A stretch of 64,000 bases of DNA from Promicromonospora sukumoe (lineage in GTDB: Bacteria > Actinomycetota > Actinomycetes > Actinomycetales > Cellulomonadaceae). The translations under genes were made by a program, and so were the position numbers. The notes under the pieces were generated by a model. The model ran no database searches and was not told the DNA's origin. It saw nothing but the letters and a program-made list of their open reading frames with translations. This document shows positions 1-64,000 of this stretch, piece after piece; position 1 is the stretch's first letter, and every line of letters begins with the position of its first letter. The stretch is from positions 1,302,001 to 1,366,000 of the forward strand of contig NZ_JACGWV010000002.1 in the NCBI RefSeq assembly GCF_014137995.1, written 5' to 3'.

Positions 1-305
1 ATGATCCAGCCCAGGCCCTTGTAGCCCAGGTAGAACCGGTGCGCGCCCACCACGCCCAGCAGGATGCCGAGCAGGCCCGCGGTGATGCGGGACTTGCGGC
101 CCGGGACGTGCGCCGTCGGCGGGGTGGGCCGGTCGTAGTCGTACTGCTGCTGGTAGTTGGCCGGGCCCGCCTTCGGCGTGGCGCCGGGCTTCTGCAGGGC
201 GCGGGTCTCGCGCTCGGACTGCGGGGGCTGCGGCGGCCGCGGAGGAAGGGGCTTCGTCTCCTTGTAGATCGGCTCGGTCGGCTTCTCGCTGGGATGCTCG
301 CTCAC
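1..305 (-). CDS. TM2-domain membrane protein, 3' part cut by the window edge
   Basis: The reading frame starts at GTG 305-303, with GGAG seven bases upstream, and runs off the left edge. The first 70 or so residues are polar and rich in Pro and Gln, with several YQQQYDYD-like residues. They are followed by a basic stretch and GLLGILLGVVGAHRFYLGY, which is the start of a TM2 domain (a glycine-rich helix, then the conserved HRFYLG turn). TM2 proteins are small two-helix membrane proteins of unknown biochemical role. Only about 101 residues are visible, so the second helix is missing. It is native chromosome, left of the integrated element. Confidence 0.8.
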   Translation of the reverse strand, partial: MSEHPSEKPTEPIYKETKPLPPRPPQPPQSERETRALQKPGATPKAGPANYQQQYDYDRPTPPTAHVPGRKSRITAGLLGILLGVVGAHRFYLGYKGLGWI

Positions 306-459
306 TGCTGCTCCGGCTGCTCGGCGACACTCGCACGGATCTGGTTCGGGCATCCGGGCGAGTTTGGGTATGATCGGGTCGCGCGCCAGGTTCAGGGGCG
401 CTGTTGCGGAACCCTAGCGGGATTCCGGAACAGCAGATACCCGGTCAGAACCGGACGAT

Positions 460-533
460 GCGGGTGTAGTTCAATGGTAGAACTTCAGCTTCCCAAGCTG
501 ATAGCGCGGGTTCGATTCCCGTCACCCGCTCCA
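460..533 (+). tRNA. tRNA-Gly (anticodon CCC), CCA encoded; integration target
   Basis: The acceptor arm GCGGGTG pairs with CACCCGC at 523-529. The discriminator is T530 and CCA is encoded at 531-533. The D-loop, a TCAGC/GCTGA anticodon stem with loop TTCCCAA, and the GGTTCGATTCC T-loop are all present. The anticodon CCC reads GGG (Gly). The gene is intact even though a mobile element abuts its 3' end, because the element restores the 3' half (44 bp repeated at attR). Confidence 0.97.
490..533 (+). other. attL core (44 bp, tRNA-Gly 3' half)
   Basis: The 44 bp are identical to 17722-17765, from the anticodon loop (TTCCCAAGCT) to the CCA end. This copy completes the functional tRNA. Crossover must occur inside this block, most likely in the anticodon region as in related tyrosine integrases (inference). 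Confidence 0.95.
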
Positions 534-537
534 CAGG

Positions 538-579
538 CTCCGCCCCAGGTCAGAGGATGTTTCTCGACCTGGGGCGGAG
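538..579 (+). terminator. Element-borne terminator behind the tRNA
   Basis: A 14-bp perfect stem (CTCCGCCCCAGGTC with GACCTGGGGCGGAG) around a 14-nt loop is followed by TCGTTT. It sits 5 nt after the tRNA CCA and should terminate the tRNA transcript. The chromosome's own tRNA terminator is now stranded at 17768-17807. Confidence 0.8.
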
Positions 580-606
580 TCGTTTCCTGCCCCTCAATGA
601 GGCGTC

Positions 607-628
607 CGTGCCATTGACGTGCCACTAC
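607..628 (+). promoter_or_regulatory. Probable integrase arm-type site, attL side
   Basis: It has two CGTGCCA repeats 11 bp apart, followed by TAC. The same 22-nt block with three substitutions lies at 17617-17638 in the same orientation, about 75-85 bp inside each att core. That position and spacing fit arm-type binding sites of tyrosine integrases. Binding itself is inferred. Confidence 0.6.
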
Positions 629-634
629 ATGGCG

Positions 635-1825
635 TTACGCGGCTCCGATCGGGGCCTCACCACCCTCGCCCGTCTCGACTGTCGAGACGTCCGGCTTGGG
701 CGTCAGAGCCGTCCGCATCGCTGCCCCGAGGTGGTCCGCAATCCTCCGGTCAGCCTCCTTGTTCACGTGCAGGTAGATCATCGCTGCCGCCATCGACTCA
801 TGGCCCATGCGCGCCATCAGATCCTTGACCGTCGCGCCCGACGAGGCCGCCAGCATGTTGCCAGTGTGCCGCAGGTCGTGGAAGTGCAGACCCTTGTGAC
901 CGGCTGCCTCCACCCGCTGCTTCCAGCCGGTGAGCTTCTGAAAGCCCCCGCGCCGGATCGGCCGGCCGTAGGGTGTTGTGAACAGCAGCGCCTCACTCTC
1001 CTCGCCCTTGACGTACGTGGCGATGTGCTCGACCAGCAGAGCAATGAACTCACGCGGTACGGCGACGGTTCGGGGGCCAGCAGCGGACTTCTTGACCGGC
1101 CCCGTCACGAGGCCCTGGCCGGTGACCTCCAGGAACTGGCGCTCTACTCGGATCGTCCCGGCGCTCACGTCGATGTCTCGTCGCTGGAGTGCCGTCACCT
1201 CACCAAACCGCAGCGAGGCCATAGCCGCCGTGAGCACCAACATCTGGTAGCGCGGAGCGAAGCGGTCACGCAGAGCGAGCACCTGGTCAAGCGTGAGGTG
1301 AGGGCGCTCCCCAGCGTGCTCCTGATCCGCGCCCGGGATGCGGCACGGGTTCTTCCTCAGCAGCTCGTCTTCCCGAACAGCGGTCCAGAACACCGCGCGC
1401 AGAAGTCGGTATGCCTTTGCGACCATGCCCGAACTCACGCCGTCGCTCGCGAGCTGGACTCGCCACCGACGAATCATCGGCGTCGTCACCTTCCCGATGG
1501 TCACGTCGCCCAGGTACGGAACGACGTGCTTGGCCAGAGTCCACCGGTAGAGCTGGAGTGTCCGGGGCCGCAGGTTGGGGCGCTCCTCAATCCACCGCTC
1601 TGCGTAGTCACGCACCGTGATTGCCACCTGCTCAGGGTCGATCCACTCACCCCGCACCATCTCCGCCTCAGCGAGGGTGAGATAGCGCTCTGCATCGCGC
1701 TTGCGCTCCCATGTCTCCGGTGCCGGGCGGAGCCGTCCGTCAGGCCCGGGGTAACGGGCCTGATAACGGCCAGAGGGCAGCTTCCGCACGGTGCCCCAGC
1801 GTCGGCGGTCGGTCTTGTTCGCCAT
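635..1825 (-). CDS. int: Tyrosine site-specific integrase
   Basis: This 396-residue protein has the usual length for AICE/phage integrases. Residues 1-60 form the AP2-like arm-binding domain, about 68-165 the SAM-like core-binding domain, and about 175-365 the catalytic domain. The catalytic residues can be read: R206 (SLRFGE), H317-x-x-R320 region (HFHDLRHT), H342 (MGHES) and the nucleophile Y351 (MIYLH). It should catalyse integration into and excision from tRNA-Gly at the 44-bp core. The stop lies about 100 bp from attL. The start is 2 nt downstream of the xis stop, so the two are co-transcribed. Confidence 0.95.
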   Translation of the reverse strand: MANKTDRRRWGTVRKLPSGRYQARYPGPDGRLRPAPETWERKRDAERYLTLAEAEMVRGEWIDPEQVAITVRDYAERWIEERPNLRPRTLQLYRWTLAKHVVPYLGDVTIGKVTTPMIRRWRVQLASDGVSSGMVAKAYRLLRAVFWTAVREDELLRKNPCRIPGADQEHAGERPHLTLDQVLALRDRFAPRYQMLVLTAAMASLRFGEVTALQRRDIDVSAGTIRVERQFLEVTGQGLVTGPVKKSAAGPRTVAVPREFIALLVEHIATYVKGEESEALLFTTPYGRPIRRGGFQKLTGWKQRVEAAGHKGLHFHDLRHTGNMLAASSGATVKDLMARMGHESMAAAMIYLHVNKEADRRIADHLGAAMRTALTPKPDVSTVETGEGGEAPIGAA

Positions 1826-1827
1826 GT

Positions 1828-2043
1828 TCAGCTCACCTCTCGCAGGTCGCGCCAGACACCAGACGCCGTGATCGGCACGACGCGTGACGCCTCGATGTAC
1901 TCGTTCAGGTCTTCCAGGGAGAACCGCACGCGGGTACCAAACCGGCGAAATGCGATCCGCCGCTCGGCTACGAGACGGCGTACATGCCGCGCGCTCAGAG
2001 CCAGGTAGTCGGCCGCCTCGTCCGTGGTCATTAGCCCGTTCAT
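1828..2043 (-). CDS. xis: Excisionase / MerR-like HTH DNA-binding protein
   Basis: The 71 residues include MTTDEAADYLALSARHVRRL, a winged-helix excisionase (HTH_17) fold. The basic turn RRIAFRRFGTRVRF and ...EDLNEYIEA are typical of the BldC/Xis type. The ATG at 2043 was chosen because AAGGAG lies 5 nt upstream. A longer frame to 2427 exists, but it is built from the repeat array and overlaps the DUF3631 gene on the same strand. It probably directs the integrase to excision. It lies 2 nt upstream of int. Confidence 0.85.
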   Translation of the reverse strand: MNGLMTTDEAADYLALSARHVRRLVAERRIAFRRFGTRVRFSLEDLNEYIEASRVVPITASGVWRDLREVS

Positions 2044-2078
2044 CGCCACTCCTTGCTTGCAGCAGTTAGGGGACCCAG

Positions 2079-2284
2079 CCGTCCCAGCCGTCCCACGGGT
2101 GTGTTCTGGCTGGTCAGGATGGGTTTTTGGGTGGGACGGCTTGGGGTTTCCAAGCCGTCCCAGAGCCGTCCCAGCCCAAAGTGGGACGGCTCTGGGACGG
2201 CTTGTTTTTCTAAGACGTCCCACCGAAAAGTGGGCTCTGACCTGCGGTTTCGATGGTGTGGGACGGCTGGGACGGCTGGGACGG
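2079..2284. repeat. Phased TGGGACGG repeat array
   Basis: At least ten copies of TGGGACGG (or CCGTCCCA) occur. The minus-type copies begin at 2079, 2088, 2155 and 2166. The plus-type copies begin at 2132, 2182, 2193, 2259, 2268 and 2277, with runs spaced by 9 bp. The last three encode the SQPSQPSH tail of the DUF3631 protein; the others are intergenic before xis. Such clustered iterons could be a replication origin, a transfer locus (clt) bound by the translocase, or regulatory sites. Confidence 0.75.
2151..2204 (+). terminator. 23-bp perfect hairpin with T-run inside the repeat array
   Basis: Arms 2151-2173 and 2182-2204 are perfectly complementary over 23 bp with an 8-nt loop, followed by TTTTTC. 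It reads as a strong rho-independent terminator on the plus strand. On the minus strand it is a strong hairpin between the DUF3631 gene and xis/int, and could limit read-through into the recombination genes. Confidence 0.7.
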
Positions 2285-3418
2285 CTCACCCCCTGCCGAG
2301 GCGCCGTCGTCGTCGGTGCAGTAGCGATCCCAGGCATCGGTGAAGTCGGCCCGGCTGTACGCCTTGGCCTGCCCCGTCGGCAGGCGGAGATTCTTCGACG
2401 CGATGTCGAACTCGCGCAGCAGGGCACCCAGCCGCATTGGCGTTAGTCCGTTCGGCCCGTACGTCGCCCACGGAGACTCCTCCATGGCCTTGAGCCGCTC
2501 CAGCAGCACCGCCGAGGGCAGGGCGTCCGCGTCACCGAACGCGGTACGGCAGTCGCCCAGCAGGCGGGTCTGCGCGGACGCCTGAACGTTCGCGTCTCGC
2601 TCCCCCGTGAGCACGACAGCAGCCTGCCGGGCAGCCTCGGGCCAGGCACCCCCGGCGAGGTCCGCCACGGCGATGAGCGGTTCCCACAGGTCCGCCGCGC
2701 GGTCCTCGACGGGCATCGACGGGGTGGCCAGGCCGAGGTCTCGCAGGTTGGCCCGTACCCAGCCGTTGAGGCGTGCACGCAGCTTGTCCAGGGGCTCACC
2801 GTCACGCCGCTTGCGGTACGGGGCGACCTTCTCCCCCGGTGCCCGCCGACGCATACGGATGACCACGGCGCGGTCCTCGATGGTGTCGGGCATCGCACCG
2901 ATGCCAGCGAGGGCGGCCATGGCGAACGTGCCCAGCTCCTCGACCTTGTTGTGCCCGGCGTTGTACCGCAGCGCGGGGTTGTCCCGCTCGAACCCCGCGT
3001 TGAGCAGACCACGCAAGTCCTCGTCGCCGGACGCCTTGGCACCAAAGATCGTGTCGGCCTCGTCCAGCAGCAGCGTGGGCGGGTCAGACGCCCGGTCACC
3101 GATCGAGCGGTACACGGCCGAGGGCGAGGCGTTCACGGACTTCAGGGGAGCGTGCGACAGGCCATCCACGATCTGCAACAGACGGGACTTGCCGCAGCGC
3201 TTCTCCGGGGCCCGGATGACCAGGCGGGTCGCGAACGTCCATGCCGGGGCGGCGTGGGTGGCAGCGATCCAGAGGGACACGCCCACGGCGGCGTGCTCGT
3301 CGGGGAGGATCACGTACCGGGCCAGGGTCTCGCGGATCTGGTCCAGCAGATCCGACCCGCTCTCGTGCGCGGCACCGTGAGGAAACTCGGGCTGTACGTG
3401 GCTCGTGGTGGTGGTCAT
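2210..3418 (-). CDS. DUF3631-domain P-loop ATPase (primase/helicase-associated)
   Basis: The protein has 402 residues. A Walker-A-like APEKRCGKS lies at 70-78 and Walker B TLLLDEADTIF at about 115-125. The second half matches the all-helical DUF3631 domain found next to phage and plasmid primases. No primase-polymerase or HTH initiator domain is attached. The C-terminus (PSQPSQPSH) is encoded by three 9-bp repeats that continue past the stop codon, so gene and repeat array share DNA. It is the best candidate for a role in element DNA replication, but initiation activity cannot be shown from the sequence. Confidence 0.8.
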   Translation of the reverse strand: MTTTTSHVQPEFPHGAAHESGSDLLDQIRETLARYVILPDEHAAVGVSLWIAATHAAPAWTFATRLVIRAPEKRCGKSRLLQIVDGLSHAPLKSVNASPSAVYRSIGDRASDPPTLLLDEADTIFGAKASGDEDLRGLLNAGFERDNPALRYNAGHNKVEELGTFAMAALAGIGAMPDTIEDRAVVIRMRRRAPGEKVAPYRKRRDGEPLDKLRARLNGWVRANLRDLGLATPSMPVEDRAADLWEPLIAVADLAGGAWPEAARQAAVVLTGERDANVQASAQTRLLGDCRTAFGDADALPSAVLLERLKAMEESPWATYGPNGLTPMRLGALLREFDIASKNLRLPTGQAKAYSRADFTDAWDRYCTDDDGASAGGEPSQPSQPSHTIETAGQSPLFGGTS

Positions 3419-3431
3419 TGGTGTCCTCCTG

Positions 3432-5111
3432 TCAGGCCGCGAGGCCGGTGGGCATGACGTAGACGGGCTCGGTCGTGTGGTGCTCGCCAGTGATCGCGGC
3501 GGCGAGCGTGGCGATCAGGTCGCGGGCGGCGGGCGGGGTGACGGCGTTGCCGGCGAGGCGGACCTGTTCGCGGCGGTTGCCGACCATGACGTAGTCGCCC
3601 GGGAAGGCCATGCCCTGCTTGACCTCGGACGGCTCCAGCATCCGGAACGTGCAGTCATCCACCCGGGCCTCGGCGGCGGCCAGCTCGCCCGGCGTGATGA
3701 CCGACTGGTGCCCCGCGGCGGTCAGGGTCCGCAGCGGCTCCCCGGCCGGGGTTGTCATCTCCGCTCCCCCGGAGTTGTTCCGCATCACCAGGGCGTACGC
3801 GTCGCGGGTGTGCAAGGTCCGCAGCGCCGCGGTGGTGGGGCGGGCGTCGTCGTTCCACGTCCCGCCAGCCGGGGTCACCAGACCGTGGTGGTTGCCCGAC
3901 GCCGTGACCGTCGCGAGCGGGTCACCGGCAGACCGGGCGGTGGAGCCGCCGCCGCGCAGCTCGGCGATGAACGGGGCGACCATGGCCGTCTCGAGACGCG
4001 TGGTCTGGGTGCGTAGCGGCTGCCCCATGGTCTGGGCGTGCTTGCCGTCGCGGCCCTCGACGGGGATGGCCAGGGCCTTGGACTCGATGGTGTGCAGGGT
4101 CTTGAGCACGTCGGCGGTGGACCAGGCGCGGTAGTACGCGTTCGGGTCGCCGTGGGAGACGTGCTTGGGGTCGGCCGCGTCGTACGTGTTGCCCCCGGCC
4201 TCCAGGTGGAACGGGGACCAGTAGCGGGCGATCCCGGCCGCGATCCGACGCCGGGTCTTGTCGGCCAGCGGCTTGAGCCCCAGGGACTCCCGCTCCCCGA
4301 TCCGCACCCCGGGGAGGGTCCAGTCGATGACCGACGCGGCGGGCAGCCAGGCGGGCTCGACGACGGCGTTACGGCACCTCGTGTTGGGGCAGCGGTAGAG
4401 GTACTGCGACCGGTAGCGGCCCGGGCGGTCACCGTTGCCGCGCTTCCACCACTGCCGGGCCTGGACCACCTCGTCACAGGTCGGGCAGTACGCGGCCGGG
4501 CGGAGCATGTGCTCGAAGTCCGGGGCGCGCTCCCCTGCCCGCCAGAACGCGATGTAGACGCGGTCGCGGGACTGCGGGGCGGGCAGTCCCCCGGCCTGGG
4601 CGTGCATGCTGTTCAGAGAGATGATCCGGTGCCGGTAGCCCATGGAGTGCATGGCAGCGAGCCAGGCGTCGAACAGGCCGCCACGGATGCCCGTGGGTGA
4701 GGACCAGTCGGCGACCTCGACGACGTTCTCGACGATGACGGCGCGGTAGTTGTGGGTCTCGGTGAACCGCACGACGTCCCACATCGTCGCCCGGGACCGC
4801 TGGGTGGCCTCGTCGGGCAGGACGTCGCCGAAGAGGTCGGGCTGGGTGTGCAGCTTGCGGCCCTTGGCCCGGGAGTGGTTCGTGCACTCCGGGGACGCCC
4901 ACAGCAGGTCCGTGGTCGGGACGTAGCGGGGGTCGGTGTTGGAGATGTCGGCCTGGAGGTGGTCGGTGGTGGGGTGGTTCTCGTTGTGCGTGGCGACGGC
5001 CTTGTCCCAGTGGTTCGCTGCCAGCCGCACCGTGACTCCGGGGACGGTGACAGCTCCGGTGGAGGATCCGCCGGCGCCGCAGAACAGGTCGGTCATGGTC
5101 AGGTTGCTCAT
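3432..5111 (-). CDS. DNA (cytosine-5) methyltransferase, orphan
   Basis: The protein has 559 residues. Motif I is DLFCGAGGSS (8-17). Motif IV is ASPECTNHS, with the presumed catalytic Cys76 in P-E-C rather than the usual P-C. Motif VI is VIVENVVEV (about 126-134) and motif VIII is PAPQSRDRVY. A Cys cluster (CPTC ... CPNTRC) in the middle could bind zinc and lies in the target-recognition region. No restriction endonuclease is adjacent, so it probably protects or marks element DNA rather than forming a restriction system. The start overlaps the previous gene by 4 nt (ATGA), which implies translational coupling. Confidence 0.88.
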   Translation of the reverse strand: MSNLTMTDLFCGAGGSSTGAVTVPGVTVRLAANHWDKAVATHNENHPTTDHLQADISNTDPRYVPTTDLLWASPECTNHSRAKGRKLHTQPDLFGDVLPDEATQRSRATMWDVVRFTETHNYRAVIVENVVEVADWSSPTGIRGGLFDAWLAAMHSMGYRHRIISLNSMHAQAGGLPAPQSRDRVYIAFWRAGERAPDFEHMLRPAAYCPTCDEVVQARQWWKRGNGDRPGRYRSQYLYRCPNTRCRNAVVEPAWLPAASVIDWTLPGVRIGERESLGLKPLADKTRRRIAAGIARYWSPFHLEAGGNTYDAADPKHVSHGDPNAYYRAWSTADVLKTLHTIESKALAIPVEGRDGKHAQTMGQPLRTQTTRLETAMVAPFIAELRGGGSTARSAGDPLATVTASGNHHGLVTPAGGTWNDDARPTTAALRTLHTRDAYALVMRNNSGGAEMTTPAGEPLRTLTAAGHQSVITPGELAAAEARVDDCTFRMLEPSEVKQGMAFPGDYVMVGNRREQVRLAGNAVTPPAARDLIATLAAAITGEHHTTEPVYVMPTGLAA

Positions 5112-5614
5112 CGGGTGACCTCCATCAGGGTGTGCAGGGCAGTGCGGGCGGTGGGCTCCCAGGCCAGGGCGGTCAGGGCGACGAGGGTCCAGTCGAGGAA
5201 GAACGCAGCGCCGCGCTCGTCGAACTGGAGGTCGGCAAGGTGCCAGCCGTGGGCGCGGTCGGTGGGGTGCAGGGTGGCGATCAGGCGGCACATGCGCTGC
5301 TCCCCACCGGACATGACGGCCAGGGCGTGGGCGGCGTCGGACGGGGTGGGTCCGGCGGCCTGCCAGGCGTCCCAGTCGGCGTCGGTCGCGTAGGTGCCGG
5401 GCTGGCGGTGGGTGGCCTCGTAGCGTGCCCACGCGGTGGTGTGGGCGGCGAGGTCGGTGTAGGCGTCGGCGAGCTGGTCCAGCCAGTGCGGCCGGTCCTC
5501 CCCCGGCAGCACGACACGGGCCACGAGCTGACGGGGCCAGTCGTGCCGGGACAGGAGCCAGTCGGCGGCCTCGTACGGGTCGGACAGCGACGGCGGGACG
5601 GTGCGAGCGGTCAT
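5108..5614 (-). CDS. Hypothetical element protein (168 aa)
   Basis: I do not recognise a family. It is acidic and Trp-rich (SRHDWPRQ, RPHWLDQ, AWARYEAT, DADWDAWQ), with no membrane segment. GAGGAG lies upstream of ATG 5614. The last codons overlap the methyltransferase start, so the two products are made together. Confidence 0.7.
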   Translation of the reverse strand: MTARTVPPSLSDPYEAADWLLSRHDWPRQLVARVVLPGEDRPHWLDQLADAYTDLAAHTTAWARYEATHRQPGTYATDADWDAWQAAGPTPSDAAHALAVMSGGEQRMCRLIATLHPTDRAHGWHLADLQFDERGAAFFLDWTLVALTALAWEPTARTALHTLMEVTR

Positions 5615-5635
5615 GGCGTGCTCCTCGATCGGTGG

Positions 5636-6157
5636 TCAGGCCGCCGCGGCGGCAGGGGAAGCGGTGACAGCGGGACGTGCAGGCGTGCCCGTCGCGACGG
5701 TGACGGCGTGGGCGCAGTACCGCTCGGACTCGGGCCAGTTGGCGGGGTACACGTGCCCGGTCGCGGTGTGGATGGGCACGACGCCGTTGGCCCGCAGCAG
5801 CCAGCGCTGCCGGGCGGCCCGGGCACGCTCGACGGCGGCGGCCTCGGCATGGCCGTGCTCGTCGGCCGTGGCGGCGCGCTGGTCGCACAGCTCGTCGAAC
5901 GCGGGCGAGTTCGTGCGCCGGCGCAGCTCGGCTCCGACGCGCTCGTGGTGCTCTTCGGCTGCCGCCTCGGCCTCGGCGTCGATCTGCCGTAGGGCATCCT
6001 CGATCCCGGCGGCGTGCCCGGCGTCGTAGCCCTTCTTCCAAGCGTCCCGGGTCCCGAGGGCGCAGCCGACGCCCTCGCCGGTGTCGTAGCCGTGCAGCCA
6101 CGCGGCGATGACCTGTGGGTCGTAGGTGCGACCTGCGGCGGGCGTGGTGGTGGTCAT
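5636..6157 (-). CDS. Hypothetical element protein (173 aa)
   Basis: An N-terminal block (YDPQVIAAWLHGYDTGEG, then AWKKGYDAGHAAG) carries repeated W/Y-x-x-GYD-x-G turns. It is followed by a long Ala/Glu/Arg-rich helix, probably a coiled coil at about 55-120. No enzyme motif is visible. A GGAAG ribosome site precedes ATG 6157. It lies 21 nt before the next minus-strand gene. Confidence 0.7.
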   Translation of the reverse strand: MTTTTPAAGRTYDPQVIAAWLHGYDTGEGVGCALGTRDAWKKGYDAGHAAGIEDALRQIDAEAEAAAEEHHERVGAELRRRTNSPAFDELCDQRAATADEHGHAEAAAVERARAARQRWLLRANGVVPIHTATGHVYPANWPESERYCAHAVTVATGTPARPAVTASPAAAAA

Positions 6158-6233
6158 GACGCACTTCCTTCCTGGTTCGGTGGTGGGACCTGGGGGCCGC
6201 CGCCCGGCCCGTGGGCCGGACGGCGGGGCTGGA

Positions 6234-6518
6234 TCAGTTGCGGTAGTAGCCGCCGTTGATGGTGTGGGCCTGGATGCCGACCGTGCCGCCGCGCGAGATG
6301 TTCACGACGGTCCCGGTGGTGCGCTCGATCGCTCGCTTGAGGGCCTCCTCTGCCTTCATCTCGTCCTCGATCGCCCGGGTGTTGAGGGCCTTGGCCTTGG
6401 CGGTCTGCCCGGCCGGGGCCTTGGTCCGCAGCGCGTCACGCCACGCCTTGGCGGTCTCCTCGACGCGCTTGCGGGCGTTGTCCAGGTCGCGCTGTGCTCG
6501 CTTGATGTCGTTGCTCAT
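6234..6518 (-). CDS. Small coiled-coil protein (94 aa)
   Basis: It starts MSNDIKRAQRDLDNARKRVE and is highly charged and helical through residue 70, then ends in a Gly/Asn tail (INGGYYRN). The ATG at 6518 has GGAGGAA upstream. It resembles the 73-residue protein at 8085-8306 (MSNTDRIRQAQRAYDQA), which suggests a paralogous pair of small helical proteins. Confidence 0.65.
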   Translation of the reverse strand: MSNDIKRAQRDLDNARKRVEETAKAWRDALRTKAPAGQTAKAKALNTRAIEDEMKAEEALKRAIERTTGTVVNISRGGTVGIQAHTINGGYYRN

Positions 6519-6557
6519 GGGTGCTGTTCCTCCGGTGGTGTTCCTGGTCGCGTGGCA

Positions 6558-6615
6558 TCTGCCGCGCTCTCCCGCCGCCCGACGCCGGGCCGGGCGCCGA
6601 GAGGGTGCGTCAGCG
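6558..6615 (-). repeat. Stop-codon-linked intergenic hairpin repeat, copy A
   Basis: This block of about 58 nt is nearly identical to 6839-6897. It contains a GC-rich inverted repeat (CTCTCCCGCCGCCCG with CGGGCGCCGAGAG). It begins on the stop codon of the 6610-6804 gene, reading in the minus direction. It probably punctuates the polycistronic message. Confidence 0.7.
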
Positions 6616-6804
6616 GCGCCTCTGGTCGCGGATGTAGCGCTCGGCGTCGGTCTCGTCGTCGAACCGGCGGCAGCCGCAGCGGGTGCTGTCGTGGGGCTGG
6701 TAGTCGCAGCCGGGCGCGATGGCCGCGTAGCGGATGCCGGGGTGTCCGGCATCGGACACGGGAATCAGGAGCCATCTGCGTGTTGGCCGATTGATCCGGG
6801 ACAT
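6610..6804 (-). CDS. Small hypothetical protein (64 aa)
   Basis: It is basic, with a DSTRCGCRRFDDETDAERYI motif and two Cys (CGC) plus one upstream (PGCDY). A GGAGGAA site precedes ATG 6804. No family is recognised. It lies between two copies of the intergenic hairpin repeat, which supports it as a real cistron. Confidence 0.55.
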   Translation of the reverse strand: MSRINRPTRRWLLIPVSDAGHPGIRYAAIAPGCDYQPHDSTRCGCRRFDDETDAERYIRDQRRR

Positions 6805-6838
6805 GTGGGTTCCTCCATGGGTGGGGTGGCGTGGCGGG

Positions 6839-6897
6839 TCTGCCGCGCTCTCCCGCCGCCCGACGCCGGGGCCGGGCGGCGAGAGGGCGTGTCAGCG
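6839..6897 (-). repeat. Stop-codon-linked intergenic hairpin repeat, copy B
   Basis: Copy B differs from 6558-6615 by an extra G and a few substitutions that keep the stem (CTCTCCCGCCGCCCG with CGGGCGGCGAGAG). It begins on the stop codon of the Nudix gene. Confidence 0.7.
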
Positions 6898-7512
6898 GGC
6901 CAGGACCTCGCGGATCAGCTCGACGTGGGCGGGGAAGACACGACCAGTGCCGAGGGCGGCGGTCAGGGTGGTGAAGTCCTCGGCGGGCATCCATGCCGCC
7001 AGGCGGGCGTCATCCATCCCGCGCACCGTGGGGCGGGTGAACAGCGGGATGACGAACGGGACGGTCACCATCCATGCGTTGGCCCCGGCACGCGGGTCGG
7101 GCACGGCGCGGGCCGACCACATCACCGCGTCGTTGGGGTCGACACGCAGCGTGGTCTCTTCACCGACCTCGCGGGCCATGGCCTGCCGTGGGCTCTCGCC
7201 GGGGTCGAGCATCCCGCCGGGCAGTGCCCAGCCGTGGCCGTCGGTGCGTTCGACCATGAGCAGGCACCGGCTTCGGTCCGAGCCGCGCCCGAACGACAGG
7301 ACAGCGGCATCGACAGCGACCGCTTCACCCCAGTGCCACAGGCCGCCCCGCCCCTCGGGAAGGTCGGTGGTCAGGGGGTTGACGGGCAGGCCGTCCACGA
7401 CGTCGAACGGGACCAGGGCGCGGGCCTGACGCTCGGCCCAGTCGATGACGCGGGGGTCGGTGGTGTCGGGGCCATGCGGGGTGGTGGTGTTGTACTCGCG
7501 TGCGGTGCTCAT
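6892..7512 (-). CDS. Nudix-domain protein (Pif-like candidate)
   Basis: This 206-residue protein has a Nudix box GMLDPGESPRQAMAREVGEET (GX5EX7REUXEE), with the final conserved Gly replaced by Thr. The core helix-loop-helix is intact, so hydrolysis of a nucleoside-diphosphate-linked substrate is possible. ATG 7512 was chosen because GAGGAA lies upstream; an in-frame start at 7554 adds 14 residues. In pSAM2 the Nudix protein Pif gives immunity against redundant transfer, and its position in an AICE suggests the same here (inference). Confidence 0.8.
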   Translation of the reverse strand: MSTAREYNTTTPHGPDTTDPRVIDWAERQARALVPFDVVDGLPVNPLTTDLPEGRGGLWHWGEAVAVDAAVLSFGRGSDRSRCLLMVERTDGHGWALPGGMLDPGESPRQAMAREVGEETTLRVDPNDAVMWSARAVPDPRAGANAWMVTVPFVIPLFTRPTVRGMDDARLAAWMPAEDFTTLTAALGTGRVFPAHVELIREVLAR

Positions 7513-7574
7513 CAGGGGTTCCTCTCGGGCCGTCGTACGGCCTGTTTTTGGCATGGGTGGGGTAGGGGCGCGTC

Positions 7575-7735
7575 GGTAGCGGTAGCGGGGCCGGCGTGCC
7601 CTGGAAGTGGGGTGCGGAGTGTGTTTCGAGGGGGTAGCGGGAGGGCCGCTACCGCGCTACTTCGTTGGAATCACGCGGTTTTCGGCGGTAGCGCTGCCGC
7701 TACCGGTAGCGGGGCTCTGCGCTACCTGCGCTACC
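7575..7735. repeat. Phased GGTAGCG/CGCTACC repeat array
   Basis: About ten copies of GGTAGCG or its complement occur, beginning at 7575, 7581, 7633, 7647, 7687, 7698, 7705, 7720 and 7729, plus one variant at 7655. Some are spaced 9 bp and some form inverted pairs. The array covers the 3' end of the membrane-protein gene 7657-8025 and the following intergenic space. This is the same layout as the TGGGACGG array at 2079-2284. Confidence 0.7.
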
Positions 7736-8025
7736 CCCGTCGCGGCCTCGGGACCCTCGGGCAGGGGCTCCGGGACGGGGCCGAGGCTGATCCTGGTCAC
7801 GACCAGGACGACGGCGGCGAGGAACGCGAGGGCGGCGACGGCGGCGAGCACCTGAGCCACCGGGGCCAGGCCGAACGCCAGGTGGGCGACGGTGAGGGCC
7901 GAGGCCGAGACGAACACGAACCCTGTGCGGGTGATGCCCGTCTCGATGGCGTTGACCAGGGCGTTTGCGTCCCGGACCAGTGCGGCGTACTCCTGCGGGT
8001 CCATCTGCTCTGTGGTGGTGCTCAT
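7657..8025 (-). CDS. Small two-helix membrane protein (122 aa)
   Basis: A polar N-terminus (about 30 residues) is followed by two hydrophobic segments at about 36-56 and 58-77, and an Ala/Pro/Gln-rich cytosolic tail (GVAQVAQSPATG) encoded by the CGCTACC repeats. GGAGGAA precedes ATG 8025. Small membrane proteins near the translocase gene in Streptomyces plasmids act in intramycelial spreading (Spd); that role is inferred from position and topology only. Confidence 0.65.
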   Translation of the reverse strand: MSTTTEQMDPQEYAALVRDANALVNAIETGITRTGFVFVSASALTVAHLAFGLAPVAQVLAAVAALAFLAAVVLVVTRISLGPVPEPLPEGPEAATGVAQVAQSPATGSGSATAENRVIPTK

Positions 8026-8084
8026 GGCTTCCTCCAGATTCGGGGACGGGCGCGGGGACAGGCAGGTTCACGTCGGGTAGCTGG

Positions 8085-8306
8085 TCACCGGCCCGCCTTG
8101 GCCTGGTCCAGCGCGCTCTTGGCGGCGTTCATCACCTCGACGCTGGCGAGGAAGTCCTGCCACGCCTTCCAGACCTTGACCTGGCTGGTCTTCCCGGCGG
8201 TGAGGGCATCGTCGGCGCGGTCGTGGATCCGGCCGAGCTCCTTGCTCCGGGCGGCGGCCTGGTCGTAGGCCCGCTGTGCCTGCCGGATGCGGTCGGTGTT
8301 GCTCAT
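8085..8306 (-). CDS. Small helical protein (73 aa)
   Basis: It starts MSNTDRIRQAQRAYDQAAAR and is helical and charged throughout. Its N-terminus resembles the 94-residue protein at 6234-6518. ATG 8306 was chosen over an upstream in-frame start because GGAGGAG lies 7 nt before it. Function unknown. Confidence 0.65.
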   Translation of the reverse strand: MSNTDRIRQAQRAYDQAAARSKELGRIHDRADDALTAGKTSQVKVWKAWQDFLASVEVMNAAKSALDQAKAGR

Positions 8307-8363
8307 CGTGGTTCTCCTCCTGATCACGGTGACGGTGACGGCGGTCGGTCGGTCGGTGGTGGA

Positions 8364-8555
8364 TCAGAGCGTGTAGCGCATGTGGCCGATGAGGGCGCCC
8401 TGGTGGTCGTACACGGGGACGTCGATCGCCTCGGGGCCGAAGTCGCCGTGCTTGGCGCGTCGCCGGTCGGCCTTGGCGCGCAGGGCGGCGAGCTGTGCCT
8501 TGGTGAGCTTGGCGCCCTGGGCGGCGAGCATGTTCGGGGCGGTGATCTTGACCAT
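8364..8555 (-). CDS. Small hypothetical protein (63 aa)
   Basis: It is basic and Ala/Lys-rich in the first 40 residues (KLTKAQLAALRAKADRRRAKHG), then a short beta-rich end (VPVYDHQGALIGHMRYTL). A purine-rich site (AAGGGAG) precedes ATG 8555. No family recognised. Confidence 0.6.
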   Translation of the reverse strand: MVKITAPNMLAAQGAKLTKAQLAALRAKADRRRAKHGDFGPEAIDVPVYDHQGALIGHMRYTL

Positions 8556-8610
8556 GGCGGGTGCTCCCTTAAGGGTGGTGTTCGACGGCGGGCAGGTAGA
8601 TCAGGACGTG

Positions 8611-9729
8611 TCAGGCCGCCTCGGCGTCGCTGTCCGTGTCGGTGGCGCTGTCCGTGGCCGGGCGGAGCTCGGCCAGCAGGCGGCGCGCCGTCCGGTCGGT
8701 CACGTGGTGCCCGGCGTCGGACAGCGCGGCCAGGGCGTCACTGGCGGTCGCGGCCGGGCTGGTGGACAGCAGGCCGGACACGATGTCCCGGCGGACAGCC
8801 CGGTCACCGGCCGACGCCGCCGGGCGGACGGTTCGAGGCGACTTGGGCCGGACAGCGGCGCGGACGTTGGCCCGGACACGGGGCGTGTCCTGTCCGGCCG
8901 CCGGGGTGGCGGACAGGCGGTCGGTGTCCGCCTCGGTGTCCGCCAGGATGTCCGCGACCTCGGCCCGGACAGCGTCGGCCGCCTTGTCCTCGTAGTCCGG
9001 CCCGGACACGACCGGGGCGGCGAGGTGTCCGGCAACGCGGTTGTTCGCCTCGACGTGCAAGCGGGCCACATCGGTCACGGCGTCCGCGACGGCGGACAGC
9101 GAGTCCATCCACTCCACGGTCCGGGTGCGCATCTCGGCCGGGGGAACCGACTTGAGAGCGACAGCGCGAGCGGCCCGGCGGCGAGCCTCGGCACGCTCGA
9201 TCGCACGGCGGGCGGCGGGGGTGCCGTCGTCGGCGGCGTGCGCCCGGACAGCGTCCTCCGTGGTCAGGAACAGAGCGTGCATCCGCATGGACTGCCGGAT
9301 GCTCGCCCAGGTGTTCCCGGACGCGAGGTGGCGGTCACCGATGAGGGCGAGGTGCCACATCAAGGCGGCCAGCAGGGGCACGACGAACCGGAAGAGGACC
9401 GCGCCGGCCGGGTGCCCGAGGTAGACCTCGTGCCATGCGGCGAACACACCGGACGCCGTGGACAGCGCCCACGTCAGGGTCAGCAGGGTGCCGCCCGGCC
9501 GGTTGTCCCGGGCGGCCTCCCGGGCCAGCAGAGCGACGGTCACGAGCGACAGCTCGAACACCCCGGCGGTGGTGTACGCGGTGGCCTGGTCCATGCCCAG
9601 GACGTCGCTCCCGAACCCGACCATGGCGAGGTAGGCGGACACGGTCGAGATGACGGCGACGGAGACGGCTCCGCCCAGAACCAGGCGGCGCGACCCGCGC
9701 CGCGGTGCATCGGTGGTGTTGGTGCTCAT
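8611..9729 (-). CDS. DUF2637-family membrane protein (transfer/spread type)
   Basis: The protein has 372 residues. Four hydrophobic segments lie at about 15-38, 50-66, 80-98 and 108-125, matching the DUF2637 membrane domain common on actinomycete conjugative plasmids. A charged helical region and a C-terminal winged-HTH-like segment follow (ASDALAALSDAGHHVTDRTARRLL, which resembles an HTH). ATG 9729 follows a GGAG site. Such proteins accompany TraB-type translocases and are proposed to act in plasmid spreading. The DNA is unusually rich in CCGGACA, noted separately. Confidence 0.75.
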   Translation of the reverse strand: MSTNTTDAPRRGSRRLVLGGAVSVAVISTVSAYLAMVGFGSDVLGMDQATAYTTAGVFELSLVTVALLAREAARDNRPGGTLLTLTWALSTASGVFAAWHEVYLGHPAGAVLFRFVVPLLAALMWHLALIGDRHLASGNTWASIRQSMRMHALFLTTEDAVRAHAADDGTPAARRAIERAEARRRAARAVALKSVPPAEMRTRTVEWMDSLSAVADAVTDVARLHVEANNRVAGHLAAPVVSGPDYEDKAADAVRAEVADILADTEADTDRLSATPAAGQDTPRVRANVRAAVRPKSPRTVRPAASAGDRAVRRDIVSGLLSTSPAATASDALAALSDAGHHVTDRTARRLLAELRPATDSATDTDSDAEAA

Positions 9730-9764
9730 GGTGGTGCTCCTCTCGTGTGTGGGGTGGTGCCCGC

Positions 9765-9956
9765 TCATCGGGCGCGTTCCATCTGGGCGGCGGTCAGGGT
9801 GATCAGGCGGGTAGGCCGGGCGAGCTGGACCAGGTAGACGTACGGGTCGCTGCCGTCGTCCACGCGGGTGTCGTCCACGTCCACGACGCGTCCGACCTGT
9901 CCCCGGGACGGCCCGGCCGTGACCCGGACCTTGGCCTTGACGCTGAACGTGCTCAT
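9765..9956 (-). CDS. Small KOW-like beta protein (63 aa)
   Basis: The central VRVTAGPSRGQVGRVVDVDD resembles a KOW turn (V-x-SGPxRGxxGxVxxID), the nucleic-acid- or protein-binding motif of NusG and some ribosomal proteins. It is directly upstream of DUF2637 and 3 nt after the translocase stop, so it belongs to the transfer operon. Function inferred only. Confidence 0.6.
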   Translation of the reverse strand: MSTFSVKAKVRVTAGPSRGQVGRVVDVDDTRVDDGSDPYVYLVQLARPTRLITLTAAQMERAR

Positions 9957-9959
9957 GGG

Positions 9960-12149
9960 TCAGTCCTCCGTGGTGGTGTCGGTGCCCAGCTCGGTGACGA
10001 TCTCGGCGCGGACCAGGCCCTTGCGGGTGCCCTCGGTGCCGTTGTGGCGGCCCTTGACGTCGCGGGCCTTGACGCCGTGGCGGCGGGCGGCTGAGTTGAC
10101 CTGGGTGGCGTTCCAGCCGTCGTAGAGGGTCGGCTTGTGCTCGGCCAGGCGCTCGGCCAGCACCTCGGACCAGACCTTCCCGTTGGGCCAGGCGGGGTCG
10201 TTCTCGGGCCAGACCGCGATCAGGTGGTGCAGGATCGTGGACCGGTCGTCGTCGGCGGCGATCTCCCCAGCGGCCATGCCCGAGAGCCAGCCGCCCTCGG
10301 TGCGGGCGATCAGGGCACGCTCGACGATCTTTTCCGAGGTCGGGATGTCGATGTACGCGCCACGGACCAGGGCCGGGGACTCGCCCTCGCCCCGGAAGTA
10401 GGCAAGGCCCTTGTCGTTGGTGGTGAAGTTGTTCGCGGCGAACCCGGCGGCGTGCGCCCCGTTACCGAGGACGACGTCGTTGGCGCGCCAGTCCATGACC
10501 ATCAGGCACCACCGGTAGGTGCAGGCCCGCGAGATCGACGCGGGGATCATGTCGTTGTTCGGCTCCTGGGTGGCGAGCCAGAGCATGATCCCGGTAGCGG
10601 GACCACGCTTGACCAGGTCCTCACACAGGGCCGCGATCTCCTTGCCGTACGTGGCGTCGGTGAACGCGATGTGGCACTCGTCGATCAGGATTCCGATCGG
10701 GTGCAGCCCCAGCTCGTGCTGGTCTGCGATGTCGCTGGTGATCTTCTTTTCCTTGACCGACAGGCCACGGATCGTCGCGGCGCGGCGGGCGCGGTCCTCG
10801 ACGAGCCGCTTGAGGTCGTCCCGGATGAACTTCATGTCATCGGTGGAGTCGCCCACGCGCAGGGCGTGCGCGATCGGCCCGAGCGAGTCCAGGTCGCCGG
10901 TGGCCTTGAGGTCGTAGGCGTGGATCTCCACACGCGGGTCCAGGGCCATCGCCATGCCGATGGTCCGCAGCGCGAGGGTCTTGCCCATGCGGGGGACGGC
11001 GCCGATGATCCCGGAGTTGAACATCAGCGTGGCGGTCACGTCGCGGTGGCGGACGTCCTCGGCCAGGGCGATGGGCTCGAACACGTTGGTCGCCCCGGAC
11101 TTGGCGTGCTTCCACTTCACGGCGTCGCGCTTGTGCAAGGGCTTGTCCGAGATGAACAGAACCAGGCGTGCCTCGTGCACCTCGGTGTCGCCCGAGGGCC
11201 ACACGCAGCCCTTCTGCCGGCGCAGCGCGGAGGCCAGGCGGTTGCGCAGCTTGACGACGTCCTCGGCGGTCTTGCCCGGGGGCAGGTCCACCAGGACCTC
11301 GACGCCGCCGCGCAGGGTCCGCATGCCCAGGATCTCCAGGCCGGGCAGGCCGCGCTTGGACGGCTCCGGAGAGATCCCGAGCGTGGCCAGGGCCTCGGTG
11401 ACGAACGGGATCGTGATCGTCGGGGCCTTGGCCTTGCGGCCCGTGGCCTTGGCCAGCCACGGAGCCCGGGCAATGCCATACCCGCCCATGCTGCCGACCA
11501 GGGCGAACAGGGCCGCCCAGGTCGCCCACCACGGAGTGAACTGGATGAACAGCAGCGCGCCCACGAACCCGGCCAGGGACAGGCCGACCGTCGCGAACCA
11601 CCGCGCCCGCAACAGGGCCGCGTAGTCCTTGCGGATCTCCGCGTCCTCCCCCGCGGCGCGGGCGGCCTTGCGTCGCTCGGCGCGGTGGGTCTTGTAGTCC
11701 AGGTCCCACACCCAGGTCCAGTGCCGCTGAGCGAGCAGACCGGCACCGTACGGGGCCAGAACGACAGCGATGAGCGGGTAGAGCGGGATCAGGACCCAGT
11801 TCGAGCCCAGCCACGACGTGGCCTGATCGACCTCACGGCGAGCAACAGACGGAGCACGACCGGTCAGCGACCGCAGACCGTCCAGCAGGGCCAGGACACC
11901 GCCCGGAGCGTCGTCGTCCTCGTACTCGTCGTCCTCGTCGCCCACCTCCCCGCCGGCCACCTCGACCGACGGGGAAGCAGCGCGACCCTGGTCCAGCGTG
12001 TTCGCGTCAGCGCCACTGAGGGTCGCGTCAGCGATGGACTCGCCCACGGCCTCCGGGCCGCTCGGCAGGGCGAGCAGCGCCTCCAGCTCCGCGATCTCCG
12101 AGGCGTCGTCAGGCGGGTAACCGCCCTCGTGCTCGTTGGGGGTGGTCAC
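9960..12149 (-). CDS. traSA: FtsK/SpoIIIE-like conjugative DNA translocase (TraB/TraSA type)
   Basis: The protein has 729 residues. An acidic N-terminus (EDDEYEDDD at about 71-80) is followed by membrane helices at about 118-140 and 185-225. The RecA-like motor has Walker A GAVPRMGKT (383-391) and Walker B IGILIDECH (485-493), and the C-terminus looks like a winged helix. Single FtsK-like proteins of this type move double-stranded DNA between mycelia without nicking. The GTG start at 12149 overlaps the upstream stop as GTGA. The frame continues upstream to 12542 but overlaps two other minus-strand genes, so the shorter start is preferred. Confidence 0.9.
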   Translation of the reverse strand: MTTPNEHEGGYPPDDASEIAELEALLALPSGPEAVGESIADATLSGADANTLDQGRAASPSVEVAGGEVGDEDDEYEDDDAPGGVLALLDGLRSLTGRAPSVARREVDQATSWLGSNWVLIPLYPLIAVVLAPYGAGLLAQRHWTWVWDLDYKTHRAERRKAARAAGEDAEIRKDYAALLRARWFATVGLSLAGFVGALLFIQFTPWWATWAALFALVGSMGGYGIARAPWLAKATGRKAKAPTITIPFVTEALATLGISPEPSKRGLPGLEILGMRTLRGGVEVLVDLPPGKTAEDVVKLRNRLASALRRQKGCVWPSGDTEVHEARLVLFISDKPLHKRDAVKWKHAKSGATNVFEPIALAEDVRHRDVTATLMFNSGIIGAVPRMGKTLALRTIGMAMALDPRVEIHAYDLKATGDLDSLGPIAHALRVGDSTDDMKFIRDDLKRLVEDRARRAATIRGLSVKEKKITSDIADQHELGLHPIGILIDECHIAFTDATYGKEIAALCEDLVKRGPATGIMLWLATQEPNNDMIPASISRACTYRWCLMVMDWRANDVVLGNGAHAAGFAANNFTTNDKGLAYFRGEGESPALVRGAYIDIPTSEKIVERALIARTEGGWLSGMAAGEIAADDDRSTILHHLIAVWPENDPAWPNGKVWSEVLAERLAEHKPTLYDGWNATQVNSAARRHGVKARDVKGRHNGTEGTRKGLVRAEIVTELGTDTTTED

Positions 12150-12340
12150 GCCAGCACCCCGCTGAAGATGTTGTTGAACAGCTCCTGGATCATGACCGAG
12201 GCGTCCTGACCGACCGGCGTAGCGGCCAGCATCAGGCCGGTGGCGACCATGAACAGCGACGGTCCCCAGCGCTCCGGGCCCCACTTGCACAGGCAGAACG
12301 CGACGACGGCGAAGATGAACGCGATAACGGAGATAGCCAT
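12146..12340 (-). CDS. Small membrane protein (64 aa)
   Basis: Two hydrophobic helices (AISVIAFIFAVVAFCLCKW and SLFMVATGLMLAAT) are followed by a short amphipathic tail. A GAGG site precedes ATG 12340. It overlaps the translocase start by 4 nt, so it is translationally coupled and probably works with the translocase at the membrane. Confidence 0.75.
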   Translation of the reverse strand: MAISVIAFIFAVVAFCLCKWGPERWGPSLFMVATGLMLAATPVGQDASVMIQELFNNIFSGVLA

Positions 12341-12352
12341 TGGGGTGTCCTC

Positions 12353-12655
12353 TCAGGCGGCAGTGCGGTGGGCAGGGCGGATGACGACCCGGCGGGCCGT
12401 GGAAAGCGGCTGGACCAGTCCGAAGACCGGGGCCGTAGACGTAGCGCGGGAGGCGCGGGTCCGGATGACCGTGTTCAGGGCGGTCACCGCGCGGCGGTGA
12501 GCCTCGGTCGCGGCCGGGCCGGGCGAAGCGGCCATCTGGCACTCGGCGTCCACCACGGCGACCTCGGCCGAGATGACCGGCTCCTCGGCGGCGATGGCCG
12601 CGAGGTCGGTGAACGTGGGCTCAACCTCGAACCCCGCGTAGTCGGTGTAGGTCAC
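12353..12655 (-). CDS. Hypothetical transfer-operon protein (100 aa)
   Basis: The N-terminal half is acidic (YTDYAGFEVEPTFTDLAAIAAEE) and the C-terminal third basic (RTRASRATS ... RRVVIRPAHRT). GTG 12655 was chosen because it overlaps the previous stop as GTGA with GGGGTGGGG upstream; GTG 12664 is an alternative. It sits in the operon start between the coiled-coil protein and the small membrane protein. Confidence 0.6.
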   Translation of the reverse strand: MTYTDYAGFEVEPTFTDLAAIAAEEPVISAEVAVVDAECQMAASPGPAATEAHRRAVTALNTVIRTRASRATSTAPVFGLVQPLSTARRVVIRPAHRTAA

Positions 12656-12909
12656 CAGCCCCACCCCCGACGACCGTTGCCACCGTTGCCACGCTCAGCG
12701 GCAAGGGCGGCCTCGTGGACCTTGCGAACCCGGTCCTTCATGGCCTCGACCTTCCGGGCCAGAGACGCCGCCGTACGGCCGTCCTCCTTGAGGCCGTCAG
12801 CGGTGGTGCCGTGCTGGGTCAGGACCCGGGCGGCCTTGTTCAGGCCGTCCTGGGCTTCGAACAGGTACCTGCGTGCTACGTCCAGACCACTGATGCGGTG
12901 CTGAGACAT
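12652..12909 (-). CDS. Small coiled-coil protein, first gene of the transfer operon (85 aa)
   Basis: The sequence is mostly helical (SGLDVARRYLFEAQDGLNKA ... ASLARKVEAMKDRVRK) with a Gly/Trp tail (GNGGNGRRGWGW). GAGG lies upstream of ATG 12909. It is the promoter-proximal cistron of the long minus-strand operon. Confidence 0.65.
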   Translation of the reverse strand: MSQHRISGLDVARRYLFEAQDGLNKAARVLTQHGTTADGLKEDGRTAASLARKVEAMKDRVRKVHEAALAAERGNGGNGRRGWGW

Positions 12910-12933
12910 CTCACTACCTCGCTTCCTCGTCGT

Positions 12934-12968
12934 GACTGTGATCCGGATCTATGTCCCGGGTCACAGTC
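12934..12968. promoter_or_regulatory. GACTGTGA/TCACAGTC inverted repeat in the transfer-operon leader
   Basis: It is an 8-bp perfect inverted repeat with a 19-nt spacer, between the -10 region and the first start codon. It is a possible operator or leader hairpin. Confidence 0.45.
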
Positions 12969-12981
12969 CTGTTGAGAGGAA

Positions 12982-13010
12982 ACCTTGCAAGTTGCGAGGC
13001 AACCTGTCAA
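12982..13010 (-). promoter_or_regulatory. Probable promoter of the transfer operon
   Basis: On the minus strand a perfect TTGACA (13010-13005) is followed after 17 bp by CAAGGT (12987-12982). The spacer contains the inverted repeat GTTGC-GAG-GCAAC (plus-strand order), a likely repressor site for the divergent GntR-type regulator, as KorSA represses transfer genes in pSAM2. Confidence 0.55.
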
Positions 13011-13067
13011 CTGATTGGTGCCCTCGCATCTGATTTGGCAGCGGGCGCTCAGGCGTGGATGATCGGT

Positions 13068-13102
13068 AACCAGCCAGTTGTTAGGCCGAAACCAGCCAGT
13101 TG
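13068..13102 (+). promoter_or_regulatory. Two direct AACCAGCCAGTTG repeats before the regulator gene
   Basis: Copies at 13068-13080 and 13090-13102 are identical over 13 bp and spaced 22 bp (two helical turns). They end 27 bp before the start codon. They are probably operator half-sites for autoregulation. Confidence 0.6.
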
Positions 13103-13128
13103 CGAGATTCCAATGTGAGGTAGGTCAC

Positions 13129-13974
13129 ATGTCGCAGTACAGCGCCGACGACGTTGGCGGCAAGAAGCTCGAACGAGTGGAGCGGATCCTCCGAAACGAC
13201 ATCGAAGCGGGCAGGCTCCGAGACGGTGCAGCGTTGCCCTCGTCGCGCGATCTGGCCGAGCAAATGGGCGTAAGCGCCTGGACGGTGAGCAAGGCGATCG
13301 AACAGCTCGTAGCCGACGGTCTCGTTGAGGCCATCTCCCGCTCTCGCCGCATCGTTCGAAGCGGCATCACAGCGCCAACTGAGAGCGGTAAGCCCCGCCG
13401 ACCGCACGTGTTCCTGATCGGCGGCTACGCGGGTAGCGGCAAGTCGGAGCTGAGCCGCGTGCTGTCTCGGGTCACGGGATCCGCCATCGTGGACAAGGAC
13501 ACGACAACGCGCGCCGTCGTCGAAAGGCTTCTCGAAGAGCTCGGGCGACCGGCGCACGACCGTGAGTCACAGACATACCTGGAGCACGTGCGCCCGTTCG
13601 AGTACGAGGCGCTTCTTGCAACCATTGAGGAGAACGCCGAGGTTGGTGTAGGGGTCATCGCCACAGCGCCGTTCATCCGTGAGTTTCAGGACGCTGCGTG
13701 GATCGAACGAATCGGCACGCGCCTGAACGCGGCGGGCGTCGGGCTCAGCCTGGTCTGGGTGCGCTGCGACGCAACCACGATGCACACCTACCTGAAGCGT
13801 CGTGGTGCTGCTCGCGACACGGGCAAACTCTCGAACTGGGACGACTACATCGCGGGAATCGACCTCGCATTCCAGCCAGCAGCGGACCACGTCATCATCG
13901 ACAACTCAGCGTCCAGCGAGCCTCTGCAGAGCCAGGCAACCAAGATGCTCGCGACCATTTCGGCGGCGGCATGA
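13129..13974 (+). CDS. GntR-type regulator fused to a P-loop NTPase/kinase domain
   Basis: The protein has 281 residues. Residues 12-78 form a GntR winged helix (LPSSRDLAEQMGVSAWTVSK). Residues 93-270 form a P-loop domain with Walker A GGYAGSGKS (98-106), DKDTTTRAVVERLL and a later WVRCDATTMHTYLKRRG, reminiscent of small-molecule kinases and AAA_33 proteins. ATG 13129 follows GAGG; an upstream start at 13078 lacks a site. By position it replaces the KorSA/Pra-type regulator of AICEs. The effector domain is unusual for a transfer repressor. Its stop overlaps the aldolase start (ATGA). Confidence 0.8.
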   Translation: MSQYSADDVGGKKLERVERILRNDIEAGRLRDGAALPSSRDLAEQMGVSAWTVSKAIEQLVADGLVEAISRSRRIVRSGITAPTESGKPRRPHVFLIGGYAGSGKSELSRVLSRVTGSAIVDKDTTTRAVVERLLEELGRPAHDRESQTYLEHVRPFEYEALLATIEENAEVGVGVIATAPFIREFQDAAWIERIGTRLNAAGVGLSLVWVRCDATTMHTYLKRRGAARDTGKLSNWDDYIAGIDLAFQPAADHVIIDNSASSEPLQSQATKMLATISAAA

Positions 13975-14612
13975 CCACGCGGCCCTCAAGCGCGGCACAG
14001 GCGATACGCGACGCGCGGCTACTCCCGATCCTGCGCGGGCCGGACGTTGAGCGCCTTGCCGACGTCGCTGAGGTGCTGGTGTCCGAGGGAATTCGGGCGC
14101 TGGAATTTCCCATCGCCCGGCCAGAGGTTCTTTCGGTGGTTACGAAGATTGCAAGCCGCCTCGGGAACACCGGATACGTCGGTGCCGGCACGGTGCGAAA
14201 CGTCACTGACGCACAGCGAGCGATCGACGCCGGCGCGGGCTTCCTGGTCGCTCCGAGCATGTCAATGCCGGTGATCGAATACGCCCGGGAACGCGGCATT
14301 GGGTTCGTTCCTGGGGTCTTCACTCCGAGTGAGATCGACGCGGCCACCCAGGCGGGCGCCGAGGTGGTCAAGCTCTTCCCTGCCAGCTCGCACAGCCCGA
14401 AGTTCATTCGTCAGCTCCTGCCACCGCTGCCGGACGCCGGAATCATGCCGACCGGGACGATCACGCGGCAGGATGCCCGCGCGTGGCTCGATGCCGGGGC
14501 TGTCGCTCTCGGCGTCGGCTCCGACCTTGTAGGCGACAGCATGAACACCGGCGACTACAACGCGGCCCGGACCTCGGCGCGCGAGTGGCTAGCCATCGTG
14601 GGTGCCGAGTAG
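13971..14612 (+). CDS. KDPG/KHG aldolase family protein
   Basis: The 213 residues match the full length of bacterial KDPG aldolases (class I, trimeric TIM barrel) that cleave 2-keto-3-deoxy-6-phosphogluconate to pyruvate and glyceraldehyde-3-phosphate. E45 (ALEFP), the Schiff-base K134 (VVKLFPA), GAGTV at 72-76 and MPTGTI are present, so activity is plausible. It is coupled by a 4-nt overlap to the GntR-P-loop gene. A sugar-acid aldolase is not a known AICE core function, so it is cargo or has been recruited for an unknown signal. Confidence 0.85.
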   Translation: MTTRPSSAAQAIRDARLLPILRGPDVERLADVAEVLVSEGIRALEFPIARPEVLSVVTKIASRLGNTGYVGAGTVRNVTDAQRAIDAGAGFLVAPSMSMPVIEYARERGIGFVPGVFTPSEIDAATQAGAEVVKLFPASSHSPKFIRQLLPPLPDAGIMPTGTITRQDARAWLDAGAVALGVGSDLVGDSMNTGDYNAARTSAREWLAIVGAE

Positions 14613-14660
14613 TCGCGTCGACGCATTCGCGTCGGCGGCGGGCTCTAATCTCAAAACCTC

Positions 14661-14702
14661 TAACAGCAATGGCCCATCCTCCCGGATGGGCCATTGCTGT
14701 TA
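14661..14702 (+). terminator. 19-bp perfect hairpin after the aldolase gene
   Basis: Arms 14661-14679 and 14684-14702 are perfectly complementary with a 4-nt loop. There is no T-run, but it lies 48 bp after the aldolase stop and should end that transcript. Confidence 0.7.
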
Positions 14703-14717
14703 ATGCATGCTGTTCTC

Positions 14718-15239
14718 ATGCACCACACACCAATGGTGGCGGCCGTAACGCTCGCAGTGGTCATGATGGTGACCGGGTGTAGCGCACAGCCGCTGGTAAG
14801 CACCGCACCAAGCCCGGCCGCGTCCCAGTCACCATCTGCCGATCCAACGCCCATCCATACCATTCGCGATCGCTGCGAAGCCTTCACCAGTGCGGTCGCC
14901 GAACTTCTCGGGTCGGAAATCGTCAAACGCGATGACCGGAGCCTCAGCGATGGTGTGGAAGCGTGCTGGTGGCAGACGGACTACTCCGGCTACATCGCAG
15001 CACTTAGCGGTCCCGCGCCGCTCGATTTCGTCGCGATCCTTGATGACCTGTACGACGAGCCCACCGCATGGCACCGCTCGATGGATTCGCCAATGTGGGC
15101 CACAGGTCAGGGGGTCGGCGGGCAAGCATCGTGGACCTCGAAAGATGAGAGCGTTCAGACCGGCATCATTGCCCGAGGGATCGACGGCGATCGACTCATG
15201 GACCTCATGGGGTTGGCAGCGGAGATAGCCCAGTATTGA
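14718..15239 (+). CDS. Putative lipoprotein
   Basis: A hydrophobic leader (MVAAVTLAVVMMVTGC) ends in a lipobox VTGC, followed by a Ser/Pro/Ala linker and a globular domain with two Cys (RCEAF, EACWWQ), about 173 residues. The family is not recognised, though it is similar in plan to small actinobacterial DUF3558-like lipoproteins. Start uncertain: ATGs at 14703, 14718 and 14733 are in frame and none has a clear ribosome site. It is exported and anchored to the outer face of the membrane. Possibly an exclusion or cargo function. Confidence 0.6.
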   Translation: MHHTPMVAAVTLAVVMMVTGCSAQPLVSTAPSPAASQSPSADPTPIHTIRDRCEAFTSAVAELLGSEIVKRDDRSLSDGVEACWWQTDYSGYIAALSGPAPLDFVAILDDLYDEPTAWHRSMDSPMWATGQGVGGQASWTSKDESVQTGIIARGIDGDRLMDLMGLAAEIAQY

Positions 15240-15246
15240 GCGAACC

Positions 15247-15588
15247 TCACCGGTCGAGGTACTCGCACGCGTCGCGATGCACGACGGCCGACCACTCGCC
15301 CCAGCCGGGATACTCCGCGGTGAAACTCCGCCACGGGCCGCGAACATGGGTGACCTCTCCAACCATCGTCACGACAGTGCCGTCGTAAGCACGGGCGGTG
15401 CATCGGGCGGGGATCGGCTGCGGCAGCTTGACTGCCGGGACCGACGCCGGACCCTGATGTTCGATCAGACGCTCAGCCGCCCATCCCCGCTCCTCCAGGC
15501 CATGTTTACGCCACGACGCGATCCGGCGCTCTTGCGCCTGCCTATCCCGCTCACGCCCCGCGTCGCCCACATGGGCCGTGCCGTTCAT
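15247..15588 (-). CDS. Hypothetical protein (113 aa)
   Basis: The N-terminal third is charged (RERDRQAQERRIASWRKHG); the C-terminal part looks like a small beta fold (TARAYDGTVVTMVGEVTHVRG). It converges with the lipoprotein gene. No family recognised; coding is plausible from codon usage only. Confidence 0.5.
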   Translation of the reverse strand: MNGTAHVGDAGRERDRQAQERRIASWRKHGLEERGWAAERLIEHQGPASVPAVKLPQPIPARCTARAYDGTVVTMVGEVTHVRGPWRSFTAEYPGWGEWSAVVHRDACEYLDR

Positions 15589-15662
15589 GGGTATCAGTAT
15601 GGACCACTATTCGAACACAGGTGCTATCCGGTCTGGGCAAACGGAGCCGAGGGACCCCATGA

Positions 15663-15693
15663 CGAGGCCCCACCTGCAAGAGGTGGGGCCTCG
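15663..15693. terminator. 13-bp hairpin
   Basis: CGAGGCCCCACCT pairs perfectly with AGGTGGGGCCTCG around a 5-nt loop. It lies in the 252-bp intergenic stretch 15589-15840 and is usable in both directions. Nothing else coding is seen there. Confidence 0.6.
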
Positions 15694-15780
15694 CACTACA
15701 CGCGATACGGATCAGGCTCAGGCATCAGACAGCAACAGCGCTTGTAGTCAGCTGCTCGTCCCGCCGCGCCACCAACGCCG

Positions 15781-15811
15781 GAGGCCCACTCTCATCCCGA
15801 GAGTGGGCCTC
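15781..15811. terminator. 12-bp hairpin behind the toxin gene
   Basis: GAGGCCCACTCT pairs with AGAGTGGGCCTC around a 7-nt loop, 29 bp beyond the toxin stop on the minus strand. Confidence 0.65.
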
Positions 15812-15840
15812 TAGTAGTAGCGTCGCCAGCCCGGCCGGAC

Positions 15841-16197
15841 CTAGAACAGCTTCTCAACTTCAGTCAGGATCGCCGACATCACTTCAGGAGACACAGTGCC
15901 GGTCGAGCCCTTCTGTGCGTCAAGTGCGCGCGGGCTGAGGCCCCATAGGCGCCTCGCGCGAGCCCAGGACCTGCCCTTCAAGCCTGCTTGACTGTGATCG
16001 TCAATGACTACATCGCCGTTCCTCGGAGAGCCGCCGTCGCCAAAGCTGGTAACTGGTACGACCAGCAGGACACCATCTTCGTCGTTGCCGAACTTGGAGA
16101 TCCCAATCACGACCACCGGCCGGTACTTACCAGCTGCGGGCTCGTCGTTGAACGGCACATCTGCACGCCACACCTGCCCGCGCGCGAACTTCGTCAC
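15841..16197 (-). CDS. PemK/MazF-family toxin
   Basis: The 118 residues begin with FARGQVWRADVPFNDEPAAG and KYRPVVVIG, the conserved start of PemK/MazF endoribonucleases. LLVVPVTSF follows, and later GDVVIDD. The family cleaves mRNA when the partner antitoxin is lost. The start is GTG 16197, 15 nt after the upstream gene. It probably stabilises the element in the chromosome (addiction). The RNA cleavage specificity cannot be read. Confidence 0.85.
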   Translation of the reverse strand: MTKFARGQVWRADVPFNDEPAAGKYRPVVVIGISKFGNDEDGVLLVVPVTSFGDGGSPRNGDVVIDDHSQAGLKGRSWARARRLWGLSPRALDAQKGSTGTVSPEVMSAILTEVEKLF

Positions 16198-16212
16198 GAA
16201 TCGGAGGCCGAA

Positions 16213-16470
16213 TCAGCGGTCCCACACCGAGTCAAAGTAGTCCGCCATGTCGCGGTCGACTTCGCCGATCGGTGCAAGCTCCGACTCGTCGACCTCTACC
16301 TCTTCGACGACTCCTCGGTTATAGCGGTTTCGGGCAGCAGCGATCGAGAGGACTACGCCGGGTGCCCTGGGCTGCGTACGCGTCTCCGCAGGCGGAACCA
16401 CATCAACCCACGCACTCGCTGTGTCTCCATCGACGCAGTCAATGCGCTCAGCCAGTTTGAATGTGCTCAC
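16213..16470 (-). CDS. Probable antitoxin of the PemK/MazF toxin (85 aa)
   Basis: It is acidic, especially at the C-terminus (EEVEVDESELAPIGEVDRDM), as expected for a toxin-neutralising tail. It is directly upstream of the toxin in the same operon. The start GTG 16470 has AAGGG upstream; it overlaps the preceding gene by 23 nt. No named antitoxin fold is recognised, so the role is inferred from context. Confidence 0.6.
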   Translation of the reverse strand: MSTFKLAERIDCVDGDTASAWVDVVPPAETRTQPRAPGVVLSIAAARNRYNRGVVEEVEVDESELAPIGEVDRDMADYFDSVWDR

Positions 16471-17203
16471 CTGAATCCCTTCCCTTCCCCTGTCCGTCGA
16501 CGAGCATCGAGACGATGCTATCGATCGTACGGACTTCGTCTGCCGCACTAGTTATAACGTCCTGCGCACTTGTAACCGTTCCACCGACCTTGCGCCGTAG
16601 CGCCACGTCCGCGAGGAGCGCGACAGATGGAACCTGCTCCGGGAACAAGCCCTCGTAGACGGGCCGGCGACCGCTGATCCGTCCCATCCGCGGGTCACTG
16701 AGGCGGTCCCGTAGCTCCTTGTCATCGATGATCCCGAACTCGACCTGCGCCGTGTGCTCCATCGACTCGAAGTCGACCAGGGCAGAAGCGTCAACAGCTC
16801 GGAACCCTGCGCGACTACCCATCACACCGGTCATCGCGGACGCGAGCCCTGCCCGCTCTTCGTTGTAGTCGGTGGAGTCGATCTCGCTAGTCCAGACAGA
16901 GTCCGTTGCCGTCAGTACGCAACTTTCCGGCTCGAAGACCTCGAACAACCCGGCCAACGCAGGCTCAAGGTTGTCGATGCTGAGGTCCGCGGCGCTGCTC
17001 GAAATATCCGCATGGCTGCGACCAATTACGAGCTTGAGGCTTCGGTCAACCAGTGAGATGCCGATGTGGCCTTCCCCCTCGTCGGCAAAGGCCACAGGGC
17101 TAGTGTTCTTCTCAAGCCACTCCAGCAGACGCAGCCTCCTCATCCCGAAGGTCAGGATCGGCGTCCACCGGAGACGGTGGGAGACGGTCCACATCTGAGG
17201 CAT
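16448..17203 (-). CDS. Hypothetical protein, first gene of the toxin operon (251 aa)
   Basis: A beta-rich N-terminal half (TSPVAFADEGEGHIGISLVD ... KLVIGRSHADIS) is followed by a helical acidic C-terminal half (DVITSAADEVRTIDSIVSML). There are no signal peptide or membrane segments. No family recognised. It overlaps the probable antitoxin gene, forming a three-gene unit with the toxin. It may be a third component or an immunity/sensor protein. Confidence 0.65.
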   Translation of the reverse strand: MPQMWTVSHRLRWTPILTFGMRRLRLLEWLEKNTSPVAFADEGEGHIGISLVDRSLKLVIGRSHADISSSAADLSIDNLEPALAGLFEVFEPESCVLTATDSVWTSEIDSTDYNEERAGLASAMTGVMGSRAGFRAVDASALVDFESMEHTAQVEFGIIDDKELRDRLSDPRMGRISGRRPVYEGLFPEQVPSVALLADVALRRKVGGTVTSAQDVITSAADEVRTIDSIVSMLVDGQGKGRDSGEHIQTG

Positions 17204-17280
17204 GGTCGCAGGCTACATCCAACGCCGCCTGAACGCAGTGACCTAGGGCACGGACTTCGCTGAAAGCGAGGTGAACTAGA

Positions 17281-17466
17281 TCAGGGCTGCTTCGCCTCAG
17301 TGACGACCGCTCGCCGCCACTCGCCGGGGGCATGGATCGCGACGTTCACCCAGTGGTTCGTCTCACTGAGCTTCTGCACAAGCAGGTGTCCGCTGTCCAC
17401 GGTCACCCGTTGCCCGCTCTCGTAGGTCTTGGCAGTGGTCAGACCCTTGTCGACGTTGACAGCCAT
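17281..17466 (-). CDS. Small hypothetical protein (61 aa)
   Basis: It begins MAVNVDKGLTTAKTYESGQR and ends in a beta-rich half (HWVNVAIHAPGEWRRAVV). GGAGAGGAG precedes ATG 17466. It is the last gene before attR. Nothing coding is seen in 17467-17616. Confidence 0.5.
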   Translation of the reverse strand: MAVNVDKGLTTAKTYESGQRVTVDSGHLLVQKLSETNHWVNVAIHAPGEWRRAVVTEAKQP

Positions 17467-17616
17467 GGTCGCTCCTCTCCCCTGCACGCACGGTGCGCAG
17501 CAAGGTGTCGCTGTCGAAAGTACGACAAGTAGCCTTCCCCAAACGGCCCCAGGCCACGCGGACCTACCTCTTCACCCCCAAGTTCACCCGACGCCCCGTG
17601 GGATACCACTCGACGT

Positions 17617-17638
17617 CGTGCCATCGGCGTGCCATTAC
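17617..17638 (+). promoter_or_regulatory. Probable integrase arm-type site, attR side
   Basis: It is the same double CGTGCCA block as 607-628, with three substitutions and the same orientation, 83 bp inside the attR core. Confidence 0.6.
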
Positions 17639-17721
17639 CCCAGGCCACAGGGGGCGACTCGTGGCCGCTCCTGGCCGCTCGAACGCGCGCCAAACAGCGG
17701 ACGACAGGTAGGCGAGCACAG

Positions 17722-17765
17722 TTCCCAAGCTGATAGCGCGGGTTCGATTCCCGTCACCCGCTCCA
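17722..17765 (+). other. attR core: 3' fragment of tRNA-Gly
   Basis: It matches the intact tRNA perfectly from the anticodon loop to CCA, but the 5' half is missing, so it is a non-functional remnant that marks the right junction. Confidence 0.95.
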
Positions 17766-17767
17766 GC

Positions 17768-17807
17768 ACGAAGCCCCAGGTCAGAACGTTCTGACCTGGG
17801 GCTTCGT
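17768..17807 (+). terminator. Original chromosomal terminator of tRNA-Gly
   Basis: It is a perfect palindrome with two 20-nt arms (ACGAAGCCCCAGGTCAGAAC and complement) right behind the attR fragment. Before integration it ended the tRNA transcript; now it may also serve the convergent methyltransferase gene. Confidence 0.8.
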
Positions 17808-17820
17808 CGTTCCCGGGGCC

Positions 17821-18567
17821 TCAAGGAAGAGGCCGGAGCCGGAAGATCAGGATGCCGAGGTGCTTGTCCATCCACGCCTGCTTGTGCGGGTAGCGGCGCC
17901 GGGCGTCCTCGGAGAGTTGCGGTTCCACGGCGGCCTCGACCCAGAACCCGGCCGCGCTGAACAGGTTCAGCAGGTCGGCGACGGTGTAGCCGCGCTTCGT
18001 CAGGGCGACCTGGTCGTTCCAGCCTCGGTGGTAGTAGGTGTACGGGGCCGTGGAGTAGTACTCCTCGCCGAGGGTGGTCCCGTTCTGCTCCGCCCGTTCG
18101 ACGGCGTACCGGATCGGGTGCGTCCGCGACAGCAGGACGAACCCGTCGTCGGCGAGCATCGACCGCGCCGCCCGCAACGTGCGCACCGGGTCGTCCGCGT
18201 AGCCGATGGTCTGCAGGAACAAGATCCGGTCGAACGTCCGGCCCGCGAGCGCCGGCACCGACCCCAGGTCGGAGAGGTCGCCGCGGACGAGCTCCATGCC
18301 GGGCGTCGGACCGGCCGGGAAGTTGCCGCTGATGTCGACGCCGACGGAGGCCGCCGCGCCGTCGCGCACCAGCTCGGCGAGCTTGGCCCCGTTGCCACAA
18401 CCGACGTCCAGCACCGACCGTCCGTCGACGTCGCCCAGCAGGTCGCGCTGCGCGGGCCACTCGACCAGGCGGTCCAGCGAGTCCTCCTTGGCCCGCGCCT
18501 GCTCGTAGCCCTGGGCGAGCGTGAACCACGGCCGGCTCGCGTCGCCGGCGTCGGCCCGCGACGACAT
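17821..18567 (-). CDS. SAM-dependent class I methyltransferase
   Basis: The 248 residues include motif I VLDVGCGNGAKL (about 53-64) and the acidic loop VGVDISGNF. FDRILFLQTIGY corresponds to post-motif II, and LLSRTHPIRY lies at the fourth strand. The substrate is unknown; similar stand-alone proteins act on small molecules. The start ATG 18567 overlaps the DUF1206 stop by one base (TGATG). It is the first chromosomal gene right of the element. Confidence 0.85.
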   Translation of the reverse strand: MSSRADAGDASRPWFTLAQGYEQARAKEDSLDRLVEWPAQRDLLGDVDGRSVLDVGCGNGAKLAELVRDGAAASVGVDISGNFPAGPTPGMELVRGDLSDLGSVPALAGRTFDRILFLQTIGYADDPVRTLRAARSMLADDGFVLLSRTHPIRYAVERAEQNGTTLGEEYYSTAPYTYYHRGWNDQVALTKRGYTVADLLNLFSAAGFWVEAAVEPQLSEDARRRYPHKQAWMDKHLGILIFRLRPLP

Positions 18568-19382
18568 CAGAGCCGCGCGAACCGGGCGCGCGCGAAGGAG
18601 TAGCCGCCGTACGCGGCGATCCCCAGCCCGATGACGATGAGCAGCGCCGTGCCGTACGGCTGGTCGCGCATCGTGTGCAGCGCCTCGTCGAGGCCGCCGG
18701 CCTGCTCCGGGTCCGCCGTCACCGCGGCGGCGACCACGAGGCCGCCGACCACGCCGAGCGCGATCCCCTTCGCCGCGTAGCCGATCTGCCCCAGCCGCAC
18801 GACCACGGGCCGGACCGCGCTGCCGCCCGCTCCGGTGAGGTCCTCGAGGAACTTCTTCCGCACGCCCTTGACCACGTGGTAGACGCCGACGCCGACGATC
18901 ACCAGGCCTGCGGCGCCCACCAGCCAGGCGCCCCCGGGCATCGCCAGGACACGCGCGGTCAGGCTCTCCTCGCCGCCGCTGCTGCCGCCCCCGCCGCCCG
19001 TCGCGTAGCGGACGCCGGAGACCGCAAGCACCCCGTACAGCACGGCCTTGGCCACGCTCTTGCCTCGCGCGGCCGCCTGGTTGTCCGCGTTCGGCACGCC
19101 GACGACGGCGGTGGCGAGCTGCCAGACCGCGAGCGCCGTGAAGCCCACGGCGACCAGCCAGAGGACCAGCTCTCCGCCGGGCATCTGGGCGACCGCCCGG
19201 AAGGCGCCGGACTGGTCCGCCTGCCCCTCGGACTCGCCCAGTGCGAGCTGGACGGCGAGCCAGCCGATCAGCAGGTGGAGCACACCGGAGGCGGCATAGC
19301 CGCCGCGGGCGAGGCCGCGTACGGCGCGGCTGTTCTTCGCTCGGCGCACGGCGCCGCCTGCGCTGGTGGAGTTCTGGGGCAC
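18567..19382 (-). CDS. DUF1206 integral membrane protein
   Basis: The 271 residues have six hydrophobic helices arranged as three repeated pairs with the signature ARGGYAASGVLHLLIG, repeated loosely as AVLYGVLAVSGVRY and QIGYAAKGIALGVVGG. The family is common in actinobacteria and functionally uncharacterised. GTG 19382 was chosen because GGAGGT lies 6 nt upstream. It is co-transcribed with the methyltransferase. Confidence 0.88.
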   Translation of the reverse strand: MPQNSTSAGGAVRRAKNSRAVRGLARGGYAASGVLHLLIGWLAVQLALGESEGQADQSGAFRAVAQMPGGELVLWLVAVGFTALAVWQLATAVVGVPNADNQAAARGKSVAKAVLYGVLAVSGVRYATGGGGGSSGGEESLTARVLAMPGGAWLVGAAGLVIVGVGVYHVVKGVRKKFLEDLTGAGGSAVRPVVVRLGQIGYAAKGIALGVVGGLVVAAAVTADPEQAGGLDEALHTMRDQPYGTALLIVIGLGIAAYGGYSFARARFARL

Positions 19383-19457
19383 GGGGACACCTCCATCGGG
19401 TCGCGCGGGGTCGCGACCGCCCAACATTCGCGCATTTCCCCGCAATTCGCACGTCCG

Positions 19458-19997
19458 TCAGGCGTCGTCGTCCACTTCGTCAGGCAGGGTCGTCAGGACG
19501 GTCAGGGGTACGTGCGTCTCGTCCGGGCGGGGTTCGAGGCCCACCAGGACGAAGGCGTCGCGACCGTCGGGGCTGGTCCAGCCCTCGGTCCAGGCCTCGT
19601 CCACGTCCGGCAGCTCCGGCATCGCGGTCCAGCCGCGCCCGACGAGCTCGTCGGCATAGGCGTCCCGCACGGCCGCCGGATCGACGTCGACGTCCAGGAC
19701 GAGGGGCAGGTTGCGCAGCCGCTCGTCGTCGACCTCCTCGGAGAGCGCGTCGTGGACGGGGCCGGAGGCACGCAGGTCGCGGCCCGCGACGTCGTCCCCG
19801 AAGGCGTACTCCTCCGGGGCCCGCACCCCGGGCGGCATGCCCGGCAGGGCGCCCGACGGCGGGGGCGGCGTGCAGCCGGCCAGCACCCCGACGACCAGCG
19901 CCACGCCGGCGAGCCGGGTGGCACTGGCGAGCCGTGTGGCGCCGCGTGCGACATGGAGCGGACGGGTCGGGGCCGGACCGGGCAGGCGAGGCGTCAT
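19458..19997 (-). CDS. Putative lipoprotein
   Basis: The hydrophobic leader VALVVGVLAGC ends in lipobox LAGC at about residue 42, preceded by a long Arg-rich n-region, so the true start could be later or earlier (ATG 20021 is an alternative). The mature part is acidic and Pro-rich. Family not recognised. Confidence 0.65.
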   Translation of the reverse strand: MTPRLPGPAPTRPLHVARGATRLASATRLAGVALVVGVLAGCTPPPPSGALPGMPPGVRAPEEYAFGDDVAGRDLRASGPVHDALSEEVDDERLRNLPLVLDVDVDPAAVRDAYADELVGRGWTAMPELPDVDEAWTEGWTSPDGRDAFVLVGLEPRPDETHVPLTVLTTLPDEVDDDA

Positions 19998-20094
19998 CGG
20001 CGCAGTCTGCCCGGCCGGCATGAACGCGAGATGACGCCAGGAACGCCGCGGGCCGGACCCACCGTCCGGCCCGCGGCGTTCGTCCGTGGGGGCC

Positions 20095-20469
20095 TCAGCC
20101 CCGGATCGGTGCCGTCACGTGCAGCGACACCGGCAGCCCGGGCCCGGCGGCGGGCACCCAGCCCGTCCAGCACCGCCAGGTGGTGCGCCCGTGCGGCTCG
20201 CTGCCGTGGTGCCCCGCCCGCTCGGTGAGGTGGAGCATCCTGGCGAGCCGGGCGGCGTCGGGCGACCGGGCCGCGACGACGTCGACGGTCAGCATGGCCA
20301 CGACGTCGTCCTCGAGGTCGAGGTGGTCCACGCCGGCCCGGACGTCCAGGGTGTGGATGTCGTAGACGTGCGCGATGAGCGCGGTGACCTCCACGAGCTC
20401 GGCAAGGTGCGCCCCCGGCGTCGGGCAGCCCTCGGGGCCGAGGCCCCCGGTGCAGGACCCTGCTGTCAT
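20095..20469 (-). CDS. Hypothetical protein (124 aa)
   Basis: Central acidic helices (ELVEVTALIAHVYDIHTLDV) are followed by a C-terminal Trp-rich region (TTWRCWTGWVP). It is coupled by a 4-nt ATGA overlap to the upstream gene. It may be under control of the divergent GntR-type regulator. No family recognised. Confidence 0.6.
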   Translation of the reverse strand: MTAGSCTGGLGPEGCPTPGAHLAELVEVTALIAHVYDIHTLDVRAGVDHLDLEDDVVAMLTVDVVAARSPDAARLARMLHLTERAGHHGSEPHGRTTWRCWTGWVPAAGPGLPVSLHVTAPIRG

Positions 20470-20765
20470 GTGGGCCACGCGCGGACCGGGCGGGCCGAGC
20501 CACGCAGGTCGCCGTAGACGTACATGTCGATGCCCCTCCAGCACCCGGTCCACATCGTGAAGCCCGGTCGGGTGGCCGGGTAGTCGGTCGCCACCGTGAT
20601 CCCCAGCTGCTCCGCGATGGCCGCACCCTCGGAGCGCTGCGTCGGATGCAGCACCAGGTGATCGCGGAACACCTCGACCCACTTGACCCGCGCGTCCCCC
20701 ACCTCGTCCAGCAAGTCCCGCACACTCAGCGTGGTATCAGCCAGGGTGCCCGCAATCGTTGCCAT
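20466..20765 (-). CDS. Hypothetical protein (99 aa)
   Basis: It begins MATIAGTLADTTLSVRDLLD, with a WVEVFRDHLVLHP core and a TRPGFTMWTGCWRGIDMYVY end. GAGAAA precedes ATG 20765. It is the first gene of a two-gene unit divergent from a GntR regulator. No family recognised. Confidence 0.65.
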   Translation of the reverse strand: MATIAGTLADTTLSVRDLLDEVGDARVKWVEVFRDHLVLHPTQRSEGAAIAEQLGITVATDYPATRPGFTMWTGCWRGIDMYVYGDLRGSARPVRAWPT

Positions 20766-20851
20766 TTCTCCTACCTCTCTGCACCTACCTCTAGGCGCAT
20801 AGACAGCGTGTTGCGGGTTAACTGGGGGTTGCAACCGCTACGCGGAAAAGT

Positions 20852-20863
20852 TGCGTATACGCA
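20852..20863. promoter_or_regulatory. TGCGTATACGCA palindrome, likely GntR operator
   Basis: This is a perfect 12-bp palindrome in the 140-bp divergent intergenic region between 20765 and 20906. Core GTATAC-type palindromes are typical of GntR/HutC sites. A nearby repeat, TGCGGGTTA, occurs twice in the same region. Confidence 0.6.
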
Positions 20864-20905
20864 CTGGCTGCGGGTTAGGTGGGTTCCGTGTCTAGAGAGG
20901 GACGT

Positions 20906-21625
20906 GTGACTGCCGCAAGCATCGCCAAGGATCTTCGTGCCGCGATCCGCTCCGGGACCTACAAACCGGGCGATCGCCTTCCGAGCGAGGCCGCGCTCAT
21001 GTCGAACTACGGCGTGGCCCGGATGACGGCGCGCCACGGCCTGTCGATGCTCAAGGACGAGGGTCTGACCGTGACCCGGCACGGCTCCGGCGTCTTCGTG
21101 CGCTCGTTCGAGCCGATCGTCCGCGACAGCACGGGCGGCAAGGCCGGCGAGTCCACGGTGACGGCGGAGATCGACGAGACCGGCGCCGGCCTCGTGGTCC
21201 GCACCCTCGCCGTGACGGCGGAGGCCGAGCCGTCCGAGAAGATCCGCACGACGCTCGGCCTCGCCGAGGGCGACAAGGTCACCGTGCGGGAGCGGCTGCA
21301 CCTGCGGGAGCGCAAGCCGGTCCTGTTCGCGACGTCGTACCTGCCCGCGGCGATCGCGGCCGGCACGCCGATCGCGGACCAGGAGGTCGGGCCGGGCGGC
21401 ACGCACGCGCGGCTGACCGAGGCCGGGCACGCGCCGGTGCGGTTCCGCGAGGACGTGGTGGGCCGCATGCCGACGATCGAGGAGATCGAGGAGCTGCGCA
21501 TCGAGCCCGGCACCCCGGTCCTCGCGGTCACGCGCACCGCCTTCACGAAGGACGGGTCGCCGGTCGAGGTGAGCCACGTGGTGCTGGACGCGGGCGAGTT
21601 CATGCTCCGCTACGACATCGACTGA
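20906..21625 (+). CDS. GntR/HutC-family transcriptional regulator with UTRA domain
   Basis: The 239 residues comprise an N-terminal winged helix (KPGDRLPSEAALMSNYGVAR), a linker, and a UTRA ligand domain with VRERLHLRERKPVLFATSYLP and LAVTRTAFTKDGSPVEVSHVV. UTRA domains sense small molecules such as sugar phosphates or amino-acid derivatives. GTG 20906 was chosen because GAGAGGG lies 5 nt upstream; GTG 20888 is in frame too. Its likely targets are itself and the divergent two-gene unit. Confidence 0.88.
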   Translation: MTAASIAKDLRAAIRSGTYKPGDRLPSEAALMSNYGVARMTARHGLSMLKDEGLTVTRHGSGVFVRSFEPIVRDSTGGKAGESTVTAEIDETGAGLVVRTLAVTAEAEPSEKIRTTLGLAEGDKVTVRERLHLRERKPVLFATSYLPAAIAAGTPIADQEVGPGGTHARLTEAGHAPVRFREDVVGRMPTIEEIEELRIEPGTPVLAVTRTAFTKDGSPVEVSHVVLDAGEFMLRYDID

Positions 21626-21716
21626 GCCGGAGGTGCAGCGCAGGGTGGGGGCCGAGGAACGAGGCACCCGCCCGAAGCGGAACCGCAGGCTCAGTCGACA
21701 GACAAGCAGAGCCTGA
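21623..21716 (+). repeat. Dispersed 93-nt stop-codon-linked repeat, copy 1
   Basis: It begins on the GntR stop codon (TGAGCCGGAGGTGCAGCGCA...). Homologous copies start on stop codons at 28085 and 58322. The ends pair as CTGAGCC with GGCTCAG, and an inner stem pairs GGTGC with GCACC. Confidence 0.85.
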
Positions 21717-21738
21717 GCATCGCTTCACAGGAGCCGCC

Positions 21739-22650
21739 TCACAGGAGCCGGAGCCTCCGCTCGGCCACGCCGATGCGGACCTCCTGCCCCCACGAGACCT
21801 CGAGCCGGTCCGCCTCCATGCCGTCGCCGAACACGACGAGCCGGTCCGACTGGACGGTGATCACGAGCTCGCCGTCGCTCCCGAGCACGCCCTCCGTCAT
21901 CGTGACGCCGGTGACGGGCGACGGCCACGCCTCCCGCACGAACCAGGCCAGCGCCGGGTCCGTGGGCCCGGGCAGCCGGCGCCCGCCCCGGTCGTGGGCG
22001 ATCGAGGCGCACCAGCCGGTGGCCCCGGTACCGGTGCTGACGATCAGGCCCGACGACGACTGGCGCTCCGAGCCGCGGCCGGACCCCAGCAGGTAGCGCG
22101 CCGACTGGTGGCTCGGGTGCCCCAGGAACAGCTCGTTGACGGCGTGCAGCTCCTGGCCGTCGTCGAGCCGGGCGTGGACCATCGTGAGCTCGTCGCCGCG
22201 CAGGGCCGAACCACGCCGGGCATCCCCCCGGCCCGGCTCGGCCAGCGCGCCGATGATCGCGCCGACGTCGTCGACGTCGTGCCGCACGAGCACCCCGAGG
22301 TTGGTGCCCGGTTCGGGGTCGACGCCGATCACGAGCTGCCGGTCCAGGTACTTGGCCACGTTCGCGACCAGGCCGTCCTGGCCCACGACGAGCACGACGT
22401 CCTCGGGCGCGAAGAGGAACCGGTCCAGGTCGGCCCGCTCCACCTCCGCGAGCGCCCAGTCGGACGGCACGCTCGCCGCGACCACCCGGCGGGCCGACGT
22501 CGCGGCGTCGTGCCGGGCCTCGACGTCGGCCAGGGTGCGGCCCCGGGTGCGCAGGAAGAACTCCGCCTGGCCGCGGGTGGCGTGCCGGTCGAGCAGCTCG
22601 TCGAGCTCGGTGCGGCGGTGCACGAGCACCGCGCGCGTGCGGAGCGCCAT
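21739..22650 (-). CDS. NAD-kinase-like protein
   Basis: The 303 residues share NAD-kinase landmarks: VLVVGQDGLVANVAKY in the place of the GGDGT loop (second Gly changed to Gln), HAVNELFLGHP for the NE motif, and SGLIVSTGTGATGW for the conserved substrate loop. The altered phosphate loop leaves true NAD kinase activity uncertain. It starts 1 nt after the SPFH gene stop. Both genes diverge from an NrtR-type regulator, which strengthens a link to nicotinamide nucleotides. Confidence 0.75.
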   Translation of the reverse strand: MALRTRAVLVHRRTELDELLDRHATRGQAEFFLRTRGRTLADVEARHDAATSARRVVAASVPSDWALAEVERADLDRFLFAPEDVVLVVGQDGLVANVAKYLDRQLVIGVDPEPGTNLGVLVRHDVDDVGAIIGALAEPGRGDARRGSALRGDELTMVHARLDDGQELHAVNELFLGHPSHQSARYLLGSGRGSERQSSSGLIVSTGTGATGWCASIAHDRGGRRLPGPTDPALAWFVREAWPSPVTGVTMTEGVLGSDGELVITVQSDRLVVFGDGMEADRLEVSWGQEVRIGVAERRLRLL

Positions 22651-22651
22651 G

Positions 22652-23707
22652 TCAGCGCTCCGTGGCCGGCGCGCCGTTCGAGGCCGGCGCGGTGTCCGCC
22701 GTCGGCTCGGCCGCCCGGGTCGTGAGCGCGCTCAGGAGCCCGCTCACCAGGTCGGGCGTGACGGTCAGGGAGCCCACGTTCGGCAGGTGCGGTGCGGCGT
22801 CGCGCAGGGCGAGCGCGGTGAGCACGTCGCGCCCGACGTTCGTGTAGACCGCCATGAGCGCGGCCTCCTTCGCGGCCTCGGCCTCACCGAGCCGGCGCAG
22901 CGAGCCCGCCTGGGCCGTGCTGGCGATCTCGCGCCGCTCGGCGTCGGACTTCGCCGAGACGAGGGCGGCCGCCGCGGCCTCCTCGGCCTCGCGGCGCTTG
23001 TTCGCACCCTCCTGGGCCACGAGCTGCTCGCGGCGGGCGGCGAGCTCGATCTGGCTCGCGAGCTCGTTCTCCGCGATCTTGCGTTCCCGCTCGACGGCGA
23101 CGGCGCGGCGCTCGTAGGTCGCGCGGTCAGCCTCGGCCTGGAGCCGTTCGCGGACGGGGGTGCGCAGGGCCTTCTCGACGTCGCCCTCAGGACGAACCGC
23201 GAGCACGCGGACGCCGAGGATCTCGATGCCCGTCGCGGCGAGGCGGGCGTCCTCGCCGAGCGCGCCGAGCGCCGTCCGCACGCGCCCGATGCCGGACTCC
23301 AGCGCCTCGGCGAGGTCCAGCGTGGCGATCAGGTCGACCGTGAGGCTCTGCGCGAGCTGCCCCACGATGGCGCCGACCTGCTGGCGGCCGCTCGCCTCCT
23401 GACCCTTGCCCGTGACGGGGAAGATGCCGAAGTCGAGGCGCTGGGACGCGAGGACCGGGTCGCCGAAGCGGTAGGTGACGTTCGACTGCACGCTGACGTC
23501 CTGCTGGTCGCGCGTGACGGCGTGGAACAGGACCGGCAGCTCCTGGTCGGTGGCGGGCACCTCGCTGAGCACCGAGGTGTCGGGCCGGAACCAGAAGGCC
23601 TGGCCCACGCCCTCGTGGCGGACGCCGCCCTTGCTGAGGTGCACCACGTAGTCGCTCGCGGTGCCGAGGAACTGGCGGAACCCGGGGTAGCGCTTGATCG
23701 TCGCCAT
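22652..23707 (-). CDS. SPFH/Band-7 domain protein
   Basis: The 351 residues have an N-terminal SPFH domain (FWFRPDTSVLSEVPATDQEL ... DVSVQSNVTYRF) and a long Ala/Glu/Arg coiled coil (about 195-270, ERRAVAVERERKIAENELAS). No N-terminal membrane helix is visible, unlike flotillins, so it may be a cytoplasmic oligomer. GGAG precedes ATG 23707. It is the first gene of the minus unit controlled from the NrtR operators. Confidence 0.85.
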   Translation of the reverse strand: MATIKRYPGFRQFLGTASDYVVHLSKGGVRHEGVGQAFWFRPDTSVLSEVPATDQELPVLFHAVTRDQQDVSVQSNVTYRFGDPVLASQRLDFGIFPVTGKGQEASGRQQVGAIVGQLAQSLTVDLIATLDLAEALESGIGRVRTALGALGEDARLAATGIEILGVRVLAVRPEGDVEKALRTPVRERLQAEADRATYERRAVAVERERKIAENELASQIELAARREQLVAQEGANKRREAEEAAAAALVSAKSDAERREIASTAQAGSLRRLGEAEAAKEAALMAVYTNVGRDVLTALALRDAAPHLPNVGSLTVTPDLVSGLLSALTTRAAEPTADTAPASNGAPATER

Positions 23708-23731
23708 CGTCTGACTCTCCTTCGATTGTTG

Positions 23732-23780
23732 TCGTCAGTTTGACGATATCTACCCTCCCGGCTTTTCGTCAAGGTGACGA
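23732..23780. promoter_or_regulatory. Two TCGTCAnnnTGACGA operators between SPFH and NrtR genes
   Basis: Perfect 15-bp palindromes with identical 6-bp arms lie at 23732-23746 (spacer GTT) and 23766-23780 (spacer AGG), 34 bp centre to centre. They occupy the 91-bp divergent intergenic region, so one regulator can control both directions. Confidence 0.8.
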
Positions 23781-23798
23781 GAATGTACGGTCGATGTC

Positions 23799-24569
23799 AT
23801 GGCCCGCACAGCACCCGTCCCGTCCGCGATACCCGACTCCGCGGGCGCCTTCCCCGTCACCGTCGACGTCGTGGCGCTGACGGTGCGGGAGGCCGCCCTG
23901 CACGTCCTCGTCGTCGACCGGCTCCTGGAGCCGTACCGCGGGCAGGCCGCGCTGCCGGGCGGGTTCGTGCTCGCGGGCGAGACGCTGGAGCAGGCGGCGG
24001 GGCGAGAGCTCGAGGAGGAGACGCGGCTGACGGTCCCGGCCGGGGCGACGGGAACGGGCCCCTGGCACCTGGAGCAGCTCCGCACCTACGGCCCGCTCGG
24101 GCGGGACCCGCGGGGCCCCGTGCTCTCGGTCGCCTACCTGCTGCTCGCGCCCGCCTTCGGGCTGCCGGCGGCAGGCGGCGACGCGGCCGAGGCCCGCTGG
24201 GTCCCGGTCGGGGGCCGGGGCGCCGGGCTCGCCTTCGACCACGACGGCATCCTGGCCGACGGCGTGGAGCGGGCCCGCGCCAAGATCGAGTACTCGCCGC
24301 TGGCGGCCGCGTTCTGCCCGCCCGAGTTCACGGTCGCCGAGCTGCGCGGCGTCTACGAGGCGGTGTGGGGCACGCGGCTGGACGCGCGCAACTTCCACCG
24401 GAAGGCCACGGGAACCCCGGGTTTCCTGGAGCCGACCGGGCGCCTGGGCGGCGGCGGCCCCGGCCGGCCGGCCGAGCTGTTCCGGCTGGCCCCCGGCGCC
24501 GACCCGACCGCGACCGTGCTGCACCCGCCGCTGCTGCGGCCGGCCGACGCCGGACCGGAGGCGGGCTGA
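23799..24569 (+). CDS. NrtR-family Nudix-winged-helix transcriptional regulator
   Basis: The 256 residues have a Nudix domain at 20-160 with box GGFVLAGETLEQAAGRELEE. A winged helix follows (FTVAELRGVYEAVWGTRL, then DARNFHRK), the canonical NrtR C-terminal signature. NrtR proteins sense ADP-ribose-type ligands with a Nudix domain that is usually catalytically dead; here the RE-x-x-EE residues are retained. The ATG at 23799 lies 18 bp from the second palindrome. Autoregulation and control of the SPFH/NAD-kinase-like unit are inferred. Confidence 0.85.
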   Translation: MARTAPVPSAIPDSAGAFPVTVDVVALTVREAALHVLVVDRLLEPYRGQAALPGGFVLAGETLEQAAGRELEEETRLTVPAGATGTGPWHLEQLRTYGPLGRDPRGPVLSVAYLLLAPAFGLPAAGGDAAEARWVPVGGRGAGLAFDHDGILADGVERARAKIEYSPLAAAFCPPEFTVAELRGVYEAVWGTRLDARNFHRKATGTPGFLEPTGRLGGGGPGRPAELFRLAPGADPTATVLHPPLLRPADAGPEAG

Positions 24570-24623
24570 CCGGCGTCGGGCCGGCCGGCCGAACCGGCGT
24601 CGGACCGGCCCGCCGGACCGGGG

Positions 24624-25664
24624 TCAGCCCTGACCCGGGCGCGTCCTCGGCTTGAGCCGCAGGTCCGGCAGCGCGGGTGCGCGCAGCGGCCCGGTCGGAT
24701 AGCCGTGCACCTGGCCGAACAGCCGCCCGGCGGCGCCGTCGGCGTAGCCGGTCACCCCGTCCGCGAGCTCGGCGATCTGGGCCGTCCAGGCGTCGCGGGC
24801 CCGCACGATGTCCTCGTGCGTGCGACCCATGAAGTTCCACCACATGACGACGTCCTCGTCGAACGGCAGGCCGCCGATCAGCACCGCCCGGACAGGAGCC
24901 GCGGCCCCGGCGCGCACCACGAGCGTCGACCGCCCCGGAGCCACGTAGCCGAGGTTCGACGGCGGCACGACGCTGCCCTCGAACGTCATGTCGCCGGAGT
25001 CGACGAGCAGGGCGTGCTCGTGCCCCGCGTCGACGTCGAGCCGCACCTCGGCGCCCGGCTCGAGGTCGATCTGCGCCCCGACGAGCGGCGTGTACGTCGT
25101 CGCGGGCGACGCCAGCTCCTCCCCCGCCACGGACAGCCGGCCGACGAACACCTGCACGACGGCGCCCTCGTGCCGGACGAGCGGCAGGCCGGCGTGGTGC
25201 TCGAAGTGCGGGTCGACGCCGAGCGCGGAGCCGGGCAGCGCCGTCCAGAGCTGCACGCCGTGCAGCCGGGGCGGGCGGCCCTCGGCGGGCGACTCCTCGG
25301 AGTGCGAGATGCCCATGCCCGCCGTCATCAGGTTGAGCTCGCCCGGCCGGACCCGCTGGAGCGAGCCCACCGAGTCGCGGTGCAGGATCTCGCCCTCGAA
25401 GAGCCAGCTCACGGTCTGCAGCCCGGTGTGCGGGTGCGGCGGCACCTGCATGCCCTCGCTGTCGGAGACGTCGTCGGGGCCGTAGTGGTCGCTGAAGCAC
25501 CAGGCGCCCACGAGCGACCGTGCGCGCTGCGGGATGGTGCGCCGCACGTCCATCGCCCGCGGCCCGCCGAGCGGCACGTCCCGCGGGGTGAGGAGCTCGA
25601 TGCCGTCGCCCTGGTCGCCCGCGGCGCAGACCTGCTCGGCCGGCTGGGTCTCGAGGTTGCTCAT
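24624..25664 (-). CDS. Pirin family protein
   Basis: The 346 residues include the iron site pattern PPHPHTGLQTVSW and HSEESP (His, His, His, Glu), followed by a second cupin with RAVLIGGLPFDEDVVMWWN. Pirins are two-cupin proteins; bacterial members can have quercetinase activity or bind partner proteins. Length and motifs are complete. Confidence 0.9.
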   Translation of the reverse strand: MSNLETQPAEQVCAAGDQGDGIELLTPRDVPLGGPRAMDVRRTIPQRARSLVGAWCFSDHYGPDDVSDSEGMQVPPHPHTGLQTVSWLFEGEILHRDSVGSLQRVRPGELNLMTAGMGISHSEESPAEGRPPRLHGVQLWTALPGSALGVDPHFEHHAGLPLVRHEGAVVQVFVGRLSVAGEELASPATTYTPLVGAQIDLEPGAEVRLDVDAGHEHALLVDSGDMTFEGSVVPPSNLGYVAPGRSTLVVRAGAAAPVRAVLIGGLPFDEDVVMWWNFMGRTHEDIVRARDAWTAQIAELADGVTGYADGAAGRLFGQVHGYPTGPLRAPALPDLRLKPRTRPGQG

Positions 25665-25703
25665 GCGCCGAGCCTAGATGCCGCGCGCGGGCTCCGGGGA
25701 GGG

Positions 25704-25737
25704 GCCAGGGCCCCCGGGGCAGGCCGGGGGCCCTGGC
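25704..25737. terminator. 14-bp hairpin upstream of the pirin gene
   Basis: GCCAGGGCCCCCGG pairs perfectly with CCGGGGGCCCTGGC. It sits 40 bp upstream of the pirin start, so it may separate upstream transcripts from pirin or lie in its leader. Confidence 0.5.
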
Positions 25738-25894
25738 GAAACCGCATACCCGTGGCCCGCGCTCGGCGAGAACCAGGGGCGTCGTGTCGACGTCACGACT
25801 CCGTTGTGCCCGTCAGACCCGGGTCGCCAGGCCTGTTCTGCACGAACACCTCGAACGCGGGCGGTCTTCCGGCCCCGTACAGGCACCTGTGGCG

Positions 25895-26165
25895 TCATCC
25901 ACAGCCCGCACCGCGGTACGGGATGTCCTGTCGTTCTCCGGTCGACCCATGTGTCCGATGTCCAAGCCGGTCGGTACTGCTGCAGCGCACCGCATCTGCA
26001 CCCGGATCGTCGAACCATTGACACCGTTTCTATCCGCGTGTCGTACATGCGGCAACTGCTCCGCCGTTGTAATTTTCACCCTCTGGTTCTCAACAGTTCT
26101 GTCCACAGGAAAAGCCCCGGATTTCCCACACAACACACAGGGCTGTGGATCAAATCTGTGGATAA
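25895..26165. other. Non-coding 510-bp region with a DnaA-box cluster
   Basis: Within 26099-26165 lie CTGTCCACA (26099), TTTCCCACA (26122), TGTGGATCA (26144) and the perfect box TGTGGATAA (26157, complement TTATCCACA). TCATCCACA is at 25895. The surrounding stretch 26010-26165 is much richer in A+T than the rest of the window and has TTGACA at 26018. No gene is seen in 25665-26174. dnaA and dnaN are absent, so this is not oriC by context; DnaA titration or regulation is possible. Confidence 0.6.
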
Positions 26166-26174
26166 CTTGCCGGG

Positions 26175-27185
26175 TCAGACCCAGGCGCGGGAACCCGGTG
26201 CGCCGCCCGTCGTCGAGTCGGTGCGCCCGTCGAGCTCCTCCGGGGTGGCGATGAAGCCGCCGTCGTCCACGAGGACGCCGGCGATGCGGCCCTGGAGGGA
26301 GACGGCGAGGCGGGCGAGCGACGCGCGCATGCGCGCCCGGGCGATGACGTGCAGCCCGGAGCCGCGCTCGAGCTCCAGCTCGTAGGGGTCGGCCGGCACC
26401 CAGGTCATGCGGTAGGCGTACGGGCCGTAGCTGCGCCAGTCCAGCGCCCCGAGCGCGCGCGGCACCCGGTCGACCCGCTCGACGTCGACGACGATCGAGC
26501 CGTCGTAGGCCGTGCTGCCCGCGAGCGTGTACCGCGGCGTGCCGTCGGGCATGACCTGCTCGGCGGACACGTCGGCGGTGGCGATGAACGAGCGGAGCAT
26601 GGGCAGCACGTCGCCCGGCTGGAGCGGGTGCGCGGAGTAGAGCGACAGGTTGACGGACGCCGCCGCCTCCGGGACCAGGGGCTGACGCCCGTCGGCGAGC
26701 ACTCCGCCGGCGGTCTTGCGCGCCGCCGCGACCATCCACTGCACGATGCGCAGCTCCTCGGTCTGCGGAAGGGCGTGCGGGAAGGCGCGGGCGATCCCGT
26801 CCCGGTCGTCGTACGACGTCGGGGCCGCGCCCCGCATGTCCCGGAGGCCGTCGCTGCGCGCGACGGAGTACGCCTCCGCCTTGGTGGCGGCGATGGACAG
26901 CTCGGCGAGGTGTGCCTCCCCGACCTCGAAGGGGCCGGTCGCGACGTGCGCCTCACCCAGCCGCATGACACCGGGGACGAGCGCGTCGGACTGCGCCATG
27001 CCACGGAACCGGGAGCCGGCCATCCGCCGCGCGCCCGCGGCGCGGGAGGGTTCTCGCAGCCACGCGATGTCCGAGAACCAGGCGGCCGCCAGCTCGCTGA
27101 CCGCCACGGGGCCGTTCGTGCTGGGCAGGATCAGAAGATGACCCGAGGCGTGCTCCGCTGGAATCGCGCCCGCCAGAAATGTCAT
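26175..27185 (-). CDS. Conserved hypothetical protein (336 aa)
   Basis: This soluble protein has alternating beta and helix segments (ASGHLLILPSTNGPVAVSEL ... DIAWLREPS ... SIVVDVERVDRVP) and no recognised catalytic motif. It has no signal peptide. The start is the ATG at 27185. Its 5' neighbour is the divergent TetR gene with a 290-bp A+T-richer spacer; its 3' end abuts the DnaA-box cluster. Function unknown. Confidence 0.7.
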   Translation of the reverse strand: MTFLAGAIPAEHASGHLLILPSTNGPVAVSELAAAWFSDIAWLREPSRAAGARRMAGSRFRGMAQSDALVPGVMRLGEAHVATGPFEVGEAHLAELSIAATKAEAYSVARSDGLRDMRGAAPTSYDDRDGIARAFPHALPQTEELRIVQWMVAAARKTAGGVLADGRQPLVPEAAASVNLSLYSAHPLQPGDVLPMLRSFIATADVSAEQVMPDGTPRYTLAGSTAYDGSIVVDVERVDRVPRALGALDWRSYGPYAYRMTWVPADPYELELERGSGLHVIARARMRASLARLAVSLQGRIAGVLVDDGGFIATPEELDGRTDSTTGGAPGSRAWV

Positions 27186-27464
27186 GCGGGCACCTTACTG
27201 CCGGGCACTTTCGCCCATGATGCAGGCGTGTTACAGAGATGAAACACGCTCGTGACGAAGGACTCGCGGTTTTCCGCGCTTCGCGCGAGGCGTATTACAC
27301 ATCCATATATTTGGCGACGGAGTCTCAGTGCAAAGACATGCATATTCCACCAGTGGCACCGCGCAAAGCCGATCTATACGAACTTAGCGCCACGTGTCCG
27401 ACGAATTCGCCGCGACGCCCTTCGCCACCCGATCCTGCGTTCCAGATACTGACGACGAGGGCAT

Positions 27465-27477
27465 ATGCTGTCAGCAT
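27465..27477. promoter_or_regulatory. ATGCTGTCAGCAT palindrome over the TetR start codon
   Basis: Perfect 6-bp arms surround one central T, and the block overlaps the ATG at 27476. It is a likely autoregulatory operator. The rest of 27186-27464 is A+T-richer intergenic DNA with no gene seen. Confidence 0.55.
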
Positions 27478-28087
27478 GCCCAAGATCATCGGCAAGAGCC
27501 TGCACGAGCACCGGCAGATGACCAGGCACAAGCTGTTCACCGCTCTGTCCACCCTCATGGCGGAGCGCGGGTTCGACACCATCACGCTGGCCGACATCGC
27601 CGCGGCGGCGAACGTCGGCCGGACCGCGGTCTACAACCACTTCCACGACAAGGAAGCACTGCTCCTCGGGTTCATCACGCACGAGACCGAGCAGTACGCC
27701 CACACGCTGGAGCGCGCGCTGGACGGCGTGGCCGACCCCGTGGAACAGCTGCGTACCTACATCCGCCAGCAGGCCCAGCTCACCCGTGTCTTCCACCTCG
27801 CCCCCGGCCCGGACCTGCGCACCGTCCTGTCCCGCGCCACGCTGCAGCGCCTGCGCGAGCACGCCGACATCGTCGAGGCGATCCTGCGCCGCATCCTGAC
27901 GGCGGGGATCGACGCGGGGACCTTCCCGCCCCAGGACATCGAGCCGACCGTGCACCTGGTCAACGCCTGCCTGTCGGGCCGGCTCATCCCGGACGAGCCG
28001 GTCGCCCGCGAGCGGACCATCCGTGCGGCGGAGGCCTTCGTGCTGCGCGCGGTGGGGGCCCGGGTTCCGGAGCGGGTGCCCGCCTGA
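27476..28087 (+). CDS. TetR-family transcriptional regulator
   Basis: The 203 residues have the N-terminal HTH FDTITLADIAAAANVGRTAV followed by YNHFHDKEALLLG, the TetR signature. The C-terminal ligand domain is helical. The MFS exporter gene follows 140 bp downstream on the same strand, separated only by a dispersed repeat, so a repressor-exporter pair is likely. Confidence 0.9.
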   Translation: MPKIIGKSLHEHRQMTRHKLFTALSTLMAERGFDTITLADIAAAANVGRTAVYNHFHDKEALLLGFITHETEQYAHTLERALDGVADPVEQLRTYIRQQAQLTRVFHLAPGPDLRTVLSRATLQRLREHADIVEAILRRILTAGIDAGTFPPQDIEPTVHLVNACLSGRLIPDEPVARERTIRAAEAFVLRAVGARVPERVPA

Positions 28088-28178
28088 GCCGGAGGTGCAG
28101 CGCAGGGTGGGGGCCGAGGAACGAGGCACCCGCCCGGAGCGGAGCCGCAGGCTCGGGCGGCAGACGAGCAGAGCTTAG
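28085..28178 (+). repeat. Dispersed 93-nt stop-codon-linked repeat, copy 2
   Basis: It starts on the TetR stop codon and is nearly identical to copy 1 for 70 nt. The closing stem is CTGAGCC with GGCTCGG, so one A is replaced by G (T-A to T-G wobble). Confidence 0.85.
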
Positions 28179-28226
28179 GTAAGCGGGCCGGCAGGCGGTA
28201 ACCCGCCTGGCGGTAGCCTCTAGCGC

Positions 28227-29567
28227 GTGTCTTCCGCCGCCGTAAACCCGGAGCCCGCGCCCCCGACGAGGCAGGCGCCGCTCGGCGGACCGTTCGCCAG
28301 GGTCGTCGCCGCCAACCTCAGCTCGAGCCTGGGCGACGGCATAGCCCGCGTCGCCGCACCGCTGCTGGCCGTGCAGCTCACGGACGACCCGCTGCTCGTG
28401 TCGCTCGTGGCCGTCGCCGCCCTGCTCCCCTGGCTCGTGCTCGCCATCCCGGCGGGCGTGCTCGTGGACCGGATCGACCGCCGGCTCGCGCTCGGCCTCG
28501 CGGGCGGGGTGCGCGCCCTCGTCGCGGCCGGGCTGCTCGCGCTGCACCTCACCGGTGCGCTCACGATCTGGTGGCTCCTGCTAGTCGTGCTCCTGTACGG
28601 CGCGCTGGAGACGGTGTACGACGGCGCGATCCGCGCCGTGGTCCCGTCGATCGTCCTCCGGGGCGACCTGCCCCGCGCGAACTCGCGCATCGAGGCCACC
28701 GAGATCGTGGTGCAGCAGTTCCTCTCGCAGCCGCTCACCTCGTGGCTGCTCGCGTTCTCCGCGGCCTGGGCGCTCGGGCTGAACACCGCCGCGTACGCGG
28801 TGGCCGGCGGGCTGGCGCTGACACTGCCCGCCGTCGCCTCCGGGATCGCCGCCCGACGACGACGCCAGGTGGCGGACGAGCCCGGCCGGGCAGAGGCCGG
28901 CCAGGACGACGACGCGGACGTCGCCGCACCGACGGCCGGCTGGCGGGCCGAGCTCGCCGCGGGGTTCCGCTTCATCTGGGCCAGCTCGATGCTGCGGCCG
29001 CTGTGGATCGTGAGCGTGCTCATCGGCATCTGCCACGCCGCGATCACGTCCACCCTGGTGCTGTTCATCCTGGAGCGGCTCGACGTCCCCGAGGCCTGGT
29101 ACGGCACGTTCATGCTGGCCGGTGCCGTGGGCGCCCTGACGGCGGCGGCCGTCACGAGCAGACTCAAGGCCCGCTTCGGAACGGGCCCCGTGATGGCGGC
29201 GGTGAACGCCGTCGGGCTCGGGGCCTGGTTCCTCGTCGGCGTGTTCCCCCTGGCCGGGGTGGGCGCGGTCGCGATCTTCGTGTCGTTCGGCTGCACGACG
29301 ACGTGGAACGTGCTGGTCATGTCGCTGCGCCAGGCCGCGGTGCCGAACCACCTGCTCGGCCGGGTGCACGGCACGTGGCGCACCGCGCTGTGGGGCGCCA
29401 TGCCGCTCGGTTCCCTCGCCGGCGGCCTGCTCGCGCGCTCCGGCTACAGCACGCCGCTGATCGTCGGTGCGACGGTCGGCCTGATGGTCTCCGCCGTCGG
29501 GCACCGGTACATCGCCACGCTGCCCGATCCGGAGACACTCGACGCCGTGGAGCCGGCCCGGGCCTGA
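28227..29567 (+). CDS. MFS transporter, probable drug exporter
   Basis: The 446 residues have about 12 membrane helices and a charged central loop (about 205-240, rich in Arg, Glu, Asp). The motif A-like VLVDRIDRRLALG lies between helices 2 and 3. It resembles the macrolide-efflux/MFS_3 group. Start GTG 28227. The preceding TetR gene suggests substrate-induced expression. Confidence 0.85.
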   Translation: MSSAAVNPEPAPPTRQAPLGGPFARVVAANLSSSLGDGIARVAAPLLAVQLTDDPLLVSLVAVAALLPWLVLAIPAGVLVDRIDRRLALGLAGGVRALVAAGLLALHLTGALTIWWLLLVVLLYGALETVYDGAIRAVVPSIVLRGDLPRANSRIEATEIVVQQFLSQPLTSWLLAFSAAWALGLNTAAYAVAGGLALTLPAVASGIAARRRRQVADEPGRAEAGQDDDADVAAPTAGWRAELAAGFRFIWASSMLRPLWIVSVLIGICHAAITSTLVLFILERLDVPEAWYGTFMLAGAVGALTAAAVTSRLKARFGTGPVMAAVNAVGLGAWFLVGVFPLAGVGAVAIFVSFGCTTTWNVLVMSLRQAAVPNHLLGRVHGTWRTALWGAMPLGSLAGGLLARSGYSTPLIVGATVGLMVSAVGHRYIATLPDPETLDAVEPARA

Positions 29568-29582
29568 CGGCGACGCGTCAGA

Positions 29583-30719
29583 TCAGATCCAGCGCTTCCA
29601 GCGGAAGACGCCGAACAGACCCACGCTCACGGCGAGCATCGCGACCAGCGCCGCCGGGTACCCCCACGCCCAGCCCAGCTCCGGCATGGACTCGAAGTTC
29701 ATGCCGTAGACCGTGCCCACGAGGGTCGGGGCGAAGAGGATGGCCGCCCAGCCCGAGATCTTCTTGACCTCCTCGCCCTGCCGGATGCTGACCTCCGAGA
29801 GGTGCTTCATCTCCTCGTTCTGCCGCTGCGCGACGAGCGTCGCGGCCACGGTGAGGATGTCGCGCAGCGCGGCCCGGAAGACCTCGATGCGGTCGGCGGC
29901 CTCGGTGAGGTGGTCGGCGACGTCGCGCAGGTAGGCCTGCAGCTCCGGGTCGACGCCGTACTTGTCGGCGCCCTTGGCGAGCGAGCCGCACAGGGCCTGC
30001 TCGGGCCGGACGGCGCGCTGGAAGTCGATGACCTCGCGGGAGAGCTCGTAGATGCGCCGCGACACGTCGGGGGCGCCGCCCCAGACGTCGGACTCGATCT
30101 CGTCGATGTCGTGGTCCAGCCCCGCGACAACCGGCGCGTAGCCGTCCACGACGCTGTCGAGGATGGCGTACAGGACGGCCTCGGGCCCGCGGGCGAGCAT
30201 CTCGCGGTCCGCCTCCAGTCGGGCGCGGACGGCGGCGAGGTCGGGCGAGGCGCCGTGCCGCACGGTCACCACGAAGTCGGGGCCCACGAACACGTGCAGC
30301 TCGCCGAACTCGACCTCCTCGGCGTCGTCCAGGTAGCGCGCGGCCCGCAGCACGACGAACAGGGTGTCGCCGTACCGCTCGATCTTGGGGCGCTGGTGCG
30401 CCTGGATGGCGTCCTCGATCGCGAGCGGGTGCAGGTCGAACTCGCGCGCGAGCGACGTCAGCTCGGACTCCTCGGGCCGCTCCAGCCCGATCCAGGCCAT
30501 GCCGCCGGGACGGGACCGGAGCGCGCTGAAGGTCTCCGCGAGGTTGTCGTAGCCGGCGGTGCGGACGCCGTCGTCGTAGATCGCGGCGGCGACCATCGAC
30601 GAGCGGGGCTCGGGCGCGACGGGACGCGGTGCGACGTCGGGCACGACGCCGACGGAGCGGCGCTGGCGCAGGGCGCCGAGCAGCGGACGGGCAGGACGGG
30701 ACGGCAGGAACGTGGCCAT
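29583..30719 (-). CDS. corA: CorA-family magnesium/cobalt transporter
   Basis: The 378 residues have a large cytoplasmic alpha/beta and helical domain followed by two C-terminal membrane helices. The selectivity signature YGMNF lies at the end of the first, and the basic end RWKRW after the second. The pentameric channel imports Mg2+ down its gradient. ATG 30719 follows GGGAG. A 200-nt leader with a short ORF precedes it, suggesting regulation at the mRNA level. Confidence 0.92.
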   Translation of the reverse strand: MATFLPSRPARPLLGALRQRRSVGVVPDVAPRPVAPEPRSSMVAAAIYDDGVRTAGYDNLAETFSALRSRPGGMAWIGLERPEESELTSLAREFDLHPLAIEDAIQAHQRPKIERYGDTLFVVLRAARYLDDAEEVEFGELHVFVGPDFVVTVRHGASPDLAAVRARLEADREMLARGPEAVLYAILDSVVDGYAPVVAGLDHDIDEIESDVWGGAPDVSRRIYELSREVIDFQRAVRPEQALCGSLAKGADKYGVDPELQAYLRDVADHLTEAADRIEVFRAALRDILTVAATLVAQRQNEEMKHLSEVSIRQGEEVKKISGWAAILFAPTLVGTVYGMNFESMPELGWAWGYPAALVAMLAVSVGLFGVFRWKRWI

Positions 30720-30872
30720 GGGAAACTCCCGGGGTCGAGCGCAGGAAGAAGGACTGCGAACGCACACCGCAACAAGGACGGCCGGGCGACCGGTGGACCT
30801 CACGCCCCGTGAGGGGCGGAGCGCACCGGTGCGCGAGAGACCCGCTGACACGCGGGCAGGGGAACCGTCAGC

Positions 30873-30914
30873 TCAGCTGCGGCTCGGACTACTCGGAGGC
30901 TCGCTACGGGTCAT
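30873..30914 (-). CDS. Leader ORF upstream of corA (13 codons)
   Basis: Reading minus from ATG 30914 gives MTRSEPPSSPSRS, stop at 30873. A perfect AAGGAGGT lies 7 nt before the start, the strongest ribosome site nearby. A TAGACT -10-like box lies about 70 nt further upstream. GC-rich inverted repeats (CCCGC/GCGGG, CGCCCC/GGGGCG, GCGCACCGGTGCGC) lie between this ORF and corA. Pro and acidic residues recall Mg-responsive leader peptides such as Salmonella MgtL, but homology is not claimed. Confidence 0.55.
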   Translation of the reverse strand: MTRSEPPSSPSRS

Positions 30915-31034
30915 GCGCGCCACCTCCTTCGTCCTGCGGCGGACCGCCGCACCAGCGTCTTTCTCGACAGGGGCCAGTCTAGACCCGTCGGCCCCGGGGA
31001 TCGAAACAGTTCGAGAGCAAGGTCACAGACCGGG

Positions 31035-31913
31035 TCACCAGGCGTCGTGCGGCCGGTGGTGCGGCCCGGGCGGGGTGTGGAACTCGTGCGGCGTGGGCGA
31101 CAGGTAGGCCCGGGCGAACTGCAGCGAGGCCGCCAGGTCGTCGTGCCGCTCGGCGGCGCTCCGGGCCGCGCGCGTCGAGATCTCCACGCAGACGTCGCCG
31201 CTCCAGCGGCGCGCCACCAGCTCCTGGAGCACCTTCTCCGCCTGCATGCTGCCGCGGCCGGGCACCAGGTGCTCGTCCCGCGCGCCGTGGTTGCCGTCGG
31301 CGAGGTGCACGTGCCGCAGCCGGTCGCCGAACGTCTCCAGCAGCGTCAGCGCGTCCTGCTGCGCGACGCTCGCGTGCGAGAGGTCCAGGGTGACCGCGTC
31401 GTAGTCGTGCTCGGCGGGGTCCCACCCGGGCAGGTAGGCCTGGAACTCGCGCTTGCCGCCCCGCCACGGGTACATGTTCTCGACGGCGATCGTGACGCCG
31501 GTCGTCTCGCTCAGCGCACGCACCTGGTCCTGGAACTGCCGCGCGTACTTGTACTGCCAGCGGAACGGCGGGTGCACCACCACCGTGCCCGCGCCGAGCT
31601 CGAGGGCCATCTCCGTGGTCCGCTCCAGCTTCGCGACCGGGGACCTGCCCCAGACCCGCTGGCTGACCAGCAGCGTCGGCGCGTGCACCGAGCGGACCGG
31701 CATGCCGTTGTCGGCGGCGAGCTTCGCGAGCGAGCGCGGGTTCTGGGTGACCTCCTCGGACCAGATCATCACCTCGATGCCGTCGTAGCCGAGCTCGGCC
31801 GCGGCCTCGAAGGCCAGCGGCACACGGCGAGGGAAGACCGATGCCGTCGAGAGCGTCACCTGCACGTCGGGTGCGGCGGGCTCCTGCGGTTCGGTCCTGA
31901 TCGGTTCGGGCAT
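31035..31913 (-). CDS. Sugar phosphate isomerase/epimerase-like TIM barrel (AP endonuclease family 2 fold)
   Basis: The 292 residues include GYDGIEVMIWSEEVT, VVVHPPFRWQ, IAVENMYPW and TLDLSHASVA, with metal ligands expected from Glu, His and Asp (LADGNHGARDEHLVPGRG). This is the xylose-isomerase-like TIM barrel that binds divalent metals and acts on sugars, or on AP sites in endonuclease IV. The context with PTS genes favours a sugar role. ATG 31913 follows AAGGTGG. Confidence 0.8.
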   Translation of the reverse strand: MPEPIRTEPQEPAAPDVQVTLSTASVFPRRVPLAFEAAAELGYDGIEVMIWSEEVTQNPRSLAKLAADNGMPVRSVHAPTLLVSQRVWGRSPVAKLERTTEMALELGAGTVVVHPPFRWQYKYARQFQDQVRALSETTGVTIAVENMYPWRGGKREFQAYLPGWDPAEHDYDAVTLDLSHASVAQQDALTLLETFGDRLRHVHLADGNHGARDEHLVPGRGSMQAEKVLQELVARRWSGDVCVEISTRAARSAAERHDDLAASLQFARAYLSPTPHEFHTPPGPHHRPHDAW

Positions 31914-31960
31914 GCGGGCCACCTTAAAACGCGAACGTGACTGTGATGTGACCTGGAGGT

Positions 31961-33610
31961 TCAGGTGAGGAGTCGTTCGCGCGCCAGGTCGCGCGCCGCC
32001 TGGGCCGTCGAGCACTCCAGGACGGCTCGTGCGAGCTCCACGCACTCCTCACGGGACACGCCGGCGATGGTACCCGCGACGTCCGCCAGAGCACGAGGTG
32101 TCATGGACAACGACGTTACGCCCAGTCCCACGAGGACGGGCGCGAGCAGCGGATCGGCCGCGGCCTCGCCACACACCCCCACCGGAGCACCATGCAACGC
32201 ACCCCCCTCACTCGCCACCCGGACCAGTTCGAGAACGGCCGGCTGCCACGGGGTCGACAGGACGGCCACCCCGGCCAGGTCCCGGTCGGCGGCCATCGTG
32301 TACTGCGTCAGGTCGTTGGTGCCGAGGCTCGCGAACGACACCTCGGCCAGCAGGTGCCGGGCCTGCAGCGCGGCGGCCGGCGTCTCGATCATGATCCCGG
32401 GCTGCTCCAGGCCGTGCGCGGCGCAGGCCGCCGCGAAGTCGCGGGACTCGTCCACGGTCGCGACCATCGGCGCCATCACCCAGACCTCGGCGGTCTCGGC
32501 CGCGGCGGCCCGGGCGATCGCGTCGAGCTGCCGGTCGAGCACGTCCGGGTGCGCGACGGCGGTGCGCAGCCCCCGCACGCCGAGCGCGGGGTTGTCCTCG
32601 TGGTCCGGCGTGAGGAACCGCAGGGGCTTGTCGGCGCCCGCGTCGAGCGTGCGGACCACCACCCGCTGTCCCGGGAAGTGGGACAGCACCGCCCGGTAGG
32701 CGGTCACCTGCTCCTCGACGCTGGGCTCCTCGCCCCGGCCCAGGAAGCAGAACTCGGTGCGGAACAGGCCGACCCCGCGCGCGCCCGCGGCCGCGGCGGC
32801 CTGGGCGGCCGCCGGGTCGGCGACGTTCGCCACGAGCTCCACCTCGGACCCGTCGCGGGTGACTCCCCGCCCGTCGAACGTGGCGGCGGTGACGCTGCGC
32901 CGGGCACCGGCGACGTCGTCGGCCGACGGGGCGCGCAGGACCGTGCCGAGCGTGCCGTCGACCACGAGCTCCTCTCCGTCGCCCAGGTCGTTCGCGCCCG
33001 GGAGCGCGACGACGGCGGGGATGCCGAGGGCGCGCGCCAGGATGGCCATGTGCGAGGTGGGGCCGCCGCGCGCCGTGACGATCGCGGTGACCACGGCGGG
33101 GTCGAGCATGGCGGTGTCCGCCGGGGCGAGGTCGCTCGCCACCAGCACGAACGGGTGCCCCGGGTCGGGCACGCCGGGCGGGGCGGCGCCCGTGAGCGCG
33201 GCGACGATGCGGTCGCGCACGTCCCGCACGTCCCGGGCACGCTCCGACATGGGCGGGCCGAGGATCTCGAGCTGGTTCGCCACCGAGCCGGCGGCGTCCC
33301 ACACGGCACGCTCCGGCGTGAGGTGGTCCTCCCGGACGCGGCGCGCGGCACCCGCGGCGAGGGTCGGGTCCGCGGCCATGGCGGCGGTGACCGCCAGGAC
33401 GTCGGCCGCGGTGCCCGAGGCACGGCCGGCGCGCTCCGCGAGGTCGGCCTCGACCCGGGCGGCGGCTTCCTCGACGGCACGGACGGCGTCGTCCGCGGAA
33501 CCCGTCAGGCGACTCGTGCTCGGCTCAGGGACTCGGGCCGGCATCCGGACCACGGTTCCCACCGCTCGGCCCGGGCTCGCCGGAACCCCCGTGAGCCTCT
33601 CGCTCGTCAT
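31961..33610 (-). CDS. ptsI: Phosphoenolpyruvate-protein phosphotransferase (PTS Enzyme I)
   Basis: The 549 residues carry the phospho-histidine at H187 in RGGPTSHMAIL. PEP-binding landmarks are VGLFRTEFCFL, GIMIETPAAA, GTNDLTQYTMA and GVCGEAAADP. It transfers phosphate from PEP to HPr at the start of the sugar phosphotransferase system. Length is normal. It diverges from crr; HPr is not in the window. Confidence 0.95.
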   Translation of the reverse strand: MTSERLTGVPASPGRAVGTVVRMPARVPEPSTSRLTGSADDAVRAVEEAAARVEADLAERAGRASGTAADVLAVTAAMAADPTLAAGAARRVREDHLTPERAVWDAAGSVANQLEILGPPMSERARDVRDVRDRIVAALTGAAPPGVPDPGHPFVLVASDLAPADTAMLDPAVVTAIVTARGGPTSHMAILARALGIPAVVALPGANDLGDGEELVVDGTLGTVLRAPSADDVAGARRSVTAATFDGRGVTRDGSEVELVANVADPAAAQAAAAAGARGVGLFRTEFCFLGRGEEPSVEEQVTAYRAVLSHFPGQRVVVRTLDAGADKPLRFLTPDHEDNPALGVRGLRTAVAHPDVLDRQLDAIARAAAAETAEVWVMAPMVATVDESRDFAAACAAHGLEQPGIMIETPAAALQARHLLAEVSFASLGTNDLTQYTMAADRDLAGVAVLSTPWQPAVLELVRVASEGGALHGAPVGVCGEAAADPLLAPVLVGLGVTSLSMTPRALADVAGTIAGVSREECVELARAVLECSTAQAARDLARERLLT

Positions 33611-33859
33611 CCGTACGCTCCCTCAGGCTCGTCGTCGGGTCTTCTCGGAACGTTACACGCGACGGGACGGCCGAGCGAGACCCGGTCGGGTGGTCGGGGC
33701 GGGGTGTCACAGCGGACGGCGGGGCGGGCGGGTCGCGTGCACCCGGGCGGGGCTCCCCGCGCAGGCCGGGGCGGGTGGCCGGAGCCGGCCTGGGGCGGGT
33801 GGCGGAGCCGCCGGGGCGTCCGCCGTGTCGGGGTCGCGACGTTCTGACAGGATGTCCGC

Positions 33860-34345
33860 ATGGCCGAGGCCCTGAACGTCGGATCGCCCGTCGCGGGACG
33901 GGTGGTCGCGATGCGCGACGTGCCGGACCCCGTCTTCGCGGAGAGCATCGTCGGCCCGGGTCTCGCGGTCGAGCCGGACGCCGAGACCGGCGGGCGCGTC
34001 GTCGCGCCGTGCGCCGGCGTCGTGGTCAAGCTGCACCCGCACGCCTTCGTCCTGCTGGCGCCGTCCGGGGGCGCCGAGCCCGCCGGGGGCCGGGGCGTTC
34101 TCGTGCACCTCGGCATCGACACCGTCCAGCTCAAGGGCGAGGGCTTCACGCTGCTCGTCGAGGAGGGCGAGACGGTCGTAGCCGGGCAGGAGCTCGTCGT
34201 CTGGTCGCCCCTCACGGTGGCCGACGGCGGCCGCTCGCCCCTGGTGCCGGTCGTCGCCCTGGACCTGGGCACCGACGGGCTGGACGAGCTGGTCCGCCCC
34301 GGCACCGTCGTCCGGGCGGGAGACCCCCTGTTCCGCCTGGCGTGA
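33860..34345 (+). CDS. crr: PTS glucose-type IIA component
   Basis: The 161 residues match the IIA-Glc fold: SPVAGRVV start, KLHPHAF (auxiliary His) and the phosphorylated H83 in VLVHLGIDTVQLKGEGF. As a free protein it accepts phosphate from HPr, passes it to IIB domains and can regulate other transporters. It is divergent from ptsI across 249 bp. Confidence 0.93.
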   Translation: MAEALNVGSPVAGRVVAMRDVPDPVFAESIVGPGLAVEPDAETGGRVVAPCAGVVVKLHPHAFVLLAPSGGAEPAGGRGVLVHLGIDTVQLKGEGFTLLVEEGETVVAGQELVVWSPLTVADGGRSPLVPVVALDLGTDGLDELVRPGTVVRAGDPLFRLA

Positions 34346-34347
34346 CC

Positions 34348-34427
34348 TGTCAGACCTCCCCGGACGTGTCAGACGTACAGGTCACCCGAGGGACCTGTAC
34401 GTCTGACACATCCGGGGGCGTCTGACA
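34348..34427. terminator. Nested TGTCAGAC hairpins behind crr
   Basis: The inner arms 34367-34383 and 34392-34408 are perfect (17 bp). The outer arms 34348-34364 and 34411-34427 pair with one or two mismatches. All four arms start or end in TGTCAGAC/GTCTGACA. This is one member of a four-copy dispersed hairpin family. Confidence 0.8.
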
Positions 34428-34583
34428 AGACCCGGGCTCCGAAAGTGACGCGGCCCGTTTTCCGACCCGCGCGACGCCGTTCCAACGGTTCGACCGCGAC
34501 CACAGGAGCGTTCGGGGTCGCTCGGTCCACAGGACCGCGCGATCGGCCGACGGCGGACGCGCCCGGCGACGCACGATCGCCTC

Positions 34584-35516
34584 ATGACCGGATCACGAAA
34601 CTTCGAGCGGACCCCTGGCCTGGTGCAGCTCGCCCGCCGTCAGCATGCCGTGGTCACCCGCGGGCAGCTCGCCGGGCTCGGAATCAGTGCCCGGCACGTC
34701 AGCCACCAGCTCGCGGCCCTGCGCTGGCGTGCGGTGACCAGCGACGTCGTCGTCCTGCACAACGGGCCCCTGCCGCGGGACGCCGAGCTGTGGGTGGCGG
34801 TCCTGGACGTCGAGCCGCCGGTGGCCCTCGGCTCGTGGACCGGACTGCACAGGCACGGGCTTCGGGGCTGGGACCGGGACGGCGTCCACATCGTCGTGCC
34901 GCGGGGTGCGAAGACCCGACGGCTGCCCGGCGTCGTCGTGCACGAGTCCCGACGGCCGGCTCCCGAGGACATCGTCCGGCTCGCTCGCCTGCCCGTGCAC
35001 ACCGTCCAGCGGTGCGCGATCGACGCCGCGGCCTGGCAGGACTCTCCGCGGACGGCCGTCGGGCTGCTGGCCGCCGTGGTCCAGCAGCGGATGGCGTCCC
35101 CGGAGCAGCTGTGGGACCAGCTCGAACGCGTGGGTAAGGTACGGTTCCGCGACCTCATGCGCCGGAGCGTCGCCGACATCCGGGGCGGATCCGACGCGCT
35201 GAGCGAGATCGACCTCGTCCGGCTGTGCCGCCGTCACGGGCTGCCCGAACCGAAGCAGCAGGAGAGACGGGTCGACTCCAGGGGAAGGACTCGCTTCCTG
35301 GACGCGGTGTGGATCCTGGACGACGGGCGACGACTCCTCGTCGAGATCGACGGCATCGGCCACATGGAGGTGGCCCGCTGGTACGACGACCTCCTGCGCG
35401 ATGCGGAGCTCACCACCGGCGACCGGGAGATCCGGCTCCGGCTGCCCGCGGCGGCGGCACGGACCGAACCCGACCGCGTCGTCGCGATCCTGAAGCGCCA
35501 CCTGGGCCCCCACTAG
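34584..35516 (+). CDS. AbiEi-type antitoxin-domain protein with DUF559 nuclease-like C-terminus
   Basis: The 310 residues begin with a winged helix (LARRQHAVVTRGQLAGLGIS) and the AbiEi_1 region (SWTGLHRHGLRGW, IVVPRGAKTRRLPGVVVHES). They end with a DUF559/Vsr-like fold (FLDAVWILDDGRRLLVEIDG), whose D...E-x-D pattern recalls PD-(D/E)XK nucleases. No AbiEii toxin gene is adjacent, so it is solitary. Such proteins are frequent in actinobacterial chromosomes with unknown function. Confidence 0.8.
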   Translation: MTGSRNFERTPGLVQLARRQHAVVTRGQLAGLGISARHVSHQLAALRWRAVTSDVVVLHNGPLPRDAELWVAVLDVEPPVALGSWTGLHRHGLRGWDRDGVHIVVPRGAKTRRLPGVVVHESRRPAPEDIVRLARLPVHTVQRCAIDAAAWQDSPRTAVGLLAAVVQQRMASPEQLWDQLERVGKVRFRDLMRRSVADIRGGSDALSEIDLVRLCRRHGLPEPKQQERRVDSRGRTRFLDAVWILDDGRRLLVEIDGIGHMEVARWYDDLLRDAELTTGDREIRLRLPAAAARTEPDRVVAILKRHLGPH

Positions 35517-35521
35517 GCAGT

Positions 35522-35563
35522 TGTCAGACCCACAGGTCACCCGGGTGACCTGTGGGTCTGACA
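35522..35563. terminator. TGTCAGAC palindrome (21 bp arms)
   Basis: It is a perfect palindrome at 35522-35542/35543-35563 between the AbiEi-like gene and the HAD gene. Ends are TGTCAGAC/GTCTGACA and the centre is AGGTCAC/GTGACCT. Confidence 0.8.
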
Positions 35564-35581
35564 CCGCCTAGGGTCGGGGCC

Positions 35582-36226
35582 ATGGTGCGCACCGTGGTGT
35601 TCGACGTCGGCGAGACCCTGATCGACGAGTCCCGGATCTGGCTCCGCTGGGCCGAGCGGCTGGGCGTCCCGCCGCTCACGTTCCTGGGCGTGCTCGGCGG
35701 CTGCGCCGCGCTCGACCTGACGCACCGCGAGGCGTTCGAGCTGCTGCGGCCCGGGCTGGACTACCAGGCCGAGGCCGCCCGCTGGGCGCTCGACGACCCG
35801 GACGGGCTGCGCACCGGGTTCGACGCCGACGACCTCTACCCCGACGTCCGGCCCGCGCTGGAGGCGCTGCGCGACGCGGGCTTCGACGTCGTCATCGCGG
35901 GAAACCAGCCGCCCGAGGCGCGCGCCGCGCTGGAGGCGATGGACCTGCCCGCGAGCGCCATCCGCACCTCGGACGAGTGGGGCGTCCAGAAGCCGGAGCC
36001 GGAGTTCTTCGTCAAGGTCGCGGAGCTGTCGGGCGTCGCGCCGGAGGAGATCGCCTACGTGGGCGACCGGCTCGACAACGACGTGCTTCCCGCGGCCGAC
36101 GCCGGGATGATGCCGGTGCTGCTGCGCCGCGGGCCGTGGGGGTACCTGCACGCGCGCCGGCCCGAGGCCGCGCGCACCACGGTGATCGACTCGCTGACGG
36201 AGCTGCCCGGAGTGCTGGCGGGCTGA
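35582..36226 (+). CDS. HAD-superfamily hydrolase
   Basis: The 214 residues have motif I FDVGETLID (nucleophile Asp; the usual second Asp is Gly), motif II VIAGNQPP, the motif III Lys in GVQKPEPEFF, and motif IV YVGDRLDND. The helical cap after motif I suggests a phosphatase on a small phosphorylated metabolite. The ATG is 18 nt after the hairpin, so the hairpin may lie in its leader. Confidence 0.88.
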   Translation: MVRTVVFDVGETLIDESRIWLRWAERLGVPPLTFLGVLGGCAALDLTHREAFELLRPGLDYQAEAARWALDDPDGLRTGFDADDLYPDVRPALEALRDAGFDVVIAGNQPPEARAALEAMDLPASAIRTSDEWGVQKPEPEFFVKVAELSGVAPEEIAYVGDRLDNDVLPAADAGMMPVLLRRGPWGYLHARRPEAARTTVIDSLTELPGVLAG

Positions 36227-36249
36227 GAGCTGTCAGACCCTCGCGGACC

Positions 36250-36291
36250 TGTCAGACGTATAGGTCACCCGAGGGACCTGTACGTCTGACA
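36250..36291. terminator. TGTCAGAC hairpin between convergent genes
   Basis: Arms 36250-36266 and 36275-36291 pair over 17 positions with one G-T wobble. The loop ACCCGAGG is identical to that of the crr hairpin. It serves both the HAD gene and the convergent NHL-thioredoxin gene. Confidence 0.8.
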
Positions 36292-36307
36292 CGTGGGGCG
36301 GGGCTGG

Positions 36308-38242
36308 TCAGCCGCGGAGCGGCAGCGTGAGGCCCGCGTCGCCGTCCGGCACCACGCGGACCGGGACGCCCCAGTCCTGCTGCGCGAGGTGACACGCGGG
36401 GAACACGTCGGGGTCGGGCTCGCCGTTCGGCAGCAGCGGCACCTGGTCGCACGACGCCGCCTTCGCGGTCACGTGCAGGATGCCCTCGGCCACGTCGGGG
36501 TTGATCACCAGGTCGCGGAACAGGTCGGTCCCGTTGCCGGCCCCCGACAGCAGCAGCTCCGGCGGCGTCGCGCTGACCTGGAGCGACGTCGACGGGCCCC
36601 AGCGGTCGTCGAGCTTCTGTCCCGGGGCGGGTGCGAACGGCACGTCGAGCCGGAGGGCACCGGACGCCACGTCGGTGGCGGGCCGGGCGACCCGGTGGGC
36701 GCCGCCGTCGAGCACCTCGCCCGCGAGGCCCGCCGGGAGCGCCATCCGCGTGAGCCGGTGCGCGGCCGACTCGACGACGAGCAGGTGCACGGCGCCGTCG
36801 GCCACCTCGACCAGCACGTCGGAGGGCTCGGCCAGGTCCTTCGCGAGGGTCGTCACCTCACCGGATGCCGGGTCGTACCGGCGCACGGCGCCGTTGTAGG
36901 TGTCGGCGACGACGACGCTGCCGTCCGGCAGGAGGGCTACGCCGAGCGGGTGCTGCAGCAACGCCTGGCCGGCGGCGCCGTCGCGGTGCCCGAAGTCGAA
37001 CAGCCCCTGCCCGACGGCGGTCTCGACCCGCACGTCGGTCTCGTCGACGGGCACGACGCGGCGCAGGGCGGAGGTCTCGGCGTCGGCGAGCCAGAGCGCG
37101 CCGTCGGACGCGGTAGCCAGGCCCGAGGGCTGCGCGAACCACGCGCCCTCGCCGGGGCCGTCCTCCAGCCCCTCGTTCATGGTGCCCGCGAGCAGCGAGA
37201 CCACGGGGAGGTGCGGGCCGGGGTGGAAGTCCCACAGCGTGTGGTTGCCGGCCATCGCCACGACGAACACGCCGAGCTCCGCGGACCACTCGACGTCCCA
37301 GGGTGAGGAGAGCCGGACGCTCAGCGCGTCGTACGACTCACCGGCGTCGAACGTGCCGACGGTGCAGGTCACGTTCTCCTGGCCGCCCACCATGAACTGC
37401 TGGCCGGTGCCCGCGACGGTGTGCACGGCGCCGTCCGACAGCCGCACGCCGCGCAGGGCGTGGTTGACCGTGTCGGCGACCAGGACGTCGTACCCGAGGC
37501 TCGTCGCCAGGTCGGCGGGCACCAGGCACAGCCCGTTGGGCTCGGAGAACCGCGCCTCGCCGGGCCCGCCGTCCACGAGCCCGCGCTCGCCCGAGCCGAT
37601 GCGGCGGACCAGGGTCTCGCCGTCGGGCTCGAGCTCCGCGAGGGAGTGGTGCCCGGCGTCGGCGACCAGGAGGTTGCCGTTCGGCAGGACCAGCGCCTTG
37701 GCGGGGAAGCGCAGCGTGCCCGACGCCGGCGCCGGCGGCACGTACGGCCCCGAGCCACGGTGGAGCGTGCCCTTCAGCGCGTGCTCGGCGACGAGGTCGT
37801 CGACGAGCGCCGCGATGGCGGAGCCGTGCCCCTCCCCCGCCATCTGCGCCACGATGTAGCCCTCGGGGTCGATGACCACGAGCGTGGGCCAGGCCCGCGC
37901 CGTGTACGCGCCCCAGGTGACCAGCTCGGGGTCGTCGAGCACGGGGTGGCGCACCTCGTACCGTTCGACGGCGGCCGCGAGCGCGTCGGGGTCGGCCTCG
38001 TGCTCGAACTTGGGCGAGTGCACCCCGATGATCACGAGCTCGTCGCGGTGCCGCTCCTCGACCTCGCGCAGCTCGTCGAGGACGTGCAGGCAGTTGATGC
38101 AGCAGAACGTCCAGAAGTCGAGGACGACGACCTTGCCGCGCAGCTCGGAGAGCGTGACGGTGCGGCCTCCGGTGTTCAGCCAGCCGCGCCCGACGAGCTC
38201 GGACGCACGGACCCGGGGAAAGTTCTGGACGGTGGCGCTCAC
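36308..38242 (-). CDS. Thioredoxin-like protein with NHL repeat propeller
   Basis: The 644 residues begin with a TlpA/thioredoxin-like domain (about 1-160) with CxxC in FWTFCCINCLH. NHL-type beta-propeller repeats follow (LPNGNLLVADAGHHSLAEL, DVLVADTVNHALRGV, DGSVVVADTYNGAVRRY) and a C-terminal beta domain. This fusion is widespread in bacteria and related to the NHLRC2 architecture; the redox partner is unknown. No signal peptide is seen. GTG 38242 fits the domain start. Confidence 0.88.
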   Translation of the reverse strand: MSATVQNFPRVRASELVGRGWLNTGGRTVTLSELRGKVVVLDFWTFCCINCLHVLDELREVEERHRDELVIIGVHSPKFEHEADPDALAAAVERYEVRHPVLDDPELVTWGAYTARAWPTLVVIDPEGYIVAQMAGEGHGSAIAALVDDLVAEHALKGTLHRGSGPYVPPAPASGTLRFPAKALVLPNGNLLVADAGHHSLAELEPDGETLVRRIGSGERGLVDGGPGEARFSEPNGLCLVPADLATSLGYDVLVADTVNHALRGVRLSDGAVHTVAGTGQQFMVGGQENVTCTVGTFDAGESYDALSVRLSSPWDVEWSAELGVFVVAMAGNHTLWDFHPGPHLPVVSLLAGTMNEGLEDGPGEGAWFAQPSGLATASDGALWLADAETSALRRVVPVDETDVRVETAVGQGLFDFGHRDGAAGQALLQHPLGVALLPDGSVVVADTYNGAVRRYDPASGEVTTLAKDLAEPSDVLVEVADGAVHLLVVESAAHRLTRMALPAGLAGEVLDGGAHRVARPATDVASGALRLDVPFAPAPGQKLDDRWGPSTSLQVSATPPELLLSGAGNGTDLFRDLVINPDVAEGILHVTAKAASCDQVPLLPNGEPDPDVFPACHLAQQDWGVPVRVVPDGDAGLTLPLRG

Positions 38243-38252
38243 CCGTCCATTG

Positions 38253-38480
38253 TCACTCCCGGGGCGAACCGTCCTTGCCGCCGTCCGTCCTGCGGGCACG
38301 CCAGGTCTCCACCAGCGTCTTGTCGGCGCGGCGGCGGGTGAGGTCGCTCTTGCTGGAGTGCACGGCCGCACGGTGCGCGAGCAGGGCAGCGCGGTCTCGC
38401 TCGAGGGCCCACATGAGCGCCGCCCGCACGTCGGCGCGGGTGACCCGCGCGCTCCGCGTCTCGTCCATCGTCCCGATCAT
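38253..38480 (-). CDS. Small hypothetical protein (75 aa)
   Basis: It is a basic helical protein (VTRADVRAALMWALERDRAA ... DLTRRRADKTLVETWRARR) ending 10 bp before the NHL-thioredoxin start, so probably in the same operon. The start could be ATG 38480 or 38468. No family recognised. Confidence 0.55.
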   Translation of the reverse strand: MIGTMDETRSARVTRADVRAALMWALERDRAALLAHRAAVHSSKSDLTRRRADKTLVETWRARRTDGGKDGSPRE

Positions 38481-38726
38481 TCTCGCCGTTTCGTGTCCAT
38501 CGGCGTCCGGAGCGGGCGCCGCCAACGATTCAAGAGGCGGCCGAGGATCATTTGTGACACCTCAGGGCTTCCTGGCTTTCACCCGGCCATGGTTGGGTGT
38601 AGCAGAGGAACGTACCGCGCAAACCCGGCGGGGGGATATCCATCTATCGGATGACTTTCCTGGGCAGACCGGCGTGTCGCCATCCTGCTGCCGTGTCGTG
38701 TTGGTGGGTGAGGAGAGGATCAGGGC

Positions 38727-39782
38727 ATGGACCGCGACGAGGCCAGGAAGATGAAGGAGCAGCTCACAGCCTTCGCCCGAGAGCTGGCCGAGAGACACGG
38801 GACCACGGCGACACAGGGGTCGCCGGGCGGGCGGACGCATGCCGCCGCCGCGGACGTGGTGCGCGCGCCCACTCTGGCGCTGGGTCTGGTGCCGCAGGGG
38901 GACGGCGAGTTCGGCATCGCGGTCCGCTACCGGCTCGGGGTGCCGCGCGCCCGCTCGATCGTGCGCAAGGTCTCGGCCGAGATCGGGCCGGGCGCCGACG
39001 TACGCCGGACCGGGCGCATCCGGCCGGTCAGCGAGCTCGGCCCGCGTCCGCCGGCGCCGACGTCCCAGGCGGACGGCGACACCGACCGGCGTCGTCCGCT
39101 GCGGCCCGGGGTCTCGATCGGGCACGTCGGCGTCACGGCGGGCACCCTCGGCGCCTTCGTGACCCGCGCAGTCCCCGGCGACGGCCACCTGTACGCACTG
39201 TCGAACTACCACGTGCTGGCCGGCTCCCCGGAGGCGCGGCCCGGCGACGTCGTGCTGCAGCCCGGACCGGCCGACGGCGGGCTCGCGCCCGGGGACCGTA
39301 TCGGTGAGCTGACGCAGGTGGTGGACCTGGACTCGGCCGAGCCGTCCTACACGGACGCCGCCATCGCGCGCCTCGACCGGGTGCCGATCAGCCTCGACTA
39401 CCCCGTGGGCCGCGTGGTCAAGACCGCGCGCGCCCTGGGCGGCGAGATCGTGGGCAAGGTGGGCCGCACGACGGCGATCACGCGCGGTCGGGTCACGGCC
39501 ATCGAGCTCGACGACGTGATCGTCGGCTACGAGGACCTCGGCGCCCTGAGCTTCGACGACCAGATCGAGATCGAGAGCCTGGACGACGGGCCTTTTTCGC
39601 GTGGCGGCGATTCCGGCGCCCTTGTCTACCGGGAGGACGGCGTGGCGGTGGGCCTTCTTTTCGCCGGTTCGGAGTCCGGCGGGCGCAGCGGAAAAGGTCT
39701 CACCTACGCCAACCCGATCGACCAGGTGCTCGATATCCTGGAGGTGGAGCTGGCGAGAGAACAGACCCATCCGTTCGGATGA
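38727..39782 (+). CDS. Trypsin-fold serine protease, Nal1-like, with N-terminal small domain
   Basis: The 351 residues contain a catalytic triad: H162 in YALSNYHVLAG, D210 in YTDAAIARL, S296 in RGGDSGALV. There is no signal peptide, so it acts inside the cell. Residues 48-100 form an N-terminal domain (LALGLVPQGDG ... IAVRYRLGVP ... VRRTGRIRP). Its pattern resembles the separate 114-residue protein encoded 231 bp downstream. GAGGAGAG precedes the ATG. The substrate is unknown. Confidence 0.82.
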   Translation: MDRDEARKMKEQLTAFARELAERHGTTATQGSPGGRTHAAAADVVRAPTLALGLVPQGDGEFGIAVRYRLGVPRARSIVRKVSAEIGPGADVRRTGRIRPVSELGPRPPAPTSQADGDTDRRRPLRPGVSIGHVGVTAGTLGAFVTRAVPGDGHLYALSNYHVLAGSPEARPGDVVLQPGPADGGLAPGDRIGELTQVVDLDSAEPSYTDAAIARLDRVPISLDYPVGRVVKTARALGGEIVGKVGRTTAITRGRVTAIELDDVIVGYEDLGALSFDDQIEIESLDDGPFSRGGDSGALVYREDGVAVGLLFAGSESGGRSGKGLTYANPIDQVLDILEVELAREQTHPFG

Positions 39783-40013
39783 ATGCCGTGTCGTCCGGGT
39801 GAATGTTCGGCATGCGCACCAGCGTTTCCACCGCCGGGCGTGTCGCATTCGGAGGCCGGCCCGGTGGGCGTGTTTTCGCGGCGCGTCGCGCGCCGTAACC
39901 CGGCTGACCTGCGGCGCTGTCCGAGGCTCTGGGAGGTGCCCCGAGACCCCTCTCCGCCCCGGTGGAAGGGGGTAGACACGGGGGACACAATGGATGACCA
40001 GGAGGTGATCGGG

Positions 40014-40358
40014 ATGGCAACACTCGACGAGGCCAGGTCGGCAAAAGCCGCATTGCGGGAAAAAGTCACCGGGCTCGACGGAGTGATCGGGGTTGGCGTC
40101 GCCCCAGAGTTCACGGCGTCAATCGGACAGCCACCGCGTGAGTACCCCGCTCGAAAGCAAGCGAAGCCCGGCACGTCCGGCAGGTCGCCGGTCGAAGTAC
40201 TTTCCGAGGACGAACTGGTCGAACAGGTCGCGGGACCCGGCGGGAGCTGGGTGCTGCAGGTCAACGTGACGGACGCCCGTCTCGTGGACAAGGTCCCCGA
40301 GGAGATCAACGACGTCGCGGTGCGCGTGCGCGTCGTGGGCGCCGTGCGGGCGGGCTGA
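40014..40358 (+). CDS. Small companion protein resembling the protease N-terminal domain (114 aa)
   Basis: The pattern GVIGVGVAPE ... WVLQVNVTDARLVDKVPEEI ... VAVRVRVVGAVRAG parallels residues 48-100 of the upstream protease. AGGAGGT lies 7 nt before ATG 40014; a longer frame upstream lacks a site. It could be a substrate, inhibitor or partner of the protease. Inferred from pattern only. Confidence 0.7.
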   Translation: MATLDEARSAKAALREKVTGLDGVIGVGVAPEFTASIGQPPREYPARKQAKPGTSGRSPVEVLSEDELVEQVAGPGGSWVLQVNVTDARLVDKVPEEINDVAVRVRVVGAVRAG

Positions 40359-40365
40359 CGGCCGA

Positions 40366-40385
40366 CCGGCCGGATGTCCGGCCGG
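40366..40385. terminator. Short GC hairpin between convergent genes
   Basis: CCGGCCGGA pairs with TCCGGCCGG across a 2-nt loop between the small companion gene and the S9 peptidase gene. Confidence 0.4.
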
Positions 40386-40393
40386 CCGTCAGG

Positions 40394-42568
40394 TCAGCCG
40401 AGCGTCGTCGGCAGCTCGGGCTCCTCGCCGAGCACCTGCTCGGCGAGGAACGCCGAGACCACCTGGTACCAGACCTTCGCGTTCTGCGGCGTCAGGATCC
40501 AGTGGTTCTCGTCCGGGTAGTACAGGAACCGGTGCACGGTCTCGCCGTCGTCGGACGCCGGGAGGCCCGACTTGGTGAGCAGCTCGAACCACAGGCGCAG
40601 GCCCTCGCCGACCGGGACGCGGTAGTCCTTGTCGCCGTGGATCACGAGCATCGGGGTGCGGATCTCGCCCACCGACATGTGCGGGCTGTTCTCCAGCGCC
40701 ATCTCGGGCGTCATCTCGCGCGCCCAGTAGAACGATGCGTCCGTGGTGGGGCCGAACTGGTCCAGCGCCCACAGGCTCGCGTGCGTCACGACGGCCTGGA
40801 ACCGGTCGGTGTGCCCGGCCACCCAGTTGGCCATGTAGCCGCCGAACGAGCCGCCCATCGCGGCCGTGCGGGTCTCGTCGATCTGCGGCAGCGCCTCCGC
40901 GGCGTCGGTGATCGCCATGAGGTCCGTGAACGGCGCCTTGCCCCAGGCGCCCCAGCCGCGCTGCACGAACTCCTGGCCGTAGCCGGTCGAGAGCGCGGGG
41001 TCCGGCAGCAGGACGGCGTAGCCCTGGGCCACCATCAGCCACGGGTTCCAGCGCCAGCTCCACGCGTTCCACGAGCCCAGCGGGCCGCCGTGGATCCACA
41101 GCAGGAGCGGGGCCTTGTCCTCCGGCCCGACGTCGGCGGGCTGCGCGAGCCAGGCGCGCACGCGCGTCCCGTCCTCGGCGGTGGTCTCGATCTCGGTCAG
41201 TGTGCCGGGCAGCTCCGGCGCCGCCACCGGTGACCGCAGGAGGGTCGCCGCGACCGGCGTCCGCTCCCCCGGCGCGCCCGACGCCGCGAACGCCGCCAGG
41301 TCGACGCGCACCGGCTCGGCCGGGGCCGCGTACGAGCTGCGCAGCGCGAACAGGGTGGCGCCGTCGGGCGTGACGTTCAGGTCCGAGAAGACGGCGTCGT
41401 CGGACGTCACCCGCTCGACGACGACGTCACCGCCGGGCAGCGCGCCCGAGAAGGTGAGCAGGAAGACCGGGCCGCGACCGTCGTCGTCGGCCTGGACCAG
41501 CAGGCCGCTGCCGTCGGGGAGCCAGGTGGGGCGGCCGGGCCAGCGGTCCCAGTCGTCCGCGAGGACCACCGGGTCGGCGGAACCGTCCGTGGGCACGAGA
41601 GCCAGGCGGACCACCGGGGCCTCGTCCGGCGTCGAGATGGACTCCGTCACGTAGGCCACCCAGGCACCGTCGGGCGAGATGCGCGGGGCGCCGGCGTCGG
41701 CGTCCGGGTCGTCCACCAGCACGCGGCGCTCGCCCGTCGCGACGTCGTGCACGGCCAGCGTGCCGCGGGTCGCGGCCCCGGCGTCGCTCACGCTCCAGGT
41801 GGTGACGAGGGTGGTGCCGTCGGCGGACAGGTCCGCGGAGTGGTCCGCCAGGTGCTTGCCCGCGCCGGTGAGGTCGCGCAGGTCGAGGTGCTTGCCCTCG
41901 GCCGACGTGTCGTCGGCCGCGGACCCCTCGGCCTTCGGGGCCTTCGGCAGCGGGACGGCGGGGTCGTCCACGAGCGCCGCGAGGTCGCCGGCGAAGCGCC
42001 GCTCCTCGTCCGGGCCCAGGTCGTGGTCCCAGTAGCGCACGGGGTAGCCGGTGTGCAGGATCGCGGAGACCTTCTGGTCCTTGCGGGCCTTGCGCAGCTC
42101 GGCGTCCTGCTTCAGGTCCTTCGCGGAGGGCAGGAGGCTCGAGGCGACGCTGACCGTGTCGGCTTCGCGCGCCGCGAGAAGGCCGGAGACGCCGCCCTGC
42201 GGGGCCGCGACCACGCGGGCCTCGCCGCCGCCCGCGGGCAGGAGCCAGAGGGCCGACCGGGGCTCGTCGCCGTCCTTGCCGTCGGGGTCGGGCCGGGCGG
42301 ACGTGAACAGGAGGTCGCCGGACCGCGTGAAGGTGGCCGACGACTCGCCCTTCGCGGACCGGGTCAGCCGCCGGGCCGGTGCCTCGCCCGCCGGGTCCAC
42401 CTCCCACAGGGCCGTGCGGTAGGCGGTGCGCTCGCCGTCGAGCGTCTGGAGGGTGGCGACGAGGCGGGTGCCGTCCGGGCTGGCTGTAAGGCCTGCCAGG
42501 CGCGGGATCGCCACGTACTGGTCGAGGTCGTGGAACGGGGTCTGCGGGGTCTGCGGAGATTCGCTCAC
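40394..42568 (-). CDS. S9-family prolyl oligopeptidase-like serine peptidase
   Basis: The 724 residues comprise an N-terminal beta-propeller (about 1-450) and a C-terminal alpha/beta hydrolase with nucleophile motif GGSFGGYMANW, Asp in IHGDKDYRVP and His in YPDENHWI. The oxyanion loop is LLLWIHGGPLGSW. It resembles acylaminoacyl peptidases and should cleave short peptides in the cytoplasm. The intergenic stretch 42569-42863 upstream holds no gene I can support. Confidence 0.92.
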   Translation of the reverse strand: MSESPQTPQTPFHDLDQYVAIPRLAGLTASPDGTRLVATLQTLDGERTAYRTALWEVDPAGEAPARRLTRSAKGESSATFTRSGDLLFTSARPDPDGKDGDEPRSALWLLPAGGGEARVVAAPQGGVSGLLAAREADTVSVASSLLPSAKDLKQDAELRKARKDQKVSAILHTGYPVRYWDHDLGPDEERRFAGDLAALVDDPAVPLPKAPKAEGSAADDTSAEGKHLDLRDLTGAGKHLADHSADLSADGTTLVTTWSVSDAGAATRGTLAVHDVATGERRVLVDDPDADAGAPRISPDGAWVAYVTESISTPDEAPVVRLALVPTDGSADPVVLADDWDRWPGRPTWLPDGSGLLVQADDDGRGPVFLLTFSGALPGGDVVVERVTSDDAVFSDLNVTPDGATLFALRSSYAAPAEPVRVDLAAFAASGAPGERTPVAATLLRSPVAAPELPGTLTEIETTAEDGTRVRAWLAQPADVGPEDKAPLLLWIHGGPLGSWNAWSWRWNPWLMVAQGYAVLLPDPALSTGYGQEFVQRGWGAWGKAPFTDLMAITDAAEALPQIDETRTAAMGGSFGGYMANWVAGHTDRFQAVVTHASLWALDQFGPTTDASFYWAREMTPEMALENSPHMSVGEIRTPMLVIHGDKDYRVPVGEGLRLWFELLTKSGLPASDDGETVHRFLYYPDENHWILTPQNAKVWYQVVSAFLAEQVLGEEPELPTTLG

Positions 42569-42863
42569 GTCGCCGTCTTATCACGCGGGGATGAGGACGG
42601 GCAGGGATTTTCGCTCCGTACCCGACGAGCTCGGCGAATCGCAGTATCCGCGACATCCGTACCGCGCTCGGCGAGGTGGACGAGATCGACCTTGAGCTGT
42701 CCTAGGAGCGGGGCTGCCCTGGAAAGCGCGAGAGCCGGGGTCCTGACCTACATCAGGAGTTCCCGGCCTCACTTCCGTTCCCTCAGCGGGGGAAGGCTCG
42801 TTGTCAGGATAGGCCACGTCCACCAGATCCGTCACCCGGGCCGGCTGCGGCCCGGGTGAGCCG

Positions 42864-44912
42864 TCAGCCCTCGCCGCGCTTCGCCGCCTGCTCCGCCTTC
42901 TTGGCGAGCATCTCGTTGTACGCCTCGAGCTCGGCGTCGCCGTCGCGCTCCGCCTTGCGGTCGGTGCGCCGGGCCTCGCGCGCGTCGGACTTGGTCCAGG
43001 AGATCGCGACGCCGACGGCGAGCAGCAGCGTCGGCAGCTCGCCGATGCCCCAGGCGACGGCGCCGCCCGTCTGCTGGTCCGCGATGGCGCTCGGCCCCCA
43101 GGGACGGCCCATGAGCCCGAACCAGTCGGGGACGAGCAGTGCGGTGCCCGAGGTGAGCGTCACGCCGAAGAACGCGTGGAACGCCATGGTGGCGAACAGC
43201 AGCACGAGCCGCATCGGGTAGCCGGGCTGGGACGGGCCGGGGTCGACGCCGATCAGCACGTTCGCGAAGAGGTACCCGACGAGCGTGAAGTGCAGGATCA
43301 TCCACAGGTGGCCCGCGTACGTGGTCAGGGCCAGCTCGAACAGGGGCGTGAAGTAGAAGACGATCATCCCGCCGGCGAACAGGACGGCGGCCACGATCGG
43401 GTTCGCCAGGAACCGGCCCCAGGCGGAGTGCACGAGCAGCAGCACCCACTCGCGGGGTCCGCGGGAGTCGTCCTGGCGCGCGGGGACGGCCCGCGCGAGC
43501 AAGGTGACCGGTGCCGCCAGCACGAGGAAGATCGGCACCACCATGGCCAGGATCATGTGCTGCACCATGTGGGCGCTGAACATGACGTGACCGTAGGCGG
43601 CGGCGCCGCCGTTGGTGGCCCAGAAGAGCACGATGATGCCGAGGCACCAGGAGACGGTGCGGGCCACGGGCCAGGCGTCCCCCCGGGCACGCAGCCGGAG
43701 CGCCCACCGGACGTACACGATCAGGGCGGCCGCGCACGCGAACGCGACGATGACGTCCCACTGGAACTCGGTGAGCCAGCGCAGCGGCGTGGGTTCGGGC
43801 GGCAGCGGGTGGCCGGTGACGATCTCGGCCGGGGTCGGGTCGGCGATGACGTCGTCGGGCACGGGGGGTGCCGTGGAGCCGAGCGCGACCGCCACGCCGG
43901 AGACCGCGCCCATCACCCCGACCTCGACCGCGGCGAGCCGCCAGAACAGGCCGATCGCCGCGTTCCGGGTGGTGGTGCCCGCGGACAGGCGGGCGACGAC
44001 GGTGCTGCGGTGCAGCCAGCCCAGGCCGCCCAGCACGATCAGCAGGACGGACTTGACCACGATCAGGATGCCGTAGTCGGTACCCAGCCCGTCGAGCGAG
44101 CCGATCCGGACCCAGGCGCTGACCAGGCCGGAGATCGCGACCGCCGCGAAGCACCAGAGGGCGATCGCGGAGTACCGCCGGATCACGTCGCCGGTCGCGG
44201 CGTAGCGCAGGCCGACGAAGACGATCGCGGCCAGACCGCCGATCCACAGGGCCGCGCCGCCGAGGTGCAGGAACAGGGCCGAGATGGCGAGGTCGTGGCT
44301 GGCCGCGCCGGCGGCGTGCCCCGTGGAGGACTGCATGCCGAGGGCGACGAGCGGCAGCGCCATCGTGCACATCGCACCGACCGAGCCGCGCACGAGGAGC
44401 GCGACGGCGGCCGTGAGCGCGGCGACGATCACGATCCCCAGGTACGTACGTCCCACGGGGATGGTCGAGACGTACTCCATCAGCGCCGGCCCGAAGGTCG
44501 GCGAGTCCAGCGGCAGGTACGTGGACCAGGAGAACCGCAGGACGAGCTGCACCAGCGCGGCGACGGTCCACACCCCGGCGGCGACGCCCGCGACCCCGAT
44601 CGCGCGGTCGACCAGCGGCCCGCGCGGCAGCACCCAGGCGGCCAGCGCGAGCGCGCCGACGGTCACGGCCACGGCCAGCTCGGTGGTCACGGTCGCGACG
44701 GGCACGCCCCAGCGGACGAGGACGCCCGGGTCGGCGAAGTTCGCGAACGCGGTGAACGCCCCGGAGAACGCGCCGGCCGCGACGAGGGCCGCCAGGGCGA
44801 CGAGCGCGGCCACGGGCAGGGCCACGCCGAGCCACGAGGGGCTGGTCGGGCCGACCTCGGTGCTCTTCCGGGCAGTTCTGCTGGTCCCGTTCCGGGCTTC
44901 GGTGGGGGTCAC
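42864..44912 (-). CDS. CopD-CtaG fusion: copper import and cytochrome c oxidase assembly protein
   Basis: The 682 residues have about 15 membrane helices. The first half carries the CopD domain (ISALFLHLGGAALWIGGLAAI). The second half is the CtaG-type (caa3 assembly) domain (HVMFSAHMVQHMILAMVVP and LWMILHFTLVGYLF) with conserved His residues for copper. This fused architecture is standard in actinobacteria. The C-terminal tail is charged and cytoplasmic. Start GTG 44912; an upstream in-frame ATG lacks a site. Confidence 0.9.
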   Translation of the reverse strand: MTPTEARNGTSRTARKSTEVGPTSPSWLGVALPVAALVALAALVAAGAFSGAFTAFANFADPGVLVRWGVPVATVTTELAVAVTVGALALAAWVLPRGPLVDRAIGVAGVAAGVWTVAALVQLVLRFSWSTYLPLDSPTFGPALMEYVSTIPVGRTYLGIVIVAALTAAVALLVRGSVGAMCTMALPLVALGMQSSTGHAAGAASHDLAISALFLHLGGAALWIGGLAAIVFVGLRYAATGDVIRRYSAIALWCFAAVAISGLVSAWVRIGSLDGLGTDYGILIVVKSVLLIVLGGLGWLHRSTVVARLSAGTTTRNAAIGLFWRLAAVEVGVMGAVSGVAVALGSTAPPVPDDVIADPTPAEIVTGHPLPPEPTPLRWLTEFQWDVIVAFACAAALIVYVRWALRLRARGDAWPVARTVSWCLGIIVLFWATNGGAAAYGHVMFSAHMVQHMILAMVVPIFLVLAAPVTLLARAVPARQDDSRGPREWVLLLVHSAWGRFLANPIVAAVLFAGGMIVFYFTPLFELALTTYAGHLWMILHFTLVGYLFANVLIGVDPGPSQPGYPMRLVLLFATMAFHAFFGVTLTSGTALLVPDWFGLMGRPWGPSAIADQQTGGAVAWGIGELPTLLLAVGVAISWTKSDAREARRTDRKAERDGDAELEAYNEMLAKKAEQAAKRGEG

Positions 44913-45070
44913 ACGGTCCAGCCTAGGCGCGTCGAGCAGCGGTTCTGACCGTCCGCGGACGTCCCGTTGACCACACCGGGAACCGGCGGCCATCCCGACT
45001 TCCGAAGAAGTTCAGGAAAAATTAGGGAGGATTATGCACCAAACCCAACCCTTTAGCCCTCCTCTGCGTT

Positions 45071-45352
45071 GTGACCAGTGTGGACCTCGCGAACATCATC
45101 ACCGAGACCGACGACTCCGTGCCGTGCTCGGAACAGCCCGAGCTCTGGTTCGCGGAACATCCGGCGGACCTCGAGGAGGCGAAGCGCGCCTGCGCCGCCT
45201 GCCCGCTCAAGGCCCAGTGCCTCGCGGGCGCCCTCGCGCGCCGCGAACCGTGGGGCGTCTGGGGCGGGGAGATCGTCGTCGACGGCACCGTGCGCAGCCG
45301 CAAGCGTCGTCGTGGACGCCCGCGCTCGATCGGTGGCATGCGCGTGGCATGA
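45071..45352 (+). CDS. whiB7: WhiB7-type iron-sulfur transcription regulator
   Basis: The 93 residues carry four cluster cysteines (PC, then CAACPLKAQC), the beta-turn GVWGGE and a C-terminal AT-hook RKRRRGRPRS, the hallmark of WhiB7. The family partners with the housekeeping sigma factor at AT-rich promoters to induce intrinsic antibiotic resistance. Start GTG 45071 with a short A+T-richer leader (45010-45060). WhiB7 mRNAs often carry regulatory upstream ORFs; see the finding. Confidence 0.9.
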   Translation: MTSVDLANIITETDDSVPCSEQPELWFAEHPADLEEAKRACAACPLKAQCLAGALARREPWGVWGGEIVVDGTVRSRKRRRGRPRSIGGMRVA

Positions 45353-45523
45353 CGGCCACCTGACCCCCAGACATCGCCCGGGGCACGGCCGCCACGACCG
45401 GCTGCCGTGAATGTCGGGGCAGCGCGCCCGTCCGCACCACGGATCTCCCAGACCGGTCCGGGACAGGCGCGCTGCTCCAGCCGACCGACGTCTTGGATCG
45501 TTCCACATGGGCATCACAAAGAT

Positions 45524-45579
45524 GTAGACGTGTCAGACCCCCAGGTCACTCGGGTGACCTGGGGGTCTGACACGTCTAC
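45524..45579. terminator. 26-bp perfect TGTCAGAC hairpin between convergent genes
   Basis: Arms 45524-45549 and 45554-45579 are perfectly complementary with loop TCGG. The ends contain TGTCAGAC and the centre AGGTCAC. It lies immediately after the E2 stop and 170 bp after whiB7. Nothing else is seen in 45353-45523. Confidence 0.85.
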
Positions 45580-45583
45580 GGGA

Positions 45584-47065
45584 TCAGCTCCAGACGAGGC
45601 CGTGCACCGGCTCCTCGAGCACGCGCGCGACGTCGGACAGGAACCGGGCGCCCAGCTCGCCGTCGGCCAGGCGGTGGTCGAAGCTGAAGCTGAGCGTCGT
45701 CACCCAGCGCGGCTTGACCTTGCCCTTGTGCACCCACGGCTGCTTGCGGATGGCGCCGAAGGCGAGGATGCCCGACTCCCCCGGGTTGAGGATCGGCGTG
45801 CCCGTGTCGATGCCGAAGACACCCAGGTTGGTGATGGTGATGGTGCCGTCGGACATGTCGGTGACCGAGGTACGTCCGGCCCGCGCGGTCGCCGTCAGCC
45901 CGACGAGCGCCTTGGCGATGCCGAGCAGGTCGAGCGTGTGCGCGTCCTTGATGTTCGGCACCACGAGGCCCCGAGGGGTCGCCGCGGCGATCCCCAGGTT
46001 CACGTAGTGCTTGTAGACGATCTCCTGGGCGGCGTCGTCCCAGGAGGCGTTGATCTGCGGGTGCCGCTTCACCGCGAGCAGCACCGCCTTGGCCGCCACG
46101 AGCAGCGGCGTCACCTTGACGTCCGTGAAGTCGCGGTCCTCCTTGAGGGCGGCCACGAGCTTCATCGTCTTGGTGACGTCGACCGTGTGCAGCACCGTCA
46201 CGTGCGGCGCGGTGAACGCGCTGGCCACCATCGCCTCGGCCGTGCGCTTGCGCACCGACCGCACCGGGACGCGCGTCTGGCGCCCGTCCGGGGAGACGGT
46301 CCCGGAGGCGAGCCACGGCTCGTCGTCCGGGTAGCTGGTCAGCTTCTGCACCGACGAGCGCTCGGCGTGACCCACCACGTCCTCGCGCGTCACGATGCCG
46401 CCGGGACCCGACGCGAGCACGCCCGCCAGGTCCACGCCCAGGTCCTTGGCGAGCTTGCGGACGGGCGGCTTGGCGAGCACACGGGCCCGGGCGGCCGTCG
46501 TCGTCCCGGTGTCCGACGGCGGGGCCGCGACCGGGGCGGGCGCCGGAGCCGGCGGGGCCGCCACGGGGGCGGGTGCCGGAGCGGGGGGCGCGGTCCGGAC
46601 GGCCGCCGCCGGGGCGGGGGCCGCCGCCGGGGCGGGGGCCGCCGTGGGGGCGGACGCCGCCACCTGGTGCCGGCGACGCCGTCCGCTCGCCTTGGCCTCG
46701 GCCGTGCCGTAGCCGACGAGCACCGACCCGGAGGTCTCGTCCTCGGCGGCCGCCGGAGCCGGCGCGGCCCCCGCGGACGAGGTGCCGTTCGACGCCGGCG
46801 CGGGCGCACCGGCGTCGTCGGCCACGGTGATCTCGATGATCGCCGTGCCGACGTCGACGGTGGTGCCCGGCTCGACGAGGAGCGCGGAGACGGTCCCGTT
46901 CCAGGGCGACGGCAGCTCGACGAGCGACTTCGCCGTCTCGATCTCGACGATCGTCTGGTTCACCTCGACGACGTCGCCGACGGCGACCTGCCACTCGACG
47001 ATCTCGGCCTCGGTGAGACCCTCGCCGACGTCGGGGAGCGGGAACCTCTGGATGTTCGAACTCAC
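45584..47065 (-). CDS. bkdC: 2-oxoacid dehydrogenase complex E2 (dihydrolipoamide acyltransferase)
   Basis: The 493 residues have an N-terminal lipoyl domain with the lipoylated Lys in IETAKSLVELP, then an Ala/Pro-rich linker (about 115-195). A peripheral-subunit-binding domain follows (RKLAKDLGVDLAGVLASGPGG) and then the catalytic domain with FSFDHRLADGE (His and Asp). It moves acyl groups from E1 to CoA. With separate E1alpha/E1beta this fits a branched-chain complex better than actinobacterial pyruvate dehydrogenase, which uses AceE (inference). E3 is not in the window. Confidence 0.88.
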   Translation of the reverse strand: MSSNIQRFPLPDVGEGLTEAEIVEWQVAVGDVVEVNQTIVEIETAKSLVELPSPWNGTVSALLVEPGTTVDVGTAIIEITVADDAGAPAPASNGTSSAGAAPAPAAAEDETSGSVLVGYGTAEAKASGRRRRHQVAASAPTAAPAPAAAPAPAAAVRTAPPAPAPAPVAAPPAPAPAPVAAPPSDTGTTTAARARVLAKPPVRKLAKDLGVDLAGVLASGPGGIVTREDVVGHAERSSVQKLTSYPDDEPWLASGTVSPDGRQTRVPVRSVRKRTAEAMVASAFTAPHVTVLHTVDVTKTMKLVAALKEDRDFTDVKVTPLLVAAKAVLLAVKRHPQINASWDDAAQEIVYKHYVNLGIAAATPRGLVVPNIKDAHTLDLLGIAKALVGLTATARAGRTSVTDMSDGTITITNLGVFGIDTGTPILNPGESGILAFGAIRKQPWVHKGKVKPRWVTTLSFSFDHRLADGELGARFLSDVARVLEEPVHGLVWS

Positions 47066-47083
47066 TCTCGGTTCACTCCTGGC

Positions 47084-48124
47084 TCAGTGCGCGAAGGCAC
47101 GGTCGACGGCGTCGAGCACACGGTCCACGCTCGGCAGGTACTCGTGCTCGTGCTTGGCCACCGGGTACGGCGTGTGGAAACCGCCCACGCGCAGCACGGG
47201 CGCCTCCAGCGCGTAGAAGCACTCCTCGGTGACCCGGGCCGCGATCTCGGCGCCGGCCCCGAAGAACACGGGCGCCTCGTGGATCACGACGCAGCGCCCC
47301 GTCTTGCGGACGCTGGCTACGACGGCCGCGGTGTCGATCGGCGAGATGGCGCGCAGGTCGATCACCTCGGCCGACTTGCCCTCCTCCGCGAGGGCGTCGG
47401 CGGCCTTGAGCGCCGTCACCGTCGACGGCCCGTAGGCGACGAGCGTGACGTCGGTGCCCTGGCGGACCACTTGGGCGGCGTTGAGGGTGTCGGCGCCGAC
47501 GGGCGTGCCCAGGTCGACCGGCCCCTTGCCCCAGTAGCGGCTCTTCGGCTCGAAGTAGATCACGGGGTCCGGGGAGGCGATGGCTTCCTGGATCATCGTG
47601 AAGGCGTCCTGCGGGGTGCTCGGCGAGACCACCCGCAGACCCGCGGTGTGCGCGAACAGCGCCTCCGGGCTCTCGCCGTGGTGCTCGACGCCACCGATGC
47701 CGCCGCCGTACGGGATGCGGATCACGACGGGCATCTGCACGGCCCCGCGCGTCCGGTTGTGGATCTTGGCGAGCTGCGTGGTGATCTGGTTGAACGCCGG
47801 GAAGACGAACCCGTCGAACTGGATCTCGCAGACGGGCCGGTAGCCGCGCATGGCCAGGCCGATCGCGGTACCGACGATGCCGGACTCCGCCAGGGGCGTG
47901 TCGACCACGCGCCGCTCGCCGAACTCCGCCTGCAGGCCGTCGGTCACGCGGAAGACGCCGCCCAGGGGGCCGATGTCCTCACCCATGAGCATGACCTTGT
48001 CGTCGCGCCGCATCGCGGCGCGCAGGCCCTCGTTGATCGCCTTGCCCATCGTCAGCGTCTGGGTGCCCGACGCCGGCTCCGCGGCGCCGCCTGTGGTGTG
48101 CGTTCGTTCCGCCATGGTTGTCAT
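47084..48124 (-). CDS. bkdB: 2-oxoacid dehydrogenase E1 beta subunit
   Basis: The 346 residues include MLMGEDIGPLGGVFRVTDGL, DTPLAESGIVGTAIGLAMRG and PYGGGIGGVEHHGESPEALF, which are classic E1-beta landmarks that shape the thiamine diphosphate site. It forms an alpha2beta2 heterotetramer with the upstream gene product. The ATG overlaps the E1-alpha stop by 4 nt. Confidence 0.9.
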   Translation of the reverse strand: MTTMAERTHTTGGAAEPASGTQTLTMGKAINEGLRAAMRRDDKVMLMGEDIGPLGGVFRVTDGLQAEFGERRVVDTPLAESGIVGTAIGLAMRGYRPVCEIQFDGFVFPAFNQITTQLAKIHNRTRGAVQMPVVIRIPYGGGIGGVEHHGESPEALFAHTAGLRVVSPSTPQDAFTMIQEAIASPDPVIYFEPKSRYWGKGPVDLGTPVGADTLNAAQVVRQGTDVTLVAYGPSTVTALKAADALAEEGKSAEVIDLRAISPIDTAAVVASVRKTGRCVVIHEAPVFFGAGAEIAARVTEECFYALEAPVLRVGGFHTPYPVAKHEHEYLPSVDRVLDAVDRAFAH

Positions 48125-49290
48125 CGTGCGCCTCCCTGGGCCGACTCCGCGATCGCATACTGGGGCGCCGGCGGGTCACCGGCGTCGTAGGCCTCGTACC
48201 AGGCCCGTTCTGCGGCGACGACGCCGTGCGGCGTGGCGTACACGTCGTCGAACGTGCTGGAGACGGCCGGGCCGCCGTCGAGGGCGCGGACACCGGTGCG
48301 CAGCTTTGCGCCCAGCTCGTCCCCCGCGGCCTTGATCTCGGCCTCGAACTCGTCGTCGAGCGCGTCCTCGGACCGCAGCAGGGCACCGAGGCGGTCGATC
48401 GGGTCGCGCTGGCGCCACATCTCCTCCTGCTCGGAGGTGCGGTAGCGGGTCGGGTCGTCCGACGTCGTGTGGGCGCCCATGCGGTAGGTGAACGCCTCGA
48501 TGAAGCTGGGGCCCTGGCCGAGCCGGGCCCGCTCCATCGCCTCCTGCGTCGCCGCGTACACCGCGAGCACGTCGTTGCCGTCGACCCGCAGGCTGGGCAT
48601 GCCGAACGCCTCGCCGCGCTTGTACAGCGGGGTCTTCGTCTGCCGGGTGGTGGGCTCCGAGATGGCCCACTGGTTGTTCTGCAGGAAGAACACGACCGGG
48701 GCCTCGTTCACCGCCGCGTAGACCATGGACTCGTTGACGTCGCCCTGCGAGGTGGCGCCGTCACCGAAGTAGGTGATCACGGCGGTGCCGTCGTGCTCGT
48801 CGTGCGGGGTGTCGTCCCGCTGGACGCCCATGGCGTAGCCGACGGCGTGCAGCGCGTGGGCGCCGATCACGATGGTGTAGACCGCCGTGTTGTGCTCGGT
48901 CGGGTTCCACCCGCCGTGGTCCGAACCGCGGAAGAACCGCAGCCGGTCGACAGGGTCCAGCCCGCGGACGTGCAGCACGCCGTGCTCCCGGTAGGACGGG
49001 AAGACGTAGTCCTGCGGCCGCAGCGCGTAGGCACTGCCGACCTGCGCGGCCTCCTGGCCACGAGCAGGCGCGAACAGGGCGAGCTCGCCCTGCCGCTGGA
49101 GCGAGGTCGCCTCGTCGTCGAAACGGCGAGTCAGGACCATGTCGCGGTACATGCCACGGAGGTCTTCCGTGGTCAGCGCGGCGGCGCGGTCGCGATAGCC
49201 CTTGGTGCCGCGCGTCGTGACGCGGCGCCCTCGGGGATCGAGTAGCTGCAACGTCGGGATCGCCTCGTTGGAGCCGTTGGTGGTAGTCAC
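48121..49290 (-). CDS. bkdA: 2-oxoacid dehydrogenase E1 alpha subunit
   Basis: The 389 residues carry the thiamine diphosphate motif GDGATSQGDVNESM...NNQW, plus GAHALHAVGYAMG and YRMGAHTTSDDPTRYR with the phosphorylation-loop region. It decarboxylates 2-oxo acids and transfers the acyl group to the E2 lipoyl arm. GTG 49290 was chosen for the AAGGAGGAAA site upstream. It is first in the E1alpha-E1beta-E2 operon; a large palindrome lies about 115-165 bp upstream. Confidence 0.9.
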   Translation of the reverse strand: MTTTNGSNEAIPTLQLLDPRGRRVTTRGTKGYRDRAAALTTEDLRGMYRDMVLTRRFDDEATSLQRQGELALFAPARGQEAAQVGSAYALRPQDYVFPSYREHGVLHVRGLDPVDRLRFFRGSDHGGWNPTEHNTAVYTIVIGAHALHAVGYAMGVQRDDTPHDEHDGTAVITYFGDGATSQGDVNESMVYAAVNEAPVVFFLQNNQWAISEPTTRQTKTPLYKRGEAFGMPSLRVDGNDVLAVYAATQEAMERARLGQGPSFIEAFTYRMGAHTTSDDPTRYRTSEQEEMWRQRDPIDRLGALLRSEDALDDEFEAEIKAAGDELGAKLRTGVRALDGGPAVSSTFDDVYATPHGVVAAERAWYEAYDAGDPPAPQYAIAESAQGGAR

Positions 49291-49403
49291 ACTTTCCTCC
49301 TTCACCTGCGGGCGGCGAGCGCCCGCTGATGCGGAGACGCCCGGCCCGTTCCGGGGACCTTTCCATCCTGGCACGGGTCCAGCCGGAAATTTGGCCGATC
49401 CGC

Positions 49404-49453
49404 AACCTACGCTCTCGTAGCCTACGCAAGCGTAGGCTACGGCTCCGTAGGTT
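49404..49453. promoter_or_regulatory. Large palindromic operator upstream of the E1-E2 operon
   Basis: A perfect core GTAGCCTACGC/GCGTAGGCTAC (49417-49427 and 49430-49440) is flanked by AACCTACG (49404) and CGTAGGTT (49446), so four CGTAGG-type half-sites are nested in 50 bp. It lies in the 304-bp divergent region between the operon and the esterase gene, which holds no other gene. Confidence 0.75.
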
Positions 49454-49594
49454 GGTCTGCCGCGATGTCCCCCAATCTCTCCGGGGACCGTTTGTCGAAA
49501 CCCACCAAGGGTGCGACCGGGTATCGGCGCCCAGGGCCGTGAGCGCTCCGCGCGGCGCCCGCGTCTCGCCGGGCCCCGAACCGATACTGGTCCG

Positions 49595-50605
49595 GTGCCC
49601 CTGCCCGAGCCCTACGCCACCTGGTTTCCCGACGCCCCGATCGACGGCACCTACGGGTACGACCGGGACGCGCTGCTCGCCGTCGAGCCCGTTCCGGCGC
49701 CCGCCGGCTTCGCCGAGCTGTGGCAGGGATGGTTCGCGGCCTCGCGGGTGGTACGCCCCGAGCCTCGGCTGACGTCGCTCGGCCGGCAGGGGGCGCACGA
49801 CCTCTACGAGGTGGAGCACGCGGGCGCCGACGGGCTGCGGCTGCGGGGCTGGCTGGCGCTGCCGTCCGAGGGCCGGGCCCGGGTCGGCGTGGTGCACGGC
49901 CACGGTTACGGCGGCCGGGACGCACCCGCCTTCGACCGCGTGCCCGACGACGCCGCCGTCGTCTTCCCCGTGGCCCGCGGGCTCGGGGCGCTCAACAGCG
50001 GCGTCGGCGCGCCCGACGAGGCGGCCGAGCACGTGGTGCACGGCATCGGCTCGGTGGCGACCTACTCGCTGGGCCGCTGCGCCGTCGACCTGTGGCACGC
50101 GGCCGACGCCCTGGTGGAGGTGGCCGGCGACCTGCCCCTCTACTACGTGGGCGAGAGCTTCGGCGGGATCGGTGCGCTGGCCCTGCCGTGGGACCGCCGG
50201 TTCGTGGGCGCGACCTTCGTGGTACCGAGCTTCGGGCAGTACGACGTGCGGCTCGGGCTGGAGTGCACGGGCAGCGGCGAGGCCGTGCGCCGGTACGTCG
50301 CGGAGCACCCCGAGGCCCGGGACGTGCTGCGCTACTTCGACACGTCGACGGCGGCCGGGTACCTGCGCATCCCCGTGCGCTGCGAGTGCGCCCTGTGGGA
50401 CGCGGCGGTGCCGCCGCCCGGGCAGTTCGCCGTGGCGAACGCGGTGGCGGCCGTCGCCGCGACCCGGGCCGGCGGGGCGGCCTGCCCCGCGCTGGAGCTG
50501 GAGACGCTGCCGGCCGGTCACGCCGACTACCCCGGCGACGTGGATGTGAAGGCCCGGGCCGCATCGGCGACCCGGGGCCACATCGCGAGGTGCGTGGCTG
50601 GCTGA
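49595..50605 (+). CDS. Acetylxylan esterase-family alpha/beta hydrolase
   Basis: The 336 residues include the nucleophile elbow YYVGESFGGIGAL (Ser), oxyanion region VVHGHGYGGRD and a late His in LPAGHADYPG. This matches the AXE1 family that deacetylates sugars and cephalosporin C-type esters. There is no signal peptide, so it is cytoplasmic. Start GTG 49595. It is divergent from the dehydrogenase operon. Confidence 0.8.
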   Translation: MPLPEPYATWFPDAPIDGTYGYDRDALLAVEPVPAPAGFAELWQGWFAASRVVRPEPRLTSLGRQGAHDLYEVEHAGADGLRLRGWLALPSEGRARVGVVHGHGYGGRDAPAFDRVPDDAAVVFPVARGLGALNSGVGAPDEAAEHVVHGIGSVATYSLGRCAVDLWHAADALVEVAGDLPLYYVGESFGGIGALALPWDRRFVGATFVVPSFGQYDVRLGLECTGSGEAVRRYVAEHPEARDVLRYFDTSTAAGYLRIPVRCECALWDAAVPPPGQFAVANAVAAVAATRAGGAACPALELETLPAGHADYPGDVDVKARAASATRGHIARCVAG

Positions 50606-50654
50606 CCGGGCGCCGGGGCGGCGCGGGGCTGTGGTCGGCAGAACGTCAGACGGT

Positions 50655-50710
50655 CGGTAAAACGTCAGATGGTCGGCAGCTCGGAATGCCGATCGTCTGA
50701 CGTTCTACCG
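50655..50710. terminator. 24-bp imperfect hairpin between convergent genes
   Basis: The arm at 50655-50678 pairs with 50687-50710 with a few mismatches. The left arm is also partly duplicated upstream (AACGTCAGACGGTCGG at 50642). It ends both the esterase and the MFS transcripts. Confidence 0.7.
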
Positions 50711-50711
50711 A

Positions 50712-52226
50712 TCACGCTGCATCCCGCGCGACGCGGTGCGCCAGCAGCGCGAACACCACGGCGCACCCGGCCTGGACGGTCAGAGCGGCGACCAGGCCGA
50801 CGGTCAGCCCGGACCCCGTCCCGGTGGCGTCCGCCGCGGCAGTCCCACCGGCCGCTCCACCCGCCAGGCCGGCCACGGCGTGGAAGAGCCCGCCCAGCAG
50901 GGCCACGCCCAGGCCGATCCCGAGCTGCTGCAGCGTGGTCAGCAGTCCGCCCGCGACGCCGGCCGCCCAGACCGGGGTGCGCGAGAGCACCGTCTGCAGC
51001 GCGGGCCCGTACATGAAGGCCTGCGCGGCACCGAGGACGACGAGCAGCGGCTGCAGCGCCGGCGGGGCGCTCCGGCCGCCGTCGAGCCCGACGACCAGCG
51101 CGATGGCGAGCAGCGCCGCGGCCTGACCGGACGCGGCGTAGACCATGATCCGCGGCCCCACCCGGCGCAGGATGCCCGGCAGCAGCAGCGCGGCGACGAG
51201 GAACCCGCCGCCGAAGCCGAGCGTCAGCATCGCGACGTCCCAGCCGTCCGCGCCCCAGGCGGTCGGCGAGTACTCCGAGACCTCGTAGAGGAACGCGCTG
51301 TAGGAGACGAAGAACAGCAGCGTCAGGGTCAGGCCGATCCGCACCGCCGGGACGCGCAGCACGCTCGGCGGCGCCACGGGCAGCCCGCCCCGTCGTTCCG
51401 TGGCGCGCTGGGCGAGGCCGAAGGCCGTCAGGGTCACCGCGGCGACGGCCAGCAGGCCGAGCGACCAGGCCGGCCACCCCGCCGTCGGGCCGAGGGTCAG
51501 CGGCACGACCAGCGCCACGAGCCCGCCGCCGAGCAGGGCGGCGCCCCGCAGGTCGAGCCCGAGCGGCGCCGGTGAGCGGGACTCCGGGACGGCGCGCAGG
51601 CCGAGCAGCGCCACCAGTGCGATGAGACCGGTGACCACCTGGACCGCTCGCCAGGCCAGGTGCTCCGGCAGCGCGACGGTGGTCGCGCCCGCCACGACCT
51701 GGCCGGCGATCGAGGCGACCGCGCCGGCCGCCGTGAACAGGATGATCCCGCGGGTGCGGAGCCGGTCGGGCGCCGTGGCCTGGATGCTCGTCAGCACCTG
51801 GGGCGTGAACAGTCCGGCGGCCAGGCCCAGGGCCGCACGCAGGGCCACCAGGGAGACCACGTCCTGAGCGAGGCCGGTCAGGACTGCCAGCACGCCGAAG
51901 GCGACCAGCCCGATCCTGAGGAGCCTCCGGCGGCCGTAGCGGTCGCCCAGCCGCCCGGAGACCACCAGCCCGGCGGCGAAGGTGGTGGTGTAGGCGGACA
52001 GCACGAGCGCCCCGCCCGACGGGCCGGCGGCCAGATCCGCCCGGATCGCGGGCACCAGCAGGTTCACCGCGCCGAACGTGAAGTTCACGGGCAGGAAGGC
52101 GAGCAGCAGCACGGCCAGGCCGCCCCAGGTCAGCGCCGGCGCCATGGCGGGGAGCGGCCGTGCCGGGCGCTCGGGGTGGGCCGGCAGCGCGCCGGGGTCG
52201 ACCGCGGTGGGGAGAGATGTCGTCAT
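50712..52226 (-). CDS. MFS transporter, DHA2 (14-helix) drug efflux type
   Basis: The 504 residues have about 14 membrane helices. Motif A is GRLGDRYGRRRLL, with the motif-C-like GAVASIAGQVVAG. Members export antibiotics or dyes using the proton gradient. ATG 52226 is 103 bp from the divergent XRE regulator, which probably controls it. Confidence 0.88.
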   Translation of the reverse strand: MTTSLPTAVDPGALPAHPERPARPLPAMAPALTWGGLAVLLLAFLPVNFTFGAVNLLVPAIRADLAAGPSGGALVLSAYTTTFAAGLVVSGRLGDRYGRRRLLRIGLVAFGVLAVLTGLAQDVVSLVALRAALGLAAGLFTPQVLTSIQATAPDRLRTRGIILFTAAGAVASIAGQVVAGATTVALPEHLAWRAVQVVTGLIALVALLGLRAVPESRSPAPLGLDLRGAALLGGGLVALVVPLTLGPTAGWPAWSLGLLAVAAVTLTAFGLAQRATERRGGLPVAPPSVLRVPAVRIGLTLTLLFFVSYSAFLYEVSEYSPTAWGADGWDVAMLTLGFGGGFLVAALLLPGILRRVGPRIMVYAASGQAAALLAIALVVGLDGGRSAPPALQPLLVVLGAAQAFMYGPALQTVLSRTPVWAAGVAGGLLTTLQQLGIGLGVALLGGLFHAVAGLAGGAAGGTAAADATGTGSGLTVGLVAALTVQAGCAVVFALLAHRVARDAA

Positions 52227-52252
52227 GCCCTCGACGGTGCGCCGCTCGCCAT

Positions 52253-52264
52253 CCTGGTACCAGG
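52253..52264. promoter_or_regulatory. CCTGGTACCAGG palindrome in the MFS/XRE divergent region
   Basis: A perfect 12-bp palindrome lies 27 bp upstream of the MFS start. A partial copy (ACCTGGTTG) lies near 52290 next to a TTGACA. It is a likely operator of the divergent regulator. Confidence 0.6.
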
Positions 52265-52328
52265 AGCCTGTCCATACGGGTATTGACACCACCTGGTTGC
52301 CCACGCCCCGCGGGGTGACACTGGTCGG

Positions 52329-53228
52329 GTGACGAGTACCGCACCGGACCACAAGGCGCTCGGCGCCTTCCTACGGGAGCGCCGCGGGCGTGTGACGCCG
52401 GCCGACGTCGGGCTGCCGCACGCCGGCCGGCGCCGGACCCCTGGTCTGCGCCGCGAGGAGGTGGCGCAGCTCGCCGGGGTGGGTGTCACCTGGTACACGT
52501 GGCTCGAGCAGGGGCGGGCGCCCCACCCGTCGGACCAGGTGCTCGACGCCGTCGCGCGGACGCTGCGCCTGCGTCCCGAGGAGCGCCGGCACCTCATGCT
52601 CCTGGCCGGCCGAGCGGCCGACCCCGGGGCTGACGCGCCGAACCCGCTGATGGAGGTGCGCCCCGAGCACATCGCCCTGCTGGAGCGGCTGCTGCCCTTC
52701 CCCGCCGCGATCCAGACCGCGACGTACGACCTGGTCGCGGCCAACCGCAGCTACCGGTTCCTGTTCGGCGACCTCGACTCGGTGGATCCCGTCGACCGGA
52801 ACTGCGCCTGGCTCCTGTTCATGAACGACGAGTGGCGCGACAGCCTCGTGGAGCCCGAGGTGGTGCTCCGTGACCTCGCCGGACGCCTCCGCGCGCGGGA
52901 GGCCGAGTTCCGGCAGCACCCGAGGTGGAGCGGACTGCTGGGCGGCCTGCGCGAGCACTCGCCGGAGTTCGTGCGGTACTGGGACGAGCACGAGGTGCGG
53001 GGCGACCGGCCCGGACAACTGCGTCGCTACCTGTCCTCCCGGGTGGGCAGGCTCGATACCGTCTTCCAGGGTCTGTGGCTCGACCGCGACCGGGGTGAGC
53101 GGATGGTCGTGCTCACTCCCGCCGACGCCGACTCGGCCCGCCGGCTCGAGCGCCTCGACTCCCTGGTGGGCGCCGCGCCCGCCTGGACGGCACGGGACGG
53201 CGTGCTGGCGGACGCGATGATCGGCTGA
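52329..53228 (+). CDS. XRE-family regulator with MmyB-like ligand domain
   Basis: The 299 residues have an N-terminal HTH (RRTPGLRREEVAQLAGVGVT, then WYTWLEQGR), and a C-terminal MmyB_LBD with NRSYRFLFGDL and YWDEHEVRGD. This class is very common in actinobacteria and usually represses a divergent enzyme or transporter gene. Start GTG 52329. Confidence 0.9.
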   Translation: MTSTAPDHKALGAFLRERRGRVTPADVGLPHAGRRRTPGLRREEVAQLAGVGVTWYTWLEQGRAPHPSDQVLDAVARTLRLRPEERRHLMLLAGRAADPGADAPNPLMEVRPEHIALLERLLPFPAAIQTATYDLVAANRSYRFLFGDLDSVDPVDRNCAWLLFMNDEWRDSLVEPEVVLRDLAGRLRAREAEFRQHPRWSGLLGGLREHSPEFVRYWDEHEVRGDRPGQLRRYLSSRVGRLDTVFQGLWLDRDRGERMVVLTPADADSARRLERLDSLVGAAPAWTARDGVLADAMIG

Positions 53229-53241
53229 GCCGGGCGGCGCC

Positions 53242-53277
53242 GTCCGTCGGGGACCGTCCGTCGGGGACCGTCCGTCA
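53242..53277 (+). repeat. 14-bp tandem repeat between convergent genes
   Basis: GTCCGTCGGGGACC occurs twice in tandem plus a partial third copy that includes the aminotransferase stop codon. GGACGGTCCCC-type pairing could form a hairpin. Confidence 0.6.
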
Positions 53278-54363
53278 GCGCCAGGTGGCCGCTATGCGGA
53301 GGAACGCGTCGTTGGCCTCGGTCTCGCCGATGGTCACGCGGAGCCCGTCGCCCGCGAAGGGACGGACCAGGACGCCGCCGCCGCTCGCCTCGGCGGCACG
53401 CTGCGCCGTCGGCTCGCCGAGCCCGAACCAGACGAAGTTGGCCTGCGTGTCGGGAAGCGCCCAGCCCTGCTCGCGCAGCGCCCCGGTGACCCGGGTGCGC
53501 TCGGTGATCAGCGCGTCCACGCGCTCCAGCAGCTCGCCCTGCGCGGCGGGCGCCAGCGACGCCAGCGCCGCGACCTGCGCGATGTGCGAGACGCCGAACG
53601 GCGTGGACACCGCTCGGATGCCCGCGGCCAGCCGGGGCTCCGCGACCGCGTAGCCGACCCGCAGGCCCGCCAGCCCGTAGGCCTTGGACAGGGTGCGCAG
53701 CAGCACCACGTTCGGGTGCCGGCGCAGCAGGTCGACGCCGTCGGCCACGCGGGGGTCGCGGACGAACTCCAGGTAGGCCTCGTCCACGACGACGAGCACG
53801 TCCCGGGGCACCGCGGCGAGGAACGTCTCCAGCTCGTCGGCGTGCACGGCGGGGCCGGTCGGGTTGTTCGGCGTGCAGACCAGGACCACGCGGGTGGCGG
53901 GCGTGACGGCCGCGGCCATCGCGGGGAGGTCGAGCCGGCCCGTGCCCTCCTGGACCGGGACGGTGACGGCCTTGCCGCCCGCGACGGCGACCGCGATCGG
54001 GTACGCCTCGAAGGAGCGCCACGGGAAGACGACCTCGTCACCGTGCTCGACGACGGCCTGCAGCACGTGCGCGAGCACCGCGACCGAGCCGTTGCCGACG
54101 ACGACGTTCTCCGCGACCACGCCGGTGTGGGCCGCGAGCGCCTCGACGAGCTCGCCGGCATACATGTCCGGGTACCGGTTGACCTCGGTCGCGCCCCGCG
54201 CGATCGCCTCCAGCACGGACGGCAGCGGCGGGTAGGGGTTCTCGTTGGACGAGAGCTTCCACACCTGGGCACCGGCGCCGGCGCGCGCTCCGGGGACGTA
54301 GGCGGGGAGGGCCGACACGGCGGCGCGGAGCGGTACGAATGCTTCTTCCACGAGGGTCAGCAT
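53275..54363 (-). CDS. hisC: Histidinol-phosphate / aromatic amino acid aminotransferase
   Basis: The 362 residues are a fold-type I PLP enzyme with KLSSNENPYPP, TPNNPTGP, VVVDEAYLEF and the PLP lysine in RTLSKAYGLAGLRVGY. It may transfer amino groups to histidinol phosphate or, as a Pat-type, to phenylpyruvate; no his operon is nearby, so the second is quite possible. The annotated start is only 14 bp from the start of the divergent holin-like gene, so promoters must lie inside coding DNA or the start is later. Confidence 0.85.
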   Translation of the reverse strand: MLTLVEEAFVPLRAAVSALPAYVPGARAGAGAQVWKLSSNENPYPPLPSVLEAIARGATEVNRYPDMYAGELVEALAAHTGVVAENVVVGNGSVAVLAHVLQAVVEHGDEVVFPWRSFEAYPIAVAVAGGKAVTVPVQEGTGRLDLPAMAAAVTPATRVVLVCTPNNPTGPAVHADELETFLAAVPRDVLVVVDEAYLEFVRDPRVADGVDLLRRHPNVVLLRTLSKAYGLAGLRVGYAVAEPRLAAGIRAVSTPFGVSHIAQVAALASLAPAAQGELLERVDALITERTRVTGALREQGWALPDTQANFVWFGLGEPTAQRAAEASGGGVLVRPFAGDGLRVTIGETEANDAFLRIAATWR

Positions 54364-54377
54364 GCCACGATGACCGG

Positions 54378-54785
54378 ATGAAGCTCGTCGCGCAGATCCT
54401 CATCACCGCACTGGCCATCGCGCTGTCGTCCCTGATCCTCGGGTCCCACATGGATGTCGTGAGCAACGGGACCACGCTCGGCACGATCCTCGCCGTCATC
54501 GTGGTCGCCGTGGTCTACGGACTCGTCCACATGATCGTGAAGCCGATCGTCCAGCTCATCTCGCTGCCGCTCTACATCCTGACCCTCGGTCTGGTGTCGG
54601 TGCTCATCAACGCGCTGATGCTGTGGATCACGACGCTCATCACGAACCAGTCCTGGTTCTCCGACACCCCGAACTGGGGCCTGGAGATCAACGGCGGCTT
54701 CTGGTGGTTCGTGCTGGCGGCGATCGTGATCTCCGTGGTGCAGACCATCCTGCTGGCGGTGCTGCCCAAGCGGATCTCGGAGTGA
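54378..54785 (+). CDS. Phage-holin-family four-helix membrane protein
   Basis: The 135 residues have four hydrophobic segments (about 4-22, 36-58, 60-84, 107-129). IVKPIVQLISLPLYILTLGL is the signature of the chromosomal mycobacterial-type phage holin family IV (YvlD-like). No phage genes surround it, so it is a housekeeping membrane protein. It ends 35 bp before the convergent lipase-like gene. Confidence 0.8.
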   Translation: MKLVAQILITALAIALSSLILGSHMDVVSNGTTLGTILAVIVVAVVYGLVHMIVKPIVQLISLPLYILTLGLVSVLINALMLWITTLITNQSWFSDTPNWGLEINGGFWWFVLAAIVISVVQTILLAVLPKRISE

Positions 54786-54819
54786 GCCGGGGCTGACCCG
54801 GGTCACGGCCTGATCCGGG

Positions 54820-56325
54820 TCACGTGCCCGCGCGTTCGGCCCGGTAGAACACGGTGCTCACCTCCGGGCCGGTCAGCCGGGCGCCGATCCGGTCGGCCGC
54901 GCCAACCACCCGGGGGTCGCCCGAGGCGAGGGCCAGGTCGAGCGTGCGGACGTGCGTGGCGACCGCGTGCGCCTGCGGCAGGCTGCCCGACGCCGCCCGG
55001 TCGCCCACAGCGACCGAGTCCCGCAGCGACCGGACCACGGTGACGCGGTCGCGTGTGCGCGGGTTCTCCGCGGCGGACCGGCCGTCGGTGTTCGAGACGA
55101 GCTCCTCCGGCGTCTCCAGGTGCAGCACCGGGACGCCGGGCGGCGTGTTCAGCAGGCCCGTCGGCGCGCCGGCTGTGACCAGCCCGCCGACCCGGTACCG
55201 CTCGGTGAAACCCGCCCGCGAGACGAGCGCGGCGGCGGCGATCCCGCCGAGGCTGTGCCCCACGAGGGTCACGGGCTCGTCGGGTCCGACGCCGGAGTCC
55301 GCCAGCGCGTCCTCGATCGCCGCCGTGGCGCCGTCGGCCTGGCCCGCGACCAGCTCGAGGTCGGTCCGGCCGTCCCAGGGGTGGTCCGCGGGCAGGGCGG
55401 ACTGGGTGCCCGGGACCAGCACCGTCCAGGACACCCCGCCGTCGGCGCCCGTGACCCGCTGGACGGCGATCGTGGCCGCGGGGGCGCCGCCCGTGCCCGG
55501 GTAGAGGTCGTCGACCCGGGCCAGCGCCTCCTGCACCGACCCGGCCCCGCTCGTGGACCACGCCGGGACCGCGCCGTGGGCGAAGTCCCCGGGGCCGAGC
55601 CGGGCCAGCCGGACGCCGGCGTCGTCGTTGCCGAGCAGAGGCGTCTCGCGGGCCACGTGCGCGAGCACACCGGCGGCGCCCTCCACGCCCGGTCTGCCCC
55701 CGGCGAGGCCGGGCCGGGCCAGCGCGACGCCGCCGCCCAGGCCGGTGACCGCCTCGTCCGAGTACGGGGACAGGCCGCGCGTGAGACCGGACCCGAGCCG
55801 GCCGGTGAGTGCCGACGGGAGGCCCCCGGCGAGCCCGCTGCCGACCAGACGCGCGCCCACCTCCGCACCACCCACGACGCCGATCCCCGCCAGTCCTGCC
55901 CAGCCCAGGACGCCGAACGCCGCCCCGGTGCCGAACGCCCACGCCGTGACGAGCCCGCCGACCAGGCGTTCCGCCGTCGACTCGGCCTCCTCGTACAGGC
56001 CGGCCGCGCGGAGCAGCCGCCAGCCGAGCAGGTCGCAGAGGTCGGCCCGGTCGGTGAGGTGTCGGGCGGCGTCCAGGGCGAGGGTCTGCGGGGCGAGCGC
56101 TGCTCCCGCGGGGCCGAGCGGCTCCCACGGCCCGGCCGCACCGCCCGGGACGACCGCGAGGTCACGGCTCACCCCGAGGCAGCACAGCGCGGCCGCCCGC
56201 AGGTCGTCCGCCGCGCGGGCCAGCAGTGCGGCGGCACGCCGCACGGACGCCGTCTCGACGGCCGACGCGCCCTTCCCGCCGTAGACCGTGACCGTGTCCT
56301 CGGGCCGCCAGGGTCCCCCGCTCAC
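54820..56325 (-). CDS. Alpha/beta-hydrolase (lipase-like) with N-terminal helical WXG-like domain
   Basis: The 501 residues begin with a helical Ala/Leu/Arg-rich region (about 18-100) like the ESX/LXG type, then Gly-rich hydrophobic stretches (about 130-165). The lipase domain has nucleophile LVGHSLGGIAAAAL and His near the end (PQAHAVATHVRTL). GTG 56325 overlaps the previous stop (GTGA). The arrangement of a small helical partner plus a large enzyme resembles type VII-secreted substrates, but no ESX motor genes are in the window. Confidence 0.7.
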   Translation of the reverse strand: MSGGPWRPEDTVTVYGGKGASAVETASVRRAAALLARAADDLRAAALCCLGVSRDLAVVPGGAAGPWEPLGPAGAALAPQTLALDAARHLTDRADLCDLLGWRLLRAAGLYEEAESTAERLVGGLVTAWAFGTGAAFGVLGWAGLAGIGVVGGAEVGARLVGSGLAGGLPSALTGRLGSGLTRGLSPYSDEAVTGLGGGVALARPGLAGGRPGVEGAAGVLAHVARETPLLGNDDAGVRLARLGPGDFAHGAVPAWSTSGAGSVQEALARVDDLYPGTGGAPAATIAVQRVTGADGGVSWTVLVPGTQSALPADHPWDGRTDLELVAGQADGATAAIEDALADSGVGPDEPVTLVGHSLGGIAAAALVSRAGFTERYRVGGLVTAGAPTGLLNTPPGVPVLHLETPEELVSNTDGRSAAENPRTRDRVTVVRSLRDSVAVGDRAASGSLPQAHAVATHVRTLDLALASGDPRVVGAADRIGARLTGPEVSTVFYRAERAGT

Positions 56326-56558
56326 CGCACCCACCCGCCGTACGCGAGCCGTAGGGCCCCCTCCAGCACGGCCCGGTCCTGGACCAGAGCACGCGCCACG
56401 TCGCCGACCGCCACCCGGTACAGCTCCGCCGCACGGGCACACCACTCGACCTCGGCCGCGGCCCGTACCCCCACCACCGCCCCGTCCACCAGGTCCGCGG
56501 CCCGCAGGAGCGCGGGCACGGCGCTCTCCGGGACGGGGAAGCACGACGGGCCGCTCAT
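56322..56558 (-). CDS. Small helical WXG100-like partner protein (78 aa)
   Basis: It is an all-helical protein (VPALLRAADLVDGAVVGVRA ... AAELYRVAVGDVARALVQDR) ending LAYGGWVR. Length and heptad-like pattern resemble WXG100/ESX-type chaperone partners, although W-x-G appears only as GGW near the end. It is coupled to the lipase-like gene by GTGA. Confidence 0.6.
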   Translation of the reverse strand: MSGPSCFPVPESAVPALLRAADLVDGAVVGVRAAAEVEWCARAAELYRVAVGDVARALVQDRAVLEGALRLAYGGWVR

Positions 56559-56827
56559 GGCCGGTCTCTGTTCATCGGCGCTCGCACTCCCTGGGTCGAC
56601 CGGTCACGTGTCCCGATGACGTTACGCAGGGCCTGTGGTCCGGCGTCGGGCCGCCAGGGGCGTCTGTGCACGGACGGCCCGAACGGCCACCTGTGGTCGG
56701 GCTCGCTCCCGCGGGACGCCGTCGGGAGGGTCTCTCCCGACCGGTGTGCCGATCGGTCGCACAGCATCACGCCATGCCTGTGGACAACGAGGCGGCCCGA
56801 AGACGGGCCCGTGGGAGAATGGAGCAC

Positions 56828-58324
56828 GTGCCTGAGACCACCGCCCCTGCTGCCAGCCCTGCCGACTCCGCCGGCGCCGTCACCCGCGTCGCGCTCGCGG
56901 AGGTGAGCCCGGCCATCGCGCTCGGCCCGCTCGACGGCCGGTACCGCAAGGCCGTCGCGCCGCTCGTGGACCACCTGAGCGAGGCCGCACTGAACCGCGA
57001 GCGCATCCACGTCGAGGTGGAGTGGCTCATCACGCTGTGCAACGGTGCGGAGGGCGTCGAGGCGCCGGTCGTGCCGGGGGCTCCGACGCTGTCGCAGCAG
57101 GAGGTCGACTACCTCCGCGCGATCCCCGCGACGTTCGGCGCGGACGAGATCGCCGAGCTGGCCGAGATCGAGCGCGAGACGGTGCACGATGTCAAGGCCG
57201 TCGAGTACTTCATCAAGCGGCGCATCGCCGCGGCGCCCGAGACGCTCGGCGAGACGAGCCTCCCCGCCGCCAGCGAGCTGGTGCACTTCGCCTGCACCAG
57301 CGAGGACATCAACAACCTGTCGTACGCCCTGATGGTGCGGGGCGCGGTGCGGGACGTCTGGCTGCCGGCCGCGACCGCCGTCGTCGACCAGCTCGCCGGC
57401 ATGGCACGCGAGCACGCCGCCGCGCCCCTGCTCAGCCGCACGCACGGCCAGCCCGCGACGCCGTCGACCCTGGGCAAGGAGCTCGCCGTGCTGGCGCACC
57501 GCCTGCGACGTCAGCTCCGGCGCGTCGAGGGGGCCGAGTTCCTGGGCAAGCTGAACGGCGCCACCGGCACCTACGGTGCCCACGTCGTCGCCGTCCCGAC
57601 GGCGGACTGGCCCGCGGTGTCGAAGGCGTTCGTCGAGGGTCTCGGCCTGGACTGGAACCCGCTGACCACGCAGATCGAGTCGCACGACTGGCAGGCCGAG
57701 GTCTACTCCGACGTCGCCCGCTTCAACCGCATCCTGCACAACCTGGCGACGGACGTGTGGACGTACATCTCGCTCGGGTTCTTCACGCAGATCCCGGTCG
57801 CGGGCGCCACGGGCTCGTCCACGATGCCGCACAAGGTGAACCCGATCCGGTTCGAGAACGCCGAGGCCAACCTCGAGATCTCGTGCTCGCTCCTGGACAC
57901 CCTCTCGGCGACGCTCGTGACCAGCCGCCTGCAGCGCGACCTCACCGACTCGACGACGCAGCGCAACATCGGGCCGGCGTTCGGGCACAGCCTGCTCGCG
58001 ATCGACAACGTGGCGCGCGGCCTGGACCGACTCGCCGTGAACGAGACGCTGCTGCGCGAGGACCTCGACGCAAACTGGGAGGTGCTGGGCGAGCCCGTCC
58101 AGTCCGCGATGCGCGCGGCGTCGGTCGCGGGCGTGCCCGGCATGGAGAACCCGTACGAGCGTCTCAAGGACCTCACGCGCGGCCAGCGCGTGGACGGCGC
58201 GCGCATGCGCGAGTTCGTCGCGGGCCTCGGCCTGCCGGACGACGTCGCCGCCCGCCTCGCCGCCCTGACCCCGGCGACGTACACGGGGCTGGCGGAGCAG
58301 CTGGTCAAGGACTACCTGGACTGA
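56828..58324 (+). CDS. purB: Adenylosuccinate lyase
   Basis: The 498 residues include LGPLDGRYRK, SRTHGQPATPSTLGKELAV and the fumarase/aspartase signature GSSTMPHKVNPIRFENAE with the catalytic Ser in the flexible loop. It catalyses two steps of purine synthesis: SAICAR to AICAR and adenylosuccinate to AMP. The length (with an Ala-rich N-terminus) fits the E. coli-like branch. GTG 56828 was chosen; ATG 56819 is 3 codons upstream. Confidence 0.95.
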   Translation: MPETTAPAASPADSAGAVTRVALAEVSPAIALGPLDGRYRKAVAPLVDHLSEAALNRERIHVEVEWLITLCNGAEGVEAPVVPGAPTLSQQEVDYLRAIPATFGADEIAELAEIERETVHDVKAVEYFIKRRIAAAPETLGETSLPAASELVHFACTSEDINNLSYALMVRGAVRDVWLPAATAVVDQLAGMAREHAAAPLLSRTHGQPATPSTLGKELAVLAHRLRRQLRRVEGAEFLGKLNGATGTYGAHVVAVPTADWPAVSKAFVEGLGLDWNPLTTQIESHDWQAEVYSDVARFNRILHNLATDVWTYISLGFFTQIPVAGATGSSTMPHKVNPIRFENAEANLEISCSLLDTLSATLVTSRLQRDLTDSTTQRNIGPAFGHSLLAIDNVARGLDRLAVNETLLREDLDANWEVLGEPVQSAMRAASVAGVPGMENPYERLKDLTRGQRVDGARMREFVAGLGLPDDVAARLAALTPATYTGLAEQLVKDYLD

Positions 58325-58413
58325 GGCGGAGGTGCAGCGCAGGTGGGGGCCGAGGAACGAGGCACTCGCCCGGAGCGGAACCGCAGCCTCAGGCCACATA
58401 GGTAGAGCCTGAA
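58322..58413 (+). repeat. Dispersed 93-nt stop-codon-linked repeat, copy 3
   Basis: It starts on the purB stop codon. Compared with copy 1 the closing stem changes from CTGAGCC/GGCTCAG to CTGAGGC/GCCTCAG, a compensatory C-G to G-C swap. One G is missing in the GGGTGGGG run. Confidence 0.85.
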
Positions 58414-58428
58414 GCCGAATGCGCCGAG

Positions 58429-58486
58429 CGGAACGCCCGGCCTGTTTGCGCGAGTCAGACCTCGCGCAAACAGGCCGGGCGTTCCG
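58429..58486 (+). terminator. 26-bp perfect hairpin behind purB
   Basis: Arms 58429-58454 and 58461-58486 are perfectly complementary with loop TCAGAC, followed by TTTGGG. It is a strong terminator, directly after the dispersed repeat. Confidence 0.85.
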
Positions 58487-58538
58487 TTTGGGCGAGATGG
58501 ACCAGGTGGGCCGGTCCGCGCTCCATACGATGGAGCGC

Positions 58539-59903
58539 ATGAACCGCCCCACCCCGCCGAGCACCGCGTACCTCGACCACCTGGTCGCCGAGACCGCCGG
58601 ACGGCGGGCCGCCCTGGCCGGTGCGGCACCCGCGGGTCAGGCCGCCGACGCGGGTCCGGACGACGACGGCGGGGCGCCCGCCGACCTGATCACCGCCGTC
58701 GAGCGGGCGGCGGAGGGCCTCGAACCCGAGCTCGCGGAGATCGTCCGCAGGCTGCACGAGCATCCTGAGCCCGCCTTCGAGGAGCACCGCAGCGCGGCGA
58801 CGCTCGTGGAGGTGCTCGCCCGGCACGGCGTCGAGGCGGAGCTGGGCGTCCACGGGGTGCCGACGGCGTTCCGGGCCGAGTTCGGCGACCCCGCCGGCCC
58901 GACGATCGCCATCTGCGCCGAGTACGACGCGCTGCCCGGCATCGGCCATGCGTGCGGCCACAACGTCATCGCGGCGGCCGGCGTCGGCGCGTTCCTCGCG
59001 CTGCACCAGGTCCTCGGGTCGGCGGGTCGCCCGCTCCCGGCGGGTCGCGTCGTCCTGCTCGGGACCCCCGCCGAGGAGGGACACTCCGGCAAGGAGGTCC
59101 TGGCCCGGAACGGGGCGTTGGAGGGAATCGACGCGGCGATCATGGTGCACCCGTACGGGCTCGACGTCGCGGACCAGGTGTGGCTGGGCCGCCGTCTGCT
59201 GACCTGGACCTTCACCGGCCGGCCCGCGCACGCCTCGGCCCAGCCGTACATGGGCCGCAACGCGCTGGACGCCGCCACCCTCGCGTACCAGGGCATCGGC
59301 CTGCTGCGGCAGCAGATGCCGCCGGTCGACCGCGTGCACGCGACGATCGCCGAGGGCGGCACCCGGCCGAGCATCATCACGGAGCGCGCGGTGGTGCACC
59401 TCTACGCGCGGTCCAAGTACCCCGACACCCTCCGTGACCTCTCGCGTCGTCTCGACGACATCGCACGCGGCGCGGCACTCATGACCGGCACCGAGGTGGA
59501 GATCGCCTGGGACGACGGCGCGCACCCGAGCCTCCCCGTGCGGACCAACGAGGCTCTGACCCGCCGCTGGGTCACGGCCCAGCACCGCCGCGGGCGCGAC
59601 CCGCTGCCCTTCGGCGTGCTCTCGGAGACGCTCGCGGCGTCCACCGACTTCGGCAACGTCTCGTTCCGCATCCCCGGCATCCACCCGCTCGTGCAGGTCT
59701 CGGGGCCCGACGTCGCACTGCACACCGCCGAGTTCGCGGCTGCAGCAGCGACCCCCGCGGCGGTCTCGGCCGCCGTCGACAGCGCCGCCGGGCTCGCGGC
59801 GACCGCCCTGGACTACCTGTCCGACGCCGGGCTACGGGCCGCCGTCCACGAGGAGTTCGCCGCCCAGGGCGGCCCGGTCGACGTGGAGCGCTACTTCGAC
59901 TGA
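58539..59903 (+). CDS. M20-family metallohydrolase / amidohydrolase
   Basis: The 454 residues contain metal-binding motifs ICAEYDALPGIGHACGHN (His, Asp) and LLGTPAEEGHSGKEV (catalytic Glu), then the dimerisation domain (TFTGRPAHASAQPYMGRNAL). It resembles aminobenzoyl-glutamate/HipO-type amidohydrolases that cleave N-acyl amino acids. ATG 58539 was chosen for the GGAG 5 nt upstream. Residues 1-55 are an extra Ala/Gly/Asp-rich leader. Confidence 0.88.
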   Translation: MNRPTPPSTAYLDHLVAETAGRRAALAGAAPAGQAADAGPDDDGGAPADLITAVERAAEGLEPELAEIVRRLHEHPEPAFEEHRSAATLVEVLARHGVEAELGVHGVPTAFRAEFGDPAGPTIAICAEYDALPGIGHACGHNVIAAAGVGAFLALHQVLGSAGRPLPAGRVVLLGTPAEEGHSGKEVLARNGALEGIDAAIMVHPYGLDVADQVWLGRRLLTWTFTGRPAHASAQPYMGRNALDAATLAYQGIGLLRQQMPPVDRVHATIAEGGTRPSIITERAVVHLYARSKYPDTLRDLSRRLDDIARGAALMTGTEVEIAWDDGAHPSLPVRTNEALTRRWVTAQHRRGRDPLPFGVLSETLAASTDFGNVSFRIPGIHPLVQVSGPDVALHTAEFAAAAATPAAVSAAVDSAAGLAATALDYLSDAGLRAAVHEEFAAQGGPVDVERYFD

Positions 59904-59986
59904 CAGCGCGCCGCCGAGGCCCAGTCCGGGACCGGAGCAGGGCCGGGGCCGTTACGCCGGGACCGACCGAGCCTGGCGGGAGACAT

Positions 59987-60054
59987 CTCCTTCGAGACCT
60001 AAGTTTCTTCGCTCTCGGGCCAACCAAAGCGGAGAAACTTAGGTCTCGAAGGAG
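59987..60054 (+). terminator. 22-bp perfect hairpin behind the M20 gene
   Basis: Arms 59987-60008 and 60033-60054 are perfectly complementary. The 24-nt loop holds a small CGCT/AGCG stem. The arm sequence is A+T-richer than the surroundings (CCTAAGTTTCT). Confidence 0.75.
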
Positions 60055-60176
60055 AGCCTCTCAGCGGACAGGTCGGTCCCGTCGTAACGGCCCGCACATC
60101 CGGGCGAAATCTCCGCTTTCTAGCGTCAGGCTCGCGCGGTGCCCGATCGCGCGCCCGACCGAAGGAGCGTGGACCC

Positions 60177-61601
60177 GTGACACCTCGCGGACATCAAGGC
60201 GGACATCTCGAAGGACGGACCGCGGCGCAGACGCTGGTCGCGACACTCGGCAGGCGCCGGTTCCTGCAGGCCGCACTGGGCGTGGGGGCGGGATCCGCAC
60301 TCGCCGCCGGAGCGGCGGTGCCCGCGGCGGCCGGGAGCCCGACGTCGGGCTCGGCCGCACAGGCCGTCCGCGGCGCGGGGGCGGCTCACGGCGCAGGCGC
60401 CGGGCGCGGTTCCGGGCGGTACTCCGGCATCCTCCAGCCCGGCAAGGGCCGCATCCGCGGCGACGTCTACCTGGGCTCCGACACGGACGACGTCCTGTGG
60501 GGCTACGTCCCGTCGGTGCACGCCGACGCCGTGACGCGGGTCCGCTCCGGTCGGACGATCACGATCGACTCCGTCTCCCACGAGGGCATCCTCGAGGACC
60601 AGGGCCGCGACCCGGTCGGATACTTCGCCGAGCACGGCGTGCGACGCCGCGAGGTGCTCGACGACGCCGTCGCGATCGCCGCCGGGTACTCCCGGACGGC
60701 GCGGAACTTCGACGTCGACGGGCCGCACGTCGTGACCGGGCCCGTCTTCGTGGAGGGGGCCGAACCAGGCGACGTGCTGAAGATCGAGACGCTGGAGGCC
60801 ACGCCGCGCGTGCCGTACGGCGTCGTGTCGTCGCGGCACGGCAAGGGCGCCCTGGCGGCGACGGCCGCAGGCGCCCCCGCGGGGATCACGCTCGACGAGG
60901 TGATGCCGCCCGTCGCGACCGACGGCCGGGACTCCGGCATCCCGACCGAGTACGGCAACGTGTCCGTGTTCGCCGAGGTGCGGGGCGACCACGCGACCAT
61001 GGGTTCCGGCCGGGGACGGGTGCGGTTCCCGCTCCGCACGTTCTTCGGGATGATGGGCGTCGCCTACGCGGAGACGACGAACCTCACCTCACCGGAGGCC
61101 AACTCGATCCCGCCCACGCTGGGCGGCGGCAACATCGACATCAGCCACCTGGGTGCCGGTTCGACCTTCTACCTGCCGGTCAGCGCCGAGGGCGCGCTGT
61201 TCTACGTCGGCGACCCGCACATGGCGATGGGCGACGGCGAGGTGGCGCTCACCGCGATGGAGGGCTCGCTGCGCGGCACGTTCCGGCTCACCGTCTGCAA
61301 GCCGGGCTCCGGCGACGCGCCGTCGGTCGCGTACTCGTACCCCTTCGCCGAGACGGCGGACGCCTGGATTCCGATCGGCCTGTCCGACCCCGACGGCGCG
61401 GTGGGCGGCCAGCTCAGCGACCTCGACGTCGCGATGCGCCGGGCCGTTGTGAACGCCCTCGACTTCCTGGAGCACGACCACGGCCTGGACCGGGCGGTCG
61501 CGTACGCCTACCTCTCCGCGGCGGCCGACTTCGCCGTCTCGCAGGTCGTGGACCGGACGGTCGGCGTGCACGGGCTGATCCGGAAGTCCGACCTGGCCTG
61601 A
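60177..61601 (+). CDS. Acetamidase/formamidase family protein with Tat signal
   Basis: The 474 residues have a twin-arginine leader (TLGRRRFLQAALGVGAGSAL ... AAGAAVPAAAG), so it is folded in the cytoplasm and exported. The mature domain matches the FmdA_AmdA family: VRSGRTITIDSVSHEG, GPVFVEGAEPGDVLKIE, GGNIDISHLGAGSTFYLPV and GDPHMAMGDGEVALTAMEG. Members hydrolyse short amides to ammonia and acid. GTG 60177 has AAGGAG upstream. Confidence 0.88.
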   Translation: MTPRGHQGGHLEGRTAAQTLVATLGRRRFLQAALGVGAGSALAAGAAVPAAAGSPTSGSAAQAVRGAGAAHGAGAGRGSGRYSGILQPGKGRIRGDVYLGSDTDDVLWGYVPSVHADAVTRVRSGRTITIDSVSHEGILEDQGRDPVGYFAEHGVRRREVLDDAVAIAAGYSRTARNFDVDGPHVVTGPVFVEGAEPGDVLKIETLEATPRVPYGVVSSRHGKGALAATAAGAPAGITLDEVMPPVATDGRDSGIPTEYGNVSVFAEVRGDHATMGSGRGRVRFPLRTFFGMMGVAYAETTNLTSPEANSIPPTLGGGNIDISHLGAGSTFYLPVSAEGALFYVGDPHMAMGDGEVALTAMEGSLRGTFRLTVCKPGSGDAPSVAYSYPFAETADAWIPIGLSDPDGAVGGQLSDLDVAMRRAVVNALDFLEHDHGLDRAVAYAYLSAAADFAVSQVVDRTVGVHGLIRKSDLA

Positions 61602-61668
61602 GGTTGCCGTGGCCGCGGGCCAGGAAAACAGCGGGCGCGGGCTCGGTGACCGACCCTAGGGTCGGGCC

Positions 61669-62049
61669 ATGACGATGCCGGAGACAGCCCCCGTCGACAC
61701 CTGGCTCGCGGTCACGCGGGAGGACGGCGAGACCGTCGGTTACCTCGAACCGGTGACCGAGGACTACGCCACCGTGCTCCCCCGCAACCGCCTCGGCCAC
61801 GCCGTCGGCGACGTGCAGGACTACCACGCCGCCGAGGAGATCGTGCTCGACCGCGGCCTGCGGGAGCTCGCGGAGCACTGGCTGCTCGACGGCGCGGGCC
61901 CCGAGCTCGCGATCAGCGAGCTCTCCCCCGCCGGCATCGTGCTCCGGGACGCCTTCCTGGCGAAGGCCCTGGTCCCGCTGCAGGCGGTGCACGTGCCGTG
62001 GCCGGACACGGCGGGCCGCCTCCGCCGCGTCCAGCCGGAACACAGCTGA
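61669..62049 (+). CDS. Hypothetical protein (126 aa)
   Basis: This compact alpha/beta protein begins TWLAVTREDGETVGYLEPV with an acidic body (EEIVLDRGLRELAEHWLLDG). No known family is recognised. The start ATG 61669 is 68 bp after the amidase stop, so it may be co-transcribed. The stop codon lies inside the following hairpin. Confidence 0.65.
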   Translation: MTMPETAPVDTWLAVTREDGETVGYLEPVTEDYATVLPRNRLGHAVGDVQDYHAAEEIVLDRGLRELAEHWLLDGAGPELAISELSPAGIVLRDAFLAKALVPLQAVHVPWPDTAGRLRRVQPEHS

Positions 62050-62105
62050 GTGCGGGATGTTCGCCCTTTCCAGCGGTCTGGAAGGGCGAACATCCCGCAC
62101 TCAGC
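62045..62105. terminator. 28-bp hairpin between convergent genes
   Basis: The arms 62045-62073 and 62078-62105 are complementary apart from one bulged T; loop CGGT. It includes the stop codon of the 126-residue protein. Confidence 0.85.
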
Positions 62106-62133
62106 GGTGGGGGTCGGGCTCAGCGGTAGGGGG

Positions 62134-64000
62134 TCAGGCGGTGCGGAGGAGCTCCGCGACCCGGACGGTGCGCTCGCGCGCGACCATCAGCGTCGTGACG
62201 ACCAGCCCCGCGAGGGCCCAGAGGACCACCGCCGCGGTCGCCATCGCGATCCCGCCCGTGCCGGGCTCGGTGAGCCGGACGAGGCCGACGATGCTCAGAC
62301 CCACCGGCAGGAACCCTGCCAGCCCCTCCAGGACGCCCGGCACGGTCGACACCACACCGGTCGCGATGACGAGCACCGCGATCAGGAGGCTGATGCCCCG
62401 GCCGACGTGCCCGAGCGCCGCGGCGAGCGCCTGGTTGACGGCGACGAACGCGACCGAGATCAGCGCGCCGAAGCCCATGGTCGCGACCCAGCCGCCGACG
62501 CCCAGGTCCTCGATCCCGGCCAGGATCGCGCCCGTCGCGAGGCCGGTGACCAGGCCGATCGCGGCCGGGACCGCGAACGTCCCGAGCGTGAGGCGGAAGG
62601 CACCGCGCGTCGAGCCGCGAGCCCGCAGCGGGACCGGCGGGAAGACGATCATCAGCGCGAGCGCGCCGAGCCAGAGCGCCAGCACCGCGAACATCGGGCC
62701 GGTCGTGCCGGTGTTGAGGTCCGTGACCTCACCGTCGGTCGCGACCGGGTCGGCCACCACGGAGGCCAGGGACTTGCGCTCCTGCTCCGTGTACGACGGG
62801 ATCTCCTCGGTCGCCTGACCCAGGCCGTCCGAGAGCTCCGTCGCGCCGCCGGCCAGCTCGCCGACGCCGTCGGCCAGGCCGCCCACACCGGTCGCGAGCT
62901 GGTCGGTACCCGTCTCGAGCTGGCCGGCGCCGTCGGCGAGCTGGGTGGCACCCGACGCGATGCCGCCCGCGCCGCCCGAGAGCTCACGAGCGCCCGCGGA
63001 CAGTGCGCTGACGCCGCCGGCCGCCTGGTCGGCGCCGTTGGACAGCTCACCGAGACCGCCCGCGAGCTGGGTCGCGCCGTCCTCCAGCTCGCCGAGACCG
63101 CCGGCGAGCTGCTTGTTGCCGGTGGCGACCTTGTTCACACCCACCGCGAGCCCGTCAGCACCGGCGGCGAGTTCGTCCGCGCCCCCCGAAAGCTCCGAGG
63201 CCCCCGCAGCGAGGCCGTAGAGACTCTCCGGGCTGTTCTTGTCGGACAGCGCGTTGAGCCCGTACTCGACGGTGCCGGCATCGACCGGGAGGTCGCTGTG
63301 CTCGGCCATCGCGGCGCACAGCTCCGGGACCTGGAGCGCAAGCGCCGGGTTCGCGCAAACCTTCGCGGTCTCCGTGAACAGGGCGACGGCGCCGTCCGAC
63401 GCGTCGGCCGCGCTCCCGGCAAGCACCTGCGTACCGTCAGCAGCCTTCTTCGCACCCGCGGCGAGCTGGCTGGTCCCACCGGCAAGCTCGGCAGCGCCGT
63501 CCGAGAGTCCCGAGGCCCCCTTGGCGAGCTCGCCAGCGCCGTCCGCCAGGCCCGCAGCCCCGGCAGAGCTCTGACCCACGCCGGAGGCGACCTGGTCCGC
63601 GCCGCTCGCCAGCTCGGATGCGCCCGAGGCCAACCCGGACACGCCCGCCGCTGTCTGGTCCGCACCGGCAGCCCACTGCCCGGCACCCGAGGCCCAGGTC
63701 CCGGCGCCGCCGGCCAGGCCGGACACGCCGTCGCCGAGCCCCGACACGCCGTCGGAGGTCTGCTGCGCGCCGTCCGCGAGCTGCTTCGCGCCCTTGCCCG
63801 CCTCGGTCGCGCCGTCGGCGAGCTGGTCGGCGCCGTCGGCGGCCTTGCCCAGCTCCTCGGAGAGGGTGGAGAAGCCGACGAGCACGTTGTCCACGTAGGT
63901 CTCGGTGAGGGTGCTGCTGAGCACGCCGGTGGCGGTCTGCGCCACCACCTGCGCGAGGGCGTCGTCGAGCACGCGGCCGTCAGGGGCGGTGGCGACGTCG
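62134..64000 (-). CDS. YhgE/Pip-family membrane protein, 5' part outside the window
   Basis: The frame is open to the right edge, so at least 622 residues are present and the N-terminal membrane helix is missing. A long extracellular region (about 400 residues) has many Gly-Ala heptad-like repeats (SGASELASGADQVASG style), followed by five or six C-terminal helices (MFAVLALWLGALALMIVFPP onward). This is the YhgE/Pip architecture (phage receptor in lactococci, ESX-associated elsewhere). Confidence 0.88.
   Translation of the reverse strand, partial: DVATAPDGRVLDDALAQVVAQTATGVLSSTLTETYVDNVLVGFSTLSEELGKAADGADQLADGATEAGKGAKQLADGAQQTSDGVSGLGDGVSGLAGGAGTWASGAGQWAAGADQTAAGVSGLASGASELASGADQVASGVGQSSAGAAGLADGAGELAKGASGLSDGAAELAGGTSQLAAGAKKAADGTQVLAGSAADASDGAVALFTETAKVCANPALALQVPELCAAMAEHSDLPVDAGTVEYGLNALSDKNSPESLYGLAAGASELSGGADELAAGADGLAVGVNKVATGNKQLAGGLGELEDGATQLAGGLGELSNGADQAAGGVSALSAGARELSGGAGGIASGATQLADGAGQLETGTDQLATGVGGLADGVGELAGGATELSDGLGQATEEIPSYTEQERKSLASVVADPVATDGEVTDLNTGTTGPMFAVLALWLGALALMIVFPPVPLRARGSTRGAFRLTLGTFAVPAAIGLVTGLATGAILAGIEDLGVGGWVATMGFGALISVAFVAVNQALAAALGHVGRGISLLIAVLVIATGVVSTVPGVLEGLAGFLPVGLSIVGLVRLTEPGTGGIAMATAAVVLWALAGLVVTTLMVARERTVRVAELLRTA

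Follow-up and report, generated by a model that had tools for sequence, protein, structure and literature searches.

A dispersed repeat of about 90 nt in the genomes of Promicromonospora sukumoe and related soil actinobacteria begins on the stop codons of protein-coding genes. In the hairpin that each copy forms, one side of the outer stem mirrors the host gene's five final letters, which hints that insertion may copy part of the target into the element. That the repeat is mobile and directed to stop codons is very probable. We give about even chances to the full proposal, namely a non-autonomous mobile hairpin of roughly 90 nt that is MIRU-like in its choice of target and has an arm copied from that target at or soon after insertion.

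Three copies lie in the window, the 64,000-nt stretch of contig NZ_JACGWV010000002.1 that was analysed (Table 1). A preliminary description had reported a 93-nt repeat starting on the stop codons of three genes, and the starts do fall on the TGAs of the GntR-like, TetR-like and purB genes. The dispersal was if anything understated, with 21 BLAST matches in the genome, and the unit is better put at about 90 nt, most copies measuring 88-92. Identity between copies 1 and 2 is 93%. Copy 3 reaches only 62% in an ungapped register because one core base is missing, and its gapped BLAST matches to copy 1 show 86-91% identity. Just 3' of purB and copy 3 there is also a 31-nt inverted repeat (58424-58491); by eye, a similar one follows purB in sister L231, which has no element there.

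Table 1. Copies of the element in the window, their matched segments and the carrying genes (X5, last five nucleotides of the host gene)
Feature	Position	Strand	Remarks
Copy 1	21623..21713	+	Spans TGA of GntR-like gene to base preceding second stop
X5 of copy 1, TCGAC	21618..21622	+	Final five coding nucleotides of GntR-like gene
3' arm of copy 1, GTCGA	21694..21698	+	Reverse complement of X5; match 5/5
Second stop TGA, 3' end of copy 1	21714..21716	+	
GntR-like gene, carrier of copy 1	20879..21625	+	Named from translation
Copy 2	28085..28175	+	Begins on TGA of TetR-like gene
X5 of copy 2, CCGCC	28080..28084	+	
3' arm of copy 2, GGCGG	28156..28160	+	Match 5/5
TetR-like ORF, carrier of copy 2	27239..28087	+	Named from translation; true start probably more internal
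Copy 3	58322..58409	+	Begins on purB TGA; core one base shorter
X5 of copy 3, TGGAC	58317..58321	+	
3' arm of copy 3, GGCCA	58392..58396	+	Match 4/5; mismatch at -2
purB-containing ORF, carrier of copy 3	56288..58324	+	Named from translation; true start further in

Anatomy of the hairpin and its match to the host gene

In each copy, read 5' to 3', X5 is followed by TGA GCC, by an imperfect hairpin whose loop is GAGGAACGA and by GGC TCA; then come X'5, which is X5 in reverse complement, a variable linker and usually a second stop. The whole forms one long hairpin, in whose outer stem X5 and the TGA are paired with the element's 3' arm. The closing stem is TGAGCC/GGCTCA in copy 1, contains a T.G wobble in copy 2 (GGCTCG) and reads TGAGGC/GCCTCA in copy 3, so that the wobble and the C-G to G-C swap recorded earlier are both present. 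The inner stem had earlier been drawn as GGTGC/GCACC, out of register with the consensus, in which GGGTGnGGGCC/GGCACn'CGCCC forms the upper stem around the loop. A U.G pair within the hairpin is nearly invariant (102 of 105, counted on those of 125 copies with equal core length). The covariation noticed earlier is real; what had been overlooked is that the partner of the outer stem is the host gene's own last codons.

The 155 full copies comprise 104 first copies, 31 later ones and 20 that were dropped, their arms being unplaceable. From 125 copies, removal of later copies, close orthologs and copies starting at TGG left 101 independent ones. The arm matches X5 at all five positions in 70 of these 101 (shuffles: mean 7.7, maximum 18), and none of 5000 shuffles reached the observed match. 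From -1 to -5 the matched fractions are.98,.83,.98,.94 and.86, versus.77,.30,.94,.68 and.39 after shuffling; by -6 the match is at background (.31 vs.32), a sharp stop after five nucleotides. The other 31 copies have one to three mismatches among the five, most commonly at -2, where A facing G accounts for 11 of 18. The base that faces T1 of the TGA is G in 20 of the 101. Among the 101 copies there are 36 different X5 sequences and 35 different arms. A set of 45 copies was chosen for diversity, of which 42 were used; its figures lean upward with the omission of L071, L022 and L108 (lost or mismatched arms), and its structure was derived from overlapping sequences.

As a candidate target site duplication, a direct copy of X5 stands at the right end in the 20 Antribacter and 15 Isoptericola copies, where agreement exceeds that of shuffles at -1, -2 and -5. 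Elsewhere the right end is mostly a fixed AGAGCC, with the anchor taken as the first stop after the arm (in many Promicromonospora copies a TAG inside the linker) and with unassigned loci included in the Promicromonospora class.

Distribution and empty sites

The family amounts to 281 BLAST matches in 18 of 39 related genomes, the source genome included; within the genus, one genome has 38 matches and another of the 18 a single weak one (E 7e-4). First copies, taken from many genomes, lie at the end of an upstream coding frame in 117 of 124 cases, versus 378 of 4775 random TGAs, and the preferred target consensus is TCGNC|TGA. The preliminary description had named copies away from stop codons and lacking compensatory changes as evidence that would count against it. 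The coding-frame test was failed by only 7 of the 124, in several cases for plain reasons, and three orthologous copies that begin at TGG have the compensated partner CCA. Tandem arrays make up 68 of the 215 groups of copies in the loci examined, and tandem copy number varies.

The next gene is convergent in 40 of 116 cases. Unit length modulo 3 is distributed 40/34/20 over 94 of the 104 copies, a linker TAG having served as anchor in some, and no frame is kept. A mini-ORF between the two stops (GTG GGG GCC GAG...), open by eye in copies 1 and 2, was accordingly rejected. A longer version with cargo in the loop was likewise rejected: among 33 left-only and 14 right-only pieces in the loci examined, no left half was accompanied by a free right half within 6 kb. 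No parent transposon was seen in these loci. In plasmids and phages the 93-nt query gave no match at 1e-5 and a 50-nt piece gave short weak matches only, and the core pattern was found in none of the viral contigs searched. A Trinickia locus (L069) has the pattern without element ends around it and was taken as chance.

Empty and filled orthologous sites were found between sister species, and at many sites the X5 nucleotides already end the element-free orthologs. Thus TCGAC ends the GntR-like gene in element-free orthologs L198, L199 and L347, and TGGAC ends element-free purB in six other genus genomes (L227, L230, L232, L234, L169 and L236). Thirty ortholog gene ends from two sisters were inspected by eye: 18 bear no trace and 12 have the element or a remnant, L336 and L360 being doubtful among the 12; the empty label printed for 23 of the 30 is a crude string test. 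Copies without trace in the two sisters were mostly matched already, with 5/5 for gntR, L033, L030 and copy 2 (the last compared with one sister). Internal deletions of the element are common. At L262/L295 the empty site is a TGATG stop/start overlap, and TGA flanks the inserted element on both sides. Overwriting of the gene's last five nucleotides by the element was hinted at by L258/L297 and L279/L314. It was rejected because the 23 ortholog ends flagged as empty diverge no more at -1 to -5 (.13,.09,.17,.13 and 0) than further upstream. The stop-codon association, the presence and absence in sister species and the variation in tandem number together give good support to the earlier suggestion of a mobile mini-element that targets TGA.

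Origin of the arm

How does an arm come to match the gene on which it sits? It could be an inherited guide, with a single-stranded DNA or RNA form of the element pairing its TCA-X'5 with X5-TGA and inserting only at matches, in the manner of IS200/IS605, for which PMC8266576 describes guide-directed choice of the cleavage site. The arm-target pairing, the target consensus and mismatches tolerated chiefly at -2 and -5 fit such a guide. It is difficult to reconcile, however, with the fact that arms are barely inherited. Arms are 13.6% identical where the cores are identical and 6.6% below 85% core identity, so that the arm is nearly independent of element ancestry. When copies sit in different genes, their arms mostly differ and match the gene even if the cores are nearly the same. 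In close-core pairs the arm changed with X5 in 59 of 69 cases at -1, 221 of 276 at -2, 0 of 29 at -3, 53 of 83 at -4 and 172 of 212 at -5, and in pairs with near-identical core and linker in 24 of 31 at -2 and 17 of 22 at -5 (both counts, like the arm identities, use sequences repeatedly). Since arms could drift on a constrained core, these figures weaken the inherited guide without refuting it; with the Y1 domain also not found in the 13 genus genomes, we consider it unlikely.

Perhaps the match arises only after insertion, through hairpin-templated (quasipalindrome) mutation or because perfect pairing of the outer stem is selected. The orthologous copies L260 and L270 have G and C at -1 with arms C and G, and their set shows TGA/TCA changed to TGG/CCA; L063 and L017 differ at -2 in step with the arm; and the rplK copies L053 and L378 have differing gene ends, each matched by its arm. 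Judged from L260/L270 and the rplK copies, matching changes after insertion too. Adjustment is nevertheless a rather improbable source of the match as a whole, given that the match halts sharply after five nucleotides, that G facing T1 stays uncorrected within the same stem, that later tandem copies are not fitted to their own flank (at informative positions the arm fits the gene in 38 of 47 cases and that flank in 6), and that copies traceless in sisters were mostly matched already. The preliminary description had also offered a 3'UTR regulatory RNA, and an RNA under selection at gene ends, as regulator or terminator, would account for a covarying, strand-specific hairpin directly after stops with its U.G pair. 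The sequences appear to lend it no support: wobble is rare in the outer five pairs (3 of the 41 non-Watson-Crick cells there), most sister gene ends inspected bear no trace of the element, purB retains its own inverted repeat downstream, and internal deletions are frequent. In Rfam, the window gave only tRNA at gathering, and copy 1 two microRNA-family matches (E 0.75 and 0.96), taken as chance. Selection for a 3'-end structure, in its simple form, does not readily explain outer-stem covariation with host codons, and we hold this account very improbable. Least credible is an origin as a retroelement, or as a palindrome of REP type or IS200/IS605 descent that a Y1 transposase moves. The imperfect hairpin, whose foot pairs next to the point of insertion, would be in keeping with this. 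Of the 39 genomes, however, only 1, outside the family, has the Y1 domain PF01797 and only 3 have the reverse transcriptase domain PF00078, and none of these is among the 13 genus genomes or the 18 that bear the element. REP/RAYT and retroelements were rejected on this ground and are largely refuted; a diverged enzyme scoring below both models is possible.

An arm specified by the target is favored by the matches themselves, the differing arms on near-identical cores, the X5 already present in element-free orthologs and the arms of tandem copies. Against it speak the mismatches in 31 of the 101 copies, position -3, where the arm never followed X5 in close-core pairs, and L286, which has an unmatched arm, GGCGA, although its X5, GAGCC, is that of its ortholog L275. 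In several Antribacter and Isoptericola copies (L089, L111, L138, L136, L081 and L066), moreover, the X5 on the left equals that on the right but does not fit the arm; matching also shifts after insertion, as noted above, and no enzyme was found. The element would insert at the stop codon of a protein gene, preferably at the consensus, leaving the gene whole. We infer a fold-back step, in which the 3' end of the folded element would pair on TGAGCC beside the target and, most likely, be extended across five target nucleotides during insertion or repair, yielding X'5; a trans-acting enzyme would recognize the hairpin. More tentatively, the insertion reaction may itself write exactly five nucleotides of the target into the element as their reverse complement, using machinery other than a reverse transcriptase or any known Y1 transposase. 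The host's last codons and stop would then form one strand of the terminal stem, a target-templated transposon end. If the arm is indeed written from the target, insertion events could be read directly from sequence; to our knowledge, there is no other system in which the end of a mobile element is written in this way. The element also illustrates how a repeat may persist without harm where genes are densely packed, by choosing their stop codons, and the conserved hairpin and loop offer a handle for finding the enzyme responsible.

Relation to known mobile elements

MITEs are small, non-coding, dispersed elements with terminal inverted repeats that are absent from orthologous sites in relatives. 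The present element is likewise small, non-coding, dispersed and missing at such sites, but it has no fixed terminal repeats, and of the two complementary strands at its outer end one is target sequence and the other its own. As in MIRUs, it is short, dispersed and tandem in actinobacteria, apparently mobile and placed at a stop-codon junction. MIRUs, however, are described in PMC12548453 as targeting start codons and as containing an ORF that is coupled at -4 to the gene that follows, whereas this element keeps no frame, is often followed by a convergent gene and has a hairpin with a gene-specific arm. IS200/IS605 and REP elements have imperfect hairpins and a guide-like foot complementary to the cleavage site, according to PMC8266576. 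Our element resembles these and REPINs in its imperfect hairpin and its foot complementary to the insertion site, but is longer, has no Y1 enzyme in the genus, and carries the matched foot at its 3' end, different gene by gene and without a fixed tetranucleotide tag such as GTAG. The literature searched, largely outside subscription papers, contained no recognized description of such an element. In other actinobacterial families, hairpins with the same or a near-identical loop follow the TAA or TAG of rplK and the TGA of a gene resembling glutamine synthetase; six to nine nucleotides are matched there, which suggests that the system may be old and more widespread.

Stop codons as the target of the repeat

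One repeat occurs three times in the window, each time beginning on the TGA stop of a separate gene (see the table). Copy 1, used with its flanks as a BLAST query, has 21 matches in the window's genome, the self-match counted. Across 39 genomes, 18 contain matches (281 in total, the window's genome counted), and these include all 13 genomes of the genus, one of them (G007) with a single weak match only. A pattern scan of public genomes returned at least 120 stretches, and among those listed nearly all are from Promicromonospora, Antribacter, Isoptericola, Myceligenerans, Cellulosimicrobium, Xylanimicrobium and Xylanimonas; a covariance model had hits in 18 of the 297 genomes sampled from the order.

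Table. Repeats in the window
Feature	Position	Remarks
Element, copy 1	21623 (start)	on TGA of GntR-like gene
Element, copy 2	28085 (start)	on TGA of TetR-like gene
Element, copy 3	58322 (start)	on TGA of purB
Palindrome	34344-34418	other dispersed family, near-perfect, ~50 nt, GTGTCAGACG..GGTCACC..CGTCTGACAC
Palindrome	35499-35573	same family
Palindrome	36227-36301	same family
Palindrome	45508-45582	same family
Inverted repeat	58424-58491	31 nt, 94% complementary; directly after purB copy of element

The start was studied in 124 first copies with at least 300 nt upstream. Their start triplet is TGA in 121 and TGG in 3, the latter forming one orthologous set, and a coding frame of 50 or more codons and a GC3 of 0.85 or higher terminates precisely at the element start in 117, compared with 0 and 12 for the other two frames and 378 of 4775 random TGAs in the same loci. 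Two of the seven exceptions are later tandem copies (L112, L021), one (L041) is preceded by a short ribosomal-protein-like gene, and one (L283) falls narrowly below the GC3 limit; the others are L050, L269 and L098, the last of which seems by eye to follow a remnant copy. The preferred site in 104 first copies is TCGNC-TGA. G stands at -3 in 96% of them and in 49% of native TGA ends; the two figures are 78% and 41% for C at -4, and 54% and 19% for T at -5. An operon is not required, because the next gene, where it could be placed (116 cases), is convergent in 40 and co-directional in 76 (background, 316 and 404).

Comparison of L262 (G012) with L295 (G004) reveals a single TGATG at the empty site and TGA at both insert ends when filled; several apparent empty sites (L296, L301, L316, L233) have lost the inside of the element by deletion and still carry its outer stem. 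The element's own start resumes for at least 5 nt after the second TGA in 72 of 102 copies; for native TGA ends the count is 99 of 550. The resumed stretches range in length as far as complete second copies: the element has a fixed 5' edge and a ragged 3' edge. Partial copies are usually truncated on the 3' side, at differing points, with the 5' end retained, as in the last units of arrays L256, L270, L285, L286, L131 and L112 and in single copies L045 and L046.

An arm that mirrors the host gene end

The last five nucleotides of the host coding sequence (X5) recur as their reverse complement in the element's 3' arm (X'5). In 101 independent copies, Watson-Crick matching from -1 to -5 is.98,.83,.98,.94 and.86, against.77,.30,.94,.68 and.39 for shuffled pairs, and none of 5000 shuffles was as high; at -6 the match is background (.31 vs.32). 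All five positions match in 70 copies (shuffles: mean 7.7, maximum 18), and only 3 of 41 non-matching cells are G.U. Among the copies from Antribacter (20) and Isoptericola (15), a direct repeat of X5 also precedes the second stop. Its match exceeds that of shuffles at -1, -2 and -5 and is close to background at -6 and beyond, except for an isolated excess at -10 in Antribacter. The right end of the other 50 copies, from Promicromonospora and the rest, is mostly a fixed AGAGCC, with a weak X5 excess at -2 and -4.

Among the wider relatives, six copies in genus g34 have arms that match four nucleotides, followed by GA (by eye), and a same-loop hairpin after a glutamine-synthetase-like gene in family f13 (L386) matches eight. 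Two related hairpins from another family lie on the apparent rplK stop codon: L053 on TAA, where no further copy was found in that genome (Arthrobacter sp. ISL-30), and L378 on TAG. Their gene ends differ, and the arms match nine and six nucleotides, respectively. The gene after the L053 hairpin reads as rplA. In one genome of family f17, L398 starts where a coding frame stops, and L384 starts on an ATGA shared with the start of the following gene (by eye). Both are 87-nt tandem units with the loop GAGGAACGA, and the L384 unit reads through, in frame, to that following gene (by eye).

Is X5 native to the gene? Element-free GntR orthologs of two sisters (L198, L199) end in ATCGAC-TGA, and element-free purB in six other genus genomes ends in CTGGAC-TGA. 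purB in G004 carries the element plus a truncated second copy. In G009 the gene ends differently (CTCGAC) and carries a deletion remnant, whose arm is different too and matches that end. In 30 ortholog ends, taken from two further genomes for 16 of the 17 sites in the window's genome, positions -1 to -5 are no more divergent than upstream. X5 is the same in about half of 18 trace-free ends and differs in the others (by eye). Where element-free orthologs share it, this comparison indicates that X5 is the native gene end; where they differ from it, as at L038 (TGGTG, and TGGTC in both sisters), X5 may have been another before insertion.

Origin of the matching arm

The best reading is a non-autonomous element that completes its arm on the target and is moved in trans by a putative activity, which would recognise the hairpin and a stop codon as its target. 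The foremost rival is a guide inherited from copy to copy. Among 398 close-core pairs, a difference in X goes with a difference in the arm in 59 of 69 cases at -1, 221 of 276 at -2, 53 of 83 at -4 and 172 of 212 at -5; at -3 this holds in 0 of 29, which counts against a target-set arm. With near-identical core and linker on non-orthologous genes, the arm differs with X in 24 of 31 pairs at -2 (19 matched on both sides) and 17 of 22 at -5. Arms are identical in 13.6% of pairs with identical cores (22 pairs) and in 6.6% below 85% core identity. The arm thus appears hardly to be inherited between copies.

Later correction or selection, the next rival, has cases of its own, and comparison of close copies indicates that some arm matching arises after insertion. 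L260 and L270, 97% identical upstream and 98% in the core, have G and C at -1 and C and G in their arms, and both share with L284 TGG/CCA in place of TGA/TCA. By eye, the host stop in these three loci has turned from TGA into TGG, and the frame now reads through ten codons of the element before it meets another TGA, created by a GCC to GCT change in the core. The rplK hairpins L053 and L378, with their differing gene ends and matching arms, belong with these cases. In arrays, the own flank differs from the gene's X5 in 20 of 46 later copies. At the 47 positions where the two disagree, the arm agrees with the gene in 38 and with the copy's flank in 6; continuous local correction was not seen in these 20. 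Because later arms fit the gene, the arrays seem to have grown from a first copy with a gene-set arm.

The last rival is an RNA function. As to the structure itself, RNAalifold predicts a single long hairpin for 105 equal-length copies: an outer stem (X5-TGAGCC/GGCTCA-X'5), two short inner helices, and an upper stem with loop GAGGAACGA and a near-invariant U.G pair (102 of 105). In 42 diverse copies, three poor ones having been left out by our choice, 96.1% of cells are paired and 15 of 25 pairs have two-sided changes; this covariation was reached by none of 500 shuffles and was lost when partners were slid.

Among known kinds, MIRU comes nearest in target and habit, but the element lacks its coupled ORF. 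In guide-like pairing the nearest are IS200/IS605 and REP, but a search for their enzyme gave nothing. No Y1 transposase or reverse transcriptase domain was found in the genus (13 genomes) or in the 18 of 39 genomes with matches to the element. We file it as a variant among dispersed mobile repeats; a target-written arm, if shown, would be categorically new.

Neighbouring repeats

The inverted repeat after purB is probably the native purB terminator. A similar one follows element-free purB in L231 (by eye). The ~50-nt palindrome family also lies downstream of the element in L040 and L043, and another palindrome, AAGTTTCTTCGCTTT..AAAGCGAAGAAACTT in L276, has dozens of matches in G009 and lies also near L030 and L031.
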